Shown: positions 1-64,000 of the stretch, piece by piece
Layout of the letters: every line of letters begins with the position of its first letter
How positions within the stretch are numbered: the stretch's first letter is position 1
From: Shinella sp. WSJ-2
Lineage (GTDB): Bacteria; Pseudomonadota; Alphaproteobacteria; Rhizobiales; Rhizobiaceae
NCBI RefSeq assembly: GCF_003432075.1
Contig: NZ_QWBU01000004.1
Location: forward strand, 186,001-250,000
Length of the DNA: 64,000 nucleotides
Direction of reading: 5' to 3'
Program-made: the position numbers and the translations under genes
The notes under the pieces: generated by a model
Seen by the model: the letters and a program-made list of their open reading frames with translations, nothing else
The model's database searches: none
Told to the model about the DNA's origin: nothing

Positions 1-548
1 CCATGGTACTCTGCCTCGCCGGTATCGATTACAAGACCTATTTCGAGGGCGCGCAGTTCATCCATTTTCTGCTCGGGCCGGCGACCGTCGCGCTCGGCAT
101 TCCGCTTTACGAAAAGCTCTCGCTGGTGAAGAGCAATCTGGTGCCGATGCTCGCCGCCCTCATTGCCGGCAGCCTCACCGCCGTCGGCGCGACGGTCTTC
201 TTCGCCCATCTTCTCGGCTTCTCCTCGTCCGTCGTCGCGTCGCTTGCGCCGAAATCCACCACGGCGGCCGTCGCTATGGCGATTTCCTCCGGCCTCAACG
301 GCGATCCGGCGCTGACCGCCGCCGTCGTCGTGCTCACCGGCATCTGCGGCGCCATCATCGTCACACCGATGATGAACGCCATGCGCATCAAGGACTACAG
401 CGCCCGCGGCTTTGCCGTCGGCCTTGCCTCGCACGGCATCGGCACTGCGCGCGCCTATTCCGTGGATCCGGTCGCGGGTCTGTTTTCCGGCATCGCCATG
501 GGCCTCAACGCCGTCCTGACCTCGCTGATCGTCCATCTCTTCCTCTAA
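1..548 (+). CDS. lrgB: LrgB family membrane protein (5' end outside window)
   Basis: This is the C-terminal part of an LrgB/CidB-type inner-membrane protein. The family is linked to control of murein hydrolase export or glycolate/pyruvate-type transport, so its exact role is unsettled. About 180 residues are visible. They are mostly hydrophobic helices, with the conserved tract PKSTTAAVAMAISSGLNGDP followed by a VTPMMNAM segment and an ASHGIGTARA stretch, all typical of LrgB. Full-length members run to about 230-240 residues, so the N-terminus lies upstream of the window. An in-frame ATG at position 3 is probably internal. The partner lrgA would be expected just upstream, outside the view. 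Confidence 0.85.
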   Translation, partial: MVLCLAGIDYKTYFEGAQFIHFLLGPATVALGIPLYEKLSLVKSNLVPMLAALIAGSLTAVGATVFFAHLLGFSSSVVASLAPKSTTAAVAMAISSGLNGDPALTAAVVVLTGICGAIIVTPMMNAMRIKDYSARGFAVGLASHGIGTARAYSVDPVAGLFSGIAMGLNAVLTSLIVHLFL

Positions 549-665
549 CCGCAGCGAAGGCGGCGCCCATAGACGTCTCCAGCCAAGAGCCTGCTTGATC
601 TTCGGCCGCTTTGCTGACAGGAGCCGGGAGGTGCGGACGATCGGGTCGGCACCGTCAGGAGGCCG

Positions 666-1151
666 ATGATGCATTCCACTCCCCAGAACCATGCCCACCC
701 GCTTGGCTTCCTCATAGCCTTCGGCACCGGTGGCCTGCTGGCGCTGATGGTGCAATTCAACGGTGCGCTTGCCCATTATGGCAATTCGCTGTTCGCCTCC
801 TGGACCGCCCATGCGGCGGGGACCGTCGCGGCACTGCTTTTTCTCCTCGTTTTGCCCCGTCGGCGCCCATCTTCGCAACCAAGGCCGCCCGCGCCGCTCT
901 GGGCCTATCTCGGCGGCCTCTCGGGCGCGGCAACCGTCGTGCTCTCCTCCATGGCGGTCAATTCGCCCGCCGGCCTGCCTGGCACGCTGGCGCTTGGGCT
1001 CGCAGGGCAATTGCTCTTTGGTCTCGTCGCCGATGGCTGGGGCCTGTTCGGGCTGCCGAAACGGCGTATCACATTCAGGGATTTCGCAGCCCTCGCCCTC
1101 GTGCTCGCCGGCAGCCTGCTGATCCTTCTGGCCGGGAAGGGCGCAGCATGA
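666..1151 (+). CDS. DUF606/YdcZ-type small transporter, first half of a pair
   Basis: A 161-residue hydrophobic protein with about five membrane helices and the DUF606 (YdcZ, DMT superfamily) features LALMVQFNGAL near the N-terminus and YLGGLSGAATVVLSS in the middle. Family members are half-size relatives of EamA-type drug/metabolite exporters and probably act as dimers in the inner membrane; the substrate is unknown. The stop codon overlaps the start of the next gene by 4 bases (ATGA), so the two are translationally coupled and probably form a heterodimer. ATG codons at 666 and 669 are both possible starts. Confidence 0.8.
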   Translation: MMHSTPQNHAHPLGFLIAFGTGGLLALMVQFNGALAHYGNSLFASWTAHAAGTVAALLFLLVLPRRRPSSQPRPPAPLWAYLGGLSGAATVVLSSMAVNSPAGLPGTLALGLAGQLLFGLVADGWGLFGLPKRRITFRDFAALALVLAGSLLILLAGKGAA

Positions 1152-1576
1152 GCCCGTTTATTCTGATTGTAGGTGCTGCCGGCCTGCTCGTCGGCCTCAG
1201 CCGCCAGCTCAACGGCCGTCTCAGCCTCTCGACCTCGCCGCTGATCGCCTCCTTCTGGAATCACGTCGTCGGCTTCATCGCATTGACGCTACTCGGCCTT
1301 GCCGTCGGCGGCCTGTGGCCGGCCGGCGCTTTGAATGCGCCTTGGTACGCCTATCTCGGGGGCCCGATCGGCGTCGTCTTCGTGGCGCTCAGCAGTTGGC
1401 TCGTCGCCCGCATCGGTGCCGTCAATACGGCACTTCTCATCATCGGCGGCCAGATGGTGTGCGGCCTTGCTATCGATCTGCTTCAGTCCGGTCGGCTCTC
1501 GCTCTGGCTCTCAAGCCTCGGCGTCGTGCTCATCATGGCCGGCATGGTGGTCGCTCAGCGCCGGCCGCGCGAATAG
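1148..1576 (+). CDS. DUF606/YdcZ-type small transporter, second half of a pair
   Basis: A 142-residue membrane protein homologous to its upstream neighbour. It has the same VGLSRQLNGRLSL N-terminal pattern, a YLGGPIGVVFVALSS segment and a terminal helix ending in RRPRE. An upstream in-frame extension exists but lies inside the first gene. The ATG at 1148, overlapping the preceding stop, is the natural start. Paired DUF606 genes suggest an asymmetric dimer with opposite membrane orientation, as in paired SMR transporters. That is an inference from gene arrangement and not visible in the sequence. Confidence 0.8.
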   Translation: MSPFILIVGAAGLLVGLSRQLNGRLSLSTSPLIASFWNHVVGFIALTLLGLAVGGLWPAGALNAPWYAYLGGPIGVVFVALSSWLVARIGAVNTALLIIGGQMVCGLAIDLLQSGRLSLWLSSLGVVLIMAGMVVAQRRPRE

Positions 1577-1784
1577 ACCCCAAAGGCGATCCCATCATCG
1601 ATATTCGCACAGCCCGGCACCCCGTCTCGAAATGAGGCACGGCGGCATCCGCGCATTGCCTGCGGTCCGCCGATCGCTGGCATTCGATTCAAATTTTCTG
1701 ATCGGCCTTGAGGGTTTGCGCACCGCGACACGCCTCGCAATCATGAGTAGCTTGGTTCGGTCGGCGAGCCGGTTAGGGTCCACG

Positions 1785-1803
1785 CGGCGCCATGACGGCG
1801 CCG
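1785..1803 (+). other. GC hairpin upstream of small ORF
   Basis: CGGCGCC (1785-1791) and GGCGCCG (1797-1803) form a 7-bp stem with a 5-base loop. It lies directly before the GAGGAA ribosome-binding site of the ORF starting at 1814. It has no U-tract, so it is not a classical terminator. It could affect translation of the small ORF or be incidental in GC-rich DNA. The rest of 1577-1813 shows nothing recognisable. Confidence 0.35.
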
Positions 1804-1813
1804 ATTCGAGGAA

Positions 1814-2281
1814 ATGAACATGCCGCAGCGACGCTTCCGCTCGCCCCTACCCGAAATGCCGCCCACCGAACGCCTAGCCCGTGCCATCCGCAATATCGAC
1901 AAGCGCTTGGAGCAGGCACGCGGCAACGGTCAAACCATTCCGTTCTGCGCCTATCGCGCCCGCCGCATCCTGCAGGACGCGCTCAACCGCTGTCGGGAAA
2001 CGGGGAACGCCGGCCAGACTGCTGAACATCGCCTCTGCCGGAGCGCGCATGTTCCGGAAGAACCTAAAGATTTCAGGGGTTGCCGTAATGCGCCGTTGCA
2101 GACAGATTTGCCGGCTCGCGAATGCAATCGCGACACGCATGCCTATGAGGGGAAGAGTATGGCGTATGATTGGACCGGCGAATCCACCCGAAAGCGCAAC
2201 CGTCTGAAACTGGTTTCCGCCCTGATTCTGAGCCTCATGATCGTCGTAGGCCTGCCACTCGCCATCACGCCCCTCCTCTAA
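1814..2281 (+). CDS. Hypothetical small protein with C-terminal membrane helix
   Basis: I do not recognise this gene. The reading frame encodes 155 residues from an ATG with a good GAGGAA site 6 bases upstream. Residues 1-60 are basic and helix-like (ERLARAIRNIDKRLEQAR). Residues 61-115 look low-quality and rich in Arg, Cys and His. The last 40 residues carry a clear single transmembrane segment (LVSALILSLMIVVGLPLAIT). A second in-frame ATG at 2159 also has a strong site (GAGGGGAAG), so the real product may be a 40-residue single-pass membrane protein, with the upstream part a separate or decayed small gene. The spans are 1814-2281 (long form) and 2159-2281 (short form). Confidence 0.4.
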   Translation: MNMPQRRFRSPLPEMPPTERLARAIRNIDKRLEQARGNGQTIPFCAYRARRILQDALNRCRETGNAGQTAEHRLCRSAHVPEEPKDFRGCRNAPLQTDLPARECNRDTHAYEGKSMAYDWTGESTRKRNRLKLVSALILSLMIVVGLPLAITPLL

Positions 2282-2400
2282 GATTTTCGCACGCCTTGGC
2301 AATCCGCCGCCCCTCGAGAGGATGCGGCGGCGATTCCACTCGCATTCGCGCGCTACTGCGCGTGACCCGATGATGTGCAGCCGTACGATTTCAAAGAAGG

Positions 2401-2462
2401 CATTTACACGAGTCAAAACACTCTATAATTGTGTCTTTATAATTTCACAACTATAAGTTTGG
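2401..2462 (+). promoter_or_regulatory. AT-rich promoter region of the polysaccharide block
   Basis: The DNA just before the GNAT-like gene becomes sharply AT-rich. It contains two TATAATT elements (starting near 2424 and 2437) and a dyad TTGTG (2429-2433) / CACAA (2446-2450) with a 12-base spacer. A promoter and possible operator are likely here. The exact -35/-10 pair is not certain. The remainder of 2282-2400 shows nothing I can name. Confidence 0.4.
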
Positions 2463-3347
2463 ATGACATGGATGAGCATTCTTGGCGCCCTCCCGGAAGG
2501 TCTCGTTTGCCGGCCCATCGACGGAGCCGATTTCGATGATGTGATAAGCTGCCTGGAGCGGGGGTTTCCCGAGCGACCAAGACATCATTGGCAGAAGGCG
2601 CTTGCGCGCATGGGGCGACGGCCGGTTGTGGATGACCTGCCGCAATACGGCTATGTTCTGGACACTGCCGGGCAGATCGTCGGCGTCATGCTGACCCTGT
2701 TCTTTCGCCATGGCGCGGATGAAGGCATCCGCTGCAATCTCTCCAGCTGGGCCGTCGACGAGGCGTTTCGGGCCTATGCCGGCAAGCTGATCATGACGGC
2801 GATGCGTCGCCGCGATGTAACCTATCTCAGCATTACGCCGGCGCCTGTAACCTTGAAGGTGACGGAGGCGCTGCGTTTCAAGCGTTTTGCCGAGGGGCAG
2901 CACGCATTCCTGCCCTTGCTGAGCTTTTCAGGAGGCGGCCGAACGGTCGCGGCGCGGCCGGATACGCCGGAGCTCGATGCGTTGACGCAAAACGAGCGCC
3001 ATATCCTGCTCGAACACGCCGCGCTTGGCTGCGACGCGTTCGTCTGTATCAGGAACGGCGTCACCTATCCCTTCGTTTTCAAGGCGCGAAGCGTGCTGCG
3101 CGGGCTCGTGCCGTGCAGCCAGGTCATCTACTGCCGCTCACACGCCGATCTCAGCCTCTGTGCCGGTGCACTGGGCCGGCACCTTCTGCGCGAAGGGAAG
3201 ATCTTGGGCATCGTCGATGCCTGCGGGCCGATACAGGGATTGTTGGGCCGTTACTTTGCCGGCGTCGGGCCGAAATATGCCAAGGGGCCGAACCCACCCT
3301 GGCCCGGCGATCTCGCCTTTACGGAATTCGTCGTCTTCGGCTCGTGA
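2463..3347 (+). CDS. GNAT-fold acyltransferase-like protein of polysaccharide locus
   Basis: A 294-residue soluble protein. The layout resembles a GNAT N-acetyltransferase: an N-terminal segment (VCRPIDGADFDDVISCLERGF), a beta-rich middle (GYVLDTAGQIVGVMLTLFF), and a C-terminal part resembling the second half of similar proteins in rhizobial exopolysaccharide loci. No catalytic residue can be named with confidence. Its stop overlaps the next ATG by one base (TGATG), so it is coupled to the propeller protein. The likely role is acyl decoration of a surface polysaccharide, inferred from context. The start could also be the ATG at 2472; neither has a strong ribosome-binding site. Confidence 0.55.
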   Translation: MTWMSILGALPEGLVCRPIDGADFDDVISCLERGFPERPRHHWQKALARMGRRPVVDDLPQYGYVLDTAGQIVGVMLTLFFRHGADEGIRCNLSSWAVDEAFRAYAGKLIMTAMRRRDVTYLSITPAPVTLKVTEALRFKRFAEGQHAFLPLLSFSGGGRTVAARPDTPELDALTQNERHILLEHAALGCDAFVCIRNGVTYPFVFKARSVLRGLVPCSQVIYCRSHADLSLCAGALGRHLLREGKILGIVDACGPIQGLLGRYFAGVGPKYAKGPNPPWPGDLAFTEFVVFGS

Positions 3348-4834
3348 TGGTGCACAATCTTGCCATAGACGTCATCGTGCCACGGGAAAAACCGCGCCGC
3401 TGGCAGCGCGTGCTGATAGAGCGGCTTATCGCGGAAGGGCATGACGTCGCCGTGCTGCACGACAAGACGGCAAAGCCTTGGCCGGCCGCGGTGCATATCC
3501 TTCTTTCACTGGAACGAACCTTGTTGCGCAAACCGGGAAAGGCACTTTCCGTCCGCCTTAACACCATCGCGCAAATGCCCCGGCAACGCCTGCCCGCTCT
3601 GCGCCTCGATCTGACCGGCGATGCGGTTTCCGTTGATGTACCGACGCTAACGCTTCGCTTCGATGGCGCTGTCCTCGATCTGGCCGTCGCCGTCTGCGTC
3701 GCCATGGGACGACTTCCGGCCCTTGAAGCCGTCCTCGACGGAAAAACCATAGTCGGACGGGCCTTTCCCATGATCGACCGGCGCGAAACAACCGTATTCG
3801 GCCTTGAAGACGTGCTCGCACGAGCGGTGACGCTGCTTGTGTCAATGGTGCGCGCCTTCGCCGAAAGGCGCCTTGTCTCTCTTGGTACACCCGTACCAGC
3901 GCACGCGGCGGTGGGTTTCACACGCGCCTATGTCCTGCGGTCCCTGCCGCGCCTGGGCCGGGAGGCATGGCGTCGCCTGCGCTTCCGGCATGCCCATTGG
4001 CGGATCGGCTACCGGTGTCGCGACGGGGAAGGCGTCGCTGAAACCGGACAGCTCGGCACGGGCTGGCAGATACTGCCGGACGACGGCAATTGCTTCTATG
4101 CCGATCCCTTCCCCTTCCATTGGCAAGGTCGCGCCTACCTCTTCGTCGAGGACTACGTCCATGCCATCGGCAAAGCTGCAATTTCCGTCGTGCCCTTCGA
4201 CGACACGGGAAAATCACAGGCTCCAAGAGTCGTTTTGGAAGAACCGCACCATCTTTCCTATCCGCAGGTCTTCGCACGGGACGGCGCAGTCTGGATGCTT
4301 CCGGAAGCAAGCGCGGGCGGACGGCTCGTCCTCTACCGCGCCGTGGATTTTCCGGATCGATGGACGGCAGAAGCGGTGTTGCTCGAAGGTGAAATCTCCG
4401 ACGCGACCCTGCTCGAACATGGCGGGAAACTCTGGCTGTTCGCCACGCATCGCGACGGCCACGGCAGCACATCCGATACGCTCGTGGTGTTTTCCGCCCC
4501 TGTTCTCACCGGCCCCTGGAAGCCGCACGCGTTGAACCCGATCCTCATCGACCGGCGTCGGGCGCGGCCGGGCGGCGCCTTCATTCGGGACGGATCGGGA
4601 CGCCTTTTTCTGCCGGTGCAGGACGGAACGCTCGGCTATGGCGGCGGACTTGGCCTTGCGGAACTTCTGGCGCTCGACGACACCACGGTCCGCTTTTCCG
4701 AACCGCGCACCATCCGGACGGACGGCGACTGGCCCTATCAGCGCATTCACACGCTCAACCGCTCCGGACCGCTCGAGGTGATCGACGGCATTGCCGTGGT
4801 GCGCAAACGGCCGGGCAGCAGCAGAGCCTCATAG
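3347..4834 (+). CDS. GINT1-like beta-propeller protein (putative glycosyltransferase/hydrolase)
   Basis: A protein of 495 residues. The N-terminal ~170 residues resemble the formyltransferase-like head found in these proteins. From about residue 225 it becomes a repeated beta-strand region with signature pieces GNCFYADPFPFHWQGRAYLF, VEDYVHAIGKAAISV and LSYPQVFARDGAVWMLPEAS. This matches the five-bladed propeller of plant glucosamine inositolphosphorylceramide transferase (GINT1) N-terminal domains and GH43-like folds. Bacterial members sit in polysaccharide loci but are poorly characterised. It overlaps the GNAT-like gene by one base, and its 3' end runs 88 bases antiparallel into the next glycosyltransferase gene. 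The start at 3347 is chosen because an upstream extension would lie wholly inside the GNAT-like gene. A sugar-transfer role is an inference. Confidence 0.65.
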   Translation: MVHNLAIDVIVPREKPRRWQRVLIERLIAEGHDVAVLHDKTAKPWPAAVHILLSLERTLLRKPGKALSVRLNTIAQMPRQRLPALRLDLTGDAVSVDVPTLTLRFDGAVLDLAVAVCVAMGRLPALEAVLDGKTIVGRAFPMIDRRETTVFGLEDVLARAVTLLVSMVRAFAERRLVSLGTPVPAHAAVGFTRAYVLRSLPRLGREAWRRLRFRHAHWRIGYRCRDGEGVAETGQLGTGWQILPDDGNCFYADPFPFHWQGRAYLFVEDYVHAIGKAAISVVPFDDTGKSQAPRVVLEEPHHLSYPQVFARDGAVWMLPEASAGGRLVLYRAVDFPDRWTAEAVLLEGEISDATLLEHGGKLWLFATHRDGHGSTSDTLVVFSAPVLTGPWKPHALNPILIDRRRARPGGAFIRDGSGRLFLPVQDGTLGYGGGLGLAELLALDDTTVRFSEPRTIRTDGDWPYQRIHTLNRSGPLEVIDGIAVVRKRPGSSRAS

Positions 4835-5904
4835 GCCGCGCACATCCCGTCGGGCGCATATTGCTGCCTGAGCCGCCGTCCGGCGACGGAGAGACTGGCA
4901 GCCAGTTTCGGATCCGAGAAAAGAGCGGTCAGCCCAGCAGCGAAACCGTCCGCATCCGACGGCACGAAAAGTGCAGACGGCGCCCCCTCGGCTGTCGTCA
5001 GCACCTCCTTCAGCACATCCAGATCGGCCGCAACGACCGGCAGGCCGGCCACCGCGGCCTCGACGGCGGCAAGGCCAAAGGTTTCCGTCATCGAGGCGAA
5101 AGCATAGACGTCCCCTGCGGCGAGAAACTCGAAAATCCGGGCCGGTGGCACCTCGCCCACGAGATGCAGGCGACTGCGCACATGAAGGGTCTCGGCAAGC
5201 GCCACAAGGTGCGCTTCCTCCGGCCCCGCCCCCGCGATGGCGAGGTGCACGTCAGGGATCAGCGCCAGCGCGCGAACGAGGGCCGCCTGGTTCTTGGAAG
5301 GCGCGAGGCGGCCGGAGGACAGCACGATCGTGGCCCCGTGCGGCAGGCCGAAGGCTTTACGCGCAACCGTTCGGTCGAAAGCACTGGTGGGAGCGGCAAC
5401 GCCGTGATCGATACGATGCAGGCGTTCGCGATAGGCCGCCGGAAAGGCATCGAACTGCGTTTGCGTCCACGCGGAATTGACGACGTTGCGATGATAGAGA
5501 CCCACCCTCCCCATCAGCCGATCGATCCGCGTCAGCAGCCCGCGCATGCCATGCGCCTGCGGCGCGCCGCTCTGGTTGGCGACAATGGTGGCGGCGCCGC
5601 AAAACCGGGCGGCGAGCGTGCCGGCAATGTTGCCGTAATGCTGGAACGAGAGGACAGCATCCGGCCGCGCCTTGCGCATATAGCCGACGAGACCAAGCAC
5701 CGCGCGCATCTGGCCAAACGCTCCCCGTGGCGGCTCGGCGAGGATGAAATCGGCATGTGGATCGCTGTTGTAAACATCGGTCTTGCGGTAGAGGAAGACC
5801 GTCCGCACGTCGTGCCCACGCGCCCGCAGCCCCTCGCCCAGCATATCGGAAATGCGTTGCGCCCCACCGGCTTCCGCCTGCGTCTGAACCTGGATGATCT
5901 TCAT
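4747..5904 (-). CDS. GT4 family glycosyltransferase
   Basis: A cytoplasmic glycosyltransferase of 385 residues with a GT-B fold. The N-terminus MKIIQVQTQAEAGGAQRIS is the usual GT4 opening. The C-terminal domain carries LSSGRLAPSKNQAALVRAL, a donor-binding region ending in SMTETFGLAAVEAAVAGLPVV (the EX7E motif, E-x7-E) and VVAADLDVLKEVL. It probably adds one sugar during synthesis of the lipid-linked repeat unit. Its ATG overlaps the stop of the flippase gene by 4 bases, so the two are coupled. Its 3' end overlaps the convergent propeller gene by 88 bases, which is more than usual. Confidence 0.85.
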   Translation of the reverse strand: MKIIQVQTQAEAGGAQRISDMLGEGLRARGHDVRTVFLYRKTDVYNSDPHADFILAEPPRGAFGQMRAVLGLVGYMRKARPDAVLSFQHYGNIAGTLAARFCGAATIVANQSGAPQAHGMRGLLTRIDRLMGRVGLYHRNVVNSAWTQTQFDAFPAAYRERLHRIDHGVAAPTSAFDRTVARKAFGLPHGATIVLSSGRLAPSKNQAALVRALALIPDVHLAIAGAGPEEAHLVALAETLHVRSRLHLVGEVPPARIFEFLAAGDVYAFASMTETFGLAAVEAAVAGLPVVAADLDVLKEVLTTAEGAPSALFVPSDADGFAAGLTALFSDPKLAASLSVAGRRLRQQYAPDGMCAAYEALLLPGRLRTTAMPSITSSGPERLSV

Positions 5905-7256
5905 GAGCGGCCTTTCAGTAGAAGGCGGACGGCGGTGGCGTCCTGCCCGGTGAAGAACCCGAAGACGGACGGATCGATACCGATCTGCCGGCGGGTGATC
6001 GTCGCGCCGAGCATGCACCAGGCCGCCATCGTGCCGGCCATGCCGAGCGCCGCGCCGACCGGACCGAGCAAAAGGGTCAGCCCGGCCGTGACGGCAAGGC
6101 CGAGCGTGTTGACGACGACCAGCGTGCGAAAAAGCTCCCGCTGCAGGCCCGTCAGTTGCATGGTGAGCTCCGTCGGCCCGCAGGCCGTGCCGATGACGGC
6201 GCCGAGGCCGAGAAGGATCAGCGCAGCGTGCAGCGTGCCGGTCGCATAGGCGGGGTCGAAGATGGCGAGGATGGGCCGACCGAACAGCACGAACACGACA
6301 AGCATGGCAAGAGCCAGCGCAAAACCGCCGATGGCCGCAAGGCCGGTCAGGCGCTGCACATGCTCGCGCTCGCCCCGGTGAAAGGCACCTGATATCTGTG
6401 GTGCAACCGCCTGGTTGATGCCGTTCAACGCCAGCACCGCAAGACGCATGACGCGGTCGGCGACAAAAATCCCGCCCGCCGCCTCCGGCCCGAGGATCGC
6501 CGCGACCAGAAGCGTGCTCGCCTGCCCGAGCGCCGGCGGCAGCGCCGTGACACCCCAGAGACCGAGCGTCACCGTATTGAACTCTGCCTTCTGCGCCGGC
6601 GTCAGCGGTCCGCGCAAGTTGCGGTATGTGTCGCGCAGGAGAATGATCGTCTGTGGCAGAACGCAAAGGAGAAGCAGCCCTGCCGAGAGCGTTGTCGCAG
6701 TGACCGCACTCAGGCCCTGCGCGAAAAAGCCGGAGAAGGCGAAGACCAGGATAGCCACCACGCGCCACACGATATCGCGCGGCAAGAGGCCGCCGAAGAG
6801 GTCGTTCTTGGCGCGCAGGGCGCAGGCTGTGAATTCCGACCAGCCGAGCGCAAGCGTCAATCCGGCGGTTGCCAGAATGAGCGACTGCCATTCCGGCACG
6901 CCGGCGATGGGCATAAGCGCAACCGCCGCGACAAGCAGCGTGGAAACGGTAAGGCCTATCAGGGTCAGGCGCATCGCTCGGACCATCAGGCCGTTGGCCG
7001 ATGCGATATCCCCGATGCCGGCATATTGCGGCCAGAAGCGCAAGACGGCGGCGTGCTGGCCGACAATCGAGAAAAAGGAAACAAGGCTCGCCCCCGCATA
7101 GGCCGTGCTGAACAGTCCGAATTGCCGCTGATCCGTCACCATGGCCGCGGCCATGAAGAGCAGGAAGGTGAGGCCGGCGCTCGCAAGCTTAATGATGCCG
7201 GCAGCGGCGCCGTGCCGGACGAGCGTGCGGATCGGAAGTCGTTCGCCTTTGGACAC
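5901..7256 (-). CDS. Wzx-like polysaccharide flippase (MATE/MOP superfamily)
   Basis: A 451-residue integral membrane protein with about 12-14 predicted helices and no soluble domain. Features typical of the polysaccharide transporter branch are an early FGLFSTAYAGASLVSFFS segment and a mid-protein GIFVADRVMRLAVLALNGINQAVAPQ-type tract. It would flip undecaprenyl-linked repeat units across the inner membrane for Wzy-dependent assembly. The start is a GTG at 7256. The gene is divergent from the Wzz-like gene across a 192-bp intergenic region and coupled to the GT4 gene behind it. Confidence 0.8.
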   Translation of the reverse strand: MSKGERLPIRTLVRHGAAAGIIKLASAGLTFLLFMAAAMVTDQRQFGLFSTAYAGASLVSFFSIVGQHAAVLRFWPQYAGIGDIASANGLMVRAMRLTLIGLTVSTLLVAAVALMPIAGVPEWQSLILATAGLTLALGWSEFTACALRAKNDLFGGLLPRDIVWRVVAILVFAFSGFFAQGLSAVTATTLSAGLLLLCVLPQTIILLRDTYRNLRGPLTPAQKAEFNTVTLGLWGVTALPPALGQASTLLVAAILGPEAAGGIFVADRVMRLAVLALNGINQAVAPQISGAFHRGEREHVQRLTGLAAIGGFALALAMLVVFVLFGRPILAIFDPAYATGTLHAALILLGLGAVIGTACGPTELTMQLTGLQRELFRTLVVVNTLGLAVTAGLTLLLGPVGAALGMAGTMAAWCMLGATITRRQIGIDPSVFGFFTGQDATAVRLLLKGRS

Positions 7257-7448
7257 GAAATACCCTATAAATGGAATTCTCTGTCACGATGCGCTCAATG
7301 CGCGCATTCCGGGATAGACTCAATCCCGCCGCGGCGCTATCGAAAACGCTCGCAATGGTTACTTTCGAAATCTTTAACCATACCTGTGGTAGTAACTCTT
7401 TTGACAACCTGACCGTTCGGGCAGGTGTAAAAGGCAGAGACGGCAGGC
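7257..7448. promoter_or_regulatory. Divergent intergenic region between flippase and Wzz-like genes
   Basis: This 192-bp gap separates two divergently read polysaccharide genes and so must hold promoters for both. On the + strand a perfect TTGACA at 7401-7406 lies 43 bases before the Wzz-like start and could be a -35 element. The matching -10 is poor (TGTAAA at 7426-7431, spacer 19). No strong operator dyad is visible. Confidence 0.4.
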
Positions 7449-9683
7449 ATGGCAGCGCTGGATTCAACCGGGAACCTGTTTCCGCCCCTGTTCGACGTGG
7501 GGGCCGTGGGCGCGCGGATGTGGCGTCGCCGCCTGAGGATTCTTGCGCTGACTGCCGGTGCGCTGGCGCTTGCGCTTGTCTACCTCGCCGTGACCAAGCC
7601 GACCTATACGGCCACCGCCTCCCTGCTGATCGACCCTCGCGATGCGCGCTCCACCAATTTCGAAACCGTGCTGCCCGGCATCGGCGCCGACAGTGCGGCC
7701 GTGGCGAGCCAGGTCTTCGTCATCCAATCGCGCGACCTGCTGATGGCCGTCTTCGAGAGCGAGCGGATCGCCGAGGATCCGGAGTTTGCCGGTCACGGCC
7801 TGTTCTCCTTTTTGGGCGGCACAGACAAGCCGGGGAAGGATGCGGTCTTCCGGCGCTTCGAGCGGCGTGTCACGGTGGAGCGGGCGGGGCTGACCTATGT
7901 CATCGACGTCAGCTTCAAGTCTTCCTCCGCGCAAAAGGCGGCCCGGATCGCCAATGCCATCGTCGAACGCTATAGGGCCGGCCTTTCGGACGAGCGCGAA
8001 AGCGCCAATGCGGATGTCAACACCAGGCTCGCCGAGCGAACGGCCGCCCTGCAGCAGAACGTCACGGAGGCGGACCGTGCGGTGGGCGCCTTCCGCATCG
8101 CGCATGAAATTCTCGATCCCGCTGCCGGCGGCACGCTGAAGGACCAGATCGACCAGCTTACCACCCAGCTGATCGACGCCCGCACGAGCGCCAACCAGGC
8201 GACCGGGCGCTACGAGCAGGCCGTCGCGGCAGGCGCATCTCCCGAGGCGCTCGAGAAACTGTCGGACATCGTCTCCTCCGCTGCAATCGACCGCCTGCGC
8301 GCCGACTACAACCAGCGCGCGGCCGAACTTGCCAATGCCGAAGCCATCTATCAGGCACGCCACCCGACGATCCGCCGCCTGCGCTCGGAGCTTTCCCGCA
8401 CGCAGACGCTGATGGGCAAGGAGGCAGAACGCATCGCCCGCGAGTTGAAGGCCAAGCGCGACCTCGCCAACGAGGCGGTTGCGACGATCGAGGCAAAGCT
8501 TGCGGCCTTGCGCAGCCAGACGCAGGCGGCCGATGCCGCGCAGGTGGAATTGCGGCGGCTGGAAGCGAAGGCCGAAGCTGCCCGCAGCGTGCTCGACGAT
8601 ATGCTCAAGCGGGCGGAGGAAACCGCACAGATGCGGGGACTTCAGCGCTCGGAAGCCCGGGTGATCGGCGTCGCCGCACCGCCCGTGCAGCCGACGTGGC
8701 CGACGCCGATGCTTCTCCTGCCCGTCAGCGCCGCCCTCGGCCTGCTCGTCGGCTGTGGCCTTGCTGTGGCGGGAGGGCCTGTCGGCGCGAGAGAGCGGGA
8801 CTTCGAGGGTGTGGACACCGGGAACGGCAAGCATGCAACGACCGGTATCTCCGCGTTGCAGCCTATTTTGTCCGCGCCCCGCGAAGAGACTGATAGGGAG
8901 GGCAGGATGAAGGGACAGGAGGTGCTCACCCAGTCTTTCCCCGACAAGGCACGAAGCGGACGAACCTCCTTGGGCGCGGTTTCGGAAGACAACGACGCGG
9001 CAGAGAATGAGGACGACGCTTCTGCCGGGGCACGCCCTGAAGATTTGGGGCGCTACGACCTTCCCGGTGTTGCGGGCATGGCGGTGCCCGCCCGCATCCG
9101 AACCCTGCGACGACGCTTTCTCCGGCAGGGCGGCGAAGCGTTTTCCCGAAGCCTGCTGGCGCTTGTCCGGCGCATTGCCGCGCGTCTTACCGACGATGCC
9201 GCGCCGCATATGCTGCTGGTCTCCTCATTGCGCGATCCGGCCGAGGCGCGGCTTGCTTGCGCAATGATCGGCATCAGCCTTCAGCAGGCCGTGCAAAACG
9301 TGCTCGTCGTTGAATTCTCAAGCCACCGGCTTCAGGACGGCGGCAGGAGCGGCATTTTCATCAACGGCGCCAGCGGCCTGGCAACGATCGTGTGCCCTCT
9401 CGGCGGCGACCGGCCTTTCGCCCTCGATGAAACGCTCACCGCGGATTTCGACTTCGTTCTGCTGCTCGCTCCATCGCTTGCCAACCGGGATTGGAATACC
9501 GCTTTCTTCGCCGCGGCCGATCTGATGCTCTTCGCCCTTCCTCCTGCCGAAACACTTGAAAAGGCGCAAAATCAGCTTCGCCGACACCTCGGCGCAAAGA
9601 ACATCGGACGCAGCGCCACGCTGGTCATCGCCGCAGGGGAGACAGCCGGCATGACCTTCGCTGTGCCCGGAGCTGCCTCGTGA
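7449..9683 (+). CDS. Wzz/GumC-type polysaccharide co-polymerase with degenerate tyrosine-kinase domain
   Basis: A 744-residue inner-membrane protein. A first membrane helix spans about residues 27-49. A long periplasmic Wzz domain with coiled coils follows (residues about 50-405), including the PVQPTWPTP proline-rich segment, and then a second helix (LLLPVSAALGLLVGCGLAVAG). It sets chain length in Wzy-dependent polymerisation. The cytoplasmic tail of about 300 residues is related to bacterial tyrosine kinases (BY-kinases) but is broken. Where GEGKTT should form Walker A there is DPAEAR (after MLLVSSLR), and the Walker A' aspartates are replaced (VLVVEFSS). There is also no tyrosine cluster at the end. 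The tail therefore cannot bind ATP in the normal way. It overlaps the GH5 gene by 4 bases. Confidence 0.8.
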   Translation: MAALDSTGNLFPPLFDVGAVGARMWRRRLRILALTAGALALALVYLAVTKPTYTATASLLIDPRDARSTNFETVLPGIGADSAAVASQVFVIQSRDLLMAVFESERIAEDPEFAGHGLFSFLGGTDKPGKDAVFRRFERRVTVERAGLTYVIDVSFKSSSAQKAARIANAIVERYRAGLSDERESANADVNTRLAERTAALQQNVTEADRAVGAFRIAHEILDPAAGGTLKDQIDQLTTQLIDARTSANQATGRYEQAVAAGASPEALEKLSDIVSSAAIDRLRADYNQRAAELANAEAIYQARHPTIRRLRSELSRTQTLMGKEAERIARELKAKRDLANEAVATIEAKLAALRSQTQAADAAQVELRRLEAKAEAARSVLDDMLKRAEETAQMRGLQRSEARVIGVAAPPVQPTWPTPMLLLPVSAALGLLVGCGLAVAGGPVGARERDFEGVDTGNGKHATTGISALQPILSAPREETDREGRMKGQEVLTQSFPDKARSGRTSLGAVSEDNDAAENEDDASAGARPEDLGRYDLPGVAGMAVPARIRTLRRRFLRQGGEAFSRSLLALVRRIAARLTDDAAPHMLLVSSLRDPAEARLACAMIGISLQQAVQNVLVVEFSSHRLQDGGRSGIFINGASGLATIVCPLGGDRPFALDETLTADFDFVLLLAPSLANRDWNTAFFAAADLMLFALPPAETLEKAQNQLRRHLGAKNIGRSATLVIAAGETAGMTFAVPGAAS

Positions 9684-10798
9684 CGCCGGCATGCGGCATC
9701 GCCAGCCACGGCGTGCTGACACGCCGCAGCTTGTTGTCTCTGGCGGGGGCCGTTGCACTTGCCGTGGCCGGCTCACATCTCGCCCGCGCCAAAACCGCAG
9801 CACCCTCGCGCGGTATCAATATAGCCGGCTGGTTCGACAAGGAGGATGGCGTCGCCCCTGCGGCTACGGTGCTGGAAAAGCTCCGCCATTCAGGTTTCGA
9901 AACCGTGCGCCTTCCCATCGACGGCGATGTCACCCTTGCCGGTGCGCCGGCCTTGCAAGCCATTCGGCAGGGCATCGAGACGCTTCTTGCCGCCGGCTTC
10001 GCCGTCCTGGCGGACCTGCATCCCGCCGGCCCGCTTCACACAGCACTCCGCACCGATCCCGTGGCCGGCGGAGAACGGGTGGCGCAAGCCTGGATGGCGC
10101 TCCGCCCCGTCATCGCCGATCTGCCCGCAGACCGGGTCTATCCGGAACTTCTCAACGAGCCGCCGATGGCACCCGCCAACTGGCTGCCCCTCCGCGACCG
10201 GCTGGCCGCCATCCTGCGCGCCGCGTGCCCGAAACACACGATCGTCTGGGGACCGGCACCGGACCAGGGCATCTGGCAACTCCCGGACACGCCGCCGCTC
10301 GATGACGCCAGGCAGATCGCCGCGGTGCATTTCTATGCGCCGACGGCCTTCACCCATCAGTGCCAGACATGGGGCGCGTCCCCCCTCGCCCGCATTCGCG
10401 ACCTGCCCTTCCCCGCGACACGCGACATGCCGGCCATCAGGAAGAGTATCGTCGCCCTTCGCAGCGCGGGCAATACGGAAGCAGCCCAGCTCCTCGAAGC
10501 ACAGCTGGCAACGGACTGGACGGAAGCGGTCATCCGCGCGCAATTCCGCCAGGCCGCCGAATGGTCCGCCGCCACCCACTGCCCGGTCATGCTCAATGAA
10601 TTCGGCGTGCTCGATTTCTGCGTCGATGCCGCCAGCCGCCAGGCCTGGACACGCGCGGTGCGGCGTGCGGCGGAGGCGCACGGCATTGGCTGGGCCTGGT
10701 GGGAACTCGACCAAGGCTTCGGCCTGATCAAGGACCGCACGCGCACCGAGGGCTTCGATGAAGCGATGCTCGCAGCGCTTTTCGAGGATGGGCCGTGA
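9680..10798 (+). CDS. Exported GH5 family endoglycanase-like protein
   Basis: A glycoside hydrolase family 5 (cellulase fold) protein of 372 residues. Residues 15-38 form a signal sequence with a twin-arginine look (TRRSLLSLAGAVALAV, then AxA at ARA). The mature start SRGINIAGWF is the usual GH5 opening. E160 in YPELLNEP fits the acid/base residue and E307 in VMLNEFG the nucleophile; H218 in AVHFYAP and W345-W346 in WAWWELDQG fit the substrate cleft. Such hydrolases in rhizobial cellulose or exopolysaccharide loci trim the polymer in the periplasm. The GTG start at 9680 overlaps the upstream stop. The substrate is not predictable, and the polymer made by this locus is the obvious guess. Confidence 0.8.
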   Translation: MTPACGIASHGVLTRRSLLSLAGAVALAVAGSHLARAKTAAPSRGINIAGWFDKEDGVAPAATVLEKLRHSGFETVRLPIDGDVTLAGAPALQAIRQGIETLLAAGFAVLADLHPAGPLHTALRTDPVAGGERVAQAWMALRPVIADLPADRVYPELLNEPPMAPANWLPLRDRLAAILRAACPKHTIVWGPAPDQGIWQLPDTPPLDDARQIAAVHFYAPTAFTHQCQTWGASPLARIRDLPFPATRDMPAIRKSIVALRSAGNTEAAQLLEAQLATDWTEAVIRAQFRQAAEWSAATHCPVMLNEFGVLDFCVDAASRQAWTRAVRRAAEAHGIGWAWWELDQGFGLIKDRTRTEGFDEAMLAALFEDGP

Positions 10799-10799
10799 G

Positions 10800-12320
10800 A
10801 TGATGGTTGGTTTCCCCTCGTTCGAAACCCGACACGCAGCCGTTCCGCCAGCAGCAAGCGCCGATCAGCGCTCCGACGCCGCCTTCCACCTCTTTATTGC
10901 CTTTTCGACCATCATCGCGGCGGTCGCGGCCTTTGCCGTCTGGACGCCCTTCGGCTTTGTCGCGACCGTCCTCATCACCGCCGTGCTTGCGGTCAGCGTG
11001 CCGGCCGGCATGCCGACCGTGATCGCCTGCGCCTTCCTGTTCCAGAACCTCGTCGTCGCCTGGCTCACGCCCTTCGTGCCCGACGACGCCACGTTCGACG
11101 CGCTGCGCGGCGCCAATTTCGTCATCCTGATGACGATCTTCGGCCTGTTCCTGCCCGCAGCGTTTCAGGCACGTGTGCGCGCCCTGCCCGAGCTTCGGCC
11201 CTGGCTGCACCTAATCTTCGCGCTCTGCACCGTCATCACGCTCTATCTGGCGCTTGGCGCGGTGCGCGGCGGGCCGAAGGATGCGGTCATCTATTTCCGC
11301 AACACGATCACGCCGCTCGCCTGTTTCCACATCGCGCTTCTCGCCGCCAGCCTCTACCGGGTCGACATGCGCCTGCCCGTCGCCTGCCTCTGCGCCATCG
11401 CGGTCGGCTACGGTTATCTGGAGCAGATATTCCGCATGGATTTTCTGGCGCTCTTCCATGGCGATCTCTATGTCCAGCGCGGCCTGAAAGAGCAGATCGA
11501 AGCGGGCGCCTGGGAAAAGGCGCTGCGCGAAACCGGCTTCGTGCTGCGCGGGCTGGAAGACACCATGACCGCCACCTTCTTCAACACCGCCTTCTTCGGC
11601 GATGCGCTGCCGCGCATCTTCCGCAATGGCGGGCCGAATTTTCATCCGATCAGCTATGCCTATGTGCTGAGCCTGTCTTCCGCCTGGCTGCTGTTTCGCG
11701 GCCGCTGGATCTTGCCTCTGACGGCCTTCCCACTGCTGCTGATCATAGGCTCCAAGGGCGCGGCCTTCCTGCTGGCCGTCGCCCTCGCCGCCCGCATGAC
11801 CTACCGTCCCGCACGGCCCCGGCTGACGCTCGCCGCCGTCGTGCTTATCGCGACCGTCTGGACGGTGGCGGCGACGGCCTATGGTGCGCGGCACGGCGAC
11901 TACCACGTGCTCGGCCTCATTGCCGGCGTGCGCGACTTCCTCGGCAATCCGCTCGGCCAGGGGCTCGGCATTGGCGGCAACCTCTCCAGCACCAGCGTCA
12001 ATCTCGATTGGGACCGCGCGCAGGGCGAAGGTGCCGCGGCGGTGCCGGTCGAAAGTGCCGTCGGCGTGATGCTTTACCAGATGGGCATCGGCAGCTTCGT
12101 GTTCTTCGGCTTCCTCATCGCCCTTGCCGTCAACGCCGGCCGGCGGCTCGTCGAGAGCGGCCGGCCGGATTTCCTCTTCGCCTTCGTGGCGATCGTCACC
12201 ATCTCGGCCAATGCCGTGCTGCAGGAGGAGGCGTTCTTCTCGCCGCTGGCGCTCGGCCTTGCCCTGCTTCTCACCGGTGTATCCTTCGGCACGCATATCC
12301 GTGAGGCTGCGGGCCGATAA
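10800..12320 (+). CDS. Wzy/O-antigen ligase-like polymerase
   Basis: A polytopic membrane protein of about 506 residues with roughly 10-12 helices and a large soluble loop in the middle (residues about 215-280, GDLYVQRGLKEQIEAGAWEK), as seen in Wzy/WaaL proteins. The predicted role is polymerising flipped repeat units on the periplasmic face. ATG codons at 10800 and 10803 lie right after the GH5 stop, which makes an upstream extension unlikely. It is the last + strand gene of the block and faces the convergent WecG gene 4 bases away. Wzy proteins share little sequence, so the call rests on topology and context. Confidence 0.65.
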   Translation: MMVGFPSFETRHAAVPPAASADQRSDAAFHLFIAFSTIIAAVAAFAVWTPFGFVATVLITAVLAVSVPAGMPTVIACAFLFQNLVVAWLTPFVPDDATFDALRGANFVILMTIFGLFLPAAFQARVRALPELRPWLHLIFALCTVITLYLALGAVRGGPKDAVIYFRNTITPLACFHIALLAASLYRVDMRLPVACLCAIAVGYGYLEQIFRMDFLALFHGDLYVQRGLKEQIEAGAWEKALRETGFVLRGLEDTMTATFFNTAFFGDALPRIFRNGGPNFHPISYAYVLSLSSAWLLFRGRWILPLTAFPLLLIIGSKGAAFLLAVALAARMTYRPARPRLTLAAVVLIATVWTVAATAYGARHGDYHVLGLIAGVRDFLGNPLGQGLGIGGNLSSTSVNLDWDRAQGEGAAAVPVESAVGVMLYQMGIGSFVFFGFLIALAVNAGRRLVESGRPDFLFAFVAIVTISANAVLQEEAFFSPLALGLALLLTGVSFGTHIREAAGR

Positions 12321-12324
12321 CCGC

Positions 12325-13230
12325 TCACTGGGAGTAGCGCAGGAGCAGGTAGAGCGCGCGCGGATTGGTCGTCAGATAGCGCCAGAACAGCCGGCGCGGC
12401 TCCATCGATGCCCGCCAGAGCCATTCGAACCCGGTGCGCTGCATCCAGAGCGGCGCACGCGGCGTCTTGCCCGCCAGATGATCGAACAATCCCCCCGCGG
12501 TCTTGATCACACCGACGCGGTCGAGCCGGCTGACGAAATCGCGCACGAACAGCTGTTCGCGCGGAACGCCGAGGCCGAGCCACAGGATATCCGGCGCCAG
12601 GCGGTTGATTTCCTCAATCTTCTGCTCCAGCGCCCTGCCCGTCAGATAGCCATGGCAGCGCCCGATGATGAGAAGCGCCGGATAGAGCCGCTGCACCGCA
12701 GCGGTGGCCCGGCTGTTCTCCGCCTCGCTCGCCCCGAGGAAATAGAAGCTTACCCGCTCCCGCTCCGCGATCTTCGCCACATCGTGAAAGAGGTCGGTCG
12801 TCGCCACGCGCTCGGGCAGCTTCTGCCGGCAGAGCCAACGCGAAGCGAAGACAAGGGGCTGGCCGTCCGCAAGGATCTGGTCGGCGCCGCGAAAGAGTTG
12901 GGCGATGGCCTTGTCGGCATGGGCCCTGGCGATGACCTCGCCATTGGCGGAAGTGGAATAGAAGGGTTTTCGGCCCCGCCGGTGTGCCGCCGCGATCAGC
13001 AGCGCCGCCGCCGCGTGCCGGTCGATGACGGCGATTGGCAAGCCTCCCAGCGTGACCTGCGCGACCGATGGCGCCATCGCGGCCTCGGCGCTGCTATCGT
13101 CTGGCCGCCCCCCTGCCATCCCGTCCAAATCCCCTGCCGGGCAGAGGGAAGGCGGGCTCAATCTTACTCTTCCTATGCGTGTATCCAGGGATGAAGTCTT
13201 GGCCTTGGTGTCCTTGTCGATTTTGCCCAT
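12325..13230 (-). CDS. WecG/TagA/CpsF family glycosyltransferase (GT26)
   Basis: A GT26 enzyme of 301 residues, transferring a sugar such as N-acetylmannosaminuronate or similar to a lipid-linked acceptor. GT26 motifs are visible: the YSTSANGEVIARA segment, LADGQPLVFASR (ADG motif), WLGLGVPREQLFV and the C-terminal TAGGLFDHLAGKTPRAP with WLWRASMEPRRLFWRYL. The extra ~50 N-terminal residues (KDTKAKTSSLDTRIGRV) are longer than usual and probably disordered. The ATG at 13230 is chosen because a perfect GGAGGT (13238-13243) sits 7 bases upstream; a GTG at 13239 would overlap that site. It probably acts in the same polysaccharide pathway. Confidence 0.8.
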   Translation of the reverse strand: MGKIDKDTKAKTSSLDTRIGRVRLSPPSLCPAGDLDGMAGGRPDDSSAEAAMAPSVAQVTLGGLPIAVIDRHAAAALLIAAAHRRGRKPFYSTSANGEVIARAHADKAIAQLFRGADQILADGQPLVFASRWLCRQKLPERVATTDLFHDVAKIAERERVSFYFLGASEAENSRATAAVQRLYPALLIIGRCHGYLTGRALEQKIEEINRLAPDILWLGLGVPREQLFVRDFVSRLDRVGVIKTAGGLFDHLAGKTPRAPLWMQRTGFEWLWRASMEPRRLFWRYLTTNPRALYLLLRYSQ

Positions 13231-13252
13231 ATCAACCACCTCCGATTGATAT
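13229..13252 (-). promoter_or_regulatory. Inverted repeat enclosing the wecG-like ribosome-binding site
   Basis: ATATCAA (13229-13235) and TTGATAT (13246-13252) are perfect 7-bp inverted repeats with a 10-base loop. The loop contains the ribosome-binding site, and one arm includes part of the start codon. As RNA this would form a hairpin around the initiation region. As DNA it could be an operator placed over the 5' end of the transcript. Confidence 0.4.
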
Positions 13253-13762
13253 GATTTAAGTCATACTACCATAAGAGTTAAGCACATCATGAATCGTTAG
13301 TTAACTGATAAAGATAGATTAAACTTTTATAAATCTTAAGGTTGCGCTCGAGATTAGAGAACAAAACAGATGAAATATCGTATTCTGCTGTTTTAAAACG
13401 ATAATCCTCGATTCAGCATATTTGCACGTGAGAGGCGGCGCAAACGACGTAAAACCTATTGGGAAACGACGCAATCATTAGGGGAAATTTACACTTAAAA
13501 AGCACACGTTCGGAAAATTTGCGCGAGCGAGCATGCCATTGACCGACAGAAAATCGTCTGCACACTCATAAGATGCATCGCATAAAATTCAAAATGAACC
13601 AAAACCATGTCCCGATGCGAGGCGGAAAATCAATTTACCCGCACGTCGAGACCACGCGTCTGACCATGACGATGGCTTGGCCGATCGTGATGCTTGCGTC
13701 CCCGCGACGATTCTCGCCGGGTTATGGTAGGCGCGATGGTGGAAGCATTGAAGGCGCTACGC
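13253..13762. other. AT-rich 510-bp intergenic region upstream of wecG-like gene
   Basis: No credible gene was found. Composition changes sharply to AT-rich compared with the flanks, which suggests a regulatory region or recently acquired DNA. AAACGACG occurs twice in direct orientation (13442-13449 and 13464-13471), 22 bp or about two helical turns apart. This fits a tandem regulator site on the promoter side of the wecG-like gene, though it is far upstream. No rho-independent terminator for the xdhC block is evident. Confidence 0.45.
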
Positions 13763-14701
13763 TTAGACGCGCGCGGCGTGCAGATAAGTCTCGGCGATAT
13801 CGGCGACAACGGACAGCGCCAGCGCGTTGACGTCGCGGGCCTTGTCGAAAATGCCGATCGGCGCCTTGATGCGGGCGAGATCGTCTTCGCCGTGTCCACG
13901 CCCGCGCAGCGCCTCGCAGCGCTTGGCATGGGTGCGCCGGCTACCGAGTGCGCCGATATAGAAGGCGGGCGAAAAAAGCGCTGCGTCGAGCAGCGGCAAT
14001 TCGCGGTCGATATCGTGGTAGAACAGCGCGACGGCCGTATCGGCATCGAACTGATCGGGTGTTGGTGTCTGGCCGCGCTCGATGGTCACGACCTCGTAAC
14101 TGGAGGCCGTCGCGATCCGTGCCACTGCACTCGCCTCCATCGGCGTGCCGGCCAGAAGCAAGCGCGGCTTTGGGCGGTAGGCGCGCACGAATGTATCGCC
14201 CTCCCAGCCGCTGGTGCCCTCGCCCGGCTCGAAAGACAAGGCCTGTGTGCCGGGATGGTAGCGCAGGCGCACGGGGATGCGGTGCCGAAGCGCCCTCAGC
14301 GCGCTGCGCAGCACCGAACCGGCACGTAGCACATGGATGGCAAGCGTAATGCCGCCGCCGCAGGGCAACACGATATCGAAGAAAGGCGAGCCTTCGCCGA
14401 GGCGGAGATTGCGGTCCATGCCCTTGCTCAGCGCGATGACGGCGTCGGCAGCGACGGCCGCTTCCGTGCAGCCGCCGGAGACGAAGCCGCAATAGAGGCC
14501 ATCGTCACGAACCGCCATCTGCGCGCCGATGGCGCGGGCAGCACCGCCACGGATTTCGACCAGCGTGACCAGTGCTGCAGAATAGCCATCGTCAAGCGCA
14601 TCGGCGGCGAAGGTGAGGATGTCGATCGCATCGTCGGAGAGGAAGGCCGCGCGGGGTTCCGGGGCGATCCAGTCCGGGTTCTCGGCGATGCGGGCGGCCA
14701 T
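13763..14701 (-). CDS. xdhC: XdhC/CoxI family molybdenum-cofactor maturation protein
   Basis: A protein of 312 residues with the two XdhC/CoxI parts: an N-terminal XdhC domain (SGGCTEAAVAADAV, with the conserved GGC) and a C-terminal Rossmann-like domain (RLLLAGTPMEASAVARIA, FYIGALGSRRTHAKR). Family members bind molybdenum cofactor and sulfurate or insert it into xanthine-dehydrogenase-type enzymes, and this one is the likely partner of the hydroxylase at 20.3-24.0 kb. The start ATG at 14701 follows the ubiX stop by one base (TGATATG), with GGAGGGG as ribosome-binding site. A longer form would overlap ubiX. It ends the amidohydrolase-ubiD-ubiX block. Confidence 0.85.
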   Translation of the reverse strand: MAARIAENPDWIAPEPRAAFLSDDAIDILTFAADALDDGYSAALVTLVEIRGGAARAIGAQMAVRDDGLYCGFVSGGCTEAAVAADAVIALSKGMDRNLRLGEGSPFFDIVLPCGGGITLAIHVLRAGSVLRSALRALRHRIPVRLRYHPGTQALSFEPGEGTSGWEGDTFVRAYRPKPRLLLAGTPMEASAVARIATASSYEVVTIERGQTPTPDQFDADTAVALFYHDIDRELPLLDAALFSPAFYIGALGSRRTHAKRCEALRGRGHGEDDLARIKAPIGIFDKARDVNALALSVVADIAETYLHAARV

Positions 14702-14702
14702 A

Positions 14703-15284
14703 TCATTCCCCTCCTTGCGTTCCTTCCCAGCGGCGAACAATGCCGGGGTCGAGATCGAACAGATCAAGCACCCGGCCGACCGTATGGTCGACCATCTCTT
14801 CAAGGCTCTTCGGCCTGGCGTAGAAGGCCGGGACGGGCGGATAGATGATGCCGCCCATCTCCGTGACCTGCGCCATGTTGCGGATATGGCCGAGATGCAG
14901 TGGCGTCTCGCGCAGCATCAGGACAAGGCGGCGGCGTTCCTTCAGCACCACGTCGGCGGCGCGCGACAGCAGGTTGTCCGTCGTGCCCGTCGCGATCTCC
15001 GCCATGGTCTTCACCGAGCAGGGCGCGACGATCATGCCGAGCGTCTTGTAGGAGCCGGAGGAACAGACCGCGCCGATATCCTTGTTGGAATGGGTGGTCG
15101 TCGCCAGCGATTCCAGGTCCTGCTTGGTAAAATCCGCCTCGGCCGCGAGCGTGATGCAGGCGGCGCGCGACATGATCAGGTGCGTCTCGATTTCGAGGTC
15201 GCGCAGCACTTCGAGGATGCGCTTGCCGTAGATGACCCCGGACGCCCCCGAAATGCCGATGATCATGCGTCTTGGCCGCGTCAT
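14703..15284 (-). CDS. ubiX: UbiX family flavin prenyltransferase
   Basis: A protein of 193 residues at the usual UbiX length. GISGASGVIYGKRILEVL is the FMN-binding start, and SSGSYKTLGMIVAPCSVKTM plus TDNLLSRAADVVLKERRRLV are the diagnostic UbiX signatures. The enzyme transfers a dimethylallyl group to FMN to make prenylated FMN, the cofactor of UbiD decarboxylases. Placement 6 bases after ubiD shows that it serves that enzyme. The RLVLMLRETPLHLGHIRNM stretch binds the prenyl phosphate. Confidence 0.92.
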   Translation of the reverse strand: MTRPRRMIIGISGASGVIYGKRILEVLRDLEIETHLIMSRAACITLAAEADFTKQDLESLATTTHSNKDIGAVCSSGSYKTLGMIVAPCSVKTMAEIATGTTDNLLSRAADVVLKERRRLVLMLRETPLHLGHIRNMAQVTEMGGIIYPPVPAFYARPKSLEEMVDHTVGRVLDLFDLDPGIVRRWEGTQGGE

Positions 15285-15290
15285 GACCTG

Positions 15291-16664
15291 TTATCCCGCT
15301 GATTTGAGGAGGGCTGCGGCACGCGCGGACGCCTCATCGCTGATGCGGGCGCGCACGCCATGGAAATTAGGGCCGCGCGTGGCGTCGAGGCCCATACGCG
15401 AGGTCGTGCCGATGCCGCTGGCCGAGGGGTCGAGCGCATTGCCCGGCAGGCCCTCGATGATGACGACGTCCTTGTGCGGCTGAAAGTGGGTGGCGAGCGC
15501 CCAGAGGACTTCCGAGTCCTTGGTGATATCGACATCCGCATCCACCACCACGACGTTCTTCAAGTACTGGTCCCAGCCGAGCAAGCCGAGCATCACCTGC
15601 CGAGCCTCGCCTTCGCGGGTTTGGTTCATCGCGATATAGGCGTGGAAATGCGTGCCGGAGGATGGGTAGTGGACGGCGGTGATCGAGGGGAAGCGGGCCT
15701 TCAGCTTCTCCACCACTTCGGCCTCGCGCGGCACGCGGCCGAGGTTCAGGTGCTCGGCCGAATTGCCGCCCGCGACGGAGACGAGCATGGCATCGCGCCG
15801 GCGCATGATGGTCTCGACGGTGAATAGGTTGTTGGTCGAGCGGTCGGAGGAATAACCGGTGAACTCGCCGAACGGCCCCTCCTCCACATGGGCGGCGGGA
15901 TCGATCACGCCTTCCAGCACGATCTCGGCATGGGCGGGAACGCGAATGCCGTATTTCGGCGTGCGCACGACCTGCAGCGGCTCGCCCATCAGGCCGCCGG
16001 CCACGTCGCGCTCGTCCTCGCCGAAGGCAAGGCGGGCGGAAGCGGCGATCATGAACAGCGGATGGCCGCCGATCACCATGGCCACCGGCATCGGCTTGCC
16101 CTTCTCCTTGGCCATGTTCATCAGCCGCCAGAGGTGGCCCCGCGAATGCAGCGACGTCGCCAGCGAATTCTTCGAATGGATCATCGCGCGGTGATAGCTG
16201 AGATTCCCCGCGCCGGTTTCCGGGTGCTCGCCGATGATGATGCCCGATGTGATGTATTTCGCGCGGTCGGTGTCGAAGTGCTTCAGCATCGGCAGCGTGT
16301 TCAGGTCGACGTCGTCGCCGGAGATGATCTCTTCGGTGATCGGGCCGCTTTCCAGCAATTCCGGCGTGAAGGGCCTGTTCGAACGGGCCTGATAGGCCTC
16401 GTGCAGCTTGTCTGCGGTCGAACCGAGCAAGCGGGCAATACGGTCGCGCGAGGCAAAGATGTTGCAGACCACTTCGGCACCGATGCCGCTGACATTCTTG
16501 AGGTGCAGCATCGGGTGCTGGCCCTTGTCCGCAAGCGTCCAGATCAGCGCCGTGGCGTCCTGATCGTCCGAGACCGGCCGGTCGATGGTGATGACGTCCT
16601 CGGGATGTTCGGCGCTGTAATCGGCCAGGAAACGGCGGACGTCTTGCTTGTGGTACTGGCTCAT
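15291..16664 (-). CDS. ubiD: UbiD family prFMN-dependent decarboxylase
   Basis: A protein of 457 residues, typical of UbiD. Residues that fit the active site of fungal Fdc1 by spacing are N154 and R159 (NLSYHR), H177 (SRGH), and E262 and E267 in EGPFGEFTGY. The Arg-Glu-Glu set matches the conserved proton-transfer network. It would reversibly decarboxylate an aromatic, heteroaromatic or alpha,beta-unsaturated acid using prenylated FMN made by the adjacent UbiX. The true ubiquinone-pathway UbiD is not implied; the catabolic neighbours argue for substrate breakdown. The substrate is unknown. Confidence 0.88.
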   Translation of the reverse strand: MSQYHKQDVRRFLADYSAEHPEDVITIDRPVSDDQDATALIWTLADKGQHPMLHLKNVSGIGAEVVCNIFASRDRIARLLGSTADKLHEAYQARSNRPFTPELLESGPITEEIISGDDVDLNTLPMLKHFDTDRAKYITSGIIIGEHPETGAGNLSYHRAMIHSKNSLATSLHSRGHLWRLMNMAKEKGKPMPVAMVIGGHPLFMIAASARLAFGEDERDVAGGLMGEPLQVVRTPKYGIRVPAHAEIVLEGVIDPAAHVEEGPFGEFTGYSSDRSTNNLFTVETIMRRRDAMLVSVAGGNSAEHLNLGRVPREAEVVEKLKARFPSITAVHYPSSGTHFHAYIAMNQTREGEARQVMLGLLGWDQYLKNVVVVDADVDITKDSEVLWALATHFQPHKDVVIIEGLPGNALDPSASGIGTTSRMGLDATRGPNFHGVRARISDEASARAAALLKSAG

Positions 16665-16720
16665 ATCTCGGCCTCGGTGCTCGGGGTTGGCGGCGCATCA
16701 GGCCGCCCGACATGTAAAAA

Positions 16721-16816
16721 CGCCCTTATCCGCCTTCGGCGCCATCTCCTTGCAGAGAAAGGAAAATCCGCACTTCCCTCTCACGGAGAAAAGGTGGCCT
16801 AAGACCGGATAAGGGG
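16721..16816. repeat. Rhizobial-type intergenic palindromic repeat
   Basis: CCCTTATCCG (16723-16732) and CGGATAAGGG (16806-16815) are perfect 10-bp inverted repeats 73 bases apart. The interior carries degenerate GGAGAA-type and GGTGGCC pieces. From memory this resembles a widespread extragenic palindrome of Rhizobiaceae and relatives (CCGGATGAGGGG-type ends), here slightly diverged. It fills most of the 192-bp gap between ubiD and the amidohydrolase and may form an RNA stem-loop affecting transcript stability. Confidence 0.5.
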
Positions 16817-16856
16817 TCTAGCCCGCCGCCGGAGAGCGGCTGGCATTTCGTTCAGA

Positions 16857-17804
16857 TCAAGCCGGCTGCAGCAGGTGCTTGCCGGTGGCGCGGTCGACGC
16901 CGGCATAGCTGTCCGTCAGGCGCGCCTGGGCGTCCTTCAGGTCGCGCGGTGGCGGCGACGGGTCGATGCCCACGAGCTTGGCGATGTTGTTGCCGAGATA
17001 GCCTTCCAGATCATCCTCGGAGAGGTTGATGCCGTGTGGCGGCTCCTTGCAGAGCACTTCCAGCTCGCGCAGCCACATGCCCGGATCATTCGGCGGGCTG
17101 TCCGTGCCGAAGACGATCTTGTTCTTCGGCAGCTGCTGGGCGAACTCCACGATGCGCGACTGGAAGCACCAGCCGGATTCGCAGTAGACGTTCGGCGTAT
17201 CCATCGCCATCCAGAAGGATTCGAACGAGTAGTTGCCGCCCGTCTGGATGCCGAAGTGACCGATGATGAAGTTGACCATCGGGAACTCGCGGATGATCGG
17301 GTAGAACATCGTCGGGATCGTGTACGGGCCGTCGCCGGTGTGGATGAGGACGACGACGCCGAGTTCGGCGCACTTTTTCATCGCCGGACGCAGCCATTCG
17401 AGTGCGCGATCGGGACGGTAGCCGTGCATGTTGGCATGCAGCTTCAGCATCTTGAAGCCGTATTCCTTGACGTGGAATTCCAGCTCCGCGGCGCCGTTTT
17501 CAGGCCCCCAGCGCGGGTTGTAGTTGAAGTTGCCGATGAAGCGGTCCGGATACTTCTCGCACAGCTCGGCGATATAGGCCATGTAGTCGCGAATGCCCTC
17601 GCGGCCCTTGCGGTTGCCGTCACGGTAGCCCGTGTTGCCCGGCGGCGGCTGGATGAAGCCCATGTCGATACGGCGCGGCTTGCCGTTGATCATGTAGGGG
17701 CCGTCCATCAGCTTGAGCATGCGCTCACCGGTGAAGGGCGTCCCCGTATGGCGCCATGCCTCGTCGACGAGGTTGGTCGGGTGAAGATGGGTATCAATGA
17801 TCAT
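16857..17804 (-). CDS. Amidohydrolase (ACMSD-like family) with intact metal site
   Basis: A protein of 315 residues of the amidohydrolase-2 family, which includes ACMSD-type decarboxylases and lactonase-like hydrolases with a TIM barrel. The metal ligands are in place: H6 and H8 in DTHLHP, H155 in VVLIHTGDGP, H183 in IIGHFG, and D235 in VFGTDSPPND. It would use one divalent metal to decarboxylate or hydrolyse an aromatic or heterocyclic acid derivative. It lies 16 bases after a closely related paralog that lacks the HxH pair. GGAG upstream of the ATG supports the start. Confidence 0.8.
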   Translation of the reverse strand: MIIDTHLHPTNLVDEAWRHTGTPFTGERMLKLMDGPYMINGKPRRIDMGFIQPPPGNTGYRDGNRKGREGIRDYMAYIAELCEKYPDRFIGNFNYNPRWGPENGAAELEFHVKEYGFKMLKLHANMHGYRPDRALEWLRPAMKKCAELGVVVLIHTGDGPYTIPTMFYPIIREFPMVNFIIGHFGIQTGGNYSFESFWMAMDTPNVYCESGWCFQSRIVEFAQQLPKNKIVFGTDSPPNDPGMWLRELEVLCKEPPHGINLSEDDLEGYLGNNIAKLVGIDPSPPPRDLKDAQARLTDSYAGVDRATGKHLLQPA

Positions 17805-17820
17805 TGTTCACTCCGTTCGT

Positions 17821-18744
17821 TTACGCGGCGATCTGGACGCCGTGCTGGCGCAGATACGCCTCGGCTTCCTCGACGGTTGCCGGCGGCTTGGTCGGCTCGA
17901 GGCCGATCATGCGGGCGAGGTTGTTGCCCAGGTAGTCTTCCAGGTCGTCCTCGGAGAGGTTCAGGCCCTGCGGCGGCTCGTGGCAGAGGACTTCCAGAAG
18001 GTTGATCCACATGCCCGGCTCGTTCGGCGGGGTGTCGGAGCCGAAGAGGATCTTGTGCTTGGGCAGGACCTTGGCGAATTCGACGATACGCGACTGGAGG
18101 CACCAGCCGGATTCGACGTAGACGCTCGGCGTGTCCAGCGCCATCTGCATCGGCTCGAACACATAGACGCCGCCCGTCTGGACGCCGAAATGCGCGAGGA
18201 TGAAGTTGATCTCCGGGAATTCGCGGATGATCGGGTAGAATTCGGTCGGGATCGAGTACGGACCGTCACCGGTATGCACCTTCACCATCAGGCCGAGTTC
18301 GGCGCACTTCTTCATGGCCGGGCGCAGCCAGTCGAGCGCGCGGTCCGGGCGGTAGGCGTGCATGTTCGCCTGCAGCTGGACCATCTTGAAATCGAATTCC
18401 TTGGCATAGCGTTCGATTTCGTCGACGCCGTTCTGCACGCCGTAACGCGGATTGTAGACGAAGCAGCCGAGGAACCGGTCGGGATGCTCGGTCACCATCT
18501 TTTCCGTATAGCCCATGTACTGGCGGATGGCGGCTTTGCCTTCCAGGTCCATGATCTCGTGGGTGTAGATGGTGTTGCCCTGCGGGGGCTGGATGAAGGC
18601 CTTGTCCACACGGCGCGGCTTGCCGTTCACATAATACGGGCCGTCCATCATCTTCAAAAGCTTGTCGCCGGTGAAGGGCGGTCCATCGTGGCGCCAAGCC
18701 AGGTCCACCAGGTCGGTGGGGTAGCAGCTTAGGTCGATTATCAT
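17821..18744 (-). CDS. Amidohydrolase-like paralog lacking the HxH metal motif
   Basis: A protein of 307 residues, homologous end to end with the next gene (shared runs such as PTDLVDLAWRH/PTNLVDEAWRH, ESGWC and LSEDDLE). Positions 6 and 8, His in the paralog and in the family, are Ser and Tyr here (IIDLSCYPTD). The later ligands remain: H157 in KVHTGDGP, H185 in AHFG, D237 in FGSDTPP. It may be a non-catalytic partner that stabilises the active paralog, or it may use an altered site. An AGGAG site precedes ATG 18744; a longer form starting near 18885 has no homology to the paralog and is rejected. It leads the amidohydrolase-ubiD-ubiX-xdhC block. Confidence 0.78.
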   Translation of the reverse strand: MIIDLSCYPTDLVDLAWRHDGPPFTGDKLLKMMDGPYYVNGKPRRVDKAFIQPPQGNTIYTHEIMDLEGKAAIRQYMGYTEKMVTEHPDRFLGCFVYNPRYGVQNGVDEIERYAKEFDFKMVQLQANMHAYRPDRALDWLRPAMKKCAELGLMVKVHTGDGPYSIPTEFYPIIREFPEINFILAHFGVQTGGVYVFEPMQMALDTPSVYVESGWCLQSRIVEFAKVLPKHKILFGSDTPPNEPGMWINLLEVLCHEPPQGLNLSEDDLEDYLGNNLARMIGLEPTKPPATVEEAEAYLRQHGVQIAA

Positions 18745-19050
18745 TCCTGTTCTCCTGTCGTAGAGGGTCCGGTCGATGCGGGGCCGCGCGATGAACGCCA
18801 TGCCGGCTGGCGCCGGGCGTGGATCCGCGAACTCAGGAAACGCCGATGACGGAGAAGAACGGCCGGGGCCCCGAACGGGGCACAAACGGCGGGTGTTCCT
18901 TTCGTAGTCAGCATCGACATCGCAGCCTCATCTTCCAACAGACGGTGAGCAATTGTCGGTGCTTCTACTCGAGGCCAAAAAGACCATGACGGTGGCTTTA
19001 TGTCAATAAAAATATCAATCTAAGCCATTATTTTTAAAAGATATTTTTAG
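18745..19050 (-). promoter_or_regulatory. Promoter region of the amidohydrolase-ubiD-ubiX-xdhC block
   Basis: No gene is credible here. The distal part (18961-19050) is AT-rich. On the minus strand a perfect TTGACA lies at 19006-19001; the hexamer 17 bases downstream (TCTTTT, 18983-18978) is a weak -10. Together with the terminator immediately upstream this indicates that the block has its own promoter rather than relying on read-through from the hydroxylase operon. Confidence 0.4.
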
Positions 19051-19095
19051 AAAAACGACAGCGACCGCCCGCGCGCTGGAGGGTGCGCGGGCGGT
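19051..19095 (-). terminator. Rho-independent terminator after the COG0523 GTPase gene
   Basis: ACCGCCCGCGC (19064-19074) and GCGCGGGCGGT (19085-19095) form an 11-bp GC stem with a 10-base loop. Reading on the minus strand, five Ts follow at 19055-19051 after an 8-base spacer. The spacer is longer than ideal, but stem strength and position (about 50 bases after the stop) support it. It separates the permease-hydroxylase-GTPase operon from the amidohydrolase block. Confidence 0.6.
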
Positions 19096-19143
19096 TCAGA
19101 CAGAAGGTCTTGAGCTAAGTGGTCAGCGGCAGGAGAAGCGCCG

Positions 19144-20319
19144 CTAGGCCGCCAGGCATGCGCGCAAGTTTCTGTCGATGCCGTCACGGTCGAGGTTGCG
19201 GCCGATGAAGACGAATTTCGATTTCGGCGTATCCTCGCCCCAGGCGTGATCCGGCCGGAAATCAACCAGCTTGTGCACCGCCTGGAGCACGAAGAACCGG
19301 TCGTCGTTCGCCACCGAGACGATGCCCTTGGTGCGGAAGATATCGTCGCCGTGCTCGCCGAGATAATTCTTCAGGAAGCCCGCCAGCTTCTCGCCGTCGA
19401 AGGATTGCGGGTAGACGAAGGAATGGGACTTCACCGTCGCATCGTGGCGGTGCGGGCGCAGCGCCGTTGCCGGGGCATGATCATGTTTGTGGCCGTGATC
19501 ATGGTGATGGTCCGGATTATCGCAGGCCGCATCGTGGCATTCGATGTGATGATCGTGGTCCGGATGGGCGCAGGCCGCGTCATGGCAATCGTGGCTGTGA
19601 TGGCCGTGCGCATCGCGGTCGTCATCCATGTCTATGTCGAGGATTTCCGCGCGCTCGCGCACGTAGGACGGCCGGAAGCCTTTGACGCCGAGGATGTTGG
19701 ACAGGTCCACCTTGCCATAGGTCGAGCGCAAGATCGGCGCGGTCTGGTTGAGCTTGCGCAGCGAGCCCTCCAGCTCACCGAGGCCTTCCTCGGAGGCAAG
19801 GTCGACCTTGTTGACGAGGATGCGGTCGGCCGCGACGATCTGGTTGACCGCCTGGTTGTCGCTGCCGTCGAGCACGGGATCGTAGAGGTGCTGGTCGATA
19901 TGCATGGCATCGACCAGCGTCACGATAGCGTCGAGCTCCACCTCGTCGGCGACGCTGCGGTCGACGAAGAAGGCGGTGGCGACGGGGGTCGGATCGGCGA
20001 GGCCCGAGGTCTCGACGATGATGTGATCGAACTTGTCCTTGTGGCTGAGCAGCTTCTTCATCACGTCGATGAGGTCGTTGCGCACATCGACGAAGCAGCA
20101 GATGCAGCCGTTCTGCATCTGGAAGATCTCTTCGTCCGAGGCGAGCACGAGGTCGCTGTCGACGTCCACTTCACCGAACTCGTTTTCGATCACCGCGATA
20201 CGGTGGCCGTGACGCTCGGTGAGGATGTAGTTGAGCAGCGTCGTCTTTCCCGATCCAAGGAAGCCGGTGAGGATCGTGATCGGGAGTTTCTTGCTGGCTG
20301 GTTCGATGTGCATGTTCAT
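19144..20319 (-). CDS. COG0523 (CobW/ZNG1-type) metallochaperone GTPase
   Basis: A protein of 391 residues. The G domain shows GFLGSGKTT (19-27), the metal-binding GCICC motif (C72, C74, C75), ETSGLADP and NKVD (170-173). A histidine/cysteine-rich insert spans about residues 238-292 and contains the block CHDAAC twice (245-250 and 261-266). The CobW C-terminal domain follows (KSHSFVYPQSFDGEKLAGFL). Such proteins use GTP to deliver Zn, Fe or Co to client enzymes. Overlap of its ATG with the Mo-subunit stop (4 bases) ties it to the hydroxylase operon, so the client may be that enzyme or a neighbouring metal-dependent amidohydrolase. Confidence 0.85.
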   Translation of the reverse strand: MNMHIEPASKKLPITILTGFLGSGKTTLLNYILTERHGHRIAVIENEFGEVDVDSDLVLASDEEIFQMQNGCICCFVDVRNDLIDVMKKLLSHKDKFDHIIVETSGLADPTPVATAFFVDRSVADEVELDAIVTLVDAMHIDQHLYDPVLDGSDNQAVNQIVAADRILVNKVDLASEEGLGELEGSLRKLNQTAPILRSTYGKVDLSNILGVKGFRPSYVRERAEILDIDMDDDRDAHGHHSHDCHDAACAHPDHDHHIECHDAACDNPDHHHDHGHKHDHAPATALRPHRHDATVKSHSFVYPQSFDGEKLAGFLKNYLGEHGDDIFRTKGIVSVANDDRFFVLQAVHKLVDFRPDHAWGEDTPKSKFVFIGRNLDRDGIDRNLRACLAA

Positions 20320-22622
20320 GCGCCCTTCTCCCTCAAGGCTTTCAGAATGTCTTCCGGGGTAATCGGATAGTGATGGAAGCGGACGCCGATGGCGTCGTAG
20401 ATGGCATTGGCGATCGACGGACCGATGGCGATGATCGGGTCTTCGCCCACACCCTTGGCGCCCCAGGGGCCGCCCGGATCGGGTGCTGCTTCCAGGATGA
20501 TCGTCTCGATGTCCGGCATGTCCATAGAGAGCGGCATCTTATAGTCGACGAGGCCGGCATTCAGCGACCGGCCGGTCTTCTTGTCGATAACGTAGTCCTC
20601 GGTCAGCGTGTGGCCGATGCCCTGCTGGATGCCGCCCTCGATCTGGCCCTGCGCGGCGATCGGGTGGATGACCCGGCCGATATCGTGCACCGGCACGACG
20701 CGCTTGACCTCGACGATGCCCGTTTCCGTATCGACATGCACCTCGGTGAAGTGGGCGGCGAAGGAGTAGGACTTCGTCGGCTCGTAGGTGCCGTTCGCCA
20801 CGATGTTGGCGGCGGGAATACCACGGGACGGACCCATGGCTTCCGCGACCGACATGAAGCGGCCCGGTTCGGCCGTGACGAAGATCTTGCCTTCGGAAAG
20901 GTCGAGTTCGTCGGCCTTCACCTGCAGCTTCATCGCGGCGCGTTCGAGAACGGACGCACGCACCTTGGTCGCGGCCATCTTGGCGGCGGTGCCGACGAGA
21001 TAGGTGGTGTGGCTGGCGAAGGCGCCGATATCCCATGGCACGACGTCCGTATCGCCGTGGATGACGCCGACATCCTCGAAGCGCACGCCGAGTTCTTCGG
21101 CAACGATCTGCGCCAGCGCGGTGTGCGCGCCGGTGCCGAGACCGGCCGCCCCGGTAAGCAGCGTCACCGTACCATCCTCGTTGACCTTCACGGTGGCGTT
21201 GCCCTGCTCCTTGATGCCCGGATAGGCGGAGGAGCCGTGCATTTCGCAGCCGATGCCCCAGCCCTTGCGGATATGCGGGCGCTTCGGATCCGGCGTGCGG
21301 TCACGATTGCGCAGGCTCTTCCAGTCGAGCACGTCGATGCCGTGCTGGAGGCAGATTTCGAGGCCATGGCCGACGATCGGGTGGCCGGACGGCGCGATAT
21401 CGCCGGCGCGGACCACATTCTTCAGCTTCAGGTCCGCCGGGTCCATGCCGAGCCGTTCGGCCGCTTCGTCCATCTGGATATCGAGCGCGTAGTAGCTCTG
21501 CACCACGCCGTAGCCGCGGAACGCGCCGTTGATCGGCGTGTTGGTATAGACGCAGCGGCCTTCCAGCCGCACGTTCTCGCAGCGGTAGAGCGAGGTCGCG
21601 GCCGTCGTGCCGACGATGGTGACGCCCGGACCGTGCGAGCCGTAGGCGCCGGAATCGTAGACCAGCTTCATGTCGCGGGCGACCAGCGTGCCGTCGTTCT
21701 TGAAGCCCTGTTTCAGCCAGACCTTGCAGGGATGACGGGCACGGCCGGCGACGAAGGTCTCGTGGCGGGTGAACTCCATCTTCACCGGCCGGCGCGTTTC
21801 CTTCGCCAGCAAAGCGCAAAGGAATTCGTGCTGGAAGCAATCCTGCTTGGCGCCGAAGCCGCCGCCCATGTGGTCGACGAGCACGCGCACCTTGGTGAGC
21901 GGCAGGCCGAGCACTTCCGCCAGGATGCCGCGCACCATGAAGGAGGTCTGGGTGGACGTCCAGAAGGTCAGCTTGTTGGAGCCGTCCCAATCGGCGATGC
22001 AGACATTCGGCTCCATATAGGCCGGATGCGGGCGCCCGCCGGAGAAGGTACCTTCGAGAATGAAATCCGCCTGAGCGAAACCGGCCTCGACATCACCGCG
22101 GTTGACGCGCACCGGATCGAGCACGAGATTGCCGCCGGGGCCGACATCGTGAATGAGCGGCGCGCCCGGAAGGGCTGCGTCTTCCGGCTCGAAAACCGCC
22201 GGCAGGGCCTCGTATTCGACCTCGATCAGGTCCAGCGCCTCGTCAGCGATCTCCTCGCTGATGGCGGCAACGGCAGCGACGCCCTCGCCCCAGAAGCGCA
22301 CCTTGTCGTCGAGAATATATTGGTCCTTGGTGCAGGAGGCCGAGCGCGGATGCGGCGAACCGTAATGCAGCACGCGCGGCACGTTTTCGTGGGTCAGCAC
22401 GGCCTTGACGCCGGGATAGGCGAGCGCCTTGCTGACATCGATGCTCTTGATGCGGGCGTGCGCGATCGCAGCGCGCTTGATCTTGCCGTGCAGCATGCCG
22501 GCCAGCTTGACGTCGCCGGTATATTCGGCCTCGCCCGTCACCTTTTCGAGCACGTCGTCGCGCTTGACGCTCTTGCCGACGATCTTGAATTCGCGCTCTT
22601 CGATAGGGGTGTTGATGTTCAT
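20316..22622 (-). CDS. Molybdenum hydroxylase large subunit (xanthine dehydrogenase/CoxL family)
   Basis: A protein of 768 residues. It binds the molybdopterin cofactor and substrate of a xanthine-oxidase-family enzyme. Markers are VLVDHMGGGFGAKQ, INGAFRGYGVVQ (FRG arginine), TGAAGLGTGAHTALAQI, and the C-terminal GGPWGAKGVGE with E727 as the expected catalytic base. It lacks the AYxCSFR loop of CO dehydrogenase, so a hydroxylase of a heterocycle, aldehyde or related acid is expected. Start ATG 22622 overlaps the 2Fe-2S gene stop (ATGA); a longer frame upstream is out of register with the family. Confidence 0.85.
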   Translation of the reverse strand: MNINTPIEEREFKIVGKSVKRDDVLEKVTGEAEYTGDVKLAGMLHGKIKRAAIAHARIKSIDVSKALAYPGVKAVLTHENVPRVLHYGSPHPRSASCTKDQYILDDKVRFWGEGVAAVAAISEEIADEALDLIEVEYEALPAVFEPEDAALPGAPLIHDVGPGGNLVLDPVRVNRGDVEAGFAQADFILEGTFSGGRPHPAYMEPNVCIADWDGSNKLTFWTSTQTSFMVRGILAEVLGLPLTKVRVLVDHMGGGFGAKQDCFQHEFLCALLAKETRRPVKMEFTRHETFVAGRARHPCKVWLKQGFKNDGTLVARDMKLVYDSGAYGSHGPGVTIVGTTAATSLYRCENVRLEGRCVYTNTPINGAFRGYGVVQSYYALDIQMDEAAERLGMDPADLKLKNVVRAGDIAPSGHPIVGHGLEICLQHGIDVLDWKSLRNRDRTPDPKRPHIRKGWGIGCEMHGSSAYPGIKEQGNATVKVNEDGTVTLLTGAAGLGTGAHTALAQIVAEELGVRFEDVGVIHGDTDVVPWDIGAFASHTTYLVGTAAKMAATKVRASVLERAAMKLQVKADELDLSEGKIFVTAEPGRFMSVAEAMGPSRGIPAANIVANGTYEPTKSYSFAAHFTEVHVDTETGIVEVKRVVPVHDIGRVIHPIAAQGQIEGGIQQGIGHTLTEDYVIDKKTGRSLNAGLVDYKMPLSMDMPDIETIILEAAPDPGGPWGAKGVGEDPIIAIGPSIANAIYDAIGVRFHHYPITPEDILKALREKGA

Positions 22623-23101
22623 GATCTTGCAGCCTCCATCTCGAGCGCGGCGGATTTGATCGCGTCGAAAATCTTGGTGTAACCGGTGCAGCGGCAGATA
22701 TTGCCGCTCAGGCCGAAACGGATGTCCTCGTCGGTCGGGCGCGGATTGTCGTCGAGCAGCTTCTTGGCCATCATCAGGATGCCCGGCGTGCAGAAGCCGC
22801 ATTGCGAAGCACCGTGCCGCATGAAGGCATCCTGCAACGGATGCAGCGTATCGACGCCCGGCTGAAGCCCTTCGACGGTCTCGACCGTGCAGCCCTCGGC
22901 CTCGACGGCGAGCATGAGGCAGGCATTGACCGGCTGGCCATCGACGATGACGGTGCAGGCGCCACAATCGCCGACGTCGCAGCCCTTCTTGGTGCCGGTG
23001 AGGCCGACATCGTCGCGCAACGCGTCGAGCAGCGAGCAGCAGGTCTCAACCGTCATGTCGCGCGGTTCGCCGTTGATGGTGAGTTCGACGATCCGTTTCA
23101 T
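22619..23101 (-). CDS. Molybdenum hydroxylase 2Fe-2S subunit (CoxS family)
   Basis: A protein of 160 residues, carrying two 2Fe-2S clusters for electron transfer. The plant-ferredoxin-like cluster uses C41, C46, C49 and C61 (GCDVGDCGACTVIVDG). The second cluster uses C101, C104, C136 and C138 (CGFCTPG and ICRCTGY). Start ATG 23101 overlaps the FAD gene stop. A longer upstream frame would overlap that gene by about 100 bases and is not conserved. It sits between the FAD and Mo subunit genes in the usual M-S-L order. Confidence 0.92.
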   Translation of the reverse strand: MKRIVELTINGEPRDMTVETCCSLLDALRDDVGLTGTKKGCDVGDCGACTVIVDGQPVNACLMLAVEAEGCTVETVEGLQPGVDTLHPLQDAFMRHGASQCGFCTPGILMMAKKLLDDNPRPTDEDIRFGLSGNICRCTGYTKIFDAIKSAALEMEAARS

Positions 23102-23961
23102 GCTGATGCCTCCAATGCCTGTGTGATCGCGCGGCCGGTCAGGACACCGACCATGTCGCGGCGGTAATCGGCGCTGGCGCGCACGTTGCTGATCGGCGTG
23201 CACTCTTCCATCGCCTTGTCGGCGGCGCTCTTGACGGTCGCGGCGTCGAGCCTCGTGCCGCGCAGAATGGCTTCCGCCGCGGGTGCCCGCAGGACGGTCG
23301 CGCCGACCGCACCGAGCGCGATGCGGATATCACTGCACACGCCATCATCCATGGAGAGGCTGACAGCGACGCCGACGGTGGAAAGCTCCATCGCCTTACG
23401 GCGACCATGCTTGATATAGGCCTTTCCGGAATTGTCGCCGGCCGGCGGCACGGTAATGCCGGTGACGATCTCACCCTTGGCGAGCACGGTCTTGCCGGGG
23501 CCGGTGAAGAATTCGGCGAGCGGAACCACACGCATATTCGTGCGGCTGTAGATGTGGATGAAGGCGCCGTCGGCGATCAGCGGCGGGATCGTATCGGCCG
23601 ATGGCGAGGCACGACAGACGTTGCCGACGACGGTCGCGCGGTTGCGCACCTGGATGGAGCCGAGCGAGGCAAGTGCATCGCGCAGGTTGGGATAACGCTC
23701 GCGCACCAGTGCCAGGCGCTCCAGGCGCCCGACCGTCACCAGTGCGCCAAAAGTCAGGCCGCGGGTTTCGTCATAGGTGATATCGGAAAGACCGGGAATG
23801 CCCTTGATATCGACGACGTTGCGGACGCGGCGCAGCCGCTCGCGGATCTCGACCAGCAGGTCCGTGCCGCCGTTGAACAGGAAGGTATCGTCGCCGAGAT
23901 CGGTGAGAAGGCGGGACGCCTGTTCCAGCGTTTCCGCCCCGTGATAGTCAAAGCGCCTCAT
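23098..23961 (-). CDS. Molybdenum hydroxylase FAD subunit (CoxM family)
   Basis: A protein of 287 residues. The FAD-binding part starts with FLFNGGTDLLVEIRERL and continues to IQVRNRATVVGNVCRASPSADTIPPL, both diagnostic of CoxM/XdhB-type subunits. The C-terminal domain (KHGRRKAMELSTVGVAVSL) is complete. It passes electrons from the iron-sulfur subunit to NAD or another acceptor. The ATG has a good AGAGGAA site. It is 90 bases downstream of the permease gene and 4-base coupled to the 2Fe-2S gene. Confidence 0.9.
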   Translation of the reverse strand: MRRFDYHGAETLEQASRLLTDLGDDTFLFNGGTDLLVEIRERLRRVRNVVDIKGIPGLSDITYDETRGLTFGALVTVGRLERLALVRERYPNLRDALASLGSIQVRNRATVVGNVCRASPSADTIPPLIADGAFIHIYSRTNMRVVPLAEFFTGPGKTVLAKGEIVTGITVPPAGDNSGKAYIKHGRRKAMELSTVGVAVSLSMDDGVCSDIRIALGAVGATVLRAPAAEAILRGTRLDAATVKSAADKAMEECTPISNVRASADYRRDMVGVLTGRAITQALEASA

Positions 23962-24051
23962 GGCGTTCCTCTTGAATTCTGGCTTCCGGACACTCGGGCC
24001 GGAGGCTCTGGGCTCCGGCGGCGCATCGCCGCCGGACTAATAGGTGTTGGT

Positions 24052-25452
24052 TCAGGCGAGGTCGGCTGCGGCAGGGGCAGGCACGCCCTGCCCTTCCTCG
24101 GCCTCATCGGGCTCTTTCGCGGGCATGCCGTTGAAGAGGATGTTGAGGAGTGCCGCCGCGAAGGTGCCGACCAGCACGCCGCTGTGCAGGAATTTGCTGG
24201 CGGCGGCGGGAAGCTGGTCGAAGATGTTGTCGGCGACGACGGGCACCATGGCGAGGCCGACGCTGACCGCGACGATGTAGAGGTTGCGGCGGTTGGCGGC
24301 GAAATCGACCTTCGACAGGATTTTCACGCCGGTTGCCGAGACCATGCCGAACATCACGATGGCGGCACCGCCGACGACGTAGCTCGGGATCGACGCGCTG
24401 ATGAAGGCCACTTTCGGCAGCACGCCGAGCAGGATCAGGATGGCGCCGCCGGCTGCGACCACGAAACGGCTCATGACGCCGGTGATCTGGAGCAGTCCGA
24501 CATTCTGCGCATAGGTCGTATAGGTGAAGGTGTTGAGCAGGCCGCCGATAATGTTGCCGACGCCGTCCGTGCGCAGGCCGCGGGTGAGATCACGCTGGGT
24601 GATCTTGCGCCCGGCCATGTCGCCGACCGCCAGGAACTGCCCGGTCGATTCGATCATCATGACCACCATGACCGCACAGAGCGACAGGATGGACCAGAAT
24701 TCGAAGACCGGCCAGCCGAAGGCGAGCGGGTGGATGACACGCAGCCAGTCGGCGTCCGCCACGCCGTGGAAATCCACCTTGCCGGCGGCAATGGCGATGG
24801 CAAAACCGATGCCGATTCCCATCAGCACAGCGAGATTGGATAGAAAGCCCTTGAGAACGCGGGTGAGCAGCAGGATCGACAAGAGCACGATGGCCGCGAC
24901 GGCAAGCCCGAAGGGTGCGCCATAGGCGGGGTTCGGGATCATGCCGTCAGGGCCCTTGATCATCGGCTGGCCGCCGGCCGCCCAGTTGACTCCGACGCGC
25001 ATCAGGGAAAGGCCGATGATCAGCATGACCGTGCCGGTAACGATCGGCGGAAAGAAACGCACCCAGCGGCCGAAGAACGGCGCCACGAGAAGGACGAAGA
25101 TGCCGGATCCGATGACGGCGCCGATGACGCCGGGCATGCCCAGTTCCGGATTGGTGCCGGTCGCGATGATCGAGGGCACGGCGGTGAACGAGACGCCCAT
25201 CATGATGGGCAGGCGAATGCCGATTTTCCAGATGCCGAGCGCCTGGATGATGGTGACGATGCCGCAGGCGAACAGGTCGGCGCTGACGAGCAGCGCAATC
25301 TGTTCCTTGGACAGGTGAAGCGCCGTGCCGACGATCAGCGGCACCGCGACCGCGCCGGCATACATGACGAGAACGTGTTGCAGGCCGAGAGCAAAAAGGC
25401 TCGGGACAGGATACTTCTTCTCGACGGGATCCGTCGTATCGGAATTGGACAT
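24052..25452 (-). CDS. NCS2 family nucleobase permease
   Basis: A protein of 466 residues of the nucleobase:cation symporter-2 family (uracil, xanthine, uric acid). About 12-14 helices are visible, starting ALGLQHVLVMYAGAVAVPLIVG. In the UraA/UapA-type region the sequence reads VMMIESTGQFLAVGDMAGR, with the conserved Glu-Ser-Thr-Gly segment; further on is NTFTYTTYAQNVGLLQITGV. It imports a purine- or pyrimidine-like compound. Start ATG 25452 has a strong GGAGGAAAG site; the longer frame from 25566 does not. It leads the hydroxylase operon, divergent from a LysR gene. Confidence 0.88.
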   Translation of the reverse strand: MSNSDTTDPVEKKYPVPSLFALGLQHVLVMYAGAVAVPLIVGTALHLSKEQIALLVSADLFACGIVTIIQALGIWKIGIRLPIMMGVSFTAVPSIIATGTNPELGMPGVIGAVIGSGIFVLLVAPFFGRWVRFFPPIVTGTVMLIIGLSLMRVGVNWAAGGQPMIKGPDGMIPNPAYGAPFGLAVAAIVLLSILLLTRVLKGFLSNLAVLMGIGIGFAIAIAAGKVDFHGVADADWLRVIHPLAFGWPVFEFWSILSLCAVMVVMMIESTGQFLAVGDMAGRKITQRDLTRGLRTDGVGNIIGGLLNTFTYTTYAQNVGLLQITGVMSRFVVAAGGAILILLGVLPKVAFISASIPSYVVGGAAIVMFGMVSATGVKILSKVDFAANRRNLYIVAVSVGLAMVPVVADNIFDQLPAAASKFLHSGVLVGTFAAALLNILFNGMPAKEPDEAEEGQGVPAPAAADLA

Positions 25453-25583
25453 TCGCTTTCCTCCCAGCGAATAGTGTTCCGGCGCGGTGGGGGGCATCTT
25501 GGCCTCATGTTTTGGCACCGCACGCCGTACAAGGCCGATCATGCTGTTGACCAAATCAGCAAACAATCGGCATAATTATATTT

Positions 25584-25602
25584 ATTCATCTGGTAATTGA
25601 AT
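25584..25602. promoter_or_regulatory. Candidate LysR operator between permease and regulator
   Basis: ATTCA (25584-25588) and TGAAT (25598-25602) form a dyad with a 9-base centre, in an AT-rich stretch 12 bases before the LysR start. This fits a LysR-type T-N11-A box. Its place next to the regulator's own start suggests autoregulation together with control of the divergent permease operon. Confidence 0.4.
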
Positions 25603-25613
25603 GAATTGATGGC

Positions 25614-26510
25614 ATGGACATCACGCTCAAACAGCTTCGCGCCTTCGTCACCGTGGCCAATCTCGGGCAGTTCACGCTTGCCGCCGACAAGCTCGGCTCC
25701 TCGCAATCGGCGGTCAGCACACTGGTGCGCCAGCTGGAGACGAACCTGAACCTGCGGTTGTTCGACCGGCACACGCGGCTCCTGCGCCTCACCCAGGCGG
25801 GCATGGACATCCTGCCGATCGCAGCGCGTGCCGTCGCCGACATCGAGGGCATGGTGGAAAGTTCGCAGGAGCTGACGGCGCTGCGCCGCGGCAAGGTCAC
25901 CATGGCGGCCGGCACGGTGCAGGCGGCATTGATGCTGCCGCAGCTCGTGCACGGCTTCACCAAGCTCTATCCCGAAATCGCCGTCGCGCTGCATGACGTG
26001 GCGGAGAAGACCGTGCTTGAGCAGGTGGCGAACGGTTCCGTCGATCTCGGGCTTGGCACGGTGCCGGAGGACGACCCCGAGCTCGTCGGCACACGGCTTA
26101 CCACGGACGAATTCCTCGTCGTGCTGCATGCCGACGATCCCCTGGTCAAACGCTCCGAGCTGCGCTGGACGGACCTTGCCGATTGCAAGCTGATCGGCCC
26201 GCAGCGCGGCAACCCGATCCGTGACCGGCTGGAGAACGAATTGGCGCGCAACGGCATCATCCTGCCGCTCGACAAGTCGATGCAGGAGGTGGCGCTGCCG
26301 CTGACGATCATCGGCATGGTGGAAGGCGGCTTGGGTGTCGCGATCATGACCTCGGCCGTCACGCGGCTTGCCACCTCGATGGGCCTCGTCGTACGTACGC
26401 CGAAGGAACCGCACATCAAGCGCGAGGTCAGCCTGATCCAGAAACGTGGCCGTTCGCTGTCGCCGGCCGCGCGGCGCTTTCGCGATTTCCTGCTGAAATC
26501 GGTCCATTGA
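25614..26510 (+). CDS. LysR family regulator, divergent from hydroxylase operon
   Basis: A protein of 298 residues, the normal LysR size. N-terminal winged helix-turn-helix: LKQLRAFVTVANLGQFTLAADKLGSSQSAVSTLVRQLE, then the effector domain (from about residue 92). The N-terminal domain is closely similar to that of the second LysR at 34.8 kb, so the two are paralogs. Divergent placement and the nearby dyad suggest that it controls the permease-hydroxylase operon. The co-inducer is presumably the substrate or an intermediate. No clear ribosome-binding site precedes the ATG. Confidence 0.88.
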   Translation: MDITLKQLRAFVTVANLGQFTLAADKLGSSQSAVSTLVRQLETNLNLRLFDRHTRLLRLTQAGMDILPIAARAVADIEGMVESSQELTALRRGKVTMAAGTVQAALMLPQLVHGFTKLYPEIAVALHDVAEKTVLEQVANGSVDLGLGTVPEDDPELVGTRLTTDEFLVVLHADDPLVKRSELRWTDLADCKLIGPQRGNPIRDRLENELARNGIILPLDKSMQEVALPLTIIGMVEGGLGVAIMTSAVTRLATSMGLVVRTPKEPHIKREVSLIQKRGRSLSPAARRFRDFLLKSVH

Positions 26511-26601
26511 CCCGGTCAAAATTCCGGCGTTATCTGAAAGCGCTGCTGGACCGCGCCAGGTGCGGGCAGGCAGGGCGCAGCGGCTCGACGCTGTGCGCGG
26601 A

Positions 26602-26628
26602 GGCCGGCGCATGATGCGCCTTCCGGCC
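26602..26628. promoter_or_regulatory. Nested palindrome upstream of class II aldolase gene
   Basis: GGCCGG (26602-26607) / CCGGCC (26623-26628) form an outer arm pair, while GGCGCAT (26606-26612) / ATGCGCC (26614-26620) form a perfect inner palindrome. The two stems share bases and so are alternatives. Position 38 bases before the aldolase start suggests an operator or a leader hairpin. Otherwise 26511-26665 has nothing recognisable. Confidence 0.3.
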
Positions 26629-26665
26629 AGCCGCCGCTCCCAGCCACGCCAGACCAGGAGCATCC

Positions 26666-27466
26666 ATGGCTCATTCCCTGAACGACCACGCCGTAAATTC
26701 CAGCGAGACCATAAGGCCGAACCGCCCCGACCTTTCAACCGATGCCATCCGCACGGCGAAGGAAGATCTCGCCGCCTGTTTCCGCATGGCGGCGCGCAAC
26801 GGCTTCGAGGAGGGTATCTGCAACCATTTCTCCGCGGTCGTACCCGGTCATGACGATCTCTTCCTCGTCAATCCCTATGGCTACGCCTTCCGGGAACTGA
26901 CCGCCTCGAAGCTGCTGATCTGCGATTTCAACGGCAACGTCATCGACGGCGACGGCGCGCCGGAGGCCACCGCCTTCTACATCCACGCCGAAATCCACCG
27001 CCGCCTGCCGCGCGCCAAGGTCGCCTTCCACACGCATATGCCCTATGCGACGGCGCTCTCCATGACGGACGGGCCGCCGATGATCTGGGCCGGACAGACC
27101 GCCCTCAAATTCTACGGCCGCACCGCCGTCGACGAGAATTACAACGGCCTGGCGCTCGACTATGCCGAGGGTGCGCGCATCGCTGGCACGGTCGGCGATG
27201 CCGACATCGTGTTCCTGAAGCACCATGGCGTGCTGGTGCTTGCCCCCACCATCGCGGAGGCCTGGGACGACCTCTACTATCTCGAGCGCGCCGCCGAAGT
27301 GCAGGTGCTCGCCATGTCGACTGGCCGCACGGTCTCGCCGGTCGATCCCGCCATTGCAGAAGCCGCCTACCGGCAGATGCGCGAAGGCGATGCGGAGTCT
27401 GCCAGGGCCCATCTTGCGGCCATTCGCCGGCAATTGGACGCGGAAGAACCACAATATCGGCACTGA
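26666..27466 (+). CDS. Class II aldolase/adducin family protein
   Basis: A protein of 266 residues with the class II aldolase fold. Zinc ligands fit the pair in AFHTHMPYATAL and the later histidine in LKHHGVLVLA; the entry NGFEEGICNHFSAVVPG is typical of the family. Members do retro-aldol cleavage or decarboxylation of short hydroxy acids, or have unknown roles. Here it probably handles a small acid released late in the pathway. The start has AGGAG 5 bases upstream. It lies between the first LysR gene and the deaminase-like amidohydrolase. Confidence 0.8.
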   Translation: MAHSLNDHAVNSSETIRPNRPDLSTDAIRTAKEDLAACFRMAARNGFEEGICNHFSAVVPGHDDLFLVNPYGYAFRELTASKLLICDFNGNVIDGDGAPEATAFYIHAEIHRRLPRAKVAFHTHMPYATALSMTDGPPMIWAGQTALKFYGRTAVDENYNGLALDYAEGARIAGTVGDADIVFLKHHGVLVLAPTIAEAWDDLYYLERAAEVQVLAMSTGRTVSPVDPAIAEAAYRQMREGDAESARAHLAAIRRQLDAEEPQYRH

Positions 27467-27494
27467 ATTTTTGAAGAATGGCCGCCATTGCATC

Positions 27495-27512
27495 GAGCGG
27501 CGGCGGCCGCTC
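27495..27512 (+). other. GC hairpin after class II aldolase
   Basis: GAGCGGC (27495-27501) and GCCGCTC (27506-27512) form a 7-bp stem with a 4-base loop, 29 bases after the aldolase stop. Ts appear only about 20 bases later, so it is a weak terminator candidate at best. Confidence 0.3.
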
Positions 27513-27608
27513 TTCGAGATAGCAATGCTTTAATTTTCTGTGTTTTTCTTCGAACGATTTTGCGAATGCGAGAGAACTTAGCACCTGCGATTAGTGCGGA
27601 TATTTCAT

Positions 27609-27636
27609 CAAACAATTGAAATAATGAATTTGTTTG
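27609..27636. promoter_or_regulatory. Candidate operator upstream of deaminase-like gene
   Basis: CAAACAA (27609-27615) and TTGTTTG (27630-27636) are perfect 7-bp inverted repeats with a 14-base centre, in an AT-rich patch 51 bases before the amidohydrolase ATG at 27687. This suits binding by one of the two LysR proteins at the promoter of the import operon. CAAACAAT also occurs in the LysR/permease intergenic region near 25559. Confidence 0.45.
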
Positions 27637-27686
27637 AACTAATCGCCCATGCTTAGTTTTCCGCCATAACGAGAAGGTGGGAACGA

Positions 27687-28982
27687 ATGGTACGAGACAC
27701 TGCAACAGCGTCGCTCGCAAATCTGGCCGCCGGCCAGTCTTTTGCACTTACAGGCGGAACCGTCATTCTTGACGATGGCACGCAGTCGGTCAGCGACATC
27801 ATCGTGGGAGCCGACGGGCGGATCGCCGCCGTCGAACCCTATCTCGACACATCAGCCTGCGGCGCCACCGTCGACATCACCGGCACGCTGGTCACCGCCG
27901 GCTTCCTCGATGCCCACCAGCATCTCGACAAGACCGGCGTGCTGCGCTTCACGCCCAATCCGTCCGGTACGCTGCAGGGCGCCCGCGACGCCTTTGCCAA
28001 ATATGCCCGCACCGCCGGCCCCGATGACATCCACAAGCGTGCCACGCGCACCGTCGAACGATGTCTGTCCCGCGGCACGACGGGCATCCGCAGCCATATC
28101 AACGTGGACAAGGATGCCGGCTTCCACGGCATCGAAACGCTGGCCGGCATCCGCGACGCGGAAAAGGACCGCATCACCCTCCAGCTCGTCGCCTTCATGA
28201 CGCCTCATCCCGGCCAGGACTTCGACTGGCTCGGCAAGAATATCGACGGCGCGGTGGCGCTGGCCGATGCCGTCGGCGGCACGCCCGCGGTCTCCGAAGA
28301 CCCGCCACGGTATCTCGACCTCATCTTTTCCGCCGCCGTGAAGGCCGGCAAGCCGGTCGACCTTCATCTCGACGAACACCTCAAGGCCGACGTGCATCTG
28401 CTCGATGCCGCCCTCGAAAGGGTCGAGCGCTTCGGCATGCAGGGCCGCACCGTGTTCAGCCATGTCTCCGTGCTGAGTGCGCTGCCCCGCTCGGAATTCC
28501 AGCGCATCGCCGAACGCCTGCTGGCGCTCGATGTCGGCGTCGTGACACTGCCGGCAGCGAACCTCTATCTGCAGGGCCGCGACGCCGAGATGCTGCCGCC
28601 GCGCGGCCTGACGCGTGTCGCCGAGCTCTATCGCGCCGGTGTCACCATCGCGACGGCGTCGGACAACATCCAGGACCCGTTCGTGCCGACCGGCTCCGGC
28701 GACATGCTGGAAATCGCGCGCTGGACGCTGCTGGCCGGCCATCTGCGCGGCGACGAGCTGGCCGCCGCTCACCGCATGATCACGACGGCCCCGGCCCGCC
28801 TGATGGGCCTCGGCAAGGACCATGGCCTGAAGGCCGGTGCCCGCGCCGATTTCGTCGTCACCGATTGCATCGACACGGACACACTGGTGGCCGGCGGACC
28901 GGACCGCGCCTTCGTCTTCTCGAAGGGCCGTCTCGTCTCGCAGAGCGCGACCGACACGGTCCGTATTCAGGAGGAGGCATAA
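27687..28982 (+). CDS. Cytosine-deaminase-like amidohydrolase
   Basis: A protein of 431 residues of the amidohydrolase superfamily, cytosine deaminase branch. The catalytic set matches E. coli CodA in both identity and spacing: H77 and H79 (DAHQHLD), H227 and E230 (HLDEH), H259 (FSHVS), D326 (ASDN). The distances 227-230-259-326 equal 214-217-246-313 of CodA. The residue after the metal Asp is Asn instead of the CodA Asp, and other pocket residues differ, so cytosine is probably not the substrate. It would deaminate or open a nitrogen heterocycle. It leads the BMP/ABC import operon. Confidence 0.82.
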   Translation: MVRDTATASLANLAAGQSFALTGGTVILDDGTQSVSDIIVGADGRIAAVEPYLDTSACGATVDITGTLVTAGFLDAHQHLDKTGVLRFTPNPSGTLQGARDAFAKYARTAGPDDIHKRATRTVERCLSRGTTGIRSHINVDKDAGFHGIETLAGIRDAEKDRITLQLVAFMTPHPGQDFDWLGKNIDGAVALADAVGGTPAVSEDPPRYLDLIFSAAVKAGKPVDLHLDEHLKADVHLLDAALERVERFGMQGRTVFSHVSVLSALPRSEFQRIAERLLALDVGVVTLPAANLYLQGRDAEMLPPRGLTRVAELYRAGVTIATASDNIQDPFVPTGSGDMLEIARWTLLAGHLRGDELAAAHRMITTAPARLMGLGKDHGLKAGARADFVVTDCIDTDTLVAGGPDRAFVFSKGRLVSQSATDTVRIQEEA

Positions 28983-29032
28983 CCGAGCAGCGACTCCGGG
29001 GGGATTGAACGTCAATCTAAGGGGGGAATGAA

Positions 29033-30031
29033 ATGAACAAGACTGCATTTTCACGTCGTTCGCTGCTCGCATCCACCATCGCATTCACCGTTGCCGCCTC
29101 ACCGCTGTGGCAGGCGCCCGTCCATGCCGAAGACTTCAAGATGGGCCTTCTGGTGCCCGGCAGCATCGGGGAAGAAGGCTGGAACCGGATCGCCTTCGAC
29201 GCGCTGAAACGGGTCGAGAAGGAGCTGGGCGCCAAGATCAGTTATGTCGAGCTGCCGGAGAACCCGGCCGCCTTCGAAAAAGCGTTCCGCGACTATGCCG
29301 GCCAGGGCTATCAGGTCGTGCTGGGCCACGGCTTCCAGTTCCAGGATGCGGCGCTGACGGCGGCGGAGGACTTTCCGGATACCGTGTTCCTGATCTCGTC
29401 GAGCCGTATCCATGAGGGCAAGGTCATCGGCCTCAACACCGATGCCAGCCAACCCTTCTATCTCATGGGCGTGATCGCCGCGAAGCTTGGCAAGGGCGCC
29501 GGCCTCATCGGCGGCATGGAAATCCCGCCCATCACGCAGGCTTTCGAAGGCTTTGTGAACGGCGTAAAAAGCGTGAACCCGGATTTCCCGGTCTCGACCA
29601 TCTATCTCGGCAGTTTCACCGATGCGAGCGCGGCGAAGGAAGCTGCCTTAAGCGTGATCTCGCAGGGTGCCGATTTCGTCATTCCCAATGCCAATTCGGC
29701 TGGCATGGGCGTCATCCAGGCCGCGCGGGAAGCATCGGGCGGCAAGGCCAGTACCTTCAGCGTCTACAGCGACTATACCCACGCCGCCCCTCAGAATGTG
29801 CTCGGCACGTTCCTGGCCGATTACGGCCAGGGCATCGTGCGCATCGTCTCGGGCATCAAGGACGGCAAGGTGCCGGACAGCAATGTCGACTTCGGCCTGA
29901 AGGACACCGACGTCATCAAGTTCACCTACAACGACGCGGCCAACCGACCGGTGCCCGCGGAGCTGCGCACATTCGTCGACGACGTGAGCGCGAAGATCGT
30001 CGCAGGCGACATCCAGACCCGCGCGAAGTGA
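29033..30031 (+). CDS. BMP family periplasmic binding protein 1
   Basis: A protein of 332 residues of the BMP/PnrA-like family, whose known members bind purine nucleosides or related ligands for ABC import. The signal peptide has a twin-arginine pattern (SRRSLLASTIAFTVA) and ends near HAEDF. There is no lipobox, so it is a soluble periplasmic protein. The mature start KMGLLVPGSIGEEGWN is the BMP opening. The gene after it is a close paralog and the same permeases follow, so both probably feed one transporter with different ligand ranges. GGGGGGAAT gives a strong ribosome-binding site. Confidence 0.85.
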   Translation: MNKTAFSRRSLLASTIAFTVAASPLWQAPVHAEDFKMGLLVPGSIGEEGWNRIAFDALKRVEKELGAKISYVELPENPAAFEKAFRDYAGQGYQVVLGHGFQFQDAALTAAEDFPDTVFLISSSRIHEGKVIGLNTDASQPFYLMGVIAAKLGKGAGLIGGMEIPPITQAFEGFVNGVKSVNPDFPVSTIYLGSFTDASAAKEAALSVISQGADFVIPNANSAGMGVIQAAREASGGKASTFSVYSDYTHAAPQNVLGTFLADYGQGIVRIVSGIKDGKVPDSNVDFGLKDTDVIKFTYNDAANRPVPAELRTFVDDVSAKIVAGDIQTRAK

Positions 30032-30082
30032 CGCCAAGATCCGGCGCGGGTCTCGGAAAATCAACCAATGGGAGGAAATGCA

Positions 30083-31063
30083 ATGAAATTTTCAAGAAGA
30101 CTGTTCCTGGAAGGCGTGGCCGCTCTGTCGATCGCCGTCGCCATCCCCGCCATCGCACAGGCAGATGACTTCAAGATGGGCCTTCTCGTGCCCGGCAGCG
30201 TCTCGGAAGAGGGCTGGAACCGCATCGGCTTCAACGCGCTGAAGGGCGTGGAAAGCCAGCTCGGCGCCAAGATCAGCTATGTCGAGCTGCAGCAGAACCC
30301 GGCCTCCTTCGAAAAGGCGTTCCGCGACTATGCGAGCCAGGGTTACAAGGTCATTCTCGGCCATGGCTTCGAATTCCAGGACGCGGCGCTCGAAGTCGCG
30401 CTCGACTATCCCGACACCTATTTCCTGATCTCGTCGAGCAGCATCCATGAAGGCAATGTCATCGGCCTCAACACCGATACCAGCCAGCCCTTCTACCTGA
30501 TGGGCGTGATCGCCGCGAAAATGGGCAAGAAGGCCGGCCTCGTCGGCGGCATGGAAATCCCGCCGATCCAGCAGGCCTTTACCGGCTTCAAGAACGGCGC
30601 GAAAAGCGTCAATCCGGATTTCCCGATCAGCGAGGCCTATATCGGCAACTTCACCGATACGACGGCGGCCAAGGAAGCGGCGCTGAGCATGATCTCGCAG
30701 GGCGCCGATTTCGTCGTGCCGAACGCTTCGGGCGCGACAGTGGGCGGCTATCAGGCGATTGCCGAGTCCGGCAAGGACGTGCGCTCCTTCTCGATCTTCA
30801 GCGACTTCACACCGGTCGCGCCCAACAACATCCTCGGCCTTTATGTCGCCGACTATGCCCAGGGCGTGGTGGAAGTCGTCAAATCGATCAAGGACGGCAC
30901 CCCGCCGACGGAAAACGTCGTCTTCGGCCTGAAGGATCCGAAGGTCATCTCCTTCACCTTCCGCGATGACGGCCCGGTCTCCGTGCCGGCCGAGATCCGC
31001 GCGGAAGTGAAGGCGATCAGCGACAAGATCGCAGCCGGCGAAATCAAGACGGACGGCCAATAA
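30083..31063 (+). CDS. BMP family periplasmic binding protein 2
   Basis: A protein of 326 residues, a tandem paralog of its upstream neighbour with extended shared tracts (DDFKMGLLVPGSVSEEGWNR, GLNTDTSQPFYLMGVIAAK, GGMEIPPIQQAF). The signal peptide SRRLFLEGVAALSIAV is a near-perfect twin-arginine motif, ending AQADDF. ATG 30083 has GGGAGG 7 bases upstream; an ATG at 30068 lies inside that site and is rejected. The product probably binds a related or metabolised form of the same ligand. Export by Tat would mean folding in the cytoplasm, which is uncommon for this family. Confidence 0.85.
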   Translation: MKFSRRLFLEGVAALSIAVAIPAIAQADDFKMGLLVPGSVSEEGWNRIGFNALKGVESQLGAKISYVELQQNPASFEKAFRDYASQGYKVILGHGFEFQDAALEVALDYPDTYFLISSSSIHEGNVIGLNTDTSQPFYLMGVIAAKMGKKAGLVGGMEIPPIQQAFTGFKNGAKSVNPDFPISEAYIGNFTDTTAAKEAALSMISQGADFVVPNASGATVGGYQAIAESGKDVRSFSIFSDFTPVAPNNILGLYVADYAQGVVEVVKSIKDGTPPTENVVFGLKDPKVISFTFRDDGPVSVPAEIRAEVKAISDKIAAGEIKTDGQ

Positions 31064-31139
31064 ACGGGGTTGCGCTGCGGCCGATCCTTCGGCCGCGGCC
31101 TGCTCCGGCGAATGCCACACAAACATCCGGACCGATCCT

Positions 31140-32234
31140 ATGGCACAGGTAAACCAGGGAGTGCGCGAGACCATGTATCCTCAAGCAGCCCAGACCTTCT
31201 ACCGGACGCTCTCGCAGATCGCGATCAGCGCCGTGACTCCGATCGCGGCGGTCCTCGTCGCCCTCGCCTTCGGCGCCCTCCTGTTATGGCTGAACGGCTT
31301 CAACGGCAGCGACGTCGTCACCGTCATGATCTTTGGCTCGTTCCAGGACATGCGCTCGGTGGGTGAGATCCTGCTGAAGGCGACGCCGCTCATCCTCATC
31401 GGCGCAGGCCTCTGCGTCGCCTTCCGCTGTTCGATCTGGAATATCGGCGCCGAAGGCCAGCTCTATGCCGGCGCGATTGCCGCGACGCTGGTCGGAACGA
31501 ACTTCGACGGGCTTTCCATCTGGGTGCATGCGCCCCTCGTCCTGCTGGCCGGAGCGCTCGCGGGTGCCGCCTGGGCCGGAATTGCCGGCTATCTCAAGGT
31601 GCGCTTCCAGGCAAGCGAGATCGTCACCACGATCATGCTCAACTATATCGCACTCATCCTGACGAGCTATCTCGTCACCGGCCCAATGCGCGATGCGAGT
31701 GCGGCCTATCCGCAATCCGCCCGCCTGATCCGGGAAGCCTGGACGCCGCGCATCGTCTCCGACATGCGCCTGCATATCGGCATCCTCGTCGCCATCGTGC
31801 TGGCGGTCGCGCTCTATATTTTCCTGCAAAGGAGCAGCCGCGGCTTTGCCCTGCGCGTCGTCGGCCTCAATCCGCATGCCGCCCGTTATGCCGGCATGCA
31901 GGTCGCCCGCAACGTCATGATCGCCATGTGCATTTCCGGCGCTATGGCCGGCCTTGCCGGCGCGTTCGAAGTGGCTGGCGTCACGCACCGGCTCTATCAG
32001 AACATCTCGCCGGGCTATGGTTTCGAAGGTATCGCGGTCGCGCTGCTGGCCGCCAACAATCCCCTGGCGGCCATCGTCTCGGGCGGGCTCTTTGCGACGC
32101 TGCGCTCCGGCTCGGAAGTGCTCCAGATCACCTCGCAGGTCCCGCAGGTCCTCGTGCTGGTCATCCAAGGCATGGTCATCCTCTCGGTCGTCGCCTTCGC
32201 CAAATTGCGCGACATCCTCAGGATCGTGGCCTGA
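31140..32234 (+). CDS. ABC transporter permease 1 (BMP-associated)
   Basis: A protein of 364 residues with about nine helices, of the branched-chain/ribose-type permease family (BPD_transp_2) that goes with BMP binding proteins. SIWNIGAEGQLYAGAIAATLV and RASEIVTTIMLNYI-like segments are typical of the purine-nucleoside YufP-type group. It forms the membrane channel together with the next permease. The gene follows the second binding protein by 76 bases. Confidence 0.88.
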   Translation: MAQVNQGVRETMYPQAAQTFYRTLSQIAISAVTPIAAVLVALAFGALLLWLNGFNGSDVVTVMIFGSFQDMRSVGEILLKATPLILIGAGLCVAFRCSIWNIGAEGQLYAGAIAATLVGTNFDGLSIWVHAPLVLLAGALAGAAWAGIAGYLKVRFQASEIVTTIMLNYIALILTSYLVTGPMRDASAAYPQSARLIREAWTPRIVSDMRLHIGILVAIVLAVALYIFLQRSSRGFALRVVGLNPHAARYAGMQVARNVMIAMCISGAMAGLAGAFEVAGVTHRLYQNISPGYGFEGIAVALLAANNPLAAIVSGGLFATLRSGSEVLQITSQVPQVLVLVIQGMVILSVVAFAKLRDILRIVA

Positions 32235-32312
32235 AAGAATGGAAACTCCCGCCGGGCGCCTGAGCCCTGCGGGAAAACAAAACCTTAGGCGACAATCCCG
32301 AAGGGGTTCCCC

Positions 32313-33245
32313 ATGGACGACATGATGTTTCTCACCTTCCTCGCGACGCTCGTCGGCGCCGCCTGGAGACTTGCGACGCCCCTGATCTTCGCCTCGATCG
32401 GCGAGGTGTTTTCCGAGCGGGCCGGCGTGCTCAATATCGGGCTGGAAGGCACCATGCTGGTCGGCGCCTTCTGCGGCTTCGCGGCGGCCTTTGCGAGCGG
32501 CAGCATCCTTCTCGGCCTGCTGGCTGGTGTTGCCGGCGGCATGCTGTTCGGCCTGATCTTCGCCTTCTTCACGATCACCATCAAGGCGGACCAGATCGTG
32601 GTGGGCGCAGCCCTCAACCTGCTCGGCATGGGTCTCACGGCCTTCCTTTTCCGCACCTATTACGTCTCGACCGGCAAGGGCATCGAGATCGCCCAACCCG
32701 TACATATCCCCTTCCTGAGCGACATCCCCTTCCTCGGCGAAGCCTTCTTCCGGCAAAACCTCATCGTCTATTCGACGGTTCTCGTCGCGATCCTCGCCAG
32801 CCTCGTTCTGTTCCGTACCTCCTTCGGGCTGACGCTGCGGGCCGTCGGCGAACATCCGAAAGCCGTCGACGTCGCCGGCCGCAATGTCGCGGGTTATCGC
32901 TACGCTGCCGTTTTGGTCGGAACAGGCCTTGCCGGCCTCGGCGGCGCCTTCCTGACACTCGGTCACTCCAACCAGTTCGTCGAAGGCATCACGTCGGGGC
33001 GCGGTTTCATCGCGCTCGCCGTCGTGGTCTTCGCCCGCTGGTCGCCGACCGGGGCGTTCTTTGTCTCGCTGCTCTTCGGCCTGTTCTACGCACTCCAGCT
33101 GATGCTTCAGGCGCAGGCGTCCATCGTCGTGCCCTACCAGGTGCTGCAGGCGCTTCCCTACATCATGACGATCGTCACGCTCGTCGTGGTTCGCGGCAAG
33201 GGAGCCGCTCCCAGCAAGCTCGGCCAGCCCTACGAGATGAGGTAA
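32313..33245 (+). CDS. ABC transporter permease 2 (BMP-associated)
   Basis: A protein of 310 residues with about eight to nine helices, of the YufQ-like half of the same permease family. GVLNIGLEGTMLVGAFCGFAA is the conserved coupling segment, and FGLTLRAVGEHPKAVDVAGRNV is the usual cytoplasmic loop. It pairs with the preceding permease as a heterodimer. The stop is 5 bases before the ATPase start, so translation is coupled. Confidence 0.88.
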   Translation: MDDMMFLTFLATLVGAAWRLATPLIFASIGEVFSERAGVLNIGLEGTMLVGAFCGFAAAFASGSILLGLLAGVAGGMLFGLIFAFFTITIKADQIVVGAALNLLGMGLTAFLFRTYYVSTGKGIEIAQPVHIPFLSDIPFLGEAFFRQNLIVYSTVLVAILASLVLFRTSFGLTLRAVGEHPKAVDVAGRNVAGYRYAAVLVGTGLAGLGGAFLTLGHSNQFVEGITSGRGFIALAVVVFARWSPTGAFFVSLLFGLFYALQLMLQAQASIVVPYQVLQALPYIMTIVTLVVVRGKGAAPSKLGQPYEMR

Positions 33246-33250
33246 CGGAC

Positions 33251-34783
33251 ATGTCCCAGAAACCCTTCCTGCGCATCGAAAACATCCGCAAGCGCTTCGG
33301 CCCCATCATCGCCAGCGACGGCGTGTCGCTCGAAATCGAAGAGGGCGAGATCCACTCGCTGCTCGGCGAGAACGGGGCCGGCAAGAGCGTACTGATGAGC
33401 ATGATCTGCGGCATGGTGCGGCCTGACGAAGGCGAGATCGTCTTCAAAGGGGAGACCGTGCGCTTCAACAGCCCGCGCGAGGCGATCCGCCAGCGCATCG
33501 GCATGGTGCACCAGCACTTCATGCTCGTGCCCAACCTGACGGTCGCGGAAAACTACATTCTCGGCCAGGGCTCGGCGCTGCGCGTCATCAACGACATGGA
33601 CAAGGTCCACGCCAAGATCCGCGAACTCTCCGACCGCTATGCGCTGGACGTGCGCCCCGACGCCATCATTGAGGATCTCTCGGTCGGCGAGCAGCAGCGC
33701 GTCGAAATCCTCAAGGTCCTGTTCCACGGCATCGACCTTCTGATCCTCGACGAGCCGACCGCCGTGCTGACCCCGCAGGAGACCGACCGGCTGCTCTCGC
33801 TGATGGGCGATCTCGTTAAGGACGGCAAGACCGTCGTCTTCATCTCGCACAAGCTCGACGAGGTGATGCGCGTCAGCAATCGCATCAGCGTCATGCGCGA
33901 CGGGCGCGTGGTGCACACCGTCCATGTCGGCGAGACGAATGCCCGCGAGCTCGCGCGCATGATGGTCGGCCGCGACGTGCGCATGGAGCTGCCGCGCAGC
34001 CCCGAGCCGCCCGGCCGCACCGTGCTCTCGGTGGAAAACCTGACCTGCCGCGCCGAGACCGGCCTGCCCGCCGTGCGCGGTGTGAGCCTCAATGTGCGCG
34101 CCGGCGAGATCGTCGGCATTGCCGGCGTCTCCGGCAATGGCCAGACGGAATTGTCGCTCGCATTGTCCGGCCTGCTGCCGGTCGATAGCGGCCGCGTGAT
34201 GCTGAACGGCAAGGACATTACCGGCCTCGACCCCGCCACGATCAATGCCAGCAGCTTCTCCCATATCCCGGAGGACCGCCACAAACACGGCATCGTCGTC
34301 TCGATGTCGCTCAGCGAAAACACCATCCTCCAGCGCTACGACCAGAAGCCCTTCGCCAGCGGCGGCATGCTGAACCGCGGCGTGATCGGCGAACACACCC
34401 GCGACCTGATCAAGCGCTTTCGCGTGAAGAGCCGCGACGAGAACCAGGCGATCGGCTCTCTTTCGGGCGGCAATCAGCAGAAGCTGGTCGTGGCGCGCGA
34501 ACTGGCCCGCAACCCGGATTTCATCCTCGTCAACCAGCTCGCCCGCGGCATCGATATCGGCGCCATGGAATTCGTCATGGAGGAGATGCTGAAGCAGCGC
34601 GACAACGGCCGCGCCATCCTGCTCATCTCCACCGAACTCGAGGAACTCTTTGCGATCTGCGATCGCATCCTCGTGATGTTCCACGGCGAGATCCTCGGCG
34701 AATTGCCACCGGACCGCACCCGCCTCGACGAACTCGGCTTGCTGATGGCGGGTCAGACGGAGCAACCGGCGCTTGCGAGCTAG
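33251..34783 (+). CDS. ABC transporter ATPase, duplicated (BMP-associated)
   Basis: A protein of 510 residues with two ATP-binding cassettes in tandem. The first is complete: Walker A GENGAGKS (near residue 38), signature LSVGEQQR and Walker B LLILDEPTAVL. The second has a degenerate P-loop (GVSGNGQTE) and Walker B (FILVNQLARG), with signature LSGGNQQK. That asymmetry is normal for this sugar/nucleoside import family. It energises the two permeases. The gene is 57 bases before the second LysR gene, which probably belongs to the same transcript. Confidence 0.9.
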   Translation: MSQKPFLRIENIRKRFGPIIASDGVSLEIEEGEIHSLLGENGAGKSVLMSMICGMVRPDEGEIVFKGETVRFNSPREAIRQRIGMVHQHFMLVPNLTVAENYILGQGSALRVINDMDKVHAKIRELSDRYALDVRPDAIIEDLSVGEQQRVEILKVLFHGIDLLILDEPTAVLTPQETDRLLSLMGDLVKDGKTVVFISHKLDEVMRVSNRISVMRDGRVVHTVHVGETNARELARMMVGRDVRMELPRSPEPPGRTVLSVENLTCRAETGLPAVRGVSLNVRAGEIVGIAGVSGNGQTELSLALSGLLPVDSGRVMLNGKDITGLDPATINASSFSHIPEDRHKHGIVVSMSLSENTILQRYDQKPFASGGMLNRGVIGEHTRDLIKRFRVKSRDENQAIGSLSGGNQQKLVVARELARNPDFILVNQLARGIDIGAMEFVMEEMLKQRDNGRAILLISTELEELFAICDRILVMFHGEILGELPPDRTRLDELGLLMAGQTEQPALAS

Positions 34784-34840
34784 ACAGGACGGGAGCGGCA
34801 AGGTTTGATGGGAACAGTATAACAGGAGGGCCGCGCGTCC

Positions 34841-35764
34841 ATGAATATCACGCTGCGGCAACTCAGGGCTTTCATCGCGGTGGCCGAACTCGGCCAGTTC
34901 AATCTCGCCGCCCGAAACCTGCATCTCACCCAGTCGGCGGTCAGCATCCTCATCCGCGATCTGGAATCCGAAATCGGCGTGCGCCTGTTCGACCGGCATA
35001 CGCGCATGGTCTCGCTCACACTCGTCGGCCAGGAATTCCTGCCACAGGCGCGAAAGATCCTGAAGGATCTGGAGCTGGCCGTCGGCGACGTGCGTGACAA
35101 TGCCTCGCTGAAGCGCGGCCAGGTGACGATCGCGGCGGCGATCGTGCTCGCTGCCACGATCGTGCCGCCGATCATCGCGCGCTTCCTGCGCATGTATCCG
35201 GAAATCTCCGTGAATATCAGGGACATGCCGGAAGAGCAGATTACGCCTGCGCTGAAGCGCAACGAGGTGGACATTGCCGTCGGCACCCTGTCGGAGGACG
35301 ACCCGGAAATCACCGCGACGCCGCTCCTGCGCGACAAGTTGATGTTCATGTGCAGGGAGGACCATCGTTTCGCGCGGCGCAAATCCGTGCGCTGGGCGGA
35401 ACTGAAGGACGAGACCCTCATCACGCTTGCCGCCGCCAATCCGCTGCGCAGCATCGTCGAGCACAATCTCATCCGCGTGGTGCCGAACTACAAGCCGAAA
35501 TACGAGGTGCGCTTCTCGACGACCGCCATCAGCATGATCGCCGCCGGCATGGGCGTCGCCGTGCTACCGGAGAATTCGAGCCAGCTTGCTTCCGCCGTGC
35601 GCGTGACCGCGGTCGATCTTGTCGATCCGCATGTCATGCGCGACGTCTCGCTTCTGCAGCGCCGCCATCACAGCCTGTCGCCGGCCGCAGAGCATCTGAA
35701 AGCCGTGTTCATCGCGAGCGCCGCCGAACGCACGGGCTTTTTGGACCGCGACGGCAAGGAATAG
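34841..35764 (+). CDS. LysR family regulator at end of import operon
   Basis: A protein of 307 residues. The N-terminal winged helix (LRQLRAFIAVAELGQFNLAARNLHLTQSAVSILIRDLE) is very like that of the first LysR at 25.6 kb, including the RLFDRHTR turn in both. The effector domain is complete. The GGAGGG site upstream is good. It probably regulates the aldolase/amidohydrolase/import genes. The pair of related regulators at each end of the set suggests that the two blocks respond to different intermediates of one pathway. Confidence 0.88.
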   Translation: MNITLRQLRAFIAVAELGQFNLAARNLHLTQSAVSILIRDLESEIGVRLFDRHTRMVSLTLVGQEFLPQARKILKDLELAVGDVRDNASLKRGQVTIAAAIVLAATIVPPIIARFLRMYPEISVNIRDMPEEQITPALKRNEVDIAVGTLSEDDPEITATPLLRDKLMFMCREDHRFARRKSVRWAELKDETLITLAAANPLRSIVEHNLIRVVPNYKPKYEVRFSTTAISMIAAGMGVAVLPENSSQLASAVRVTAVDLVDPHVMRDVSLLQRRHHSLSPAAEHLKAVFIASAAERTGFLDRDGKE

Positions 35765-35888
35765 CTTTTCCTTTGTATGGAAAGCCTGTTGATCCCTTGG
35801 AATGCGGCTGGACGGCATACCCGTGATCACGCTTTAACGGCGCGTGCGGAACGCGATTTCCGTCCTTCAGCCTGCCGATCGGACGACA

Positions 35889-36782
35889 ATGCCAATTCAT
35901 GAACTTGCAGCCCTTGGGGCCGCGACCTGCTGGGCCCTGACGGGACTGATTTCCGCGGGGCCTGCCGGCCATCTCGGCGCACCGACCTTCAATCGTGTCC
36001 GCCAGATTTTTGTTACGGGGCTGCTGACGCTCTACGTCCTCGTGACCGGCGCATGGCGCGAGCTGGACGCGACGACGATCACTCCGCTGCTTCTGTCCGG
36101 TTTCATCGGCATCTTCATCGGCGACACCCTGCTTTTCTCGACGCTCAACCGCGTCGGCCCGCGCCGCTCCGGCATCCTCTTCGCGCTGAATGCGCCGATC
36201 GCCGCCCTGCTGGGCTGGCTGGTGCTGGGCGAGGCCTTGTCCGTCTCGGCTGTCGCCGGCATCGCGGTGACGGCCATGGGCGTCTTCCTCGCTATCATCT
36301 TCGGCAAGCGCAAGGCGCAGATGCATGAGTGGGAGACGATCAAGGGGCCGCTGTGGATCGGCGTGCTGCTTGGGCTGGGTGCCGCGACCGGTCAGGCCAT
36401 CGGCTCGATCATCGCGCGACCCGTCATGGAGACCGGTCTCGATCCGTTCGTCGCCTCGCTGCTGCGCGTCGGCATCGCGGCCGCCTGTCTCAGCGTCATG
36501 GCGCAGCTGCCGATCGCCTCCGTCAAGCCGAAGGGACCGCTGACCCCAAAAGTGCTGGCCATGACGGCGCTGACCGGCTTTACCGCGCTTGCCATCGGCA
36601 TGACGCTGCTGCTGTTTGCGCTTTCGGGCGGCAAGGTCGGCATCGTCTCGACGCTTTCGGCCACCTCCCCTGCCATCATCTTGCCGATGCTATGGCTGCG
36701 GACCGGCGAACGCCCGGCGGCGGGCGCCTGGGCCGGGGCAGCCCTCGTCATTCTCGGCATGGGGCTGATCTTCATTCGCTAA
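35889..36782 (+). CDS. EamA/DMT family transporter
   Basis: A 297-residue protein with ten helices in two EamA repeats (the second begins about residue 145, GPLWIGVLLGLGAATGQAIG). It is of the drug/metabolite exporter superfamily; the substrate is unknown. The start at 35889 gives the usual N-terminus MPIHELAALGAATCWALTGL; a frame from 35844 lacks a good site. It is the only transporter between the catabolic region and the chemoreceptor and may be unrelated to either. Confidence 0.85.
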   Translation: MPIHELAALGAATCWALTGLISAGPAGHLGAPTFNRVRQIFVTGLLTLYVLVTGAWRELDATTITPLLLSGFIGIFIGDTLLFSTLNRVGPRRSGILFALNAPIAALLGWLVLGEALSVSAVAGIAVTAMGVFLAIIFGKRKAQMHEWETIKGPLWIGVLLGLGAATGQAIGSIIARPVMETGLDPFVASLLRVGIAAACLSVMAQLPIASVKPKGPLTPKVLAMTALTGFTALAIGMTLLLFALSGGKVGIVSTLSATSPAIILPMLWLRTGERPAAGAWAGAALVILGMGLIFIR

Positions 36783-36898
36783 CGCTTATTCATGCCCAGT
36801 GCGAATAACTGCTGTGCCGAATGGTGGATAAAACTTTAAGCGAAATCTAACGGTCGAGGCCTACGACTGGAACAGTTTCTCCAGCTTAGGCAACCGCC

Positions 36899-38854
36899 AT
36901 GCGCAATATCCCTATCATCGGCAAGTTCCTCGTTATCCTCTGCGCTTTCGGCCTGTTCGTCGCCGGCGTGACCGCTTACAGTACCTCGCGTATCGCCTTC
37001 ATCGATACGTCCTATTCCACGCTGCTGAACGAAGAAGCCACCGCAACCCTGATGCTGGCGCGGGCGAGCCGCAGCCTCGTCTCCGTCCGCTCGGCTATTG
37101 CCGACATTTTGATTGCGCGCACGCCCGAGGCCAAGGAAGCCGCCGTCGCGGATATAAAGCTGAGCGAAGGCTTCTTCTCCAAGCAGATGGATACGGCCAG
37201 CGCCGCCGCGCCCGCCAACGAGCGGATCAAAGCCATCAAGACGGCAGCGCTCGATGCCTTGAACAGCCAGTGCAGTGCGCTGATCGCCGACGCCGGCACG
37301 GCATTGGATGACGCTGCGATCACCCGCACCCAGGCCGATTTCAACGCAACCTGCAAACCCGCCTTCGCCACCGTGATCAACGACATCACCGACGAGATCG
37401 GCAAGATCACCGCCGTCGGCGAAGCGCGCCATCAAGCCCTTGTCGACGCCACGCGGACCACCATTCTGACGACGATCTTCGCCGTCATCATTGGCCTCGC
37501 GGCCATGCTCGTCGCCGGCTTCTTCGCCATCCGCGCCTGGATCGCCCGCCCCTTGAACATTCTCTCCGGCACTATGACCACGCTCGCCAATGGCGATCTC
37601 GATGTGGCTGTCGCCGAGATCGAGCGCCGCGACGAAGTGGGCGGCATGGCCCGCGCCGTTCAGGTCTTCAAGGACAACGGCCTGCGCACTCGCGCGCTCG
37701 AAGCCTCCTCCGAGGCCCAGCGCAGCGCGACCGAAGCCGAGCGCGAGCGCCGTGCCGAGGTCGATCGCCTGCGCGCCGCCGCCATGGCCGAGGCCACCGA
37801 AGGTCTCGCTGGCGGCCTCAAGCGCATGGCCAGTGGTGATCTCGCCTGCGAGTTGACCCAGTCCTTCGCGCAGGAATTCGAGGCGCTTCGCCAGGATTTC
37901 AACGCCGCCGTTGGCCAGTTGCGCACCACGCTGCAATCCGTCTCTGAGGCCACCGGTGCTATCGACAGCGGCTCGCGCGAACTGAGCCAGGCCGCCAACG
38001 ACCTGTCGCGCCGCACCGAGCAGCAGGCCGCGGCCCTCGAAGAGACGGCCGCCGCCCTCGACGAGATCACCGCCAACGTCTCCAACTCGTCCAAGCGTGC
38101 CGAAGAGGCCCGTGCGAAGGCATTGGAAGCGACCGGTTCGGCCGATCTTTCAACCAAGGTCGTCTCGGATGCCGTCTCGGCCATGCAGCGCATCGAGGAC
38201 TCCTCGCGCCAGATTTCGAACATCATCGGTGTCATCGACGAGATTGCCTTCCAGACCAACCTTCTTGCGCTGAATGCCGGTGTCGAAGCCGCCCGCGCCG
38301 GTGAGGCCGGCAAGGGTTTTGCGGTCGTCGCGCAGGAAGTGCGCGAGCTTGCCCAGCGCTCGGCGCAGGCGGCGAAAGAGATCAAGGAGCTCATCCGCCA
38401 TTCCGCGACGGAAGTGGAAGGCGGCGTCCGCCTGGTGACGGAAACCGGCGAGGCGCTGAAGGTGATCGGCCAGCATGTCAACGACATCAACGGCCAGCTG
38501 AACGCCATCGCGACATCCGCCCGCGAACAGTCGATCGGCCTTGCCGAGGTCAACGCCGCCGTCAACCAGATGGACCAGACGACGCAGCAGAACGCAGCGA
38601 TGGTCGAGCAGTCGACCGCCGCCAGCGCCTCGCTTGCCACGGAAGCCGAGCGGTTGCGCCAACTCGTCGGCCAGTTCCAGGTCGGTGCGGCCGTTGGCCG
38701 CGCGCCGGCTCAGGCAAGAACATCGGTCGCAGCGGCCGGCAACGCCTCGCGTGCCGTCGCCTCACCTGCCCGCCGCATGGTCGGCAAGATCGCAAGTGCC
38801 TTCGGCGGCGGTGCTGCCGCCCCCGCAGCACAAGCAGAGTGGGACGAATTCTAA
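36899..38854 (+). CDS. Methyl-accepting chemotaxis protein with CheR-tether tail
   Basis: A protein of 651 residues. An N-terminal membrane helix (about residues 8-28) and a second (about 190-212) flank a periplasmic four-helix sensor domain of about 160 residues. Two HAMP-like segments follow (about residues 213-265 and 295-345). The signalling hairpin tip reads DEIAFQTNLLALNAGVEAAR, the universal MCP core. The last five residues EWDEF fit the xWxxF tether that binds CheR/CheB in high-abundance receptors, after an Ala/Pro-rich linker. The ligand is unknown. Confidence 0.92.
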   Translation: MRNIPIIGKFLVILCAFGLFVAGVTAYSTSRIAFIDTSYSTLLNEEATATLMLARASRSLVSVRSAIADILIARTPEAKEAAVADIKLSEGFFSKQMDTASAAAPANERIKAIKTAALDALNSQCSALIADAGTALDDAAITRTQADFNATCKPAFATVINDITDEIGKITAVGEARHQALVDATRTTILTTIFAVIIGLAAMLVAGFFAIRAWIARPLNILSGTMTTLANGDLDVAVAEIERRDEVGGMARAVQVFKDNGLRTRALEASSEAQRSATEAERERRAEVDRLRAAAMAEATEGLAGGLKRMASGDLACELTQSFAQEFEALRQDFNAAVGQLRTTLQSVSEATGAIDSGSRELSQAANDLSRRTEQQAAALEETAAALDEITANVSNSSKRAEEARAKALEATGSADLSTKVVSDAVSAMQRIEDSSRQISNIIGVIDEIAFQTNLLALNAGVEAARAGEAGKGFAVVAQEVRELAQRSAQAAKEIKELIRHSATEVEGGVRLVTETGEALKVIGQHVNDINGQLNAIATSAREQSIGLAEVNAAVNQMDQTTQQNAAMVEQSTAASASLATEAERLRQLVGQFQVGAAVGRAPAQARTSVAAAGNASRAVASPARRMVGKIASAFGGGAAAPAAQAEWDEF

Positions 38855-38868
38855 GCGAAAACATCAGT

Positions 38869-38895
38869 CTCGCCGGGGCCTGTCACCCCGGCGAG
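38869..38895. terminator. Shared hairpin between convergent chemoreceptor and CorA genes
   Basis: CTCGCCGGGG (38869-38878) and CCCCGGCGAG (38886-38895) form a perfect 10-bp stem with a 7-base loop. It lies in the 52-bp gap between convergent genes. No long T-tract follows on the + strand; on the minus strand TTTT occurs a few bases later. It probably acts as a weak bidirectional terminator. Confidence 0.55.
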
Positions 38896-38906
38896 ATGCA
38901 GCATTC

Positions 38907-39917
38907 TTACAGCCAGCCGTTTTTGCGGAACCGCCAGTAGAGGAAGCTGCACGTCGCCACGATGGCGGTGAGCACCATCGGATAGCCGTATTCCATCCTG
39001 AGTTCCGGCATATCGGAAAAATTCATGCCGTAGATGCCGGCGAGCGCCGTCGGCACGGCAAGGATAGCCGCCCACGATGCGAGCTTCTTGGAAATTGCCG
39101 TCTCCTGGCTCTGGCCGACCAACAGGCTCGCCTCGAAGGCGAAGGCGAGCACTTCGCGCAGGCTGTCGATCTTTTCCTGCACAGTGCGGATATGGTCGGT
39201 CACATCGCGAAACAGCGGATGCATGGCTGCCTGAATTTGCGGCAGATCGGAACTCGTCAGCCGCCGGCAGACCTCCACCAGCGGCAGCGCGGCGTTGCGC
39301 AGGCGTAAGAGATCACGCCGCATCATGTAGAGCCGCTCGATTTCCGGCCCGGTCATCGGCTTCAGCAGCACCTTGTCCTCGATCTCCTCGACCTCGTATT
39401 CGAGCTGCTCCAGCACCGGCATGTAGTTGTCGACGATGAAATCGAGGATCGCGTAGAGCACGAAGTCCTCACCCTTCGCCAGGGAATGCGGGCAGGTCTC
39501 CCAATGTTGGCGGACAGTGGCATAGGAGGTCGAGGGGCCGTGCCGCACGCTGACGATATAGCCTTTGCCGACGAAGAGATGAGTTTCGCCGAAGATGACG
39601 CGGCGGTCGATCAGCTGTGCGGTGCGCGCCACGATGAACAATGCATCGCCATATTGCTCGAGTTTGGGGCGCTGATGCGGGTGCTCCGCGTCTTCGATGG
39701 CAAGATCGTGCAGGTGGAATTGCGCCTGCACACGCAAGAGAAGCTCGCGGCTCGGCTCCAGAAGCCCGATCCAGACGACATGGCCTTCCTTTGCCGCCCA
39801 GGCGCCGGCCTCCTCGATGGGAATATCGGCGATGCGTCTCCCGGCCATGTAGACGCTGGAAGCAACAATGCCTTCTTGCGGCGAGACGGGTGTGAATGTG
39901 CGCGCATGATCCATCAT
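38907..39917 (-). CDS. CorA-type magnesium/cobalt channel
   Basis: A protein of 336 residues of the CorA family. A large cytoplasmic N-terminal domain is followed by a long stalk helix, then two C-terminal helices with the diagnostic YGMNF (GMN) selectivity motif between them, and a short basic tail KNGWL. It is a pentameric inner-membrane divalent-cation channel. It stands alone and converges with the chemoreceptor. The start has no strong ribosome-binding site. Confidence 0.9.
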   Translation of the reverse strand: MMDHARTFTPVSPQEGIVASSVYMAGRRIADIPIEEAGAWAAKEGHVVWIGLLEPSRELLLRVQAQFHLHDLAIEDAEHPHQRPKLEQYGDALFIVARTAQLIDRRVIFGETHLFVGKGYIVSVRHGPSTSYATVRQHWETCPHSLAKGEDFVLYAILDFIVDNYMPVLEQLEYEVEEIEDKVLLKPMTGPEIERLYMMRRDLLRLRNAALPLVEVCRRLTSSDLPQIQAAMHPLFRDVTDHIRTVQEKIDSLREVLAFAFEASLLVGQSQETAISKKLASWAAILAVPTALAGIYGMNFSDMPELRMEYGYPMVLTAIVATCSFLYWRFRKNGWL

Positions 39918-40160
39918 CCCCTCCGTCCGACCGTCGCCAATGGGCTGTGGTCGTCGGTCGCTAATTTAGCGTAGATTCGTCAATGCTTCGAGAAAAAGCT
40001 TGATCTTTGCCAAGCGGGAATCAGTTCTGCCTATCACCACACACCGCGTCGCCTAATTTTTAAGCAGACCGCCTCTTCCTTCCGCGTTCTCAGCGCGCTC
40101 GACGCAGAAAAGGTCGCTGCGCAGTAGAAAAACCCGCCAATTTCCGCACCGATCTCAATC

Positions 40161-40176
40161 TGGCACGGTGCATGCA
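40161..40176 (+). promoter_or_regulatory. Sigma-54 promoter of glnII
   Basis: TGGCACGGTGCATGCA carries the -24 GG (40162-40163) and the -12 GC (40174-40175) in exact sigma-54 spacing. It lies 71 bases before the glnII start. NtrC-activated sigma-54 transcription of glnII under nitrogen limitation is established in rhizobia. No clear NtrC enhancer dyad was found in 39918-40160, which otherwise holds no recognisable gene. Confidence 0.75.
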
Positions 40177-40246
40177 TATAACAGCTCAGTGGCTGCCGAC
40201 AGGATGTCCGGTGGTCTTGGAACCAAGCGTGACGTGAGAGAACGAA

Positions 40247-41287
40247 ATGACCAAGTTTAAGCTCGAATACATCTGGCTCGACGGCTGCAAGCCCACCCCG
40301 AACCTGCGCGGCAAGACCCTCATCAAGGAATTCGACGCTTTCCCGACGCTCGACCAGCTCCCGAACTGGGGCTTCGACGGCTCCTCGACCCAGCAGGCCG
40401 AAGGTTCCAGCTCCGACTGCGTGCTGAAGCCGGTCGCCTCCTATCCGGATCCGGAGCGCAAGAACGGCGTTCTCGTGCTCTGCGAAGTCATGATGCCCGA
40501 CGCCAAGACGCCGCATCCCTCCAACACCCGCGCGTCGATCCTTGATGACGAGGGCGCCTGGTTCGGTTTCGAGCAGGAATATTTCTTCTACCAGAACGGC
40601 CGCCCTCTTGGCTTCCCGGAAGCCGGCTTCCCGGCGCCGCAGGGTCCGTATTACTGCGGCGTCGGCTTCAGCAATGTCGGCTCCGTCGCCCGCAAGATCG
40701 TCGAAGAGCATCTCGACATCTGCCTGGCCGCCGGCATCAACCATGAAGGCATCAATGCCGAAGTCGCCAAGGGCCAGTGGGAATTCCAGGTCTTCGGCAA
40801 GGGCTCGCGCAAGGCCGCGGACGAAATCTGGCTTGCCCGCTACCTGCTGCAGCGTCTGACGGAAAAGTACGGCATCGACGTCGAATATCACTGCAAGCCG
40901 CTCGGTGACACCGACTGGAACGGCTCGGGCATGCATGCCAACTTCTCGACCCAGTACATGCGCGAAGTCGGCGGAAAGGCCTATTTCGAAGACCTGATGG
41001 AGGCGTTCGCCGAAGCCCGCGCCGACCACATCGCCGTCTACGGTCCCGACAACCACATGCGCCTGACCGGCAAGCACGAGACCGCCTCGATCCACCAGTT
41101 CAGCTACGGCGTGGCTGACCGCGGCGCCTCGATCCGCGTCCCGCACAGCTTCGTCAACAACGACTACAAGGGCTACCTGGAAGATCGCCGTCCGAACTCG
41201 CAGGGCGACCCCTACCAGATCGCTTCGCAGATCCTGAAGACCATCGCCACGGTCCCGACCGACGTCGAAAACCGTCAGGCCGCCTGA
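40247..41287 (+). CDS. glnII: Glutamine synthetase II (eukaryotic type)
   Basis: A 346-residue GSII, shorter than the bacterial GSI and like plant enzymes. Motifs: NWGFDGSSTQQAEGSSSD (active-site latch region), FGFEQEYFFY (metal-binding Glu), GINAEVAKGQWEFQV and GSGMHANFS. It makes glutamine from glutamate and ammonia. GSII is characteristic of Rhizobiales and supports the taxonomic call. It is read from a sigma-54 promoter and followed by a strong terminator, so it is monocistronic. Confidence 0.97.
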   Translation: MTKFKLEYIWLDGCKPTPNLRGKTLIKEFDAFPTLDQLPNWGFDGSSTQQAEGSSSDCVLKPVASYPDPERKNGVLVLCEVMMPDAKTPHPSNTRASILDDEGAWFGFEQEYFFYQNGRPLGFPEAGFPAPQGPYYCGVGFSNVGSVARKIVEEHLDICLAAGINHEGINAEVAKGQWEFQVFGKGSRKAADEIWLARYLLQRLTEKYGIDVEYHCKPLGDTDWNGSGMHANFSTQYMREVGGKAYFEDLMEAFAEARADHIAVYGPDNHMRLTGKHETASIHQFSYGVADRGASIRVPHSFVNNDYKGYLEDRRPNSQGDPYQIASQILKTIATVPTDVENRQAA

Positions 41288-41313
41288 TCTTACCCAAGTC
41301 GCATCGACAACGG

Positions 41314-41340
41314 ACGCCCCGCATCTTGCGGGGCGTTTTC
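41314..41340 (+). terminator. Rho-independent terminator of glnII
   Basis: CGCCCCGC (41315-41322) and GCGGGGCG (41328-41335) form an 8-bp stem with a 5-base loop, followed at once by TTTTCGTTT. It is a textbook intrinsic terminator 27 bases after the glnII stop. Confidence 0.92.
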
Positions 41341-41477
41341 GTTTGTCGAAGCGGATATGAAAAAACATCTCTTGAAAGCAAGCGCGGGAAGGGTGAGTAA
41401 AAGCCGATAGGGTTCCTATATGGAAACGTGCCGATTCCGGCAGATCGATTTCCTCCCGCGAAACAAGGTTGAATTTC

Positions 41478-42389
41478 ATGACCGAAAAATCACCCAGCGA
41501 CAATTTTCCCGCCGGCTACCAGCCGCCCAAGGTCTGGGAATGGGAACAGGGCAACGGCGGCGCCTTCGCCAATATCAACCGCCCGACCGCCGGCGCGACC
41601 CAAGACAAGGACCTACCGGTCGGCAAACACCCGCTGCAGCTCTATTCGCTGGCCACACCGAACGGCGTGAAGGTCGGCATCATGCTGGAGGAGCTCCTCG
41701 CTGCCGGTCACAAGGATGCGGAATATGATGCCTGGCCGATCCGCATCGGCAATGGCGACCAGTTCGGTTCCGGCTTCGTAGACGTGAACCCGAATTCCAA
41801 GATCCCGGCGCTGATGGACCATGCGCCGAAGGGCGGCGGCGCGCCGGTGCGTGTCTTCGAATCCGCCTCGATCCTGCTTTACCTCGCGGAAAAATACGGC
41901 GCCTTCCTGCCGAGCGACCTGCGCGCCCGCACGGAAACCTTCAACTGGCTGTTCTGGCAGATGGGCTCCGCGCCCTTCCTCGGCGGCGGTTTCGGTCACT
42001 TCTATGCATATGCGCCGATCCAAATCAAATACGCCATCGACCGCTACGCGATGGAAGTGAAGCGCCAGTTGGACGTGCTCGACCGGCATCTCGCCGACAA
42101 CCAATATATGGCCGGCGCCGACTATACGATCGCCGACATGGCGATCTGGCCGTGGTATGGTGCTCTCGCACTCGGGCAGGCTTACGGCGACGCCGGCACC
42201 TTCCTCGACGTGCAGAGCTACAAGAACGTCCAGCGCTGGACGGCCGAAATCGCCGCACGCCCCGCCGTCAAGCGCGGCCGCATGGTCAACAAGCTGACCG
42301 GCGATCCGTCCGAGCAGCTGCATGAACGCCACGACGCCTCCGACTTCGACACGAAGACGCAGGACAAGATCGGCCAGAACGGAAGCTGA
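41478..42389 (+). CDS. YghU-like glutathione S-transferase
   Basis: A protein of 303 residues with GST N-terminal thioredoxin-like domain (LYSLATPNGVKVGIMLEELL), the SASILLYLAEKYGAFLP substrate-side motif, and a C-terminal helical domain (NWLFWQMGSAPFLGGGFGHF). Length and motifs match YghU, a disulfide-bond reductase that binds two glutathiones. ATG 41478 has an AAGG site; an in-frame TTG at 41469 is less likely. Confidence 0.88.
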   Translation: MTEKSPSDNFPAGYQPPKVWEWEQGNGGAFANINRPTAGATQDKDLPVGKHPLQLYSLATPNGVKVGIMLEELLAAGHKDAEYDAWPIRIGNGDQFGSGFVDVNPNSKIPALMDHAPKGGGAPVRVFESASILLYLAEKYGAFLPSDLRARTETFNWLFWQMGSAPFLGGGFGHFYAYAPIQIKYAIDRYAMEVKRQLDVLDRHLADNQYMAGADYTIADMAIWPWYGALALGQAYGDAGTFLDVQSYKNVQRWTAEIAARPAVKRGRMVNKLTGDPSEQLHERHDASDFDTKTQDKIGQNGS

Positions 42390-42393
42390 GGAC

Positions 42394-42777
42394 ATGGGAA
42401 AAGCGACCCTGCCCGACATGATCAAACACCGCGGCTTTCCCTCGGGCATGCCGGGCACCGGTGTGCAATTCACCATCCGCCGCGCCAATCCGCGCGGGGT
42501 AACGCCCATCAAGGCGCTGCCCCGCAAGGCACGCGCGGGAACGGCCGAATACCGGATCGACGCCGCCTTCGTGCATGCGCTCTGGCATCATTTCGGCGCC
42601 GAGCCTTTCGAGCGCGGCAATCTCGATGCCGCCCGTCTCAGCCTGCTCTTCGGCCGTGAGGTCGTGGCGGCGGACAAGGAATTCGATCCGCTGTCCTATG
42701 AGGCGATGTTGCAGATCAACGAACGCGTCGCCCGCCAGAGCTTCCCGGAAGCCTTCGACGACGTGTTCGAAGTCTGA
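42394..42777 (+). CDS. Conserved-looking hypothetical protein
   Basis: A soluble protein of 127 residues, not recognised. It has a short basic N-terminus (PDMIKHRGFPSGMPGTG) and a C-terminal helical region with acidic and aromatic residues (EPFERGNLDAARLSLLFGRE). ATG follows GAGGAC 4 bases after the GST stop, so the two are probably cotranscribed. It converges with the ABM gene 9 bases away. Confidence 0.6.
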   Translation: MGKATLPDMIKHRGFPSGMPGTGVQFTIRRANPRGVTPIKALPRKARAGTAEYRIDAAFVHALWHHFGAEPFERGNLDAARLSLLFGREVVAADKEFDPLSYEAMLQINERVARQSFPEAFDDVFEV

Positions 42778-42786
42778 GTGGCAAAG

Positions 42787-43083
42787 CTACTTCAACGCAA
42801 GAACCACCGACCCGGCCACCGGGTCGGTCACGCCGAGCCCGCCGCCGAGATCCTCGAGGGTCGCGCGAAAACTGTCGAGCGTGGCAATCATCTGCGGCCG
42901 GCTCGCCGCCATCGCGTCCATGCTCTCCCATTCTGCGACGATGCAGTAACGCCCCTCGCCCGACTGGATGATATTGGCGTGACGCAAGCCCTCCCAATTG
43001 CCGGCGACGCCACGATGGGCATCGAGGAAGGCCGCCTCCATGCCCGGCTTGACTTTAAAACGCACGACATTGAATGCAGTCAT
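42787..43083 (-). CDS. ABM-domain (antibiotic biosynthesis monooxygenase-like) protein
   Basis: A 98-residue ferredoxin-like alpha/beta dimeric protein of the ABM family (VRFKVKPGMEAAFLDAHRG, YCIVAEWESMDAMAAS, the usual positions). Functions range from quinone monooxygenase to heme degradation, and many are unknown. ATG 43083 has a perfect GGAGG 6 bases upstream; a longer frame from 43122 lacks one. It stands alone between small genes and the oxidase operon. Confidence 0.75.
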   Translation of the reverse strand: MTAFNVVRFKVKPGMEAAFLDAHRGVAGNWEGLRHANIIQSGEGRYCIVAEWESMDAMAASRPQMIATLDSFRATLEDLGGGLGVTDPVAGSVVLALK

Positions 43084-43158
43084 GGCAGCCTCCGGTGCGA
43101 TTGAAAACGATGTTGTCCCCAAGCCGCCAGATTACCACGCCTAAAGAATGAGAAAAAG

Positions 43159-43893
43159 CTAAAATGCCTTGCGCCGGAGCACGAGATAGCCGGCGCCCGC
43201 GCTCATGATGGCCAATGCATACCAGGTCAGCGCATAGACCAGATGGCTGTTGCGGAAGGTCACGACGGTCAGGCCGCCGATCGGCAGGCCACCCATATTG
43301 GGCGTCGCATCCGCATCGATGAAATAGGGCTCCACATTGGCCAGTCCCTTCGCCGCAGCGATCGCCGCCACATCGCGGGAGAACCAGCGGTCGCCTGCCG
43401 GGTCGTTGGCGCGCAGGAAGGCGCCGCCGGGCTCGCTCAGGCGCAGAAGCCCCGTCACGGAGACCGGACCGGCGGCCAGTTCGCTGGCAAGGCGCGCCTC
43501 GGGGGAGCGCTTGTCCACCGGCACGAACCCGCGATTGACGAGAACGGTCGAACGGTCGGCCTGCCGCAGCGGTGTCAGCACCCAGAAACCGGAACCGCGC
43601 TCCGTGACGGCCTGCACCAGCACGGATTTTTCGTGATCGAAGAGGCCCGTGGCGGTGACGCGGCGATATTCGTCTTCCGCCGGATCGATAACACCCGAAG
43701 GCGCGGGCGCCGGATCGGCATGGATGCGCCCATCCACGCGGGCGATAAGGTCGAGCTTCCAGAACAGACGCTGCACCTGCCAGCTGCCGAGCGCGGCGAA
43801 AACCGCAAAAAGGCAGAGAAGCAAAACAGTCAAGGCCAGTCGGCTGCGGGAGGACGGCTTGTCGCCTCCGCCCGGCACGTGATCCGCGTTCAT
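43159..43893 (-). CDS. SURF1 family cytochrome oxidase assembly protein
   Basis: A protein of 244 residues. Two membrane helices flank a periplasmic domain: the N-terminal LLLCLFAVFAALGSWQVQRLFWK and the C-terminal YALTWYALAIMSAGAGYLVL. The motif VNRGFVP is the SURF1 signature. It assists heme insertion into heme-copper oxidases. It is the last gene of the cyoABCD operon, 2 bases after the cyoD stop, which supports a dedicated role in this oxidase. Confidence 0.93.
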   Translation of the reverse strand: MNADHVPGGGDKPSSRSRLALTVLLLCLFAVFAALGSWQVQRLFWKLDLIARVDGRIHADPAPAPSGVIDPAEDEYRRVTATGLFDHEKSVLVQAVTERGSGFWVLTPLRQADRSTVLVNRGFVPVDKRSPEARLASELAAGPVSVTGLLRLSEPGGAFLRANDPAGDRWFSRDVAAIAAAKGLANVEPYFIDADATPNMGGLPIGGLTVVTFRNSHLVYALTWYALAIMSAGAGYLVLRRKAF

Positions 43894-43895
43894 CG

Positions 43896-44294
43896 TCAGG
43901 GCATGTTCTTCATCATCTCGTGGGTCATCGGCATCATGTTGGCATTGAGGTGATGCATGACCCAGAGCGAGCCGGCGAGCGCGATGCCGACGATGATCAG
44001 CGTGAAGATCAGCGCCATCATGGTCCAGCCGCCTTCCGAGCGGGTGTTCATGTGCAGGAAATAGACCATGTGCACGACGATCTGCACCACGCCGATCGCC
44101 ATGACGAGAACGGCGGTGAAGAGCTTGCTGTCGAGCACGTCACCCATGACCAGCCAGAACGGAATGGCCGTCAGGATGATCGAGAGTACGAAACCGATCA
44201 TATAGCCCCGGAACGACCCGTGGCCTGCGCCATGTCCGTCGCTGTGGGCGTGATGGGCGTCATGCGCGCTTTCGTGGGTGGGGTTCGCGCTCAT
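43896..44294 (-). CDS. cyoD: Cytochrome o ubiquinol oxidase subunit IV
   Basis: A protein of 132 residues with three helices and a histidine-rich cytoplasmic N-terminus (HESAHDAHHAHSDGHGAGHG). It is the CyoD subunit, needed for assembly of the bo3-type quinol oxidase. ATG 44294 overlaps the cyoC stop (ATGA). A longer upstream frame runs into cyoC. It sits between cyoC and the SURF1 gene. Confidence 0.9.
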   Translation of the reverse strand: MSANPTHESAHDAHHAHSDGHGAGHGSFRGYMIGFVLSIILTAIPFWLVMGDVLDSKLFTAVLVMAIGVVQIVVHMVYFLHMNTRSEGGWTMMALIFTLIIVGIALAGSLWVMHHLNANMMPMTHEMMKNMP

Positions 44295-44914
44295 CCGAGG
44301 ACTCCGAGCAGATAGACGAAGGAGAAGACGCCGATCCAGATGACGTCGAGGAAGTGCCAGAACATCGAGAGGCACATCAGCCGGCGGCGGTTTTCAGGTG
44401 TCAGGCCGCGCTTCTTGACCTGCACCATCAGCGTGATCAGCCAGATCGTGCCGAAGGTGACGTGCAGGCCGTGCGTGCCGACCAGCGTGAAGAAGGACGA
44501 CAGGAAGGCTGAGCGGGTCGGGCCCGCACCTTCGAGGATCAGGTGATAGAACTCGTAGAGTTCTAGGCCTAGGAAGGCTGCGCCGAAAATGCCTGTTATG
44601 CCGAGCCAGACCAGCGTCTCCATCTTGGCGTTGCGCTCCATCTGGAGCATCGCGAAGCCGTAGGTGATGGAGGAGAGGAGCAGCATCGCGGTATTGATGG
44701 CGACGAGATTGAGGTCGAAGAGATCGGCCGGCGACGGACCGGCGGCATAGTTGCGGCCAAGCACGCCATGCGTCGCGAAGAGCACGGCGAAGATCAGGCA
44801 GTCGCTCATCAGGTAGAGCCAGAAACCCAGCATGGTGCTGTTTTCCGGATGATGGTCTTCCTTGAGGTAGAAGACCGGCTTTCCGTCGGGATTATGGACT
44901 TGGGTCGCGCTCAT
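44291..44914 (-). CDS. cyoC: Cytochrome o ubiquinol oxidase subunit III
   Basis: A protein of 207 residues with five helices, the usual CyoC arrangement; LLLSSITYGFAMLQM and GTHGLHVTFGTIWLI are conserved. It lies 4 bases after the cyoB stop and overlaps cyoD. ATG 44914 is supported by the position after cyoB. It stabilises the CyoB core and the proton path. Confidence 0.93.
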   Translation of the reverse strand: MSATQVHNPDGKPVFYLKEDHHPENSTMLGFWLYLMSDCLIFAVLFATHGVLGRNYAAGPSPADLFDLNLVAINTAMLLLSSITYGFAMLQMERNAKMETLVWLGITGIFGAAFLGLELYEFYHLILEGAGPTRSAFLSSFFTLVGTHGLHVTFGTIWLITLMVQVKKRGLTPENRRRLMCLSMFWHFLDVIWIGVFSFVYLLGVLG

Positions 44915-44918
44915 GGGC

Positions 44919-46922
44919 TCAGGTCCGTTCTGCAAGCAGCGTCGTGCGCGCATCTTCCGTCGCCGTCACGGTCTCGGCGGGGATGAAGAAGTCACGATCG
45001 TAGTTGAAGGTATGGGCGATCGACACCGCGATGATGGCGATGAAGGAAACCGCTGCCAGCCACCAGATGTACCAGATCAGCGCGAAGGCAAGCACGATGC
45101 TGATACCGGCGAGGATGACGCCCGTCCCGGTGTTCTTCGGCATGTGGATCGGTCGGAAGCCTTCCGTCGGACGCTCGTAGCCGCGGTTCTTCATGTCGTA
45201 CCAGCTATCATGGTCATGCACGACGGGCGTGAAGGCAAAATTGTAATCCGGCGGTGGCGAGGAGGTCGACCATTCCAGCGTGCGGCCGTTCCAGGGGTCG
45301 CCGCTGTCGCAGCGCAGTTGGTCACGCTTGAGGTAGCTGACGACGAGCTGGATGACGAAGGAGGCGATGCCGATGGCGATCAGGCCAGCACCGAAGGCAG
45401 CGATGATGAACCAGATCTGCAGCGACGGGTCCTCAAACTGGCTGACGCGGCGGGTAACACCCATCAGACCGAGCACGTAGAGCGGCATGAAGGCGAAGAA
45501 GAAGCCGATCTGCCAGAACCAGAAACTCATCTTGCCCCAGAATGGATCGAGCTTGTAGCCGAAAGCCTTGGGGAACCAGTAGACGACGCCCGCCATCAGG
45601 CCGAACAGCACGCCGCCGATGATGACGTTGTGGAAGTGGGCGATCAGGAAGAGCGAGTTGTGCAGCACGAAATCGGCCGGCGGGATCGCAAGCATCACGC
45701 CCGTCATACCGCCGATGACGAAGGTCACCATAAAGCCGATCGTCCACAGCATCGGCACCTCGTAACGGATGCGCCCGCGATACATGGTGAAGAGCCAGTT
45801 GAACATCTTCGCACCCGTCGGGATCGAGATGATCATGGTGGTGATGCCGAAGAAGGCGTTCACCGATGCGCCCGAGCCCATCGTGAAGAAGTGGTGCAGC
45901 CACACGAGATAGGACAGGATCATGATGACGCAGGTGGCATAGACCATGGAGGCATAGCCGAAAAGACGCTTGCCACTGAAGGTGGCGACCACTTCGGAGA
46001 AAATGCCGAAGGCCGGCAAGATGAGGATATAGACCTCCGGATGGCCCCAGATCCAGATGAGGTTGATATACATCATCGGATTGCCGCCGAGATCGTTCGT
46101 AAAGAAGTTCGTGTCGACGTAGCGGTCAAGAGAAAGGAGCGCGAGCGTTGCCGTCAGGATCGGGAAAGTCGCGACGATCAGGATGTTCGTGCAGAGCGAC
46201 GTCCAGGTGAAGATCGGCATCTTCATGAAGGTCATGCCGGGAGCGCGCATCTTCACGATGGTCGCGATCAGGTTGATGCCCGACAAGGTCGTGCCGACAC
46301 CGGCCACCTGCAGGCCCCATATGTAATAGTCGACGCCGACGCCCGGACTGTAATCGGCGCCCGACAGCGGCGGATAGGCCAGCCAGCCGGTGCGCGCGAA
46401 TTCGCCGACGAACAACGACATCATGATGATGACGGCGCCGGCCGTTGTCATCCAGAAGGAGAAGTTGTTGAGGAAGGGGAACGAGACGTCGCGTGCGCCG
46501 ATCTGCAGCGGCACCACATAGTTCATGAAGCCGGTGACGAAGGGCATCGCCACGAAGAAGATCATGATCACGCCATGGGCGGTGAAGATCTGGTCGTAGT
46601 GGTGCGGGTTGAGGTAGCCCTCGTTGCCGTTGAAGGCGATCGCCTGCTGGATGCGCATCATGATGGCGTCGGCAAAGCCGCGCAGCAGCATGATGATGGC
46701 GAGGATGATGTACATGATGCCGATCTTCTTGTGATCGACGCTCGTGAACCATTCGTGCCAGAGATAGCCCCAGAGCTTGAACTTCGTGATGAGCGCCAGG
46801 ACCGCAAGGCCGCCGATGGCAACCGCCGCGAAAGTCACGACGAGGATGGGCTCGTGATAGGGGATCGCTTCAAGGGAAAGCCGACCGAAGAGGAATTTCG
46901 TGAGGCTGATGTCACCGAACAT
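44919..46922 (-). CDS. cyoB: Cytochrome o ubiquinol oxidase subunit I
   Basis: A heme-copper oxidase core of 667 residues with about 15 helices. [14 protein letters not shown] carries the conserved Glu of the D channel and one CuB His with its Tyr partner, [12 protein letters not shown] the two further CuB His, and [12 protein letters not shown] the heme axial His pair. It reduces oxygen to water with electrons from ubiquinol and pumps protons. ATG 46922 matches the E. coli CyoB beginning (MFG...SLxAxPxHEP); a TTG at 46934 is the alternative. Confidence 0.95.
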
Positions 46923-47036
46923 GGGATCGTCCAATAGCTTATCGAGTGCGCATCCGCGTCAGGCGCGGGTGCCATGAAATCCTGGTTTGACCGCATTATC
47001 TAACGCCGAAGCGATGCCGCTTCGGCCGGAAATGCT

Positions 47037-48143
47037 CTAGTGCGACTGGTGCGCGTCGTGGTTCATCGTGGCCGGCTCCTCCTGCCGCTCGTCGACGCCT
47101 TCGGCCGGCTCTTCGCTGCGTGCAGGGTTGCCGGTTTCCGGGAAGGTGGCGGCGGGCGCCTCTTTCGCGGTGTGCCGGTTGTCGTGCTCGAGCTTGGCCT
47201 TGTTCTCGTGGCTCTCCTTGCCGGCACCACCCATCATGTCGATATGCATCATATCCTTCATGCACATCTGACCCTCGCGGGCGCACATGTTGAGCACGGC
47301 TTCGTAAAGCCCGTTCTCGACGGTCGCGTAATAGCGCACCGGCTCCTTGGTGCTAGGCTTTTCGAGCTTCAGATAGGCATCGCGGTTGAGCGCGGTGCCG
47401 TTCTGCTTCACGCGGGCGACCCAGGCATCGAAACCGGCCTGATCCACGCCATGGAACTTGAAACGCATGTGGGAGAAACCATCGCCGCTGTAGTTGGACG
47501 AAAGGCCCTCATATTCGCCGGCCTTGTTGATGACCGCGTGCAGCTTCGTTTCCATGCCTGGCATCGTGTAGATCATGCCGGCAAGGGCAGGAACGTAGAA
47601 GGCGTTCATCACCGATGAGGCGGTGAGCTTGAAGTTGATCGGCACATCGACGGGGGCTGCCATCTCGTTGACGGTGGCGATGCCGTATTCCGGGTAGAAG
47701 AACAGCCACTTCCAGTCGAGCGCCACCACCTCGACCGTGATCGGCTTCACCGCGTCGGTGACCGGCCGGGCCGCATCGATCCGGTCGAGCGGGCGATAGG
47801 GATCGAGCTTGTGCGTGCTCACCCAGGTGATAGCCCCGAGCGCGATGATGATGGCGAGCGGTGCCGACCATATGATCACTTCGAGGCCGGTCGAATGATG
47901 CCATTCGGGTTCATATTTAGCCGCTGTGTTCGACTGGCGATAGCGCCAGGCGAAGAACAGCGTCAGGAAAATCACGGGCACGATGATGACAAGCATCAGG
48001 ATCGTCGATACGACAATCAGATCTCTTTGCTGCACTGCAACATCGCCCGAAGGCGACATAACGACGAGGTTGCACCCCGAAAGGGTGGCCATCATAAGGG
48101 CTAAAAGAGTCAATCTTCGGGCTAAACTGAATTGCTTCGGCAT
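47037..48143 (-). CDS. cyoA: Cytochrome o ubiquinol oxidase subunit II
   Basis: A protein of 368 residues. A signal peptide with lipobox (TLSGC, Cys about residue 25) shows that it is a lipoprotein; two membrane helices and the periplasmic cupredoxin domain follow. The CuA cysteines are absent, which separates quinol oxidases from cytochrome c oxidases. The C-terminus has a long acidic, His-rich tail (about 70 residues). ATG 48143 has TTGAGG as ribosome-binding site. It is the first gene of the cyoABCD-SURF1 operon, with 114 bases to cyoB. Confidence 0.93.
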   Translation of the reverse strand: MPKQFSLARRLTLLALMMATLSGCNLVVMSPSGDVAVQQRDLIVVSTILMLVIIVPVIFLTLFFAWRYRQSNTAAKYEPEWHHSTGLEVIIWSAPLAIIIALGAITWVSTHKLDPYRPLDRIDAARPVTDAVKPITVEVVALDWKWLFFYPEYGIATVNEMAAPVDVPINFKLTASSVMNAFYVPALAGMIYTMPGMETKLHAVINKAGEYEGLSSNYSGDGFSHMRFKFHGVDQAGFDAWVARVKQNGTALNRDAYLKLEKPSTKEPVRYYATVENGLYEAVLNMCAREGQMCMKDMMHIDMMGGAGKESHENKAKLEHDNRHTAKEAPAATFPETGNPARSEEPAEGVDERQEEPATMNHDAHQSH

Positions 48144-48418
48144 CTCGGCCTCAACTTGCGTTCTGTCTAGTCGGCAATAATCGGGCACGACCACGGTTGG
48201 AAATGAGGTCCATCGTCGCAGCGCAGCATTCTGTCGCAGGAGGTTAGTCAATCAGGGACTATCTGTCGATGCGCGTTTGTACTAGCGCATTAGAAATGCC
48301 CGGTATCAATTCCGGCACCCGGAAGGACAATGTGCTCCGGTTCGTCATCTGTCCTTGATATCGGACGCCGATTGATCAACATTCTAACCACATGACGCAA
48401 ATCCGCGCGGAGGAGTTC

Positions 48419-49744
48419 ATGAGTTCGGCCACCCAACATCCCACATCGTCCGGCCTGGAGCGGGATGCCCGTCGCATGCATCACGACGACAAGCCCTTGT
48501 CGCCGGGCAATGTCGCCATTGGTGTGGTCATCGGCCGTACCTCCGAATTCTTCGACTTCTTTGTCTACGGCCTCGGCTCGATCCTCGTCTTCCCGAAGCT
48601 GATTTTTCCCTTTGCATCGAGCGCGGTTGCGGCGACCCTGATGTCATTTGCGCTGTTCCCATTGGCCTTCCTTGCCCGGCCAGTCGGCTCCTTCGTCTTC
48701 ATGTGGATCGACCGCAACTATGGACGTGGCACGAAGCTGACCGCGGCCCTCGTTATCCTCGGCGGCTCCACCGCTTCGATCGCCTTCCTGCCCGGCTATG
48801 ACACGATCGGTTACTGGGCCGTGGCGCTGCTGGCCCTGTTCCGGCTCGGACAGGGCTTTGCCCTTGGCGGCGCCTGGGACGGGCTGGCGTCTCTGCTCAA
48901 TCTCAGCGCGCCGGAAAACCGCCGCGGCTGGTATGCGATGATCCCGCAACTCGGCGCGCCCTTCGGCTTTGCGCTGGCCAGCATTCTTTTCGCCTATTTC
49001 GTCACGAATCTTTCGGAAGCCGACTTCCTCGCTTGGGGCTGGCGCTATCCGTTCTTCGTCGCCTTCGCGATCAACGTCGTGGCGCTCTTCGCGCGCCTGC
49101 GCATCGTCGCCAGCAAGGAATTCGGCGCGGCCATGGAAGCGCAGGAGCTTCAGGCCCGGCCGATCTTCGAAATGTTAAGCAAACATGCGATGGACGTGCT
49201 GCTTGGCGCCTTTGTGCCGCTCGCCAGCTTCGCCATGTTCCACCTCGTCACGATCTTCCCGCTTTCCTGGGTCACGTTGACAGGCGGCCAGTCTGCTGCG
49301 CAGTTCCTCTGGGTGCAGGTGGCGGGTGCGGCCATCGGCGCTGTCGGAATCGTTCTCTCAGGCGTCATGGCCGACCGCATCGGCCGGCGCAATCAGCTGA
49401 TGGTCGGGGCGATCCTGATCGCGATCTTCTCCTTCTCCGCACCGTTCCTGCTCGATGCAGGCGGCAAGGGACAGGATGCCTATATCCTGATCGGCTTCTT
49501 CATCCTCGGCCTCACCTTCGGCCAGTCCTCGGGGGCGGTCTCCTCGCGGTTCACGCAGCAATACCGCTATACGGGCGCGGCGCTGACCTCCGACCTCGCC
49601 TGGCTGCTCGGCGCGGGCTTCGCGCCACTCGTGGCGCTCGGCCTCGCCAGCACCTTCGGCATCGTCTTCATCGGCGGCTACCTCATCTCGGGCGCGATCT
49701 GCACCATAGCGGCGCTAACGCTGACCCGCGCGATTCAGCCTTGA
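48419..49744 (+). CDS. MFS transporter (metabolite:H+ symporter type)
   Basis: A protein of 441 residues with 12 helices. The first helix region (GRTSEFFDFFVYG) and MADRIGRRNQL between helices 8 and 9 (second copy of the MFS A-motif) fit the MHS family that takes up organic acids such as citrate, shikimate or alpha-ketoglutarate. ATG 48419 has GGAGG 6 bases upstream; ATG 48392 has none. It is divergent from cyoA over a 275-bp intergenic region that holds no other recognisable feature. Confidence 0.85.
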   Translation: MSSATQHPTSSGLERDARRMHHDDKPLSPGNVAIGVVIGRTSEFFDFFVYGLGSILVFPKLIFPFASSAVAATLMSFALFPLAFLARPVGSFVFMWIDRNYGRGTKLTAALVILGGSTASIAFLPGYDTIGYWAVALLALFRLGQGFALGGAWDGLASLLNLSAPENRRGWYAMIPQLGAPFGFALASILFAYFVTNLSEADFLAWGWRYPFFVAFAINVVALFARLRIVASKEFGAAMEAQELQARPIFEMLSKHAMDVLLGAFVPLASFAMFHLVTIFPLSWVTLTGGQSAAQFLWVQVAGAAIGAVGIVLSGVMADRIGRRNQLMVGAILIAIFSFSAPFLLDAGGKGQDAYILIGFFILGLTFGQSSGAVSSRFTQQYRYTGAALTSDLAWLLGAGFAPLVALGLASTFGIVFIGGYLISGAICTIAALTLTRAIQP

Positions 49745-49764
49745 GGATAAGAGGTCGATCCCGC

Positions 49765-49784
49765 GGCGGGCTGTGAAGCCCGCC
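49765..49784 (+). other. Hairpin after MFS gene
   Basis: GGCGGGCT (49765-49772) and AGCCCGCC (49777-49784) form an 8-bp stem with a 4-base loop, 20 bases after the MFS stop. No T-tract follows, so it may be a transcript-end protection hairpin or a weak terminator. The following 126 bases up to the DMT start hold nothing else. Confidence 0.4.
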
Positions 49785-49910
49785 TTGCGGCGGCCGACGC
49801 AGCTCAAAAATAACTTGGGAACAGAAAGGCATGGCTCAGCTTCGTTTGGCCGAGTCCAAGTCGCCGCTCCGTGTTATCAACGGCACACTGATTCTGAGCC
49901 TGTCGATGCT

Positions 49911-50801
49911 ATGAACCCCAAAACCCGCGGTTATCTTTTCACCTTCCTGGCCATCTGCATTTTTGCCGGGCAGGACGCGATCACGAAATATCTTGGCGAT
50001 CGCTACCCCGCGCTGTTCATCACGATGATCCGCTTCTGGGCCTTCGCGCTGTTTGTCACCGGTTTTGCCGCATCCTCACCGGGCGGCCTGCGCCAGGCGA
50101 TCCAGACGCGCCGCCCGTGGCTGCAGATATCGCGCGGGCTCCTGCTGGTTGCTGAAATCGTCCTTATCGTCTTCGCCTATGTGCATGCCGGCCTTGCCAT
50201 GAGCCAGTCGATCTTCCAGGCAACGCCGCTCATCATCACGATCCTGTCGATCCCGCTGCTGGGCGAGGCGGTCGGCTGGCGACGTGGGACGGCCGTGCTG
50301 GTCGGCCTTGTCGGCGTGCTCGTCATCATCAATCCCGTCGACGTGCATTTCGACCAGTCGCTGCTACTGCCGCTCGGCGCCTCCGTGCTCTTCGCGCTCT
50401 ACAGCATTGCGACACGCGCCGTCAGCCGCGAGGATTCCGCCGTCACCAGCCTGTTTTATGCCGGCACCGCAGGTGCGGTGGCGATCTCGCTGATTGGCCC
50501 ATTCTACTGGACGGAGGTCGCCGGCTCTGACTGGTTCGCGCTGGCAGCACTCTGCATCTGCGGCACTCTCAGCCACTATTTCCTCATCCGCGCCTATGGC
50601 CTCCTGCCAGCGGCGGAAATCCAGCCGATCACCTATTTCCAGCTGGTTCTCAACGTGATCCTAGCCGTCACGCTGTTCGGCGAGATCATCACACCCAACA
50701 TGGTGATCGGCGCGGCAATCGTCGTTGGCGCAGGCCTTTTCACCATCTGGCGTGAGCACCAGCTGGCGAAACGCACGTCGACGACAACACCCTCAGCCTG
50801 A
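49911..50801 (+). CDS. EamA/DMT family transporter
   Basis: A protein of 296 residues with ten helices in two EamA repeats (FTFLAICIFAGQDAITKYL at the start, and a second repeat from about residue 148). The first repeat resembles riboflavin/RhaT-like and S-adenosylmethionine-type EamA proteins; the substrate is not predictable. The ATG at 49911 is chosen because the frame further upstream (from 49773) is not hydrophobic and lacks family homology. It stands between the MFS and amidase genes. Confidence 0.82.
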   Translation: MNPKTRGYLFTFLAICIFAGQDAITKYLGDRYPALFITMIRFWAFALFVTGFAASSPGGLRQAIQTRRPWLQISRGLLLVAEIVLIVFAYVHAGLAMSQSIFQATPLIITILSIPLLGEAVGWRRGTAVLVGLVGVLVIINPVDVHFDQSLLLPLGASVLFALYSIATRAVSREDSAVTSLFYAGTAGAVAISLIGPFYWTEVAGSDWFALAALCICGTLSHYFLIRAYGLLPAAEIQPITYFQLVLNVILAVTLFGEIITPNMVIGAAIVVGAGLFTIWREHQLAKRTSTTTPSA

Positions 50802-50969
50802 AGCCTATCTGACGCCCATTGCTGCGCCTCCACCACGTCGGCACATTGGCCGACAGGTGGAGTAGCGAGAGCACACGCAGCGTGGCCCTCAAGTCGAAGA
50901 AGGGCTGCATGCTGCTTGAAATTCACTATTTTGATCCAGTCTGATTCGGATATAGGCAGGAGACAAACA

Positions 50970-52316
50970 ATGCGCGCAACACTGAACGAACGTGCAGCGG
51001 ATCTGGCGACGGGCAAGATTACCTCGTCGCAACTGGTCGAGGCGTTGCTCGCGCGCATTGCCGATGCTTCAGGCGAAGGCGCCCGCGCCTTCGTCAAGGT
51101 CCATAAGGACAAAGCCCGCGCCACTGCCAAGGCTGCCGACGAACTGCGCAAAGCGGGCCTCGCCCCCTCGCGTTTCGCCGGCATTCCGATTGCGGTGAAG
51201 GATCTGTTCGACCTCGAAGGCGAGCCGACGACGGCTGGCTCCAAGGTGCTGAGCCAAGCCGCACCGGCCAAGGCGGACGCGCCCGCCATCGCGCGCCTCA
51301 AGGCGGCCGGCTTCATCGTCATCGGCCGCAACAACATGACCGAATTCGCCTTCTCCGGCGTCGGCATCAATCCGCATTATGGCACGCCCGCCAACCCGTA
51401 CGATCGTGCTACCGGCCGCATTCCGGGCGGCTCCTCCTCGGGCGCGGCCGTTTCCGTGGCAGACGACATGGCGGCGGCGGCGATCGGTTCCGACACCGGC
51501 GGCTCCTGCCGCATCCCCGCTGCACTCTGTGGCATCGTCGGCTACAAGCCGACCGCCAGCACCGTGCCGCTCAAGGGTGCGCTTCCTCTCTCCTTCACGC
51601 TCGATTCCATCGGCCCGCTTGCCAACAGTGTCGATTGCTGCGCCAGCCTGCACGAAATTCTGAGCGGCATGACGCTCGCCAGCGAAGGCGAACGCCCCGT
51701 CGCGGGTCTGCGCATCGCCGTGCCGCAATCCGTCGTCTTCGATGGCATTGAACCACAGGTGGCCAACACTTTCGAAACCGCCATCAAGCGCCTCGCCGAT
51801 GCCGGCGCGATCGTGACAGAGATCGCGCTCAAGCAGTTCGAGATGGTTTCCCAGATCAATGGCAAGGGTGGCTTCCCAGCACCCGAAGCCCTGTCCTGGC
51901 ACCGCGACCTGCTGGAAGAACATGGCGATAACTACGATCAACGCGTTCGCGCCCGCATTCTGCGCGCCAGGGAGCAGACAGCGGCCGACTATATCGACAT
52001 GCTGCACCTGCGCCGTGCCTATATCGAAGAAACGAACCGCGCGATCTCGCCCTATGACATGCTCGCCATGCCGACCGTCCCAATGATCGCCCCCTCCATC
52101 GCGTCGCTCGAAGCCGACAACGATCTTTTCGTGAAGACCAACCTGACGCTGTTGCGCAACCCGACGCTCATCAACATGCTCGACGGCTGCGCCATCTCGC
52201 TACCGGTGCATGTCAAGGGCGAAGCCCCTGTCGGCCTGATGCTGGCGGCCGCGGGCAGGCGCGATGCGGTGCTGTTTGCAAACGCACGGGCGATCGAAAA
52301 GGCGCTGGGGCGTTAA
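50970..52316 (+). CDS. Amidase signature family protein
   Basis: A protein of 448 residues. The catalytic Ser-Ser-Lys triad fits K77 (PIAVKDLFD), S155 (PGGSSSGAA) and nucleophile S179 (GSDTGGSCRIPA), at amidase-typical spacing. It hydrolyses a carboxamide or similar; it is not GatA, since no gatB/gatC is near and the C-terminus is short. ATG 50970 has CAGGAGA upstream. It is monocistronic and converges with the MYG1-like gene. Confidence 0.88.
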   Translation: MRATLNERAADLATGKITSSQLVEALLARIADASGEGARAFVKVHKDKARATAKAADELRKAGLAPSRFAGIPIAVKDLFDLEGEPTTAGSKVLSQAAPAKADAPAIARLKAAGFIVIGRNNMTEFAFSGVGINPHYGTPANPYDRATGRIPGGSSSGAAVSVADDMAAAAIGSDTGGSCRIPAALCGIVGYKPTASTVPLKGALPLSFTLDSIGPLANSVDCCASLHEILSGMTLASEGERPVAGLRIAVPQSVVFDGIEPQVANTFETAIKRLADAGAIVTEIALKQFEMVSQINGKGGFPAPEALSWHRDLLEEHGDNYDQRVRARILRAREQTAADYIDMLHLRRAYIEETNRAISPYDMLAMPTVPMIAPSIASLEADNDLFVKTNLTLLRNPTLINMLDGCAISLPVHVKGEAPVGLMLAAAGRRDAVLFANARAIEKALGR

Positions 52317-52372
52317 AAGCCCGATGTCTACCGTCAGTAGGATCGCGGCCCCCGCCAAAGGTGGCTCGGCTG

Positions 52373-53320
52373 TTACGGCGCGGCAACGCCCGTTCTTTGC
52401 GGCGCAAGAGCATGGGCGACCGCGATCCGCGCCATTTCGAGCGCGGCCTCTCGCGTCGTCGCCGCGGCGATGAAGCGGCCGTTGTGGCAGAAGGTGGCGC
52501 CGGCCACGCCGCAGACCGCCGCCAGGTTCTCCCCGGTCAGCCCTGCCCAGGCCGCCGGCAGATCGGCGCGCAGCTCGAACCCGTCACTCGCCCGCCGGAT
52601 GCCGGTCAGGCACCAGTCGGTGTCTCGCGGATGGACGACGAACAGCAGGTGATCGGCTCCCGCCTTCACGATCGCGGGACGGAACGGCATGCCCATGGGA
52701 AGCTCCAGCACCCGCCCGTCGCCGGCCGCCGTAATCGCCCGAAGCACGATCGACTCCGCCCGCAGTTTCGCCGCCGCCTGCCTTATCGAAGCCTCCACGA
52801 AACCGCGGGCGATCGCAAGAGCGTCGTGGAAGGCCCGGTCGTCGGCACCGGGCTCTCTGTCGTCGAAGACGGGCTTCAGCGTTTCCAGCAGGACGGGCAG
52901 TGTCAGCTTGGCCAGCACGCCGGCCGCCGCGGGGCTCAGGGCGCCATTATCCATCAAATCCACCGGCAGCACGAAGTCGAGATCGAAGCTCGCATGCAGG
53001 GCGTCGATATCGTCGGCGGGAATACCGGTGGCATTCAGATAGTCCCGGCCGAACTGGCGCCAAACCAGCCCGAAGGAGCTGAACGGCTGACCGTCGTCGC
53101 GCAAGGGCGCGCCGCGCTGATGGTGATCGAAAATCCCGGCGGCCGGATCAAAGGCGCCGCCGACGTCATAGATGATTTTGTCGCCTGCCGGCGTGATCCA
53201 CTCCGGCGCACGGCTGCGCACGATGCGCGCGTCCGGAAACAGGCGCGTCAGGATCACGCTCGACAGCAGCTCATCCGCATGGAAGCCGCCGGAATGCGTT
53301 ACGAGAAAGTCGGGGGCCAT
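52373..53320 (-). CDS. MYG1/UPF0160 family protein
   Basis: A protein of 315 residues related to eukaryotic MYG1, a DHH-like metal-dependent 3'-5' RNA exonuclease. Conserved motifs are THSGGFHADE near the N-terminus and IFDHHQRG around residue 70, the metal-binding positions. The role in bacteria is uncharacterised. The ATG 53320 start avoids the TTG at 53329. It is alone, in a block separate from the amidase. Confidence 0.8.
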   Translation of the reverse strand: MAPDFLVTHSGGFHADELLSSVILTRLFPDARIVRSRAPEWITPAGDKIIYDVGGAFDPAAGIFDHHQRGAPLRDDGQPFSSFGLVWRQFGRDYLNATGIPADDIDALHASFDLDFVLPVDLMDNGALSPAAAGVLAKLTLPVLLETLKPVFDDREPGADDRAFHDALAIARGFVEASIRQAAAKLRAESIVLRAITAAGDGRVLELPMGMPFRPAIVKAGADHLLFVVHPRDTDWCLTGIRRASDGFELRADLPAAWAGLTGENLAAVCGVAGATFCHNGRFIAAATTREAALEMARIAVAHALAPQRTGVAAP

Positions 53321-53380
53321 GCAGCTCAACCTATCGAGAGTTCGTCTTGAGAGGTCGGATAGCGATTGGGCGTCCGGGTT

Positions 53381-54217
53381 TCAAGGGCCGATGCTCGCTT
53401 CCCAGAGATCACGGACCATATCGCGAAGCATGAGGGCTTCGGCCCAGCGGTCAGTCGTGTCGTTGCCGTTGCGGCCGGTGATCGCATACGGCTTTGGGCC
53501 GAGCTCGCAGGTGAAGGCGAGCGTCGCATCTTCGGAGGATCGGGCACGCCATTGGCGGAAACCGTAGTCCCACCAACCGAGGAACAGATCGAGCCAGGGG
53601 CGATGATGCGGGAAGGAAATTTCGATCTGCACCTGCTCACGCGAGGCGACACGGCCGTGGAAGGCCTGGGCGTTATCCAGAATACGCTGGATCAGCGCAT
53701 GGTTTTCCTCCACGACCGGAAAGGCGAATTCACGACCGACGAGGAAATGCGAGAGATCGGCGAGAAGCGGCAGGTTCGGGCGCCGATCGAGAAGGTCGAG
53801 GGTGAAAAAGAGATCCGTCGTCATGCGGTCGCGGTGCGTTTCGATGAAGACAGGAATGCCGGCGTCCTCGGCAAGGCGCATCCAGCCGTCGAGCAAGGGG
53901 AGGCAGTCCTCGACCCGCCGCAGCCGCACGTCGGGTTGCAGATTGATGTGGCTGACCGGGAATTCCGCCGCCAGTTCCAGCGACAGGCGAAGGTCATCGA
54001 CGGACTGCGGGAAGCACACGCCTTCGATCGTGAGGCCGGTGCCCCGGACAATGTCGTTGAGCGAAACAACGTCCGTCCGCTTGGTGTAATGCGCGCTGAT
54101 GCCGTCGAAGCCGGCTTCCGCGATCATGGCGATGTTTTCCGCAAGGCTGCGCTCGTGGCCGTCCGTATGCCGACGCTCCATGGCCCAGAGCGACTGGTAA
54201 ATGTCGAGCCTCTGCAT
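53381..54217 (-). CDS. Sugar-phosphate isomerase/epimerase-like TIM-barrel protein
   Basis: A protein of 278 residues of the xylose isomerase-like TIM-barrel family (IolE/IolI/MocC-related). FIETHRDRMTTD and LLADLSHFLVG, with the metal-ligand Glu, Asp and His positions, fit the barrel. Its start overlaps the reductase stop by one base (TGATG), so it is coupled to the moc-like genes. In rhizopine catabolism an IolE-like protein acts on the inosose ring, which would fit the context, but the substrate is not shown by the sequence. Confidence 0.7.
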   Translation of the reverse strand: MQRLDIYQSLWAMERRHTDGHERSLAENIAMIAEAGFDGISAHYTKRTDVVSLNDIVRGTGLTIEGVCFPQSVDDLRLSLELAAEFPVSHINLQPDVRLRRVEDCLPLLDGWMRLAEDAGIPVFIETHRDRMTTDLFFTLDLLDRRPNLPLLADLSHFLVGREFAFPVVEENHALIQRILDNAQAFHGRVASREQVQIEISFPHHRPWLDLFLGWWDYGFRQWRARSSEDATLAFTCELGPKPYAITGRNGNDTTDRWAEALMLRDMVRDLWEASIGP

Positions 54218-55422
54218 CAGGCGGCCCGCGCGCTTTTAAGGAGCGCCTTCAGGTTCACCGCGGGGTCAGCGAGGTCTGCCGGATCGGGGTTGATGCCGGC
54301 GGCAATCAGCATTTCCGCGAGCTTGATCTCCTTGGCGAGACTGTTGCCGGCACCGAGACCGGCAGCAGCGACGAGCCTGCCGTCTTCGAGGTAGAATTCC
54401 AGCTCGCCCTGTGCCAGCGGCCGCAGGATGCTGCGGTGTCCAGGCTGCGGCAGGCCGGTAACCTGCAAGCCGAGATCGTATTGATCGGACCAGAACCAGG
54501 GGATCGCGCCGAAGGTTTCGGCTGCACCCGCCATATTGTGGGCGGCGGTTTCGGCCTGACTGCGCGCATTGCACCAGCTTTCGAAGCGAATGTGGCCACC
54601 GCCCGGCTGCGCCACTGCCGCGCAATCGCCGGCAGCGAAGATATGCGGATCGCTGGTGCGCAGATAGGCGTCCGTCAGAATGCCGTTACCGACGCTGAGC
54701 CCCGCCGCTTCCGCGATGCCGATATCCGGTACCACGCCAATGGCGGAGACGACGATATCGCCCGGAACCACGGTACCGTCGGCCAGAACGACGGAATCCG
54801 GCCCGATTCCGGCAAGGCCCTGCCCGAGATGAAAATGAACGCCCTCCTCTTCATGCCTCGCCTGCAAGCGCGCCGAAAATCGCGGCGGCACAGCACGTCC
54901 GAGCGGCTTGGGCGCCATCTCGATGACATGCACACCGATATCCTTGCCGCGCAGAACCGCCGCTAGCTCCATGCCGATCAGCCCGCCGCCGATGATCACA
55001 ACGGTTCCGCCGGTCATCACGCGCGAAAAGATCGCATCGGCATCCGCGAAGGTCCGGAAATCGAGCGCCCGTTCCGCGCCCGGGCAGGTCAGGCGGCGCG
55101 GCCGCGCGCCTGTTGCGAGGAGCAGGCGGTCATAGGAAAGGGTGCGCCCGTCGCCGAGGAGAAGGTTGTGACGGGCGGCGTCGATCTGTGTCGCTGAGAT
55201 GCCGTAAAGGTAATCGATGCCGGCGGCCGAAAGCGCTTCGGCCGAGCAGATCGCTTTCATCCGCACGAGACCGTCAAGCGGTTTTGAGAGCGGCGGGCGC
55301 TCGTAGGGCAGATGCGGCTCCGTGCCGACCAGCGTGACCGACCCTGTAAAACCCGCCTCGCGCAGGGCAAAGGCCGCCCGCGTGCCAGCTTCACCGGCGC
55401 CAATAATGACCATGCCGCTCAT
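54217..55422 (-). CDS. Ferredoxin reductase, FAD/NAD(P)-dependent (MocF-like)
   Basis: A protein of 401 residues of the putidaredoxin/rubredoxin reductase type: MVIIGAGEAGTRAAFALRE (FAD site), LLLATGARPRRL, TVVIIGGGLIGMELAAVL (NAD site) and IFAAGDCA (FAD). It supplies electrons from NAD(P)H to the Rieske ferredoxin encoded next to it. It starts with a strong GGAGGAGG site. It is the third of three genes that resemble mocD, mocE and mocF. Confidence 0.85.
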   Translation of the reverse strand: MSGMVIIGAGEAGTRAAFALREAGFTGSVTLVGTEPHLPYERPPLSKPLDGLVRMKAICSAEALSAAGIDYLYGISATQIDAARHNLLLGDGRTLSYDRLLLATGARPRRLTCPGAERALDFRTFADADAIFSRVMTGGTVVIIGGGLIGMELAAVLRGKDIGVHVIEMAPKPLGRAVPPRFSARLQARHEEEGVHFHLGQGLAGIGPDSVVLADGTVVPGDIVVSAIGVVPDIGIAEAAGLSVGNGILTDAYLRTSDPHIFAAGDCAAVAQPGGGHIRFESWCNARSQAETAAHNMAGAAETFGAIPWFWSDQYDLGLQVTGLPQPGHRSILRPLAQGELEFYLEDGRLVAAAGLGAGNSLAKEIKLAEMLIAAGINPDPADLADPAVNLKALLKSARAA

Positions 55423-55521
55423 GCGGGCCTCCTCCGAAAGGGCCGGCGCCTTCGCGCGCCGGAAAGTGATGTCTTGCTTGCGTCACCGGCCATGTTGCCG
55501 GCCGCGTTTCGCCGCCCCGTC

Positions 55522-55833
55522 CTAGCCGAGGGCCACGCGCACCTCTCCATCGACCACTTCGGCCGGATAGGTCTTCAGGTTCTCGCAGGCGGGAAGGCGC
55601 AGCGCTTCGCCGGTGCGATAATCGAAGGCGCCGGAATGTTTGGGACATTCCACCTCGAAATCCATGACCAGCCCGTCGGCGAGATGGATCGCCTCGTGGG
55701 TGCAGAGACCTGCCGTGCAATAGATCCCGTCATCCGGCCCGCGGTAGATGGCATAGGTGCGGCCACCGTGATCGAAGCGGATGGCGCCTTCCTGTTCGAT
55801 GTCCTCGAATTTGCAAACGGGTACCCAGGTCAT
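55522..55833 (-). CDS. Rieske-type 2Fe-2S ferredoxin (MocE-like)
   Basis: A protein of 103 residues. Rieske ligands are C44 and H46 (CTH) and C63 and H66 (CPKH). It carries electrons from the reductase to the membrane hydroxylase. ATG 55833 overlaps the hydroxylase stop by 4 bases; the longer frame upstream would lie inside the hydroxylase gene. NCBI-type naming calls close relatives MocE family ferredoxin (my recollection, not checked). Confidence 0.88.
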   Translation of the reverse strand: MTWVPVCKFEDIEQEGAIRFDHGGRTYAIYRGPDDGIYCTAGLCTHEAIHLADGLVMDFEVECPKHSGAFDYRTGEALRLPACENLKTYPAEVVDGEVRVALG

Positions 55834-56864
55834 TCTGCTGCTCCTTGAACTTCGGTGCGGGCCTTGCGGGCGGCGAGCTTTTCCTTGCGCTTGCGGTAGC
55901 GCTCCTGCATGCGGGCCTCGCCATCGGCCGAGCCGTCGTGCCAGGTGCCGAACCACTTATCGAGCGGGATCAGCGCATCCCCGTAGTTCACCTCGAAATA
56001 CTTGTGGTGCAGGTAGTGCGCATAGGCATGGCTATCGACCAGCTTGTCCTCGCCCACTTCCACCTTGTCGAAACCAACATGGCCGGGAATGGCGCCGAAA
56101 CCGGCATAGTGAAGCTGGTAGAGCATCAGGATCGGATTGGACGGCAGGACCAGGTGATAGAAGGCCGTGCCGAGATAGAGGAAATGCTCGACCGGATGCA
56201 TCGACAGCGACGACCACGGCGACGGGTTCACCGAATTGTGGTGGACCGAATGCACCCACTTGTAGAGGAGCGGCACGTGGATGAGCCGGTGGATACAGAA
56301 GAAATGGAACTCGTGGATAACGGGCACGACGAGGGCCACCAGCGCCAGCGTCCACGGATTTTCCGTGAAGCTCAGCCAGGGCGCATAGCCACTAGCATAT
56401 GCCCAGAGCATGGCGACCTCGATGGCCGTCCAGATCGTCACGCCCGACAGAAACGTCCGCAGCATGTTATCGATGTTCTGGCGGTCCAACCAGAAGACGC
56501 TGTTCTTCTGGTCGGCGGGGAACTTGCCGTTGTATTTGAAGCGATTTTCCTGCCGCTTCAGCACGTAGAGATGAAGCTCGAAAGCGCCGTAAAACAGGAA
56601 GACGCAGACGGCGTTCACCGCGTAGAGCCAGAACGCCCAGCCCACGCTCAGGGTCTGCATCGTCTCCACCGAGGGCACGACCCAGGCCCAGTAGGCGACA
56701 GCCGAGGCCGCGAAGATGGCATTCCAAGGGAAGAAGTAATGCGGCAGCCATTTGAGAACCGCCATCAGCTTCGGCGGGAAGGCGAACAGCGGCGCAGTTT
56801 CCACCGGCGTGTTCGGCGCCCAGTCGCCGCGCTTGTTGCGCGTGCCGTATTTGAGGTCGTCCAT
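55830..56864 (-). CDS. Membrane di-iron hydroxylase, sterol desaturase/fatty-acid hydroxylase family (MocD-like)
   Basis: A protein of 344 residues with several membrane helices. The three histidine boxes of the family are present: HEFHFFCIH (H184, H187, H192), HSVHH (H205, H208, H209) and HYLHH (H283, H286, H287). The di-iron enzyme hydroxylates or oxidatively demethylates its substrate with electrons from the next two genes. GGAGAG precedes ATG 56864. It is the first gene downstream of the LacI regulator. Confidence 0.83.
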   Translation of the reverse strand: MDDLKYGTRNKRGDWAPNTPVETAPLFAFPPKLMAVLKWLPHYFFPWNAIFAASAVAYWAWVVPSVETMQTLSVGWAFWLYAVNAVCVFLFYGAFELHLYVLKRQENRFKYNGKFPADQKNSVFWLDRQNIDNMLRTFLSGVTIWTAIEVAMLWAYASGYAPWLSFTENPWTLALVALVVPVIHEFHFFCIHRLIHVPLLYKWVHSVHHNSVNPSPWSSLSMHPVEHFLYLGTAFYHLVLPSNPILMLYQLHYAGFGAIPGHVGFDKVEVGEDKLVDSHAYAHYLHHKYFEVNYGDALIPLDKWFGTWHDGSADGEARMQERYRKRKEKLAARKARTEVQGAAE

Positions 56865-57017
56865 TGCGCTCTCCTTCGGGCTTTCGCCCGCGTCACGGTA
56901 ATGGAGAGTGCAGGGTTGCCTTGCTTAGGCCGCCGCTTGCGGCACCCGTCCCTCCTCCTGATCTGAAGATTATCAGGAAGAGCCACGCGCACCGAAGACT
57001 TCATTGATCAAAATAGA

Positions 57018-58019
57018 TCAAAGGCTTTCGGCCGTGATCGTGATGAAACGAATGGGATTGCGGTCCGGCTCGATCTCCGTGAGACCAACCTTACGCAGAA
57101 TGATATCGAGCGCACGCTGCGCCTGCGCCTCCGGCGCCTGATCGAGCACCACATCCATGATGCCGTCACGCAAGGCCGCGCGGGTGTAGTCGGTCAGCTC
57201 GTGGCCGATGAACAGCAGATCCTTGCCGCGCCCGCTGCGGCGCAGGACATCGATGACGGCCGAGTTTGCGCCACCCACATTGTAGAGGCCGACGAGATCG
57301 GGATACATCCGCAGCGCCATCGCCAAGGTCTCGGCGCTGAAATGCTCCTCGTCGCGGGTGAAGCCAAGCCATTCGAAACCGATCGGGCCAGGGTGGTCGC
57401 GAAAATAATCCGAGAAACCGCGCACCCGGTCGCGGTGCACCTGATAGATCGGATGGCAGAGCGCCACGACCGGTCCCTCGGCCCGCGCCATGCGGCTGAT
57501 GAAATGCGCCGCCGTGCGGCCCGCCGCATAATTGTCGATGCCGACGAATTCGACCCGATGTTCGGAGGCGCGCGTGACCACATGGACGATGGGCAGGCCT
57601 CTGCCGGCCAGGCCTTCTACGGCCGCCTTGACCAAGGGGCTGTTGGGAACGGCGAGAATGAGCCCGGCGCGCGGATGATCCGCCGACGCGATCGCCTTCG
57701 CGATCTCCTGGGGATTCATCTCATCGACGAAGCGCCGATGGACAACCACGAGCGGATCGATGCTGTGGGCGATCTGCTCGAAGGCCTTGGAGAGGCGCCG
57801 GTAAAAGGTGGTCTCAGGCCGGACCATGAGGACATCGACCCGCAGCAGACCGCGATGAGTATCGGGCAGCAGGCGTGGATAGTTGAGGCTTCGCGCGGCA
57901 ACGACGACCTTCTCGACAAGCTCCGGCCTGACGCCCCCGCGCCCGTTCAGCACCCGCTCGACCGTCGCGGTGCCTACGCCCGCCGCACGCGCGATGTCCT
58001 TGTAGCCTGCCTTGCTCAA
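57018..58019 (-). CDS. LacI family regulator of the moc-like operon
   Basis: A protein of 333 residues: N-terminal helix-turn-helix (YKDIARAAGVGTATVERVLNG) and a periplasmic-binding-type effector domain. A TTG start at 58019 with GGAG 6 bases upstream fits the LacI beginning; a further upstream TTG at 58052 is less likely. It lies 153 bases upstream of the hydroxylase gene in the same orientation and probably represses it until a sugar or inositol-like inducer binds. The operator was not identified by eye. Confidence 0.82.
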   Translation of the reverse strand: MSKAGYKDIARAAGVGTATVERVLNGRGGVRPELVEKVVVAARSLNYPRLLPDTHRGLLRVDVLMVRPETTFYRRLSKAFEQIAHSIDPLVVVHRRFVDEMNPQEIAKAIASADHPRAGLILAVPNSPLVKAAVEGLAGRGLPIVHVVTRASEHRVEFVGIDNYAAGRTAAHFISRMARAEGPVVALCHPIYQVHRDRVRGFSDYFRDHPGPIGFEWLGFTRDEEHFSAETLAMALRMYPDLVGLYNVGGANSAVIDVLRRSGRGKDLLFIGHELTDYTRAALRDGIMDVVLDQAPEAQAQRALDIILRKVGLTEIEPDRNPIRFITITAESL

Positions 58020-58229
58020 TCCCGCTCCCCGAAACGTGTAGCCTCGTGGCAAATCCTACGCGGAGCCAAGCCCCGAAAGCAATCGCGACGCAGATCAGCC
58101 CAACCACGCGATTTCCGTGCGTTCCCGCCGTCGGCCGCTCCGATACAATTGCGTTTGCGTAAAACGCGCTGATAAAAAGGGCTTGAGCTCCAAGGGTTGC
58201 TTGACCCTAAAACCGCCACGGAGAGGCCC

Positions 58230-59813
58230 ATGGATCCGACCCATCTTTTCGAGCTCGTGATCGGCATGTTCGTGGCGATCATCGCGCTGCACTATGCCGC
58301 CCACCGGCTCGGCCTGCCGCCGTCCGTAGCCCTTCTGGCCGGCGGCGCAATGCTGGCCTTCGTGCCTGGGCTGCCGACCATCGAGGTCGATCCGGAACTG
58401 GTGCTCGTCATCTTTCTGCCGCCGCTTCTGCTGGACGGCGCCTGGACCATCGCCGTCGGGCGGCTGCGCCGGCATCTGATCGGTATCTTCTCGCTCGCCG
58501 TCGGGGCGGTGTTCTTCACCGCGGCTGTCGTCGCCGTCGTCACGCATCTCCTGTTTCCCTCGCTGCCCTGGGCGGCCTGCGCGGCGCTCGGCGCAATCGT
58601 CTCGCCACCCGATGCCGTCTCCGCCCGCGCCGTCCTGCAACGGGTGAAACTGCCCCGACGCCTGCAAATCCTGCTCGAAGGGGAAAGCCTGCTCAACGAC
58701 GCGAGCGGGCTCGTGCTTTTCCGCTTCGCCATCGCCGCCGGCGTCACCGGCGCCTTCAGCGCCTCGGAGGCCGTCGGCAGCTTCTTCGTGCTGGCCATCG
58801 GCGGCGCGCTGGTCGGCCTTGCCGTCGGCATGGCCTGGGTCGTGGTCGTGCGCCGGCTTGGCGACGAATATCTGATGATCGCCGCCACCGCCCTCCTCTC
58901 CTGGACCGCCTATCTGCTCGGCGAATATCTCCATGTCTCCGGTGTCATCGCCACCGTCATGGCCGGCCTCATTGCCAACTGGCACCAGCATACGGTGCTT
59001 TCGGCCGCGACGCGCATGCGCGGCACCTCCTTCTGGACCGTCGTCGTCTTCCTGATGGAGGCGGCCGTCTTCATCCTGATCGGCCTGTCGCTGCGCGGCG
59101 TGGTGGAACGCGGTGGTGGTTTCGACGTGGTCACCGCCACCTGGGGCGCGCCGATCCTCATCATCCTCGTCGCTCTGACGCTGGCGCGCTTCGCTTGGGT
59201 CTTCGCCTCGGACCTGTCGATCGTCGCCGGCAACGCGCTCGGCATCAAGCGCTACACGCCAGTCGGCGCGCGCGGCGGCATCGTGCTCAGTTGGGCGGGC
59301 ATTCGCGGTGTGGTGACGCTGGCGCTGGCGCTCAGCGTGCCCGAGGGCTTCCCCGGCCGCGATTTCATCCTTGTCACGTCCTTCGCGGTCATTCTCGGCA
59401 CCGTGCTCATCCAGGGCATGACGCTCGGCACGGTGATCGAATGGGCCGGCCTCAGCGAATCCATCTCGGAAAAACCGCGCCTCTCGATGAGCCAAGCCGA
59501 AATGACCATGGCACAGGTCCAGTTCGCCACGGTGCAGGAGCGCGCCTATGACAGCGACGGCAAGCTCATTCATCCGCAGTTGCTCGACAAATACCAGCGC
59601 CGCGCGGTCGCGATCGTCGACTATGCCGAACGCACCGAACATTACACGCCGCTGCTGCACGCCCATTTCGATCTGGTTCTCGAAGTCGTGGCGAGCGGCC
59701 GCCGCGAGCTCATCCGCCTCCACCGCGCCGGGGATATCGACGACGAAACGCTGCACGAACTGGAACGCGACCTCGATCTCGAAGAACTGAGCGCGATTTC
59801 CGCAAAAGGCTGA
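58230..59813 (+). CDS. CPA1 family Na+/H+ antiporter
   Basis: A protein of 527 residues with 11-12 helices plus a cytoplasmic tail of about 130 residues. The core reads LGAIVSPPDAVSARAVLQ and ILLEGESLLNDASGLVLFRFA; the Asp and Glu-Ser-Asn-Asp-type motifs are the ion-binding part of NhaP/CPA1 proteins. It exchanges sodium or potassium for protons. GGAGAGG precedes ATG 58230. It converges with the GGDEF gene. Confidence 0.9.
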   Translation: MDPTHLFELVIGMFVAIIALHYAAHRLGLPPSVALLAGGAMLAFVPGLPTIEVDPELVLVIFLPPLLLDGAWTIAVGRLRRHLIGIFSLAVGAVFFTAAVVAVVTHLLFPSLPWAACAALGAIVSPPDAVSARAVLQRVKLPRRLQILLEGESLLNDASGLVLFRFAIAAGVTGAFSASEAVGSFFVLAIGGALVGLAVGMAWVVVVRRLGDEYLMIAATALLSWTAYLLGEYLHVSGVIATVMAGLIANWHQHTVLSAATRMRGTSFWTVVVFLMEAAVFILIGLSLRGVVERGGGFDVVTATWGAPILIILVALTLARFAWVFASDLSIVAGNALGIKRYTPVGARGGIVLSWAGIRGVVTLALALSVPEGFPGRDFILVTSFAVILGTVLIQGMTLGTVIEWAGLSESISEKPRLSMSQAEMTMAQVQFATVQERAYDSDGKLIHPQLLDKYQRRAVAIVDYAERTEHYTPLLHAHFDLVLEVVASGRRELIRLHRAGDIDDETLHELERDLDLEELSAISAKG

Positions 59814-59831
59814 CGACCACGGAATAGCGCT

Positions 59832-61622
59832 TCAGGCGAGCCCCTTCTTCAGAGTACTCGCCGCGACCGTCCGGTTGCGTCCCTTGGCCTTGGCTTCCAG
59901 CAGGGCGGCGTCCGCGCGGGTGACCAATGTCTCCACGGAGCCGCCGGCCGGAGAAGCCGCCACGCCCACCGAGACGGAGACCGTGCCGAGAATTTGCCCG
60001 GTATGGGAGAGCGTGACGCTGCCGATCCTGCTCCGGAGCGTATCGGCAAGATCTGCGGCGTCCGCCTCCTCAAGATACGGCAAGAGCGCGGTGAACTCCT
60101 CCCCGCCGAAGCGGAACGCGTTGCCGACCGGAGCGCAGGTTTCCCGCAGCGTCTGCCCGACGAACTGCATGACGAGATCGCCCGCATCATGGCCGAACTG
60201 GTCGTTGAAGCGCTTGAAATGATCGATGTCGATCATCAGGCAGGCGAGTGGATCGTGCCTGTGGTCGCGGGCGTGCCGTTGCAGTGTCTCGTCGAGGAAG
60301 CGACGGTTGAAGAGGCCGGTCAGCGGGTCGCTGACGGCAAGCGTCGTCAGCTTTTCGCGAAGTTGCAGATTGGCAAGCGCCAGACCGACATTTTCAGCGA
60401 TCAGTTCGAGATAGAGACGTGGGCCTGCCGGTCCGAGCGCTTCGGCTTCCCGCTCCTCGAGATAGAGCAGGCCGATCATGTCGCCCTGTGCCGTCAGCGG
60501 CACGCAGAGCGCGGTCACGCCGGGCGGGTCGATGTGCTGGCATGGTACGTCTGAGCCGTTCCCGCTGCTGTAGTGGGAGCGTCCGCGCCGGAGCCCCCAG
60601 CACTCGGCAGCTGGAAACACGGTGGGCGAATGTTGCGGTTCTAGCCATGCTCCGGCCCGCAGCAACGATGTATTGGCTTCGCTGAGCACATAGAGACCGC
60701 CAGCGAGACCAGGGAATATCTGCGGAGCGAAACGCACGATGACATCGGTCAATTCCGCCTGGTTCTGGCAAGCTTGCACGCGGTGCATCATTTGCAGGAT
60801 GAGATCTTTGGTGTGCTGGTCGGCCCGCCGTTCGGCATCGAGGCGTTCGCGCTCGATCAGGTTGGCGCGAAAGACCTCGATCGCTTCATTCATCTCACCG
60901 ATCTCGTCACCGCGCCGATCGACCGGGACTTCAACGGTGTAATCCTGTTTGGCGAGGCGGCTGACGATGCCCGTCATGCGCTTCAGCGGCATGGCAACGC
61001 GCCGCCGCAGAACGAAATAGAGCACAGCGACGAACAGGGCTCCGGTCACCGCCAGCATGATCTTCGCGACCAAGCTCCAGGCATCGCTGCGCGCGCGGGC
61101 CGCATCCAGCTCACCGGCCGTTCGCGCGGCCGTCAGATCACGGAAATGAGCGACGGTCTGAAGGAGTGCGTTTTGAAACCGCTCATGCTCCGGCCCGAAC
61201 AGAATGCCTTGCGCCTTGGCCTTGTCTCCCCGCTGATAGGCGTCTATGGCCGAGCGTTCGATCTCGTCAAGCGCCTCCGCATCGGCATCGACGGCACTCA
61301 GCGCCTGCGCTTCCGCGGGCGTGAGCATTTGGGCGGCGAGCTTGGCGGCTGCGGCCTCCCGCTGACGCTCCTCCCCCTCATCGGCCCGGAACGCATTGAG
61401 ATGACGCGCCTCGCCGCGCATCACATAAAGCCGTGCCTCGTCGCTGGTCATTTCGGCGCCGACGGCCAATTCTTCCGCAAGCGTATCGAGCATGAGGTGC
61501 TGCTCGGCAGCCGCACGCTCTTCAAGCGCGCTTCGCGACGAGAGAATGAAGGCGCCACCCGACAGAGCGGTCAGAACGACCGTGATGCCATAGGCCCAAT
61601 TGGTGATCGTGGTTATTCGCAT
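59832..61622 (-). CDS. Diguanylate cyclase with HAMP and GAF domains
   Basis: A protein of 596 residues. Two membrane helices (about residues 9-27 and 184-205) enclose a periplasmic sensor of about 155 residues; HAMP (about 206-258), GAF (about 285-425) and GGDEF domain follow. The active site is GGEEF at 506-510, a functional variant. The RxxD inhibitory site that normally lies five residues upstream is absent (GNAFRF), so feedback by c-di-GMP is not expected through that site. It makes c-di-GMP, which in rhizobia promotes surface polysaccharide. Confidence 0.88.
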   Translation of the reverse strand: MRITTITNWAYGITVVLTALSGGAFILSSRSALEERAAAEQHLMLDTLAEELAVGAEMTSDEARLYVMRGEARHLNAFRADEGEERQREAAAAKLAAQMLTPAEAQALSAVDADAEALDEIERSAIDAYQRGDKAKAQGILFGPEHERFQNALLQTVAHFRDLTAARTAGELDAARARSDAWSLVAKIMLAVTGALFVAVLYFVLRRRVAMPLKRMTGIVSRLAKQDYTVEVPVDRRGDEIGEMNEAIEVFRANLIERERLDAERRADQHTKDLILQMMHRVQACQNQAELTDVIVRFAPQIFPGLAGGLYVLSEANTSLLRAGAWLEPQHSPTVFPAAECWGLRRGRSHYSSGNGSDVPCQHIDPPGVTALCVPLTAQGDMIGLLYLEEREAEALGPAGPRLYLELIAENVGLALANLQLREKLTTLAVSDPLTGLFNRRFLDETLQRHARDHRHDPLACLMIDIDHFKRFNDQFGHDAGDLVMQFVGQTLRETCAPVGNAFRFGGEEFTALLPYLEEADAADLADTLRSRIGSVTLSHTGQILGTVSVSVGVAASPAGGSVETLVTRADAALLEAKAKGRNRTVAASTLKKGLA

Positions 61623-61730
61623 GCCGTTACATTGCCAGCAGCGGCTTGAGCGAAGATTAAGAAACCATTGCAGATTGCAGCTATGGGCAGCACGCGTGCA
61701 GAGGAGACAAGAGGAAGCTGAACCGCGAAA

Positions 61731-63032
61731 TCAGGCAGCACCCGCCCGGATCATGCTGAAATAGTCGTCGCCCCCGACCTGGCCGCCCTTGAGCGCGATC
61801 TGCAAGCCATCCGCAGGGCCGCCATGAGCGATGCAGAGCGGCGAGCCCGGTGTCTGCGGCAGCGGCATCTTCAGCGTGAGCGCGGCGATGCCCATTTCGC
61901 CGAGCGCATGGCTCGACGTGTCGCCGCCCGCCACCACGGCACGCGAGAGGCCGGCGCGCGCGACGAGTTCCGCCTGAATGCGGCCAAGCGCGCGACCGAG
62001 GCGATGGCGCGCACCGAGAGACGAATCCAGCTCGCCGCCCCGATCGGCGGAAGGTCCGAGCGCGGTGTAGAGCACGACGCTCTCCCCGCCCTCCAAGACC
62101 CGGAGGCCCGCTTCGATGGCGGCCGCGATCGTCGCGGCATTGTCCGGGCTCGACAGGGCGACCGCATCCAGCGTCACGCCGGCAAAACCATGGGCAAGCG
62201 CATGGCGGATCTGCCGTTCGGTCGTCGACGACACGCTGCCGGAGACGACGGCGATACGGTCGGCCGGTCCGGCATCGGCAAAGACCGGCTTGCCGCCGAT
62301 CAACCCCGCCTGCCGCCAGGCGGGGATCAGGGCATATTCGACGCCCGAGGAGCCGCAGACGAAGAGGCTTTCCGCGCGCAGCCGGTTCCAGAGCAAGCCA
62401 CCCGCCGCTGCCTGCGTCGGCGCATCGAGCACATCGAGCAGCAGGATATCGGCAGCCTCCGGCTCAGGCGTGCCCAGCAGCGCGACATTGTCCACCAGTG
62501 CCGACGAAAGCGTCGTCTGACGTGCGAGGTGCAGCAGCACATTCGCCTCGTCCATCGGCGTGACCGGATGGCGCGACATGACGGGGTGACGGTCGATGCG
62601 GTAGTTGCGGCCCTGATAGGCGGCGAAGAGTTCACCGAATGCCGTGTAGCGACGGATTTGCGGCGCACCGACGATGAGCGGCACCGTTGCCTCGCCGAAG
62701 ACCGCGCGGCCGATCTCGATGGCCCGGCCGATATTACCGACATCCGGCGCGGAATCGAAGGTCGAGCAGACCTTGTAGTGGCAGAGTTCCGCATCCAGCG
62801 TCTTCAGCCAGCCGAAGGCTTCGCTGAGATGCACATCCATCCAGTCGGGCGTTTCGCTGCGGCTGGTGCCCGCCAGCCCATAGGCGCGGGCACCGGAGAA
62901 GCGCGACAGCAGGTCCGCATCCGGTCGTTTCAGGAAAAGCACGGTCTCGACGCCGTTCGAGGCCAGCGCCTCCATGACATCGGTCGAACCGGTGAAATCG
63001 TCGCCATAGTAGCTGATCAGAGGACGCGTCAT
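61731..63032 (-). CDS. oiaK: Four-carbon acid sugar kinase family protein (OiaK-like)
   Basis: A protein of 433 residues of the FCSK/DUF1537 kinase family: N-terminal domain starts YYGDDFTGSTDVMEALAS, and the C-terminal nucleotide-binding domain has VVSGSVSSTTERQI and VVAGGDTSSHAL. Family members phosphorylate acid sugars. Next to a RuBisCO-like protein, the best fit is 3-oxo-isoapionate kinase of the D-apiose pathway (OiaK), which feeds the RLP OiaX. This is established for such pairs by recollection, and the exact substrate is inferred. Confidence 0.75.
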   Translation of the reverse strand: MTRPLISYYGDDFTGSTDVMEALASNGVETVLFLKRPDADLLSRFSGARAYGLAGTSRSETPDWMDVHLSEAFGWLKTLDAELCHYKVCSTFDSAPDVGNIGRAIEIGRAVFGEATVPLIVGAPQIRRYTAFGELFAAYQGRNYRIDRHPVMSRHPVTPMDEANVLLHLARQTTLSSALVDNVALLGTPEPEAADILLLDVLDAPTQAAAGGLLWNRLRAESLFVCGSSGVEYALIPAWRQAGLIGGKPVFADAGPADRIAVVSGSVSSTTERQIRHALAHGFAGVTLDAVALSSPDNAATIAAAIEAGLRVLEGGESVVLYTALGPSADRGGELDSSLGARHRLGRALGRIQAELVARAGLSRAVVAGGDTSSHALGEMGIAALTLKMPLPQTPGSPLCIAHGGPADGLQIALKGGQVGGDDYFSMIRAGAA

Positions 63033-63035
63033 GTC

Positions 63036-64000
63036 TCAGGCCGCCTTGCCGTCGGCAAATTTTTCGATGGATTGTGCAAGTTCGGGATGGTCCTTTGCGT
63101 AGATCGCGAGCGGCACGCCTGAAGCCGCCGCCTCCCAGGCCTGCTTCACCGCCTTCACCCCTGCCCCCGGCCCGCCCGGATGGCTGACGATGCCGCCGCC
63201 GCAGAGATAGAGCAGCTCCGTCGAGCCGCCCGTCGCCGCGATCGTATCGGGTGCCTGCCCACCCCACTGGCCGGAACCGATGACCGGAAGCGCCACATCC
63301 TTCTGCGAAAACAGCGGCGTCGTCACCGCCTTGTAGGAGCGCACGAAACTCTCGTCCGGCTCCCAGTATTTCACGCGGATGCCGTTGATCTGGAACTGAT
63401 CGACGCCGAGCAGGCGCCAGAACTGTTGCCAGACCGAGAATTCGAAGCCGAGGCCGGCATGGCGGGTGAGGATATCCCAGCCGTTGCGGTGAGCATGCAG
63501 CACGAGGCCGGAGCGTTTGCGCAAGAAGGCGAGGCCACCGAAACCGATCGAGTTGATGTTGACGACGGCGCAATTGCCTCCGGCCTGCAGCACCATGTCG
63601 TGGTTGCGCATCATCTCGTCCGGATCGGCATGGCTGATGCCAAAGGCATACATGACCTTCTTGCCGGTCTTCTGCTCTTGATCGAGGATTTTCGGCATGA
63701 TCGCCGCGACGCGATCCTTCAACGACGAATAGGCCGGGCTCATCAACTTCTCGTCGTCCTTGATGAAATCGACGCCGGCGTCGATGAGTTCACCGACCAT
63801 CTCGGCCGTTTCATGCGGCCGCAGGCCGAGCGCCGGCTTGACGATCGTGCCGATGATCGGCCGGTCCTTGACACCCGTCAGCGCAAAACTGCCGGAGACG
63901 CCGAACTGCGGGCCGAGATGGGCGGCGGCAAATTCCGGCGGCAGCTTCATGTCAACGATGCGGATGCCCGTCATGCCCTTGATAGAAAAGACGCCGCCGA
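63036..64000 (-). CDS. oiaX: RuBisCO-like protein, OiaX-type (N-terminus beyond window)
   Basis: 321 codons of a RuBisCO-like protein are visible; the N-terminal part lies outside the window. The motif GVDFIKDDE is the position of the carbamylated Lys and metal-binding Asp/Glu. PIIGTIVKPALGL and the glycine-rich phosphate site LYLCGGGIVSHPGG are also present. The gene is 3 bases upstream of the kinase gene, and the pair matches the 3-oxo-isoapionate-4-phosphate decarboxylase OiaX of apiose catabolism. It is not a carbon-fixing RuBisCO. An in-frame ATG at 63974 is internal, since the frame and family features continue upstream. Confidence 0.78.
   Translation of the reverse strand, partial: GGVFSIKGMTGIRIVDMKLPPEFAAAHLGPQFGVSGSFALTGVKDRPIIGTIVKPALGLRPHETAEMVGELIDAGVDFIKDDEKLMSPAYSSLKDRVAAIMPKILDQEQKTGKKVMYAFGISHADPDEMMRNHDMVLQAGGNCAVVNINSIGFGGLAFLRKRSGLVLHAHRNGWDILTRHAGLGFEFSVWQQFWRLLGVDQFQINGIRVKYWEPDESFVRSYKAVTTPLFSQKDVALPVIGSGQWGGQAPDTIAATGGSTELLYLCGGGIVSHPGGPGAGVKAVKQAWEAAASGVPLAIYAKDHPELAQSIEKFADGKAA

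Follow-up and report, generated by a model that had tools for sequence, protein, structure and literature searches.

The question raised by this locus is which compound would call for a molybdenum hydroxylase, a prFMN decarboxylase, amidohydrolases and nucleobase-type importers encoded side by side. The analysed stretch of 64,000 nt, referred to as the window, carries these functions in an island of 19 genes at 13763-35764, with a minus-strand block followed by a plus-strand block. We hypothesize that the island, which occurs in scattered soil bacteria, probably degrades pterins to an ordinary purine; judging from the comparisons below, a pteridine as the substrate class has slightly better than even odds (about 0.55). 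Pterin is the ring system of folate and insect pigments and is made by most organisms. No gene set for pterin-to-purine degradation is described in the open-licence literature searched, which is no proof of its absence.

Organization and linkage of the island

Gene starts were refined after initial calling, and the Pfam assignments lie above cut-offs. The features are as follows:

13763..14701, minus strand, XdhC-type Mo-cofactor insertion/maturation protein (XdhC_C, XdhC_CoxI; start refined)
14703..15284, minus strand, UbiX flavin prenyltransferase, the prFMN maker (TIGR00421, NF004685 above cut-off)
15291..16664, minus strand, UbiD-family prFMN decarboxylase, putative xanthine-8-carboxylate decarboxylase (UbiD, UbiD_N, UbiD_C)
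16857..17804, minus strand, Ami2b, Amidohydro_2 protein with HxH...H...H...D, putative catalytic subunit of a pteridine ring-contracting enzyme
17821..18744, minus strand, Ami2a, Amidohydro_2 paralogue with S-C-Y replacing HxH, putative non-catalytic or trans-acting partner
19144..20319, minus strand, CobW-type GTPase, putative metal chaperone for metallohydrolases (cobW, CobW_C)
20316..22622, minus strand, Mo hydroxylase large (molybdopterin) subunit (MoCoBD_1, MoCoBD_2, Ald_Xan_dh_C; start refined)
22619..23101, minus strand, Mo hydroxylase 2Fe-2S subunit (Fer2, Fer2_2; start refined)
23098..23961, minus strand, Mo hydroxylase FAD subunit (FAD_binding_5, CO_deh_flav_C)
24052..25497 (other start 25452), minus strand, NCS2 purine-type permease (TIGR03173, 520 bits vs cut-off 414)
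25561..25585, plus strand, promoter word, site 1, one mismatch, between the NCS2 and LysR1 starts
25614..26510, plus strand, LysR regulator 1 (Pfam)
26666..27466, plus strand, class II aldolase, PRK06486 (Pfam; NF005068, 459 bits vs cut-off 269)
27610..27634, plus strand, promoter word, site 2, no mismatch, ahead of the deaminase/BMP operon
27687..28982, plus strand, cytosine-deaminase-like amidohydrolase, putative 2-amino-4-oxopteridine deaminase (Amidohydro_3, Amidohydro_1)
29033..30031, plus strand, BMP/PnrA-type substrate-binding protein 1 (Pfam)
30068..31063, plus strand, BMP/PnrA-type substrate-binding protein 2 (Pfam)
31140..32234, plus strand, ABC permease 1 (BPD_transp_2)
32313..33245, plus strand, ABC permease 2 (BPD_transp_2)
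33251..34783, plus strand, ABC ATPase with two domains (ABC_tran)
34841..35764, plus strand, LysR regulator 2 (Pfam)

Three pairs of related proteins are present: the LysR regulators (39.9% identity), the BMP proteins (64.9%) and Ami2a/Ami2b (63.8%). All genes named in a preceding sequence-only reading of this DNA (Mo hydroxylase, XdhC, UbiD/UbiX, amidohydrolases, aldolase, importers and the LysR pair) were recovered above Pfam cut-offs. The CobW GTPase at 19144-20319 is a further island gene, missing from that list. That reading had also set the island apart from the furoate (Hmf) or standard aromatic type for want of a CoA ligase and a ring-cleavage dioxygenase, and it was right that this is no Hmf or CoA type: Pfam matched neither family among the 19 island proteins. 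The Hmf furoate pathway needs a CoA ligase and a CoA-ester hydroxylase, and was rejected on the missing ligase.

On genomic context, the minus- and plus-strand blocks are assigned to one catabolic system. Gene order is kept, with both halves present, in 7/7 same-genus genomes (chosen for carrying UbiD), which, for related genomes, does not refute the joint occurrence that the sequence-only reading relied on. UbiD is present in 79/80 loci chosen by Ami2b alone, these being the best 80 of 264, with flanks of at most 10 kb, some ending at contig ends; given both results, the grouping exceeds chance. One could instead suppose that a Mo/UbiD pathway happens to adjoin an unrelated deaminase/BMP importer operon, since the operons are divergent, each has its own LysR gene, and one half was not seen within 10 kb in part of the best 80 of 264 loci. 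We consider this very improbable: both halves are present in all seven relatives, L047 and L041 likewise combine them in a different arrangement, and the two main operons have a promoter word in common with just 2 sites in the whole 5.14 Mb genome, a count that is post hoc because the word was composed after inspecting both sites. Of 165 loci, 13 contain two exact copies of its 16-base core and 5 contain one, several of these loci coming from genomes represented twice. Searching four intergenic stretches for simple dyads turned up no palindrome common to them.

A conserved core with interchangeable enzymes

The Ami2a-Ami2b-UbiD core also occurs in Ensifer, Paracoccus, Paraburkholderia, Ralstonia and Pseudomonas. 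Among the best 80 of 264 loci, Ami2a adjoins Ami2b in 79; the exception, L092, begins at a contig start, and its Ami2a match is a cross-match of Ami2b, so that the Ami2a count is 79 rather than 80. UbiD is absent from L048 alone, where the locus ends, and is just 39-40% identical in L052, L055 and L077. Around this core, two Mo-hydroxylase types substitute for each other, as do two deaminase types, and neither pair of types occurs together in any of these 80 loci. The mutual exclusion was counted for the pteridine reading; it largely tracks alpha versus beta/gamma lineages, and the loci are therefore not independent. At the score thresholds used, neither deaminase type is found in 31/80 and neither hydroxylase type in 14/80 (best 80 of 264 loci). 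Partial deaminase matches in L030 and L034 fall under the score threshold.

The alternative in-cluster deaminase occurs in 35 of the best 80 of 264 loci. It shares 47-58% identity with PDB 2PAJ, which we take to be an isoxanthopterin/pterin-6-carboxylate deaminase. In an alignment of 31 of these 35 sequences, 30 carry the Thr-Thr of 2PAJ where 3HPA, presumably an 8-oxoguanine deaminase, has Cys-Ser; by sequence, the in-cluster deaminase of other lineages is placed in the 2PAJ group. The 2PAJ-type and 8-oxoguanine deaminases are related to each other. Also counted for the pteridine reading, L085 encodes in a single direction UbiX, the Mo hydroxylase, CobW, Ami2a, Ami2b, UbiD, NCS2, the BMP-type ABC importer and a 2PAJ-type deaminase, with a Mo large subunit 68% identical to that of the window and a deaminase 54% identical to 2PAJ. 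The isoxanthopterin/pterin-6-carboxylate deaminase is attributed to Hall 2010 in a passage of PMC5270733.

The window's own deaminase is of the different, cytosine-deaminase-like type, with HxH at 75, HxDE at 227, H at 257 and D at 323; its nearest solved chains are AtzC and cytosine deaminase, and 2PAJ is absent from its 19 PDB matches. Since it is not 2PAJ-type, its predicted specificity is read from its position, which counts against the pteridine reading, as does the location of the nearest 2PAJ orthologues (83-90%) outside the core; in G077, G653 and G532 they do not adjoin it. Two further observations were counted in its favour. L092 has a deaminase 58% identical to 2PAJ that comes after two ABC genes, relatives of which (61-71%) also precede the 83-90% orthologues in L139-L141. 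A 2PAJ-like gene is present in 3/3 Burkholderiales core genomes besides the centre G077, versus 16/398 overall (399 Burkholderiales), and in two of those three it lies on another contig than the core. By their description in parts of PMC9513972, the pterin deaminases Arad3529 and Variovorax PDA are likewise near cytosine-deaminase-like amidohydrolases and come from soil proteobacteria; unlike the island genes, they are not reported there to be clustered with genes for UbiD or for a Mo hydroxylase. The same passages count just two sequenced bacterial pterin deaminases of this type and leave open the later fate of deaminated folate products.

The window UbiD exceeds the gathering scores for UbiD_N, UbiD (rift) and UbiD_C, with 307 vs 245 bits for TIGR00148. 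E-R-E is the catalytic motif of UbiD decarboxylases, and the Arg in YHR (157-159) and EGPFGE (262-267) align with 6h6x, giving the catalytic Arg and Glu pair; UbiX adjoins, and the protein is a predicted prFMN decarboxylase. Its nearest solved chains, 6h6x/6h6v (216 and 213 bits), are presumably HmfF, a decarboxylase acting on a five-membered heteroaromatic acid in the furan pathway. HmfF H296 and R304, in the residue roles we assume for them and for R331, are kept, which with the overall likeness was counted for the pteridine reading; against it, R331 is replaced by His, and the island further differs from the furan pathway in having no CoA ligase.

The Mo hydroxylase is a three-subunit member of the XDH superfamily (MoCoBD_1/2, FAD_binding_5, 2Fe-2S). 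It shares this architecture with XdhABC-type xanthine dehydrogenases and 4-hydroxybenzoyl-CoA reductase, yet falls under both equivalog cut-offs; the large subunit scores 657/780, 644/916, 481/784 and 339/849.5 bits against the NCBIfam XDH equivalog cut-offs. A standard xanthine dehydrogenase operon was ruled out by these scores and by a true XDH elsewhere in the genome (G000 C12). The nearest solved chain to the large subunit, 1rm6 (4-hydroxybenzoyl-CoA reductase, 395 bits), counts, like the scores under the XDH cut-offs, against the pteridine reading, and the comparison with solved chains gave no substrate clue. According to a passage of PMC11121863, insect XDH adds a hydroxyl group to pterin at C7, and this was counted in favour.

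The alignments of the Amidohydro_2 pair took in 68 Ami2a and 64 Ami2b sequences of suitable length, counting those of the window. Ami2a has lost HxH, with Ser and Tyr instead, in 68/68 sequences, and the Ami2b metal site (H6, H8, H155, H183, D235) is conserved at at least 95%. Just H155, H183 and D235 are invariant in a second Ami2b alignment, because Ami2a-like rows are mixed in; the Ami2b model rests on this second alignment. Most of the folds nearest to Ami2b belong to decarboxylases, including isoorotate decarboxylase, so Ami2b could be a second decarboxylase, a point against the pteridine reading. The island differs from the ACMSD/gamma-resorcylate decarboxylase/LigJ group by the adjacent paralogue with an altered metal site, and we know of no such active-plus-altered pair in that group. 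Recoding in Ami2a matches flagged with TGA or TAG was dismissed, the stop being the ordinary terminal one in L107, L108 and L116 (L117 aside).

A candidate route from pterins to xanthine

McNutt reportedly described, in the 1960s, bacterial isoxanthopterin breakdown and a tetrahydroxypteridine cycloisomerase, EC 5.5.1.3. The reaction, tetrahydroxypteridine to xanthine-8-carboxylate, remains an orphan activity that offers no sequence for comparison, a point against the pteridine reading, and we know of no gene for it or for a xanthine-8-carboxylate decarboxylase. The reported route (deamination, hydroxylation, ring contraction and decarboxylation to xanthine) finds a candidate island gene for each step. 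Uptake of oxidised pterins would fall to the NCS2 permease, the BMP-type ABC importer or both, and the cytosine-deaminase-like enzyme would take off the 2-amino group. The XDH-type Mo hydroxylase would then oxidise C7 and C6 to give 2,4,6,7-tetrahydroxypteridine, in which the Amidohydro_2 pair may hydrolyse one pyrazine-ring amide and reclose it as an imidazole, yielding xanthine-8-carboxylate. UbiD, with UbiX-made prFMN, would convert this to xanthine, and the cell's housekeeping enzymes, xanthine dehydrogenase and those acting on urate, would complete the breakdown. No clear step falls to the class II aldolase, which counts against the pteridine reading; a part in side-chain removal is speculation.

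This complete assignment of steps, their order included, is less secure than the substrate class and stands somewhat short of an even chance. Still more tentative is the proposal that Ami2a/Ami2b constitute EC 5.5.1.3 as an obligate heteromer in which the altered paralogue would support its metal-dependent partner, and that UbiD is a xanthine-8-carboxylate decarboxylase, in a pteridine-to-purine pathway of alpha-, beta- and gamma-proteobacteria. If true, the island would supply genes for an enzyme activity reportedly described in the 1960s, extend the substrates of prFMN decarboxylases to a new class, and provide a conserved amidohydrolase pair with one active member and one whose metal site is altered. 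A purine end product, if such it may be, would explain why a ring-cleavage dioxygenase and a CoA ligase are dispensable.

The sequence-only reading had favoured an imported, carboxylated N-heterocycle. Its nucleobase-like character remains likely, with deamination, Mo hydroxylation and prFMN decarboxylation belonging together, but pyridine or pyrimidine carboxylates are less likely than a pteridine, given that other lineages fill the deaminase position with a 2PAJ-type enzyme, and the carboxylate acted on by UbiD may arise inside the pathway rather than being imported. Quinolinate, picolinate, pyrazinoate and uracil-5-carboxylate, early substrate guesses, were set aside. As that reading had stated, no named pathway with this combination was matched in the open-licence papers searched. 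There, UbiD and lumazine appear together just in PMC3833962, on trypanosomatid vitamin synthesis, and tetrahydroxypteridine or xanthine-8-carboxylate terms just in a urine metabolomics table of PMC5941619.

Purine catabolism and alternative substrates

A true XDH is present in 36/36 core genomes, which was counted for the pteridine reading. All 15 Burkholderiales core genomes have it, versus a background of 26/150 (three of these being core genomes), an association that genome size may confound. The urate marker PF09349 occurs in 32/32 core genomes versus 49/192 in the class, but in the window's own family it is found in 138/151 and XDH in 135/151, so co-occurrence there is uninformative.

These counts bear on a related scheme, which we hold to be rather unlikely, in which the substrates are folate-derived pteridine-6-carboxylates: UbiD and/or the Amidohydro_2 pair would strip the C6 carboxylate of (7-hydroxy)lumazine-6-carboxylate, and the ring would be opened without passing through xanthine. 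It draws on the same pteridine evidence and on the decarboxylase folds nearest Ami2b, and lumazine-6-carboxylic acid is a candidate folate breakdown intermediate in a passage of PMC9513972. However, it leaves no island gene to open the bicycle once decarboxylated, and the Burkholderiales XDH excess goes unexplained.

Less probable again is another guanine-like bicycle, a 7-deazaguanine/queuine-type base or a damaged purine, that would be deaminated, C8-hydroxylated and decarboxylated. UbiD enzymes have carboxylates of 7-deazapurine and of other five-membered heteroaromatics among their substrates, the NCS2 protein is a xanthine-type permease, and the kinship of 2PAJ-type and 8-oxoguanine deaminases would fit; the near-invariant Thr-Thr speaks against it, as does a scan of 27 distinct neighbouring proteins, a small sample, that found no queuosine-type family. 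A monocyclic carboxylated pyrimidine or pyridine, such as the thiamine pyrimidine, seems marginally more doubtful still: the solved chains nearest the window deaminase and the fold that Ami2b has in common with isoorotate decarboxylase agree with it, but the interchangeable deaminase elsewhere belongs to the isoxanthopterin/8-oxoguanine group.

Gene content and conservation of the island

The window covers positions 186001-250000 of one contig in a host genome of 5.14 Mb, and its island of about 22 kb holds 19 genes, 10 on the minus strand and 9 on the plus strand. The gene families named in the sequence-only reading were all recovered with Pfam and NCBIfam; a CobW-type GTPase gene within the operon was absent from that description.

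Features of the island (window coordinates)
13763-35764, both strands: the whole island
16857-17804: Ami2b, Amidohydro_2 family
17821-18744: Ami2a, adjoining paralogue of Ami2b
19144-20319: CobW-type GTPase
22619-23101: 2Fe-2S subunit, with a four-base overlap with each of its two neighbours
27687-28982: cytosine-deaminase-like deaminase

The island encodes two BMP binding proteins that are 65% identical to each other. The gene order Amidohydro_2, CobW, Mo subunits, NCS2, LysR, aldolase, deaminase, BMP importer, LysR was kept in all seven same-genus genomes compared, which had been chosen for carrying the UbiD; one of them has a single BMP gene and another an additional BMP match. The grouping of these genes into one system, as proposed from the sequence, is thus real. 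A UbiD orthologue (at least 95% identity) was found in only 8 of the 21 genus genomes sampled, the window's own counted, so the island is accessory in the genus.

The word AAACAATNNNNATAATNANNTTNTT lies upstream of the NCS2 operon/LysR1 pair and again upstream of the deaminase operon. With at most one mismatch, exactly those two sites occur genome-wide, with none in the reversed control and none expected from shuffles of the window; since the word was written from the two sites themselves, this count is no independent test. The common promoter word supports a putative co-regulation of the NCS2 operon/LysR1 pair and the deaminase operon.

The left flank (7449-13239) is an exopolysaccharide-like region with a Wzz chain-length protein, a GH5 family protein and a WecG/TagA glycosyltransferase. 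A methyl-accepting chemotaxis protein gene (36899-38854), which could encode a sensor of the island's substrate, closely follows the second LysR and an EamA transporter. A short glutamine-synthetase-like protein (346 aa; 40247-41287) has a modest catalytic-domain score.

Ami2b loci and exchange of the surrounding enzymes

A scan of named genomes with Ami2b identified 264 encoders, the nearest match (100%) being on a Shinella fusca contig; the loci studied are the best 80 of the 264, at 82-100% identity. These 80 represent Shinella, Ensifer, Aminobacter, Mesorhizobium, Paracoccus, Brucella, Acidiphilium and Rhodoplanes, as well as Caballeronia, Paraburkholderia, Ralstonia, Cupriavidus, Massilia and Pseudomonas. 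In all but one of the 80 loci (79), Ami2a lies next to Ami2b, the exception (L092) beginning at a contig end, and within 10 kb of Ami2b are found UbiD (79/80), CobW (73/80), UbiX (72/80) and NCS2 (63/80). Under strict E-values, the Ami2a-Ami2b-UbiD core is rare, being present in 1 of 192 genomes of the class (the window's own), 5 of 151 of the family (the window's own counted) and 4 of 399 Burkholderiales (the centre genome G077 counted).

Among the same best 80 of 264 loci, the window-type Mo hydroxylase was found in 36 and a second, distinct type, whose large subunit measures about 763 aa, in 30; the window-type deaminase was found in 14 and a PRK12393-type deaminase in 35. No locus of the 80 held both hydroxylases, and none held both deaminases. 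The zero-overlap probabilities, about 1e-11 and 1e-4 respectively, are valid only for independent loci, which these are not, because the type split largely follows the alpha versus beta/gamma lineages. Window-type hydroxylase and PRK12393-type deaminase are combined in three loci, L085, L092 and L099. A distant enzyme replacing another in the same place is as expected if the reaction, rather than the protein, is required.

Ami2b relatives P0017 and P0020 (73-75% identical) carry the names Streptomyces and Nocardia, which extends the family beyond the proteobacteria. Locus L038, from a record titled Enemella evansiae (an actinobacterium), closely resembles Mameliella locus L040 and is perhaps contamination or a misassigned contig. 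Three Rhodoplanes loci (L052, L055, L077) keep Ami2a/Ami2b and the Mo hydroxylase with a UbiD of 39-40% identity, and no UbiX was seen within them; L077 has an allantoate-amidohydrolase-like gene nearby. A gene clustered in both L046 and L090 adjoins XdhC; in L046 it encodes a MobA-like nucleotidyltransferase, consistent with a role in Mo-cofactor tailoring. An arylmalonate-decarboxylase-type gene (PF17645) occurs in 15 of the 80 loci, mostly Burkholderiales, and in L053 lies directly 3' of the deaminase.

The deaminase as a clue to the substrate

Among solved structures, the PRK12393-type deaminase of locus L061 is closest to 2PAJ (451 bits), followed by 3HPA (297) and 7ww2 (286). The latter is listed as an 8-oxoguanine deaminase; 3HPA, whose entry says no more than amidohydrolase, is taken to be one as well. 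The 35 in-cluster deaminases of this type are 47-58% identical to 2PAJ, and its Thr-Thr pair, which is Cys-Ser in 3HPA, is kept in 30 of the 31 aligned. We take 2PAJ to be Sgx9339a, for which isoxanthopterin and pterin-6-carboxylate are reportedly the only substrates found. The excerpted text of PMC5270733 confirms the discovery of that deaminase (Hall 2010) and does so without a PDB code.

In L085, a single-direction array of 16.5 kb runs UbiX, FAD, Fe-S and Mo large subunits, CobW, Ami2a, Ami2b, UbiD and NCS2, and ends with ABC ATPase and permeases, a BMP protein and a 2PAJ-type deaminase. The array matches the window's enzymes and importers apart from a different type of deaminase and one BMP gene versus two; no XdhC, aldolase or LysR was seen in the locus. 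A BMP protein gene directly precedes the 2PAJ-type deaminase in L082, L085, L094 and L099 (family membership checked for L082), comparable with the window, where the BMP genes directly follow its own deaminase. In L092, an ABC permease and ATPase precede the deaminase, and their relatives (61-71%) precede 2PAJ orthologues of 83-90% identity in L139-L141.

A 2PAJ-like gene is present in 17 of 399 Burkholderiales, all four core genomes among them; without G077, the counts are 3/3 core genomes versus 16/398 (about 5e-5). In G418 and G565, the 2PAJ-like and core genes are on different contigs. Orthologues of 2PAJ (68-90%) also lie in separate loci (L139-L142) that encode an ABC importer, so the core may not be the sole site of isoxanthopterin deamination.

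A proposed route from pterin to purine

The system looks undescribed in the open-licence literature searched. The sequence-only reading had proposed a candidate undescribed catabolic system for a carboxylated N-heterocycle; its genes and their grouping stand, its broader interpretation is correct in part, and the substrate is now tentatively read as a pterin converted to a purine. We propose this conversion on the basis of one characterised relative of presumed identity, of gene replacement and of pathway logic.

Pterin deaminated and hydroxylated twice gives 2,4,6,7-tetrahydroxypteridine. Work on Alcaligenes faecalis in the 1960s reportedly traced isoxanthopterin through tetrahydroxypteridine and xanthine-8-carboxylate (EC 5.5.1.3) to xanthine; to our knowledge, EC 5.5.1.3 is an orphan. 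Given this route, the island would need only an amide-hydrolysing and reclosing enzyme and an azole decarboxylase. The amidohydrolase pair Ami2a/Ami2b could perform the hydrolysis and reclosure, and UbiD could remove the carboxylate from the azole. The nearest solved relatives of UbiD are 6h6x/6h6v, presumably HmfF, whose substrate is a five-membered heteroaromatic acid; UbiD retains H296 and R304 and has His in place of R331. The xanthine product would enter the housekeeping route.

True xanthine dehydrogenase was found in 36 of 36 core genomes, 15 of them Burkholderiales as judged from record titles or from membership of the Burkholderiales sample, an order with a background of 26/150 (three of them core genomes); within the window's own family the test says nothing, because the background is 135/151. 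The urate marker PF09349 behaves in the same way. Four Pseudomonas loci have an M20 gene next to the island, in L071 a member of the allantoate-amidohydrolase subfamily, and three of the four also have an NCS1-like gene there, the L071 copy scoring below the family cut-off; these neighbours constitute a nucleobase-catabolism setting.
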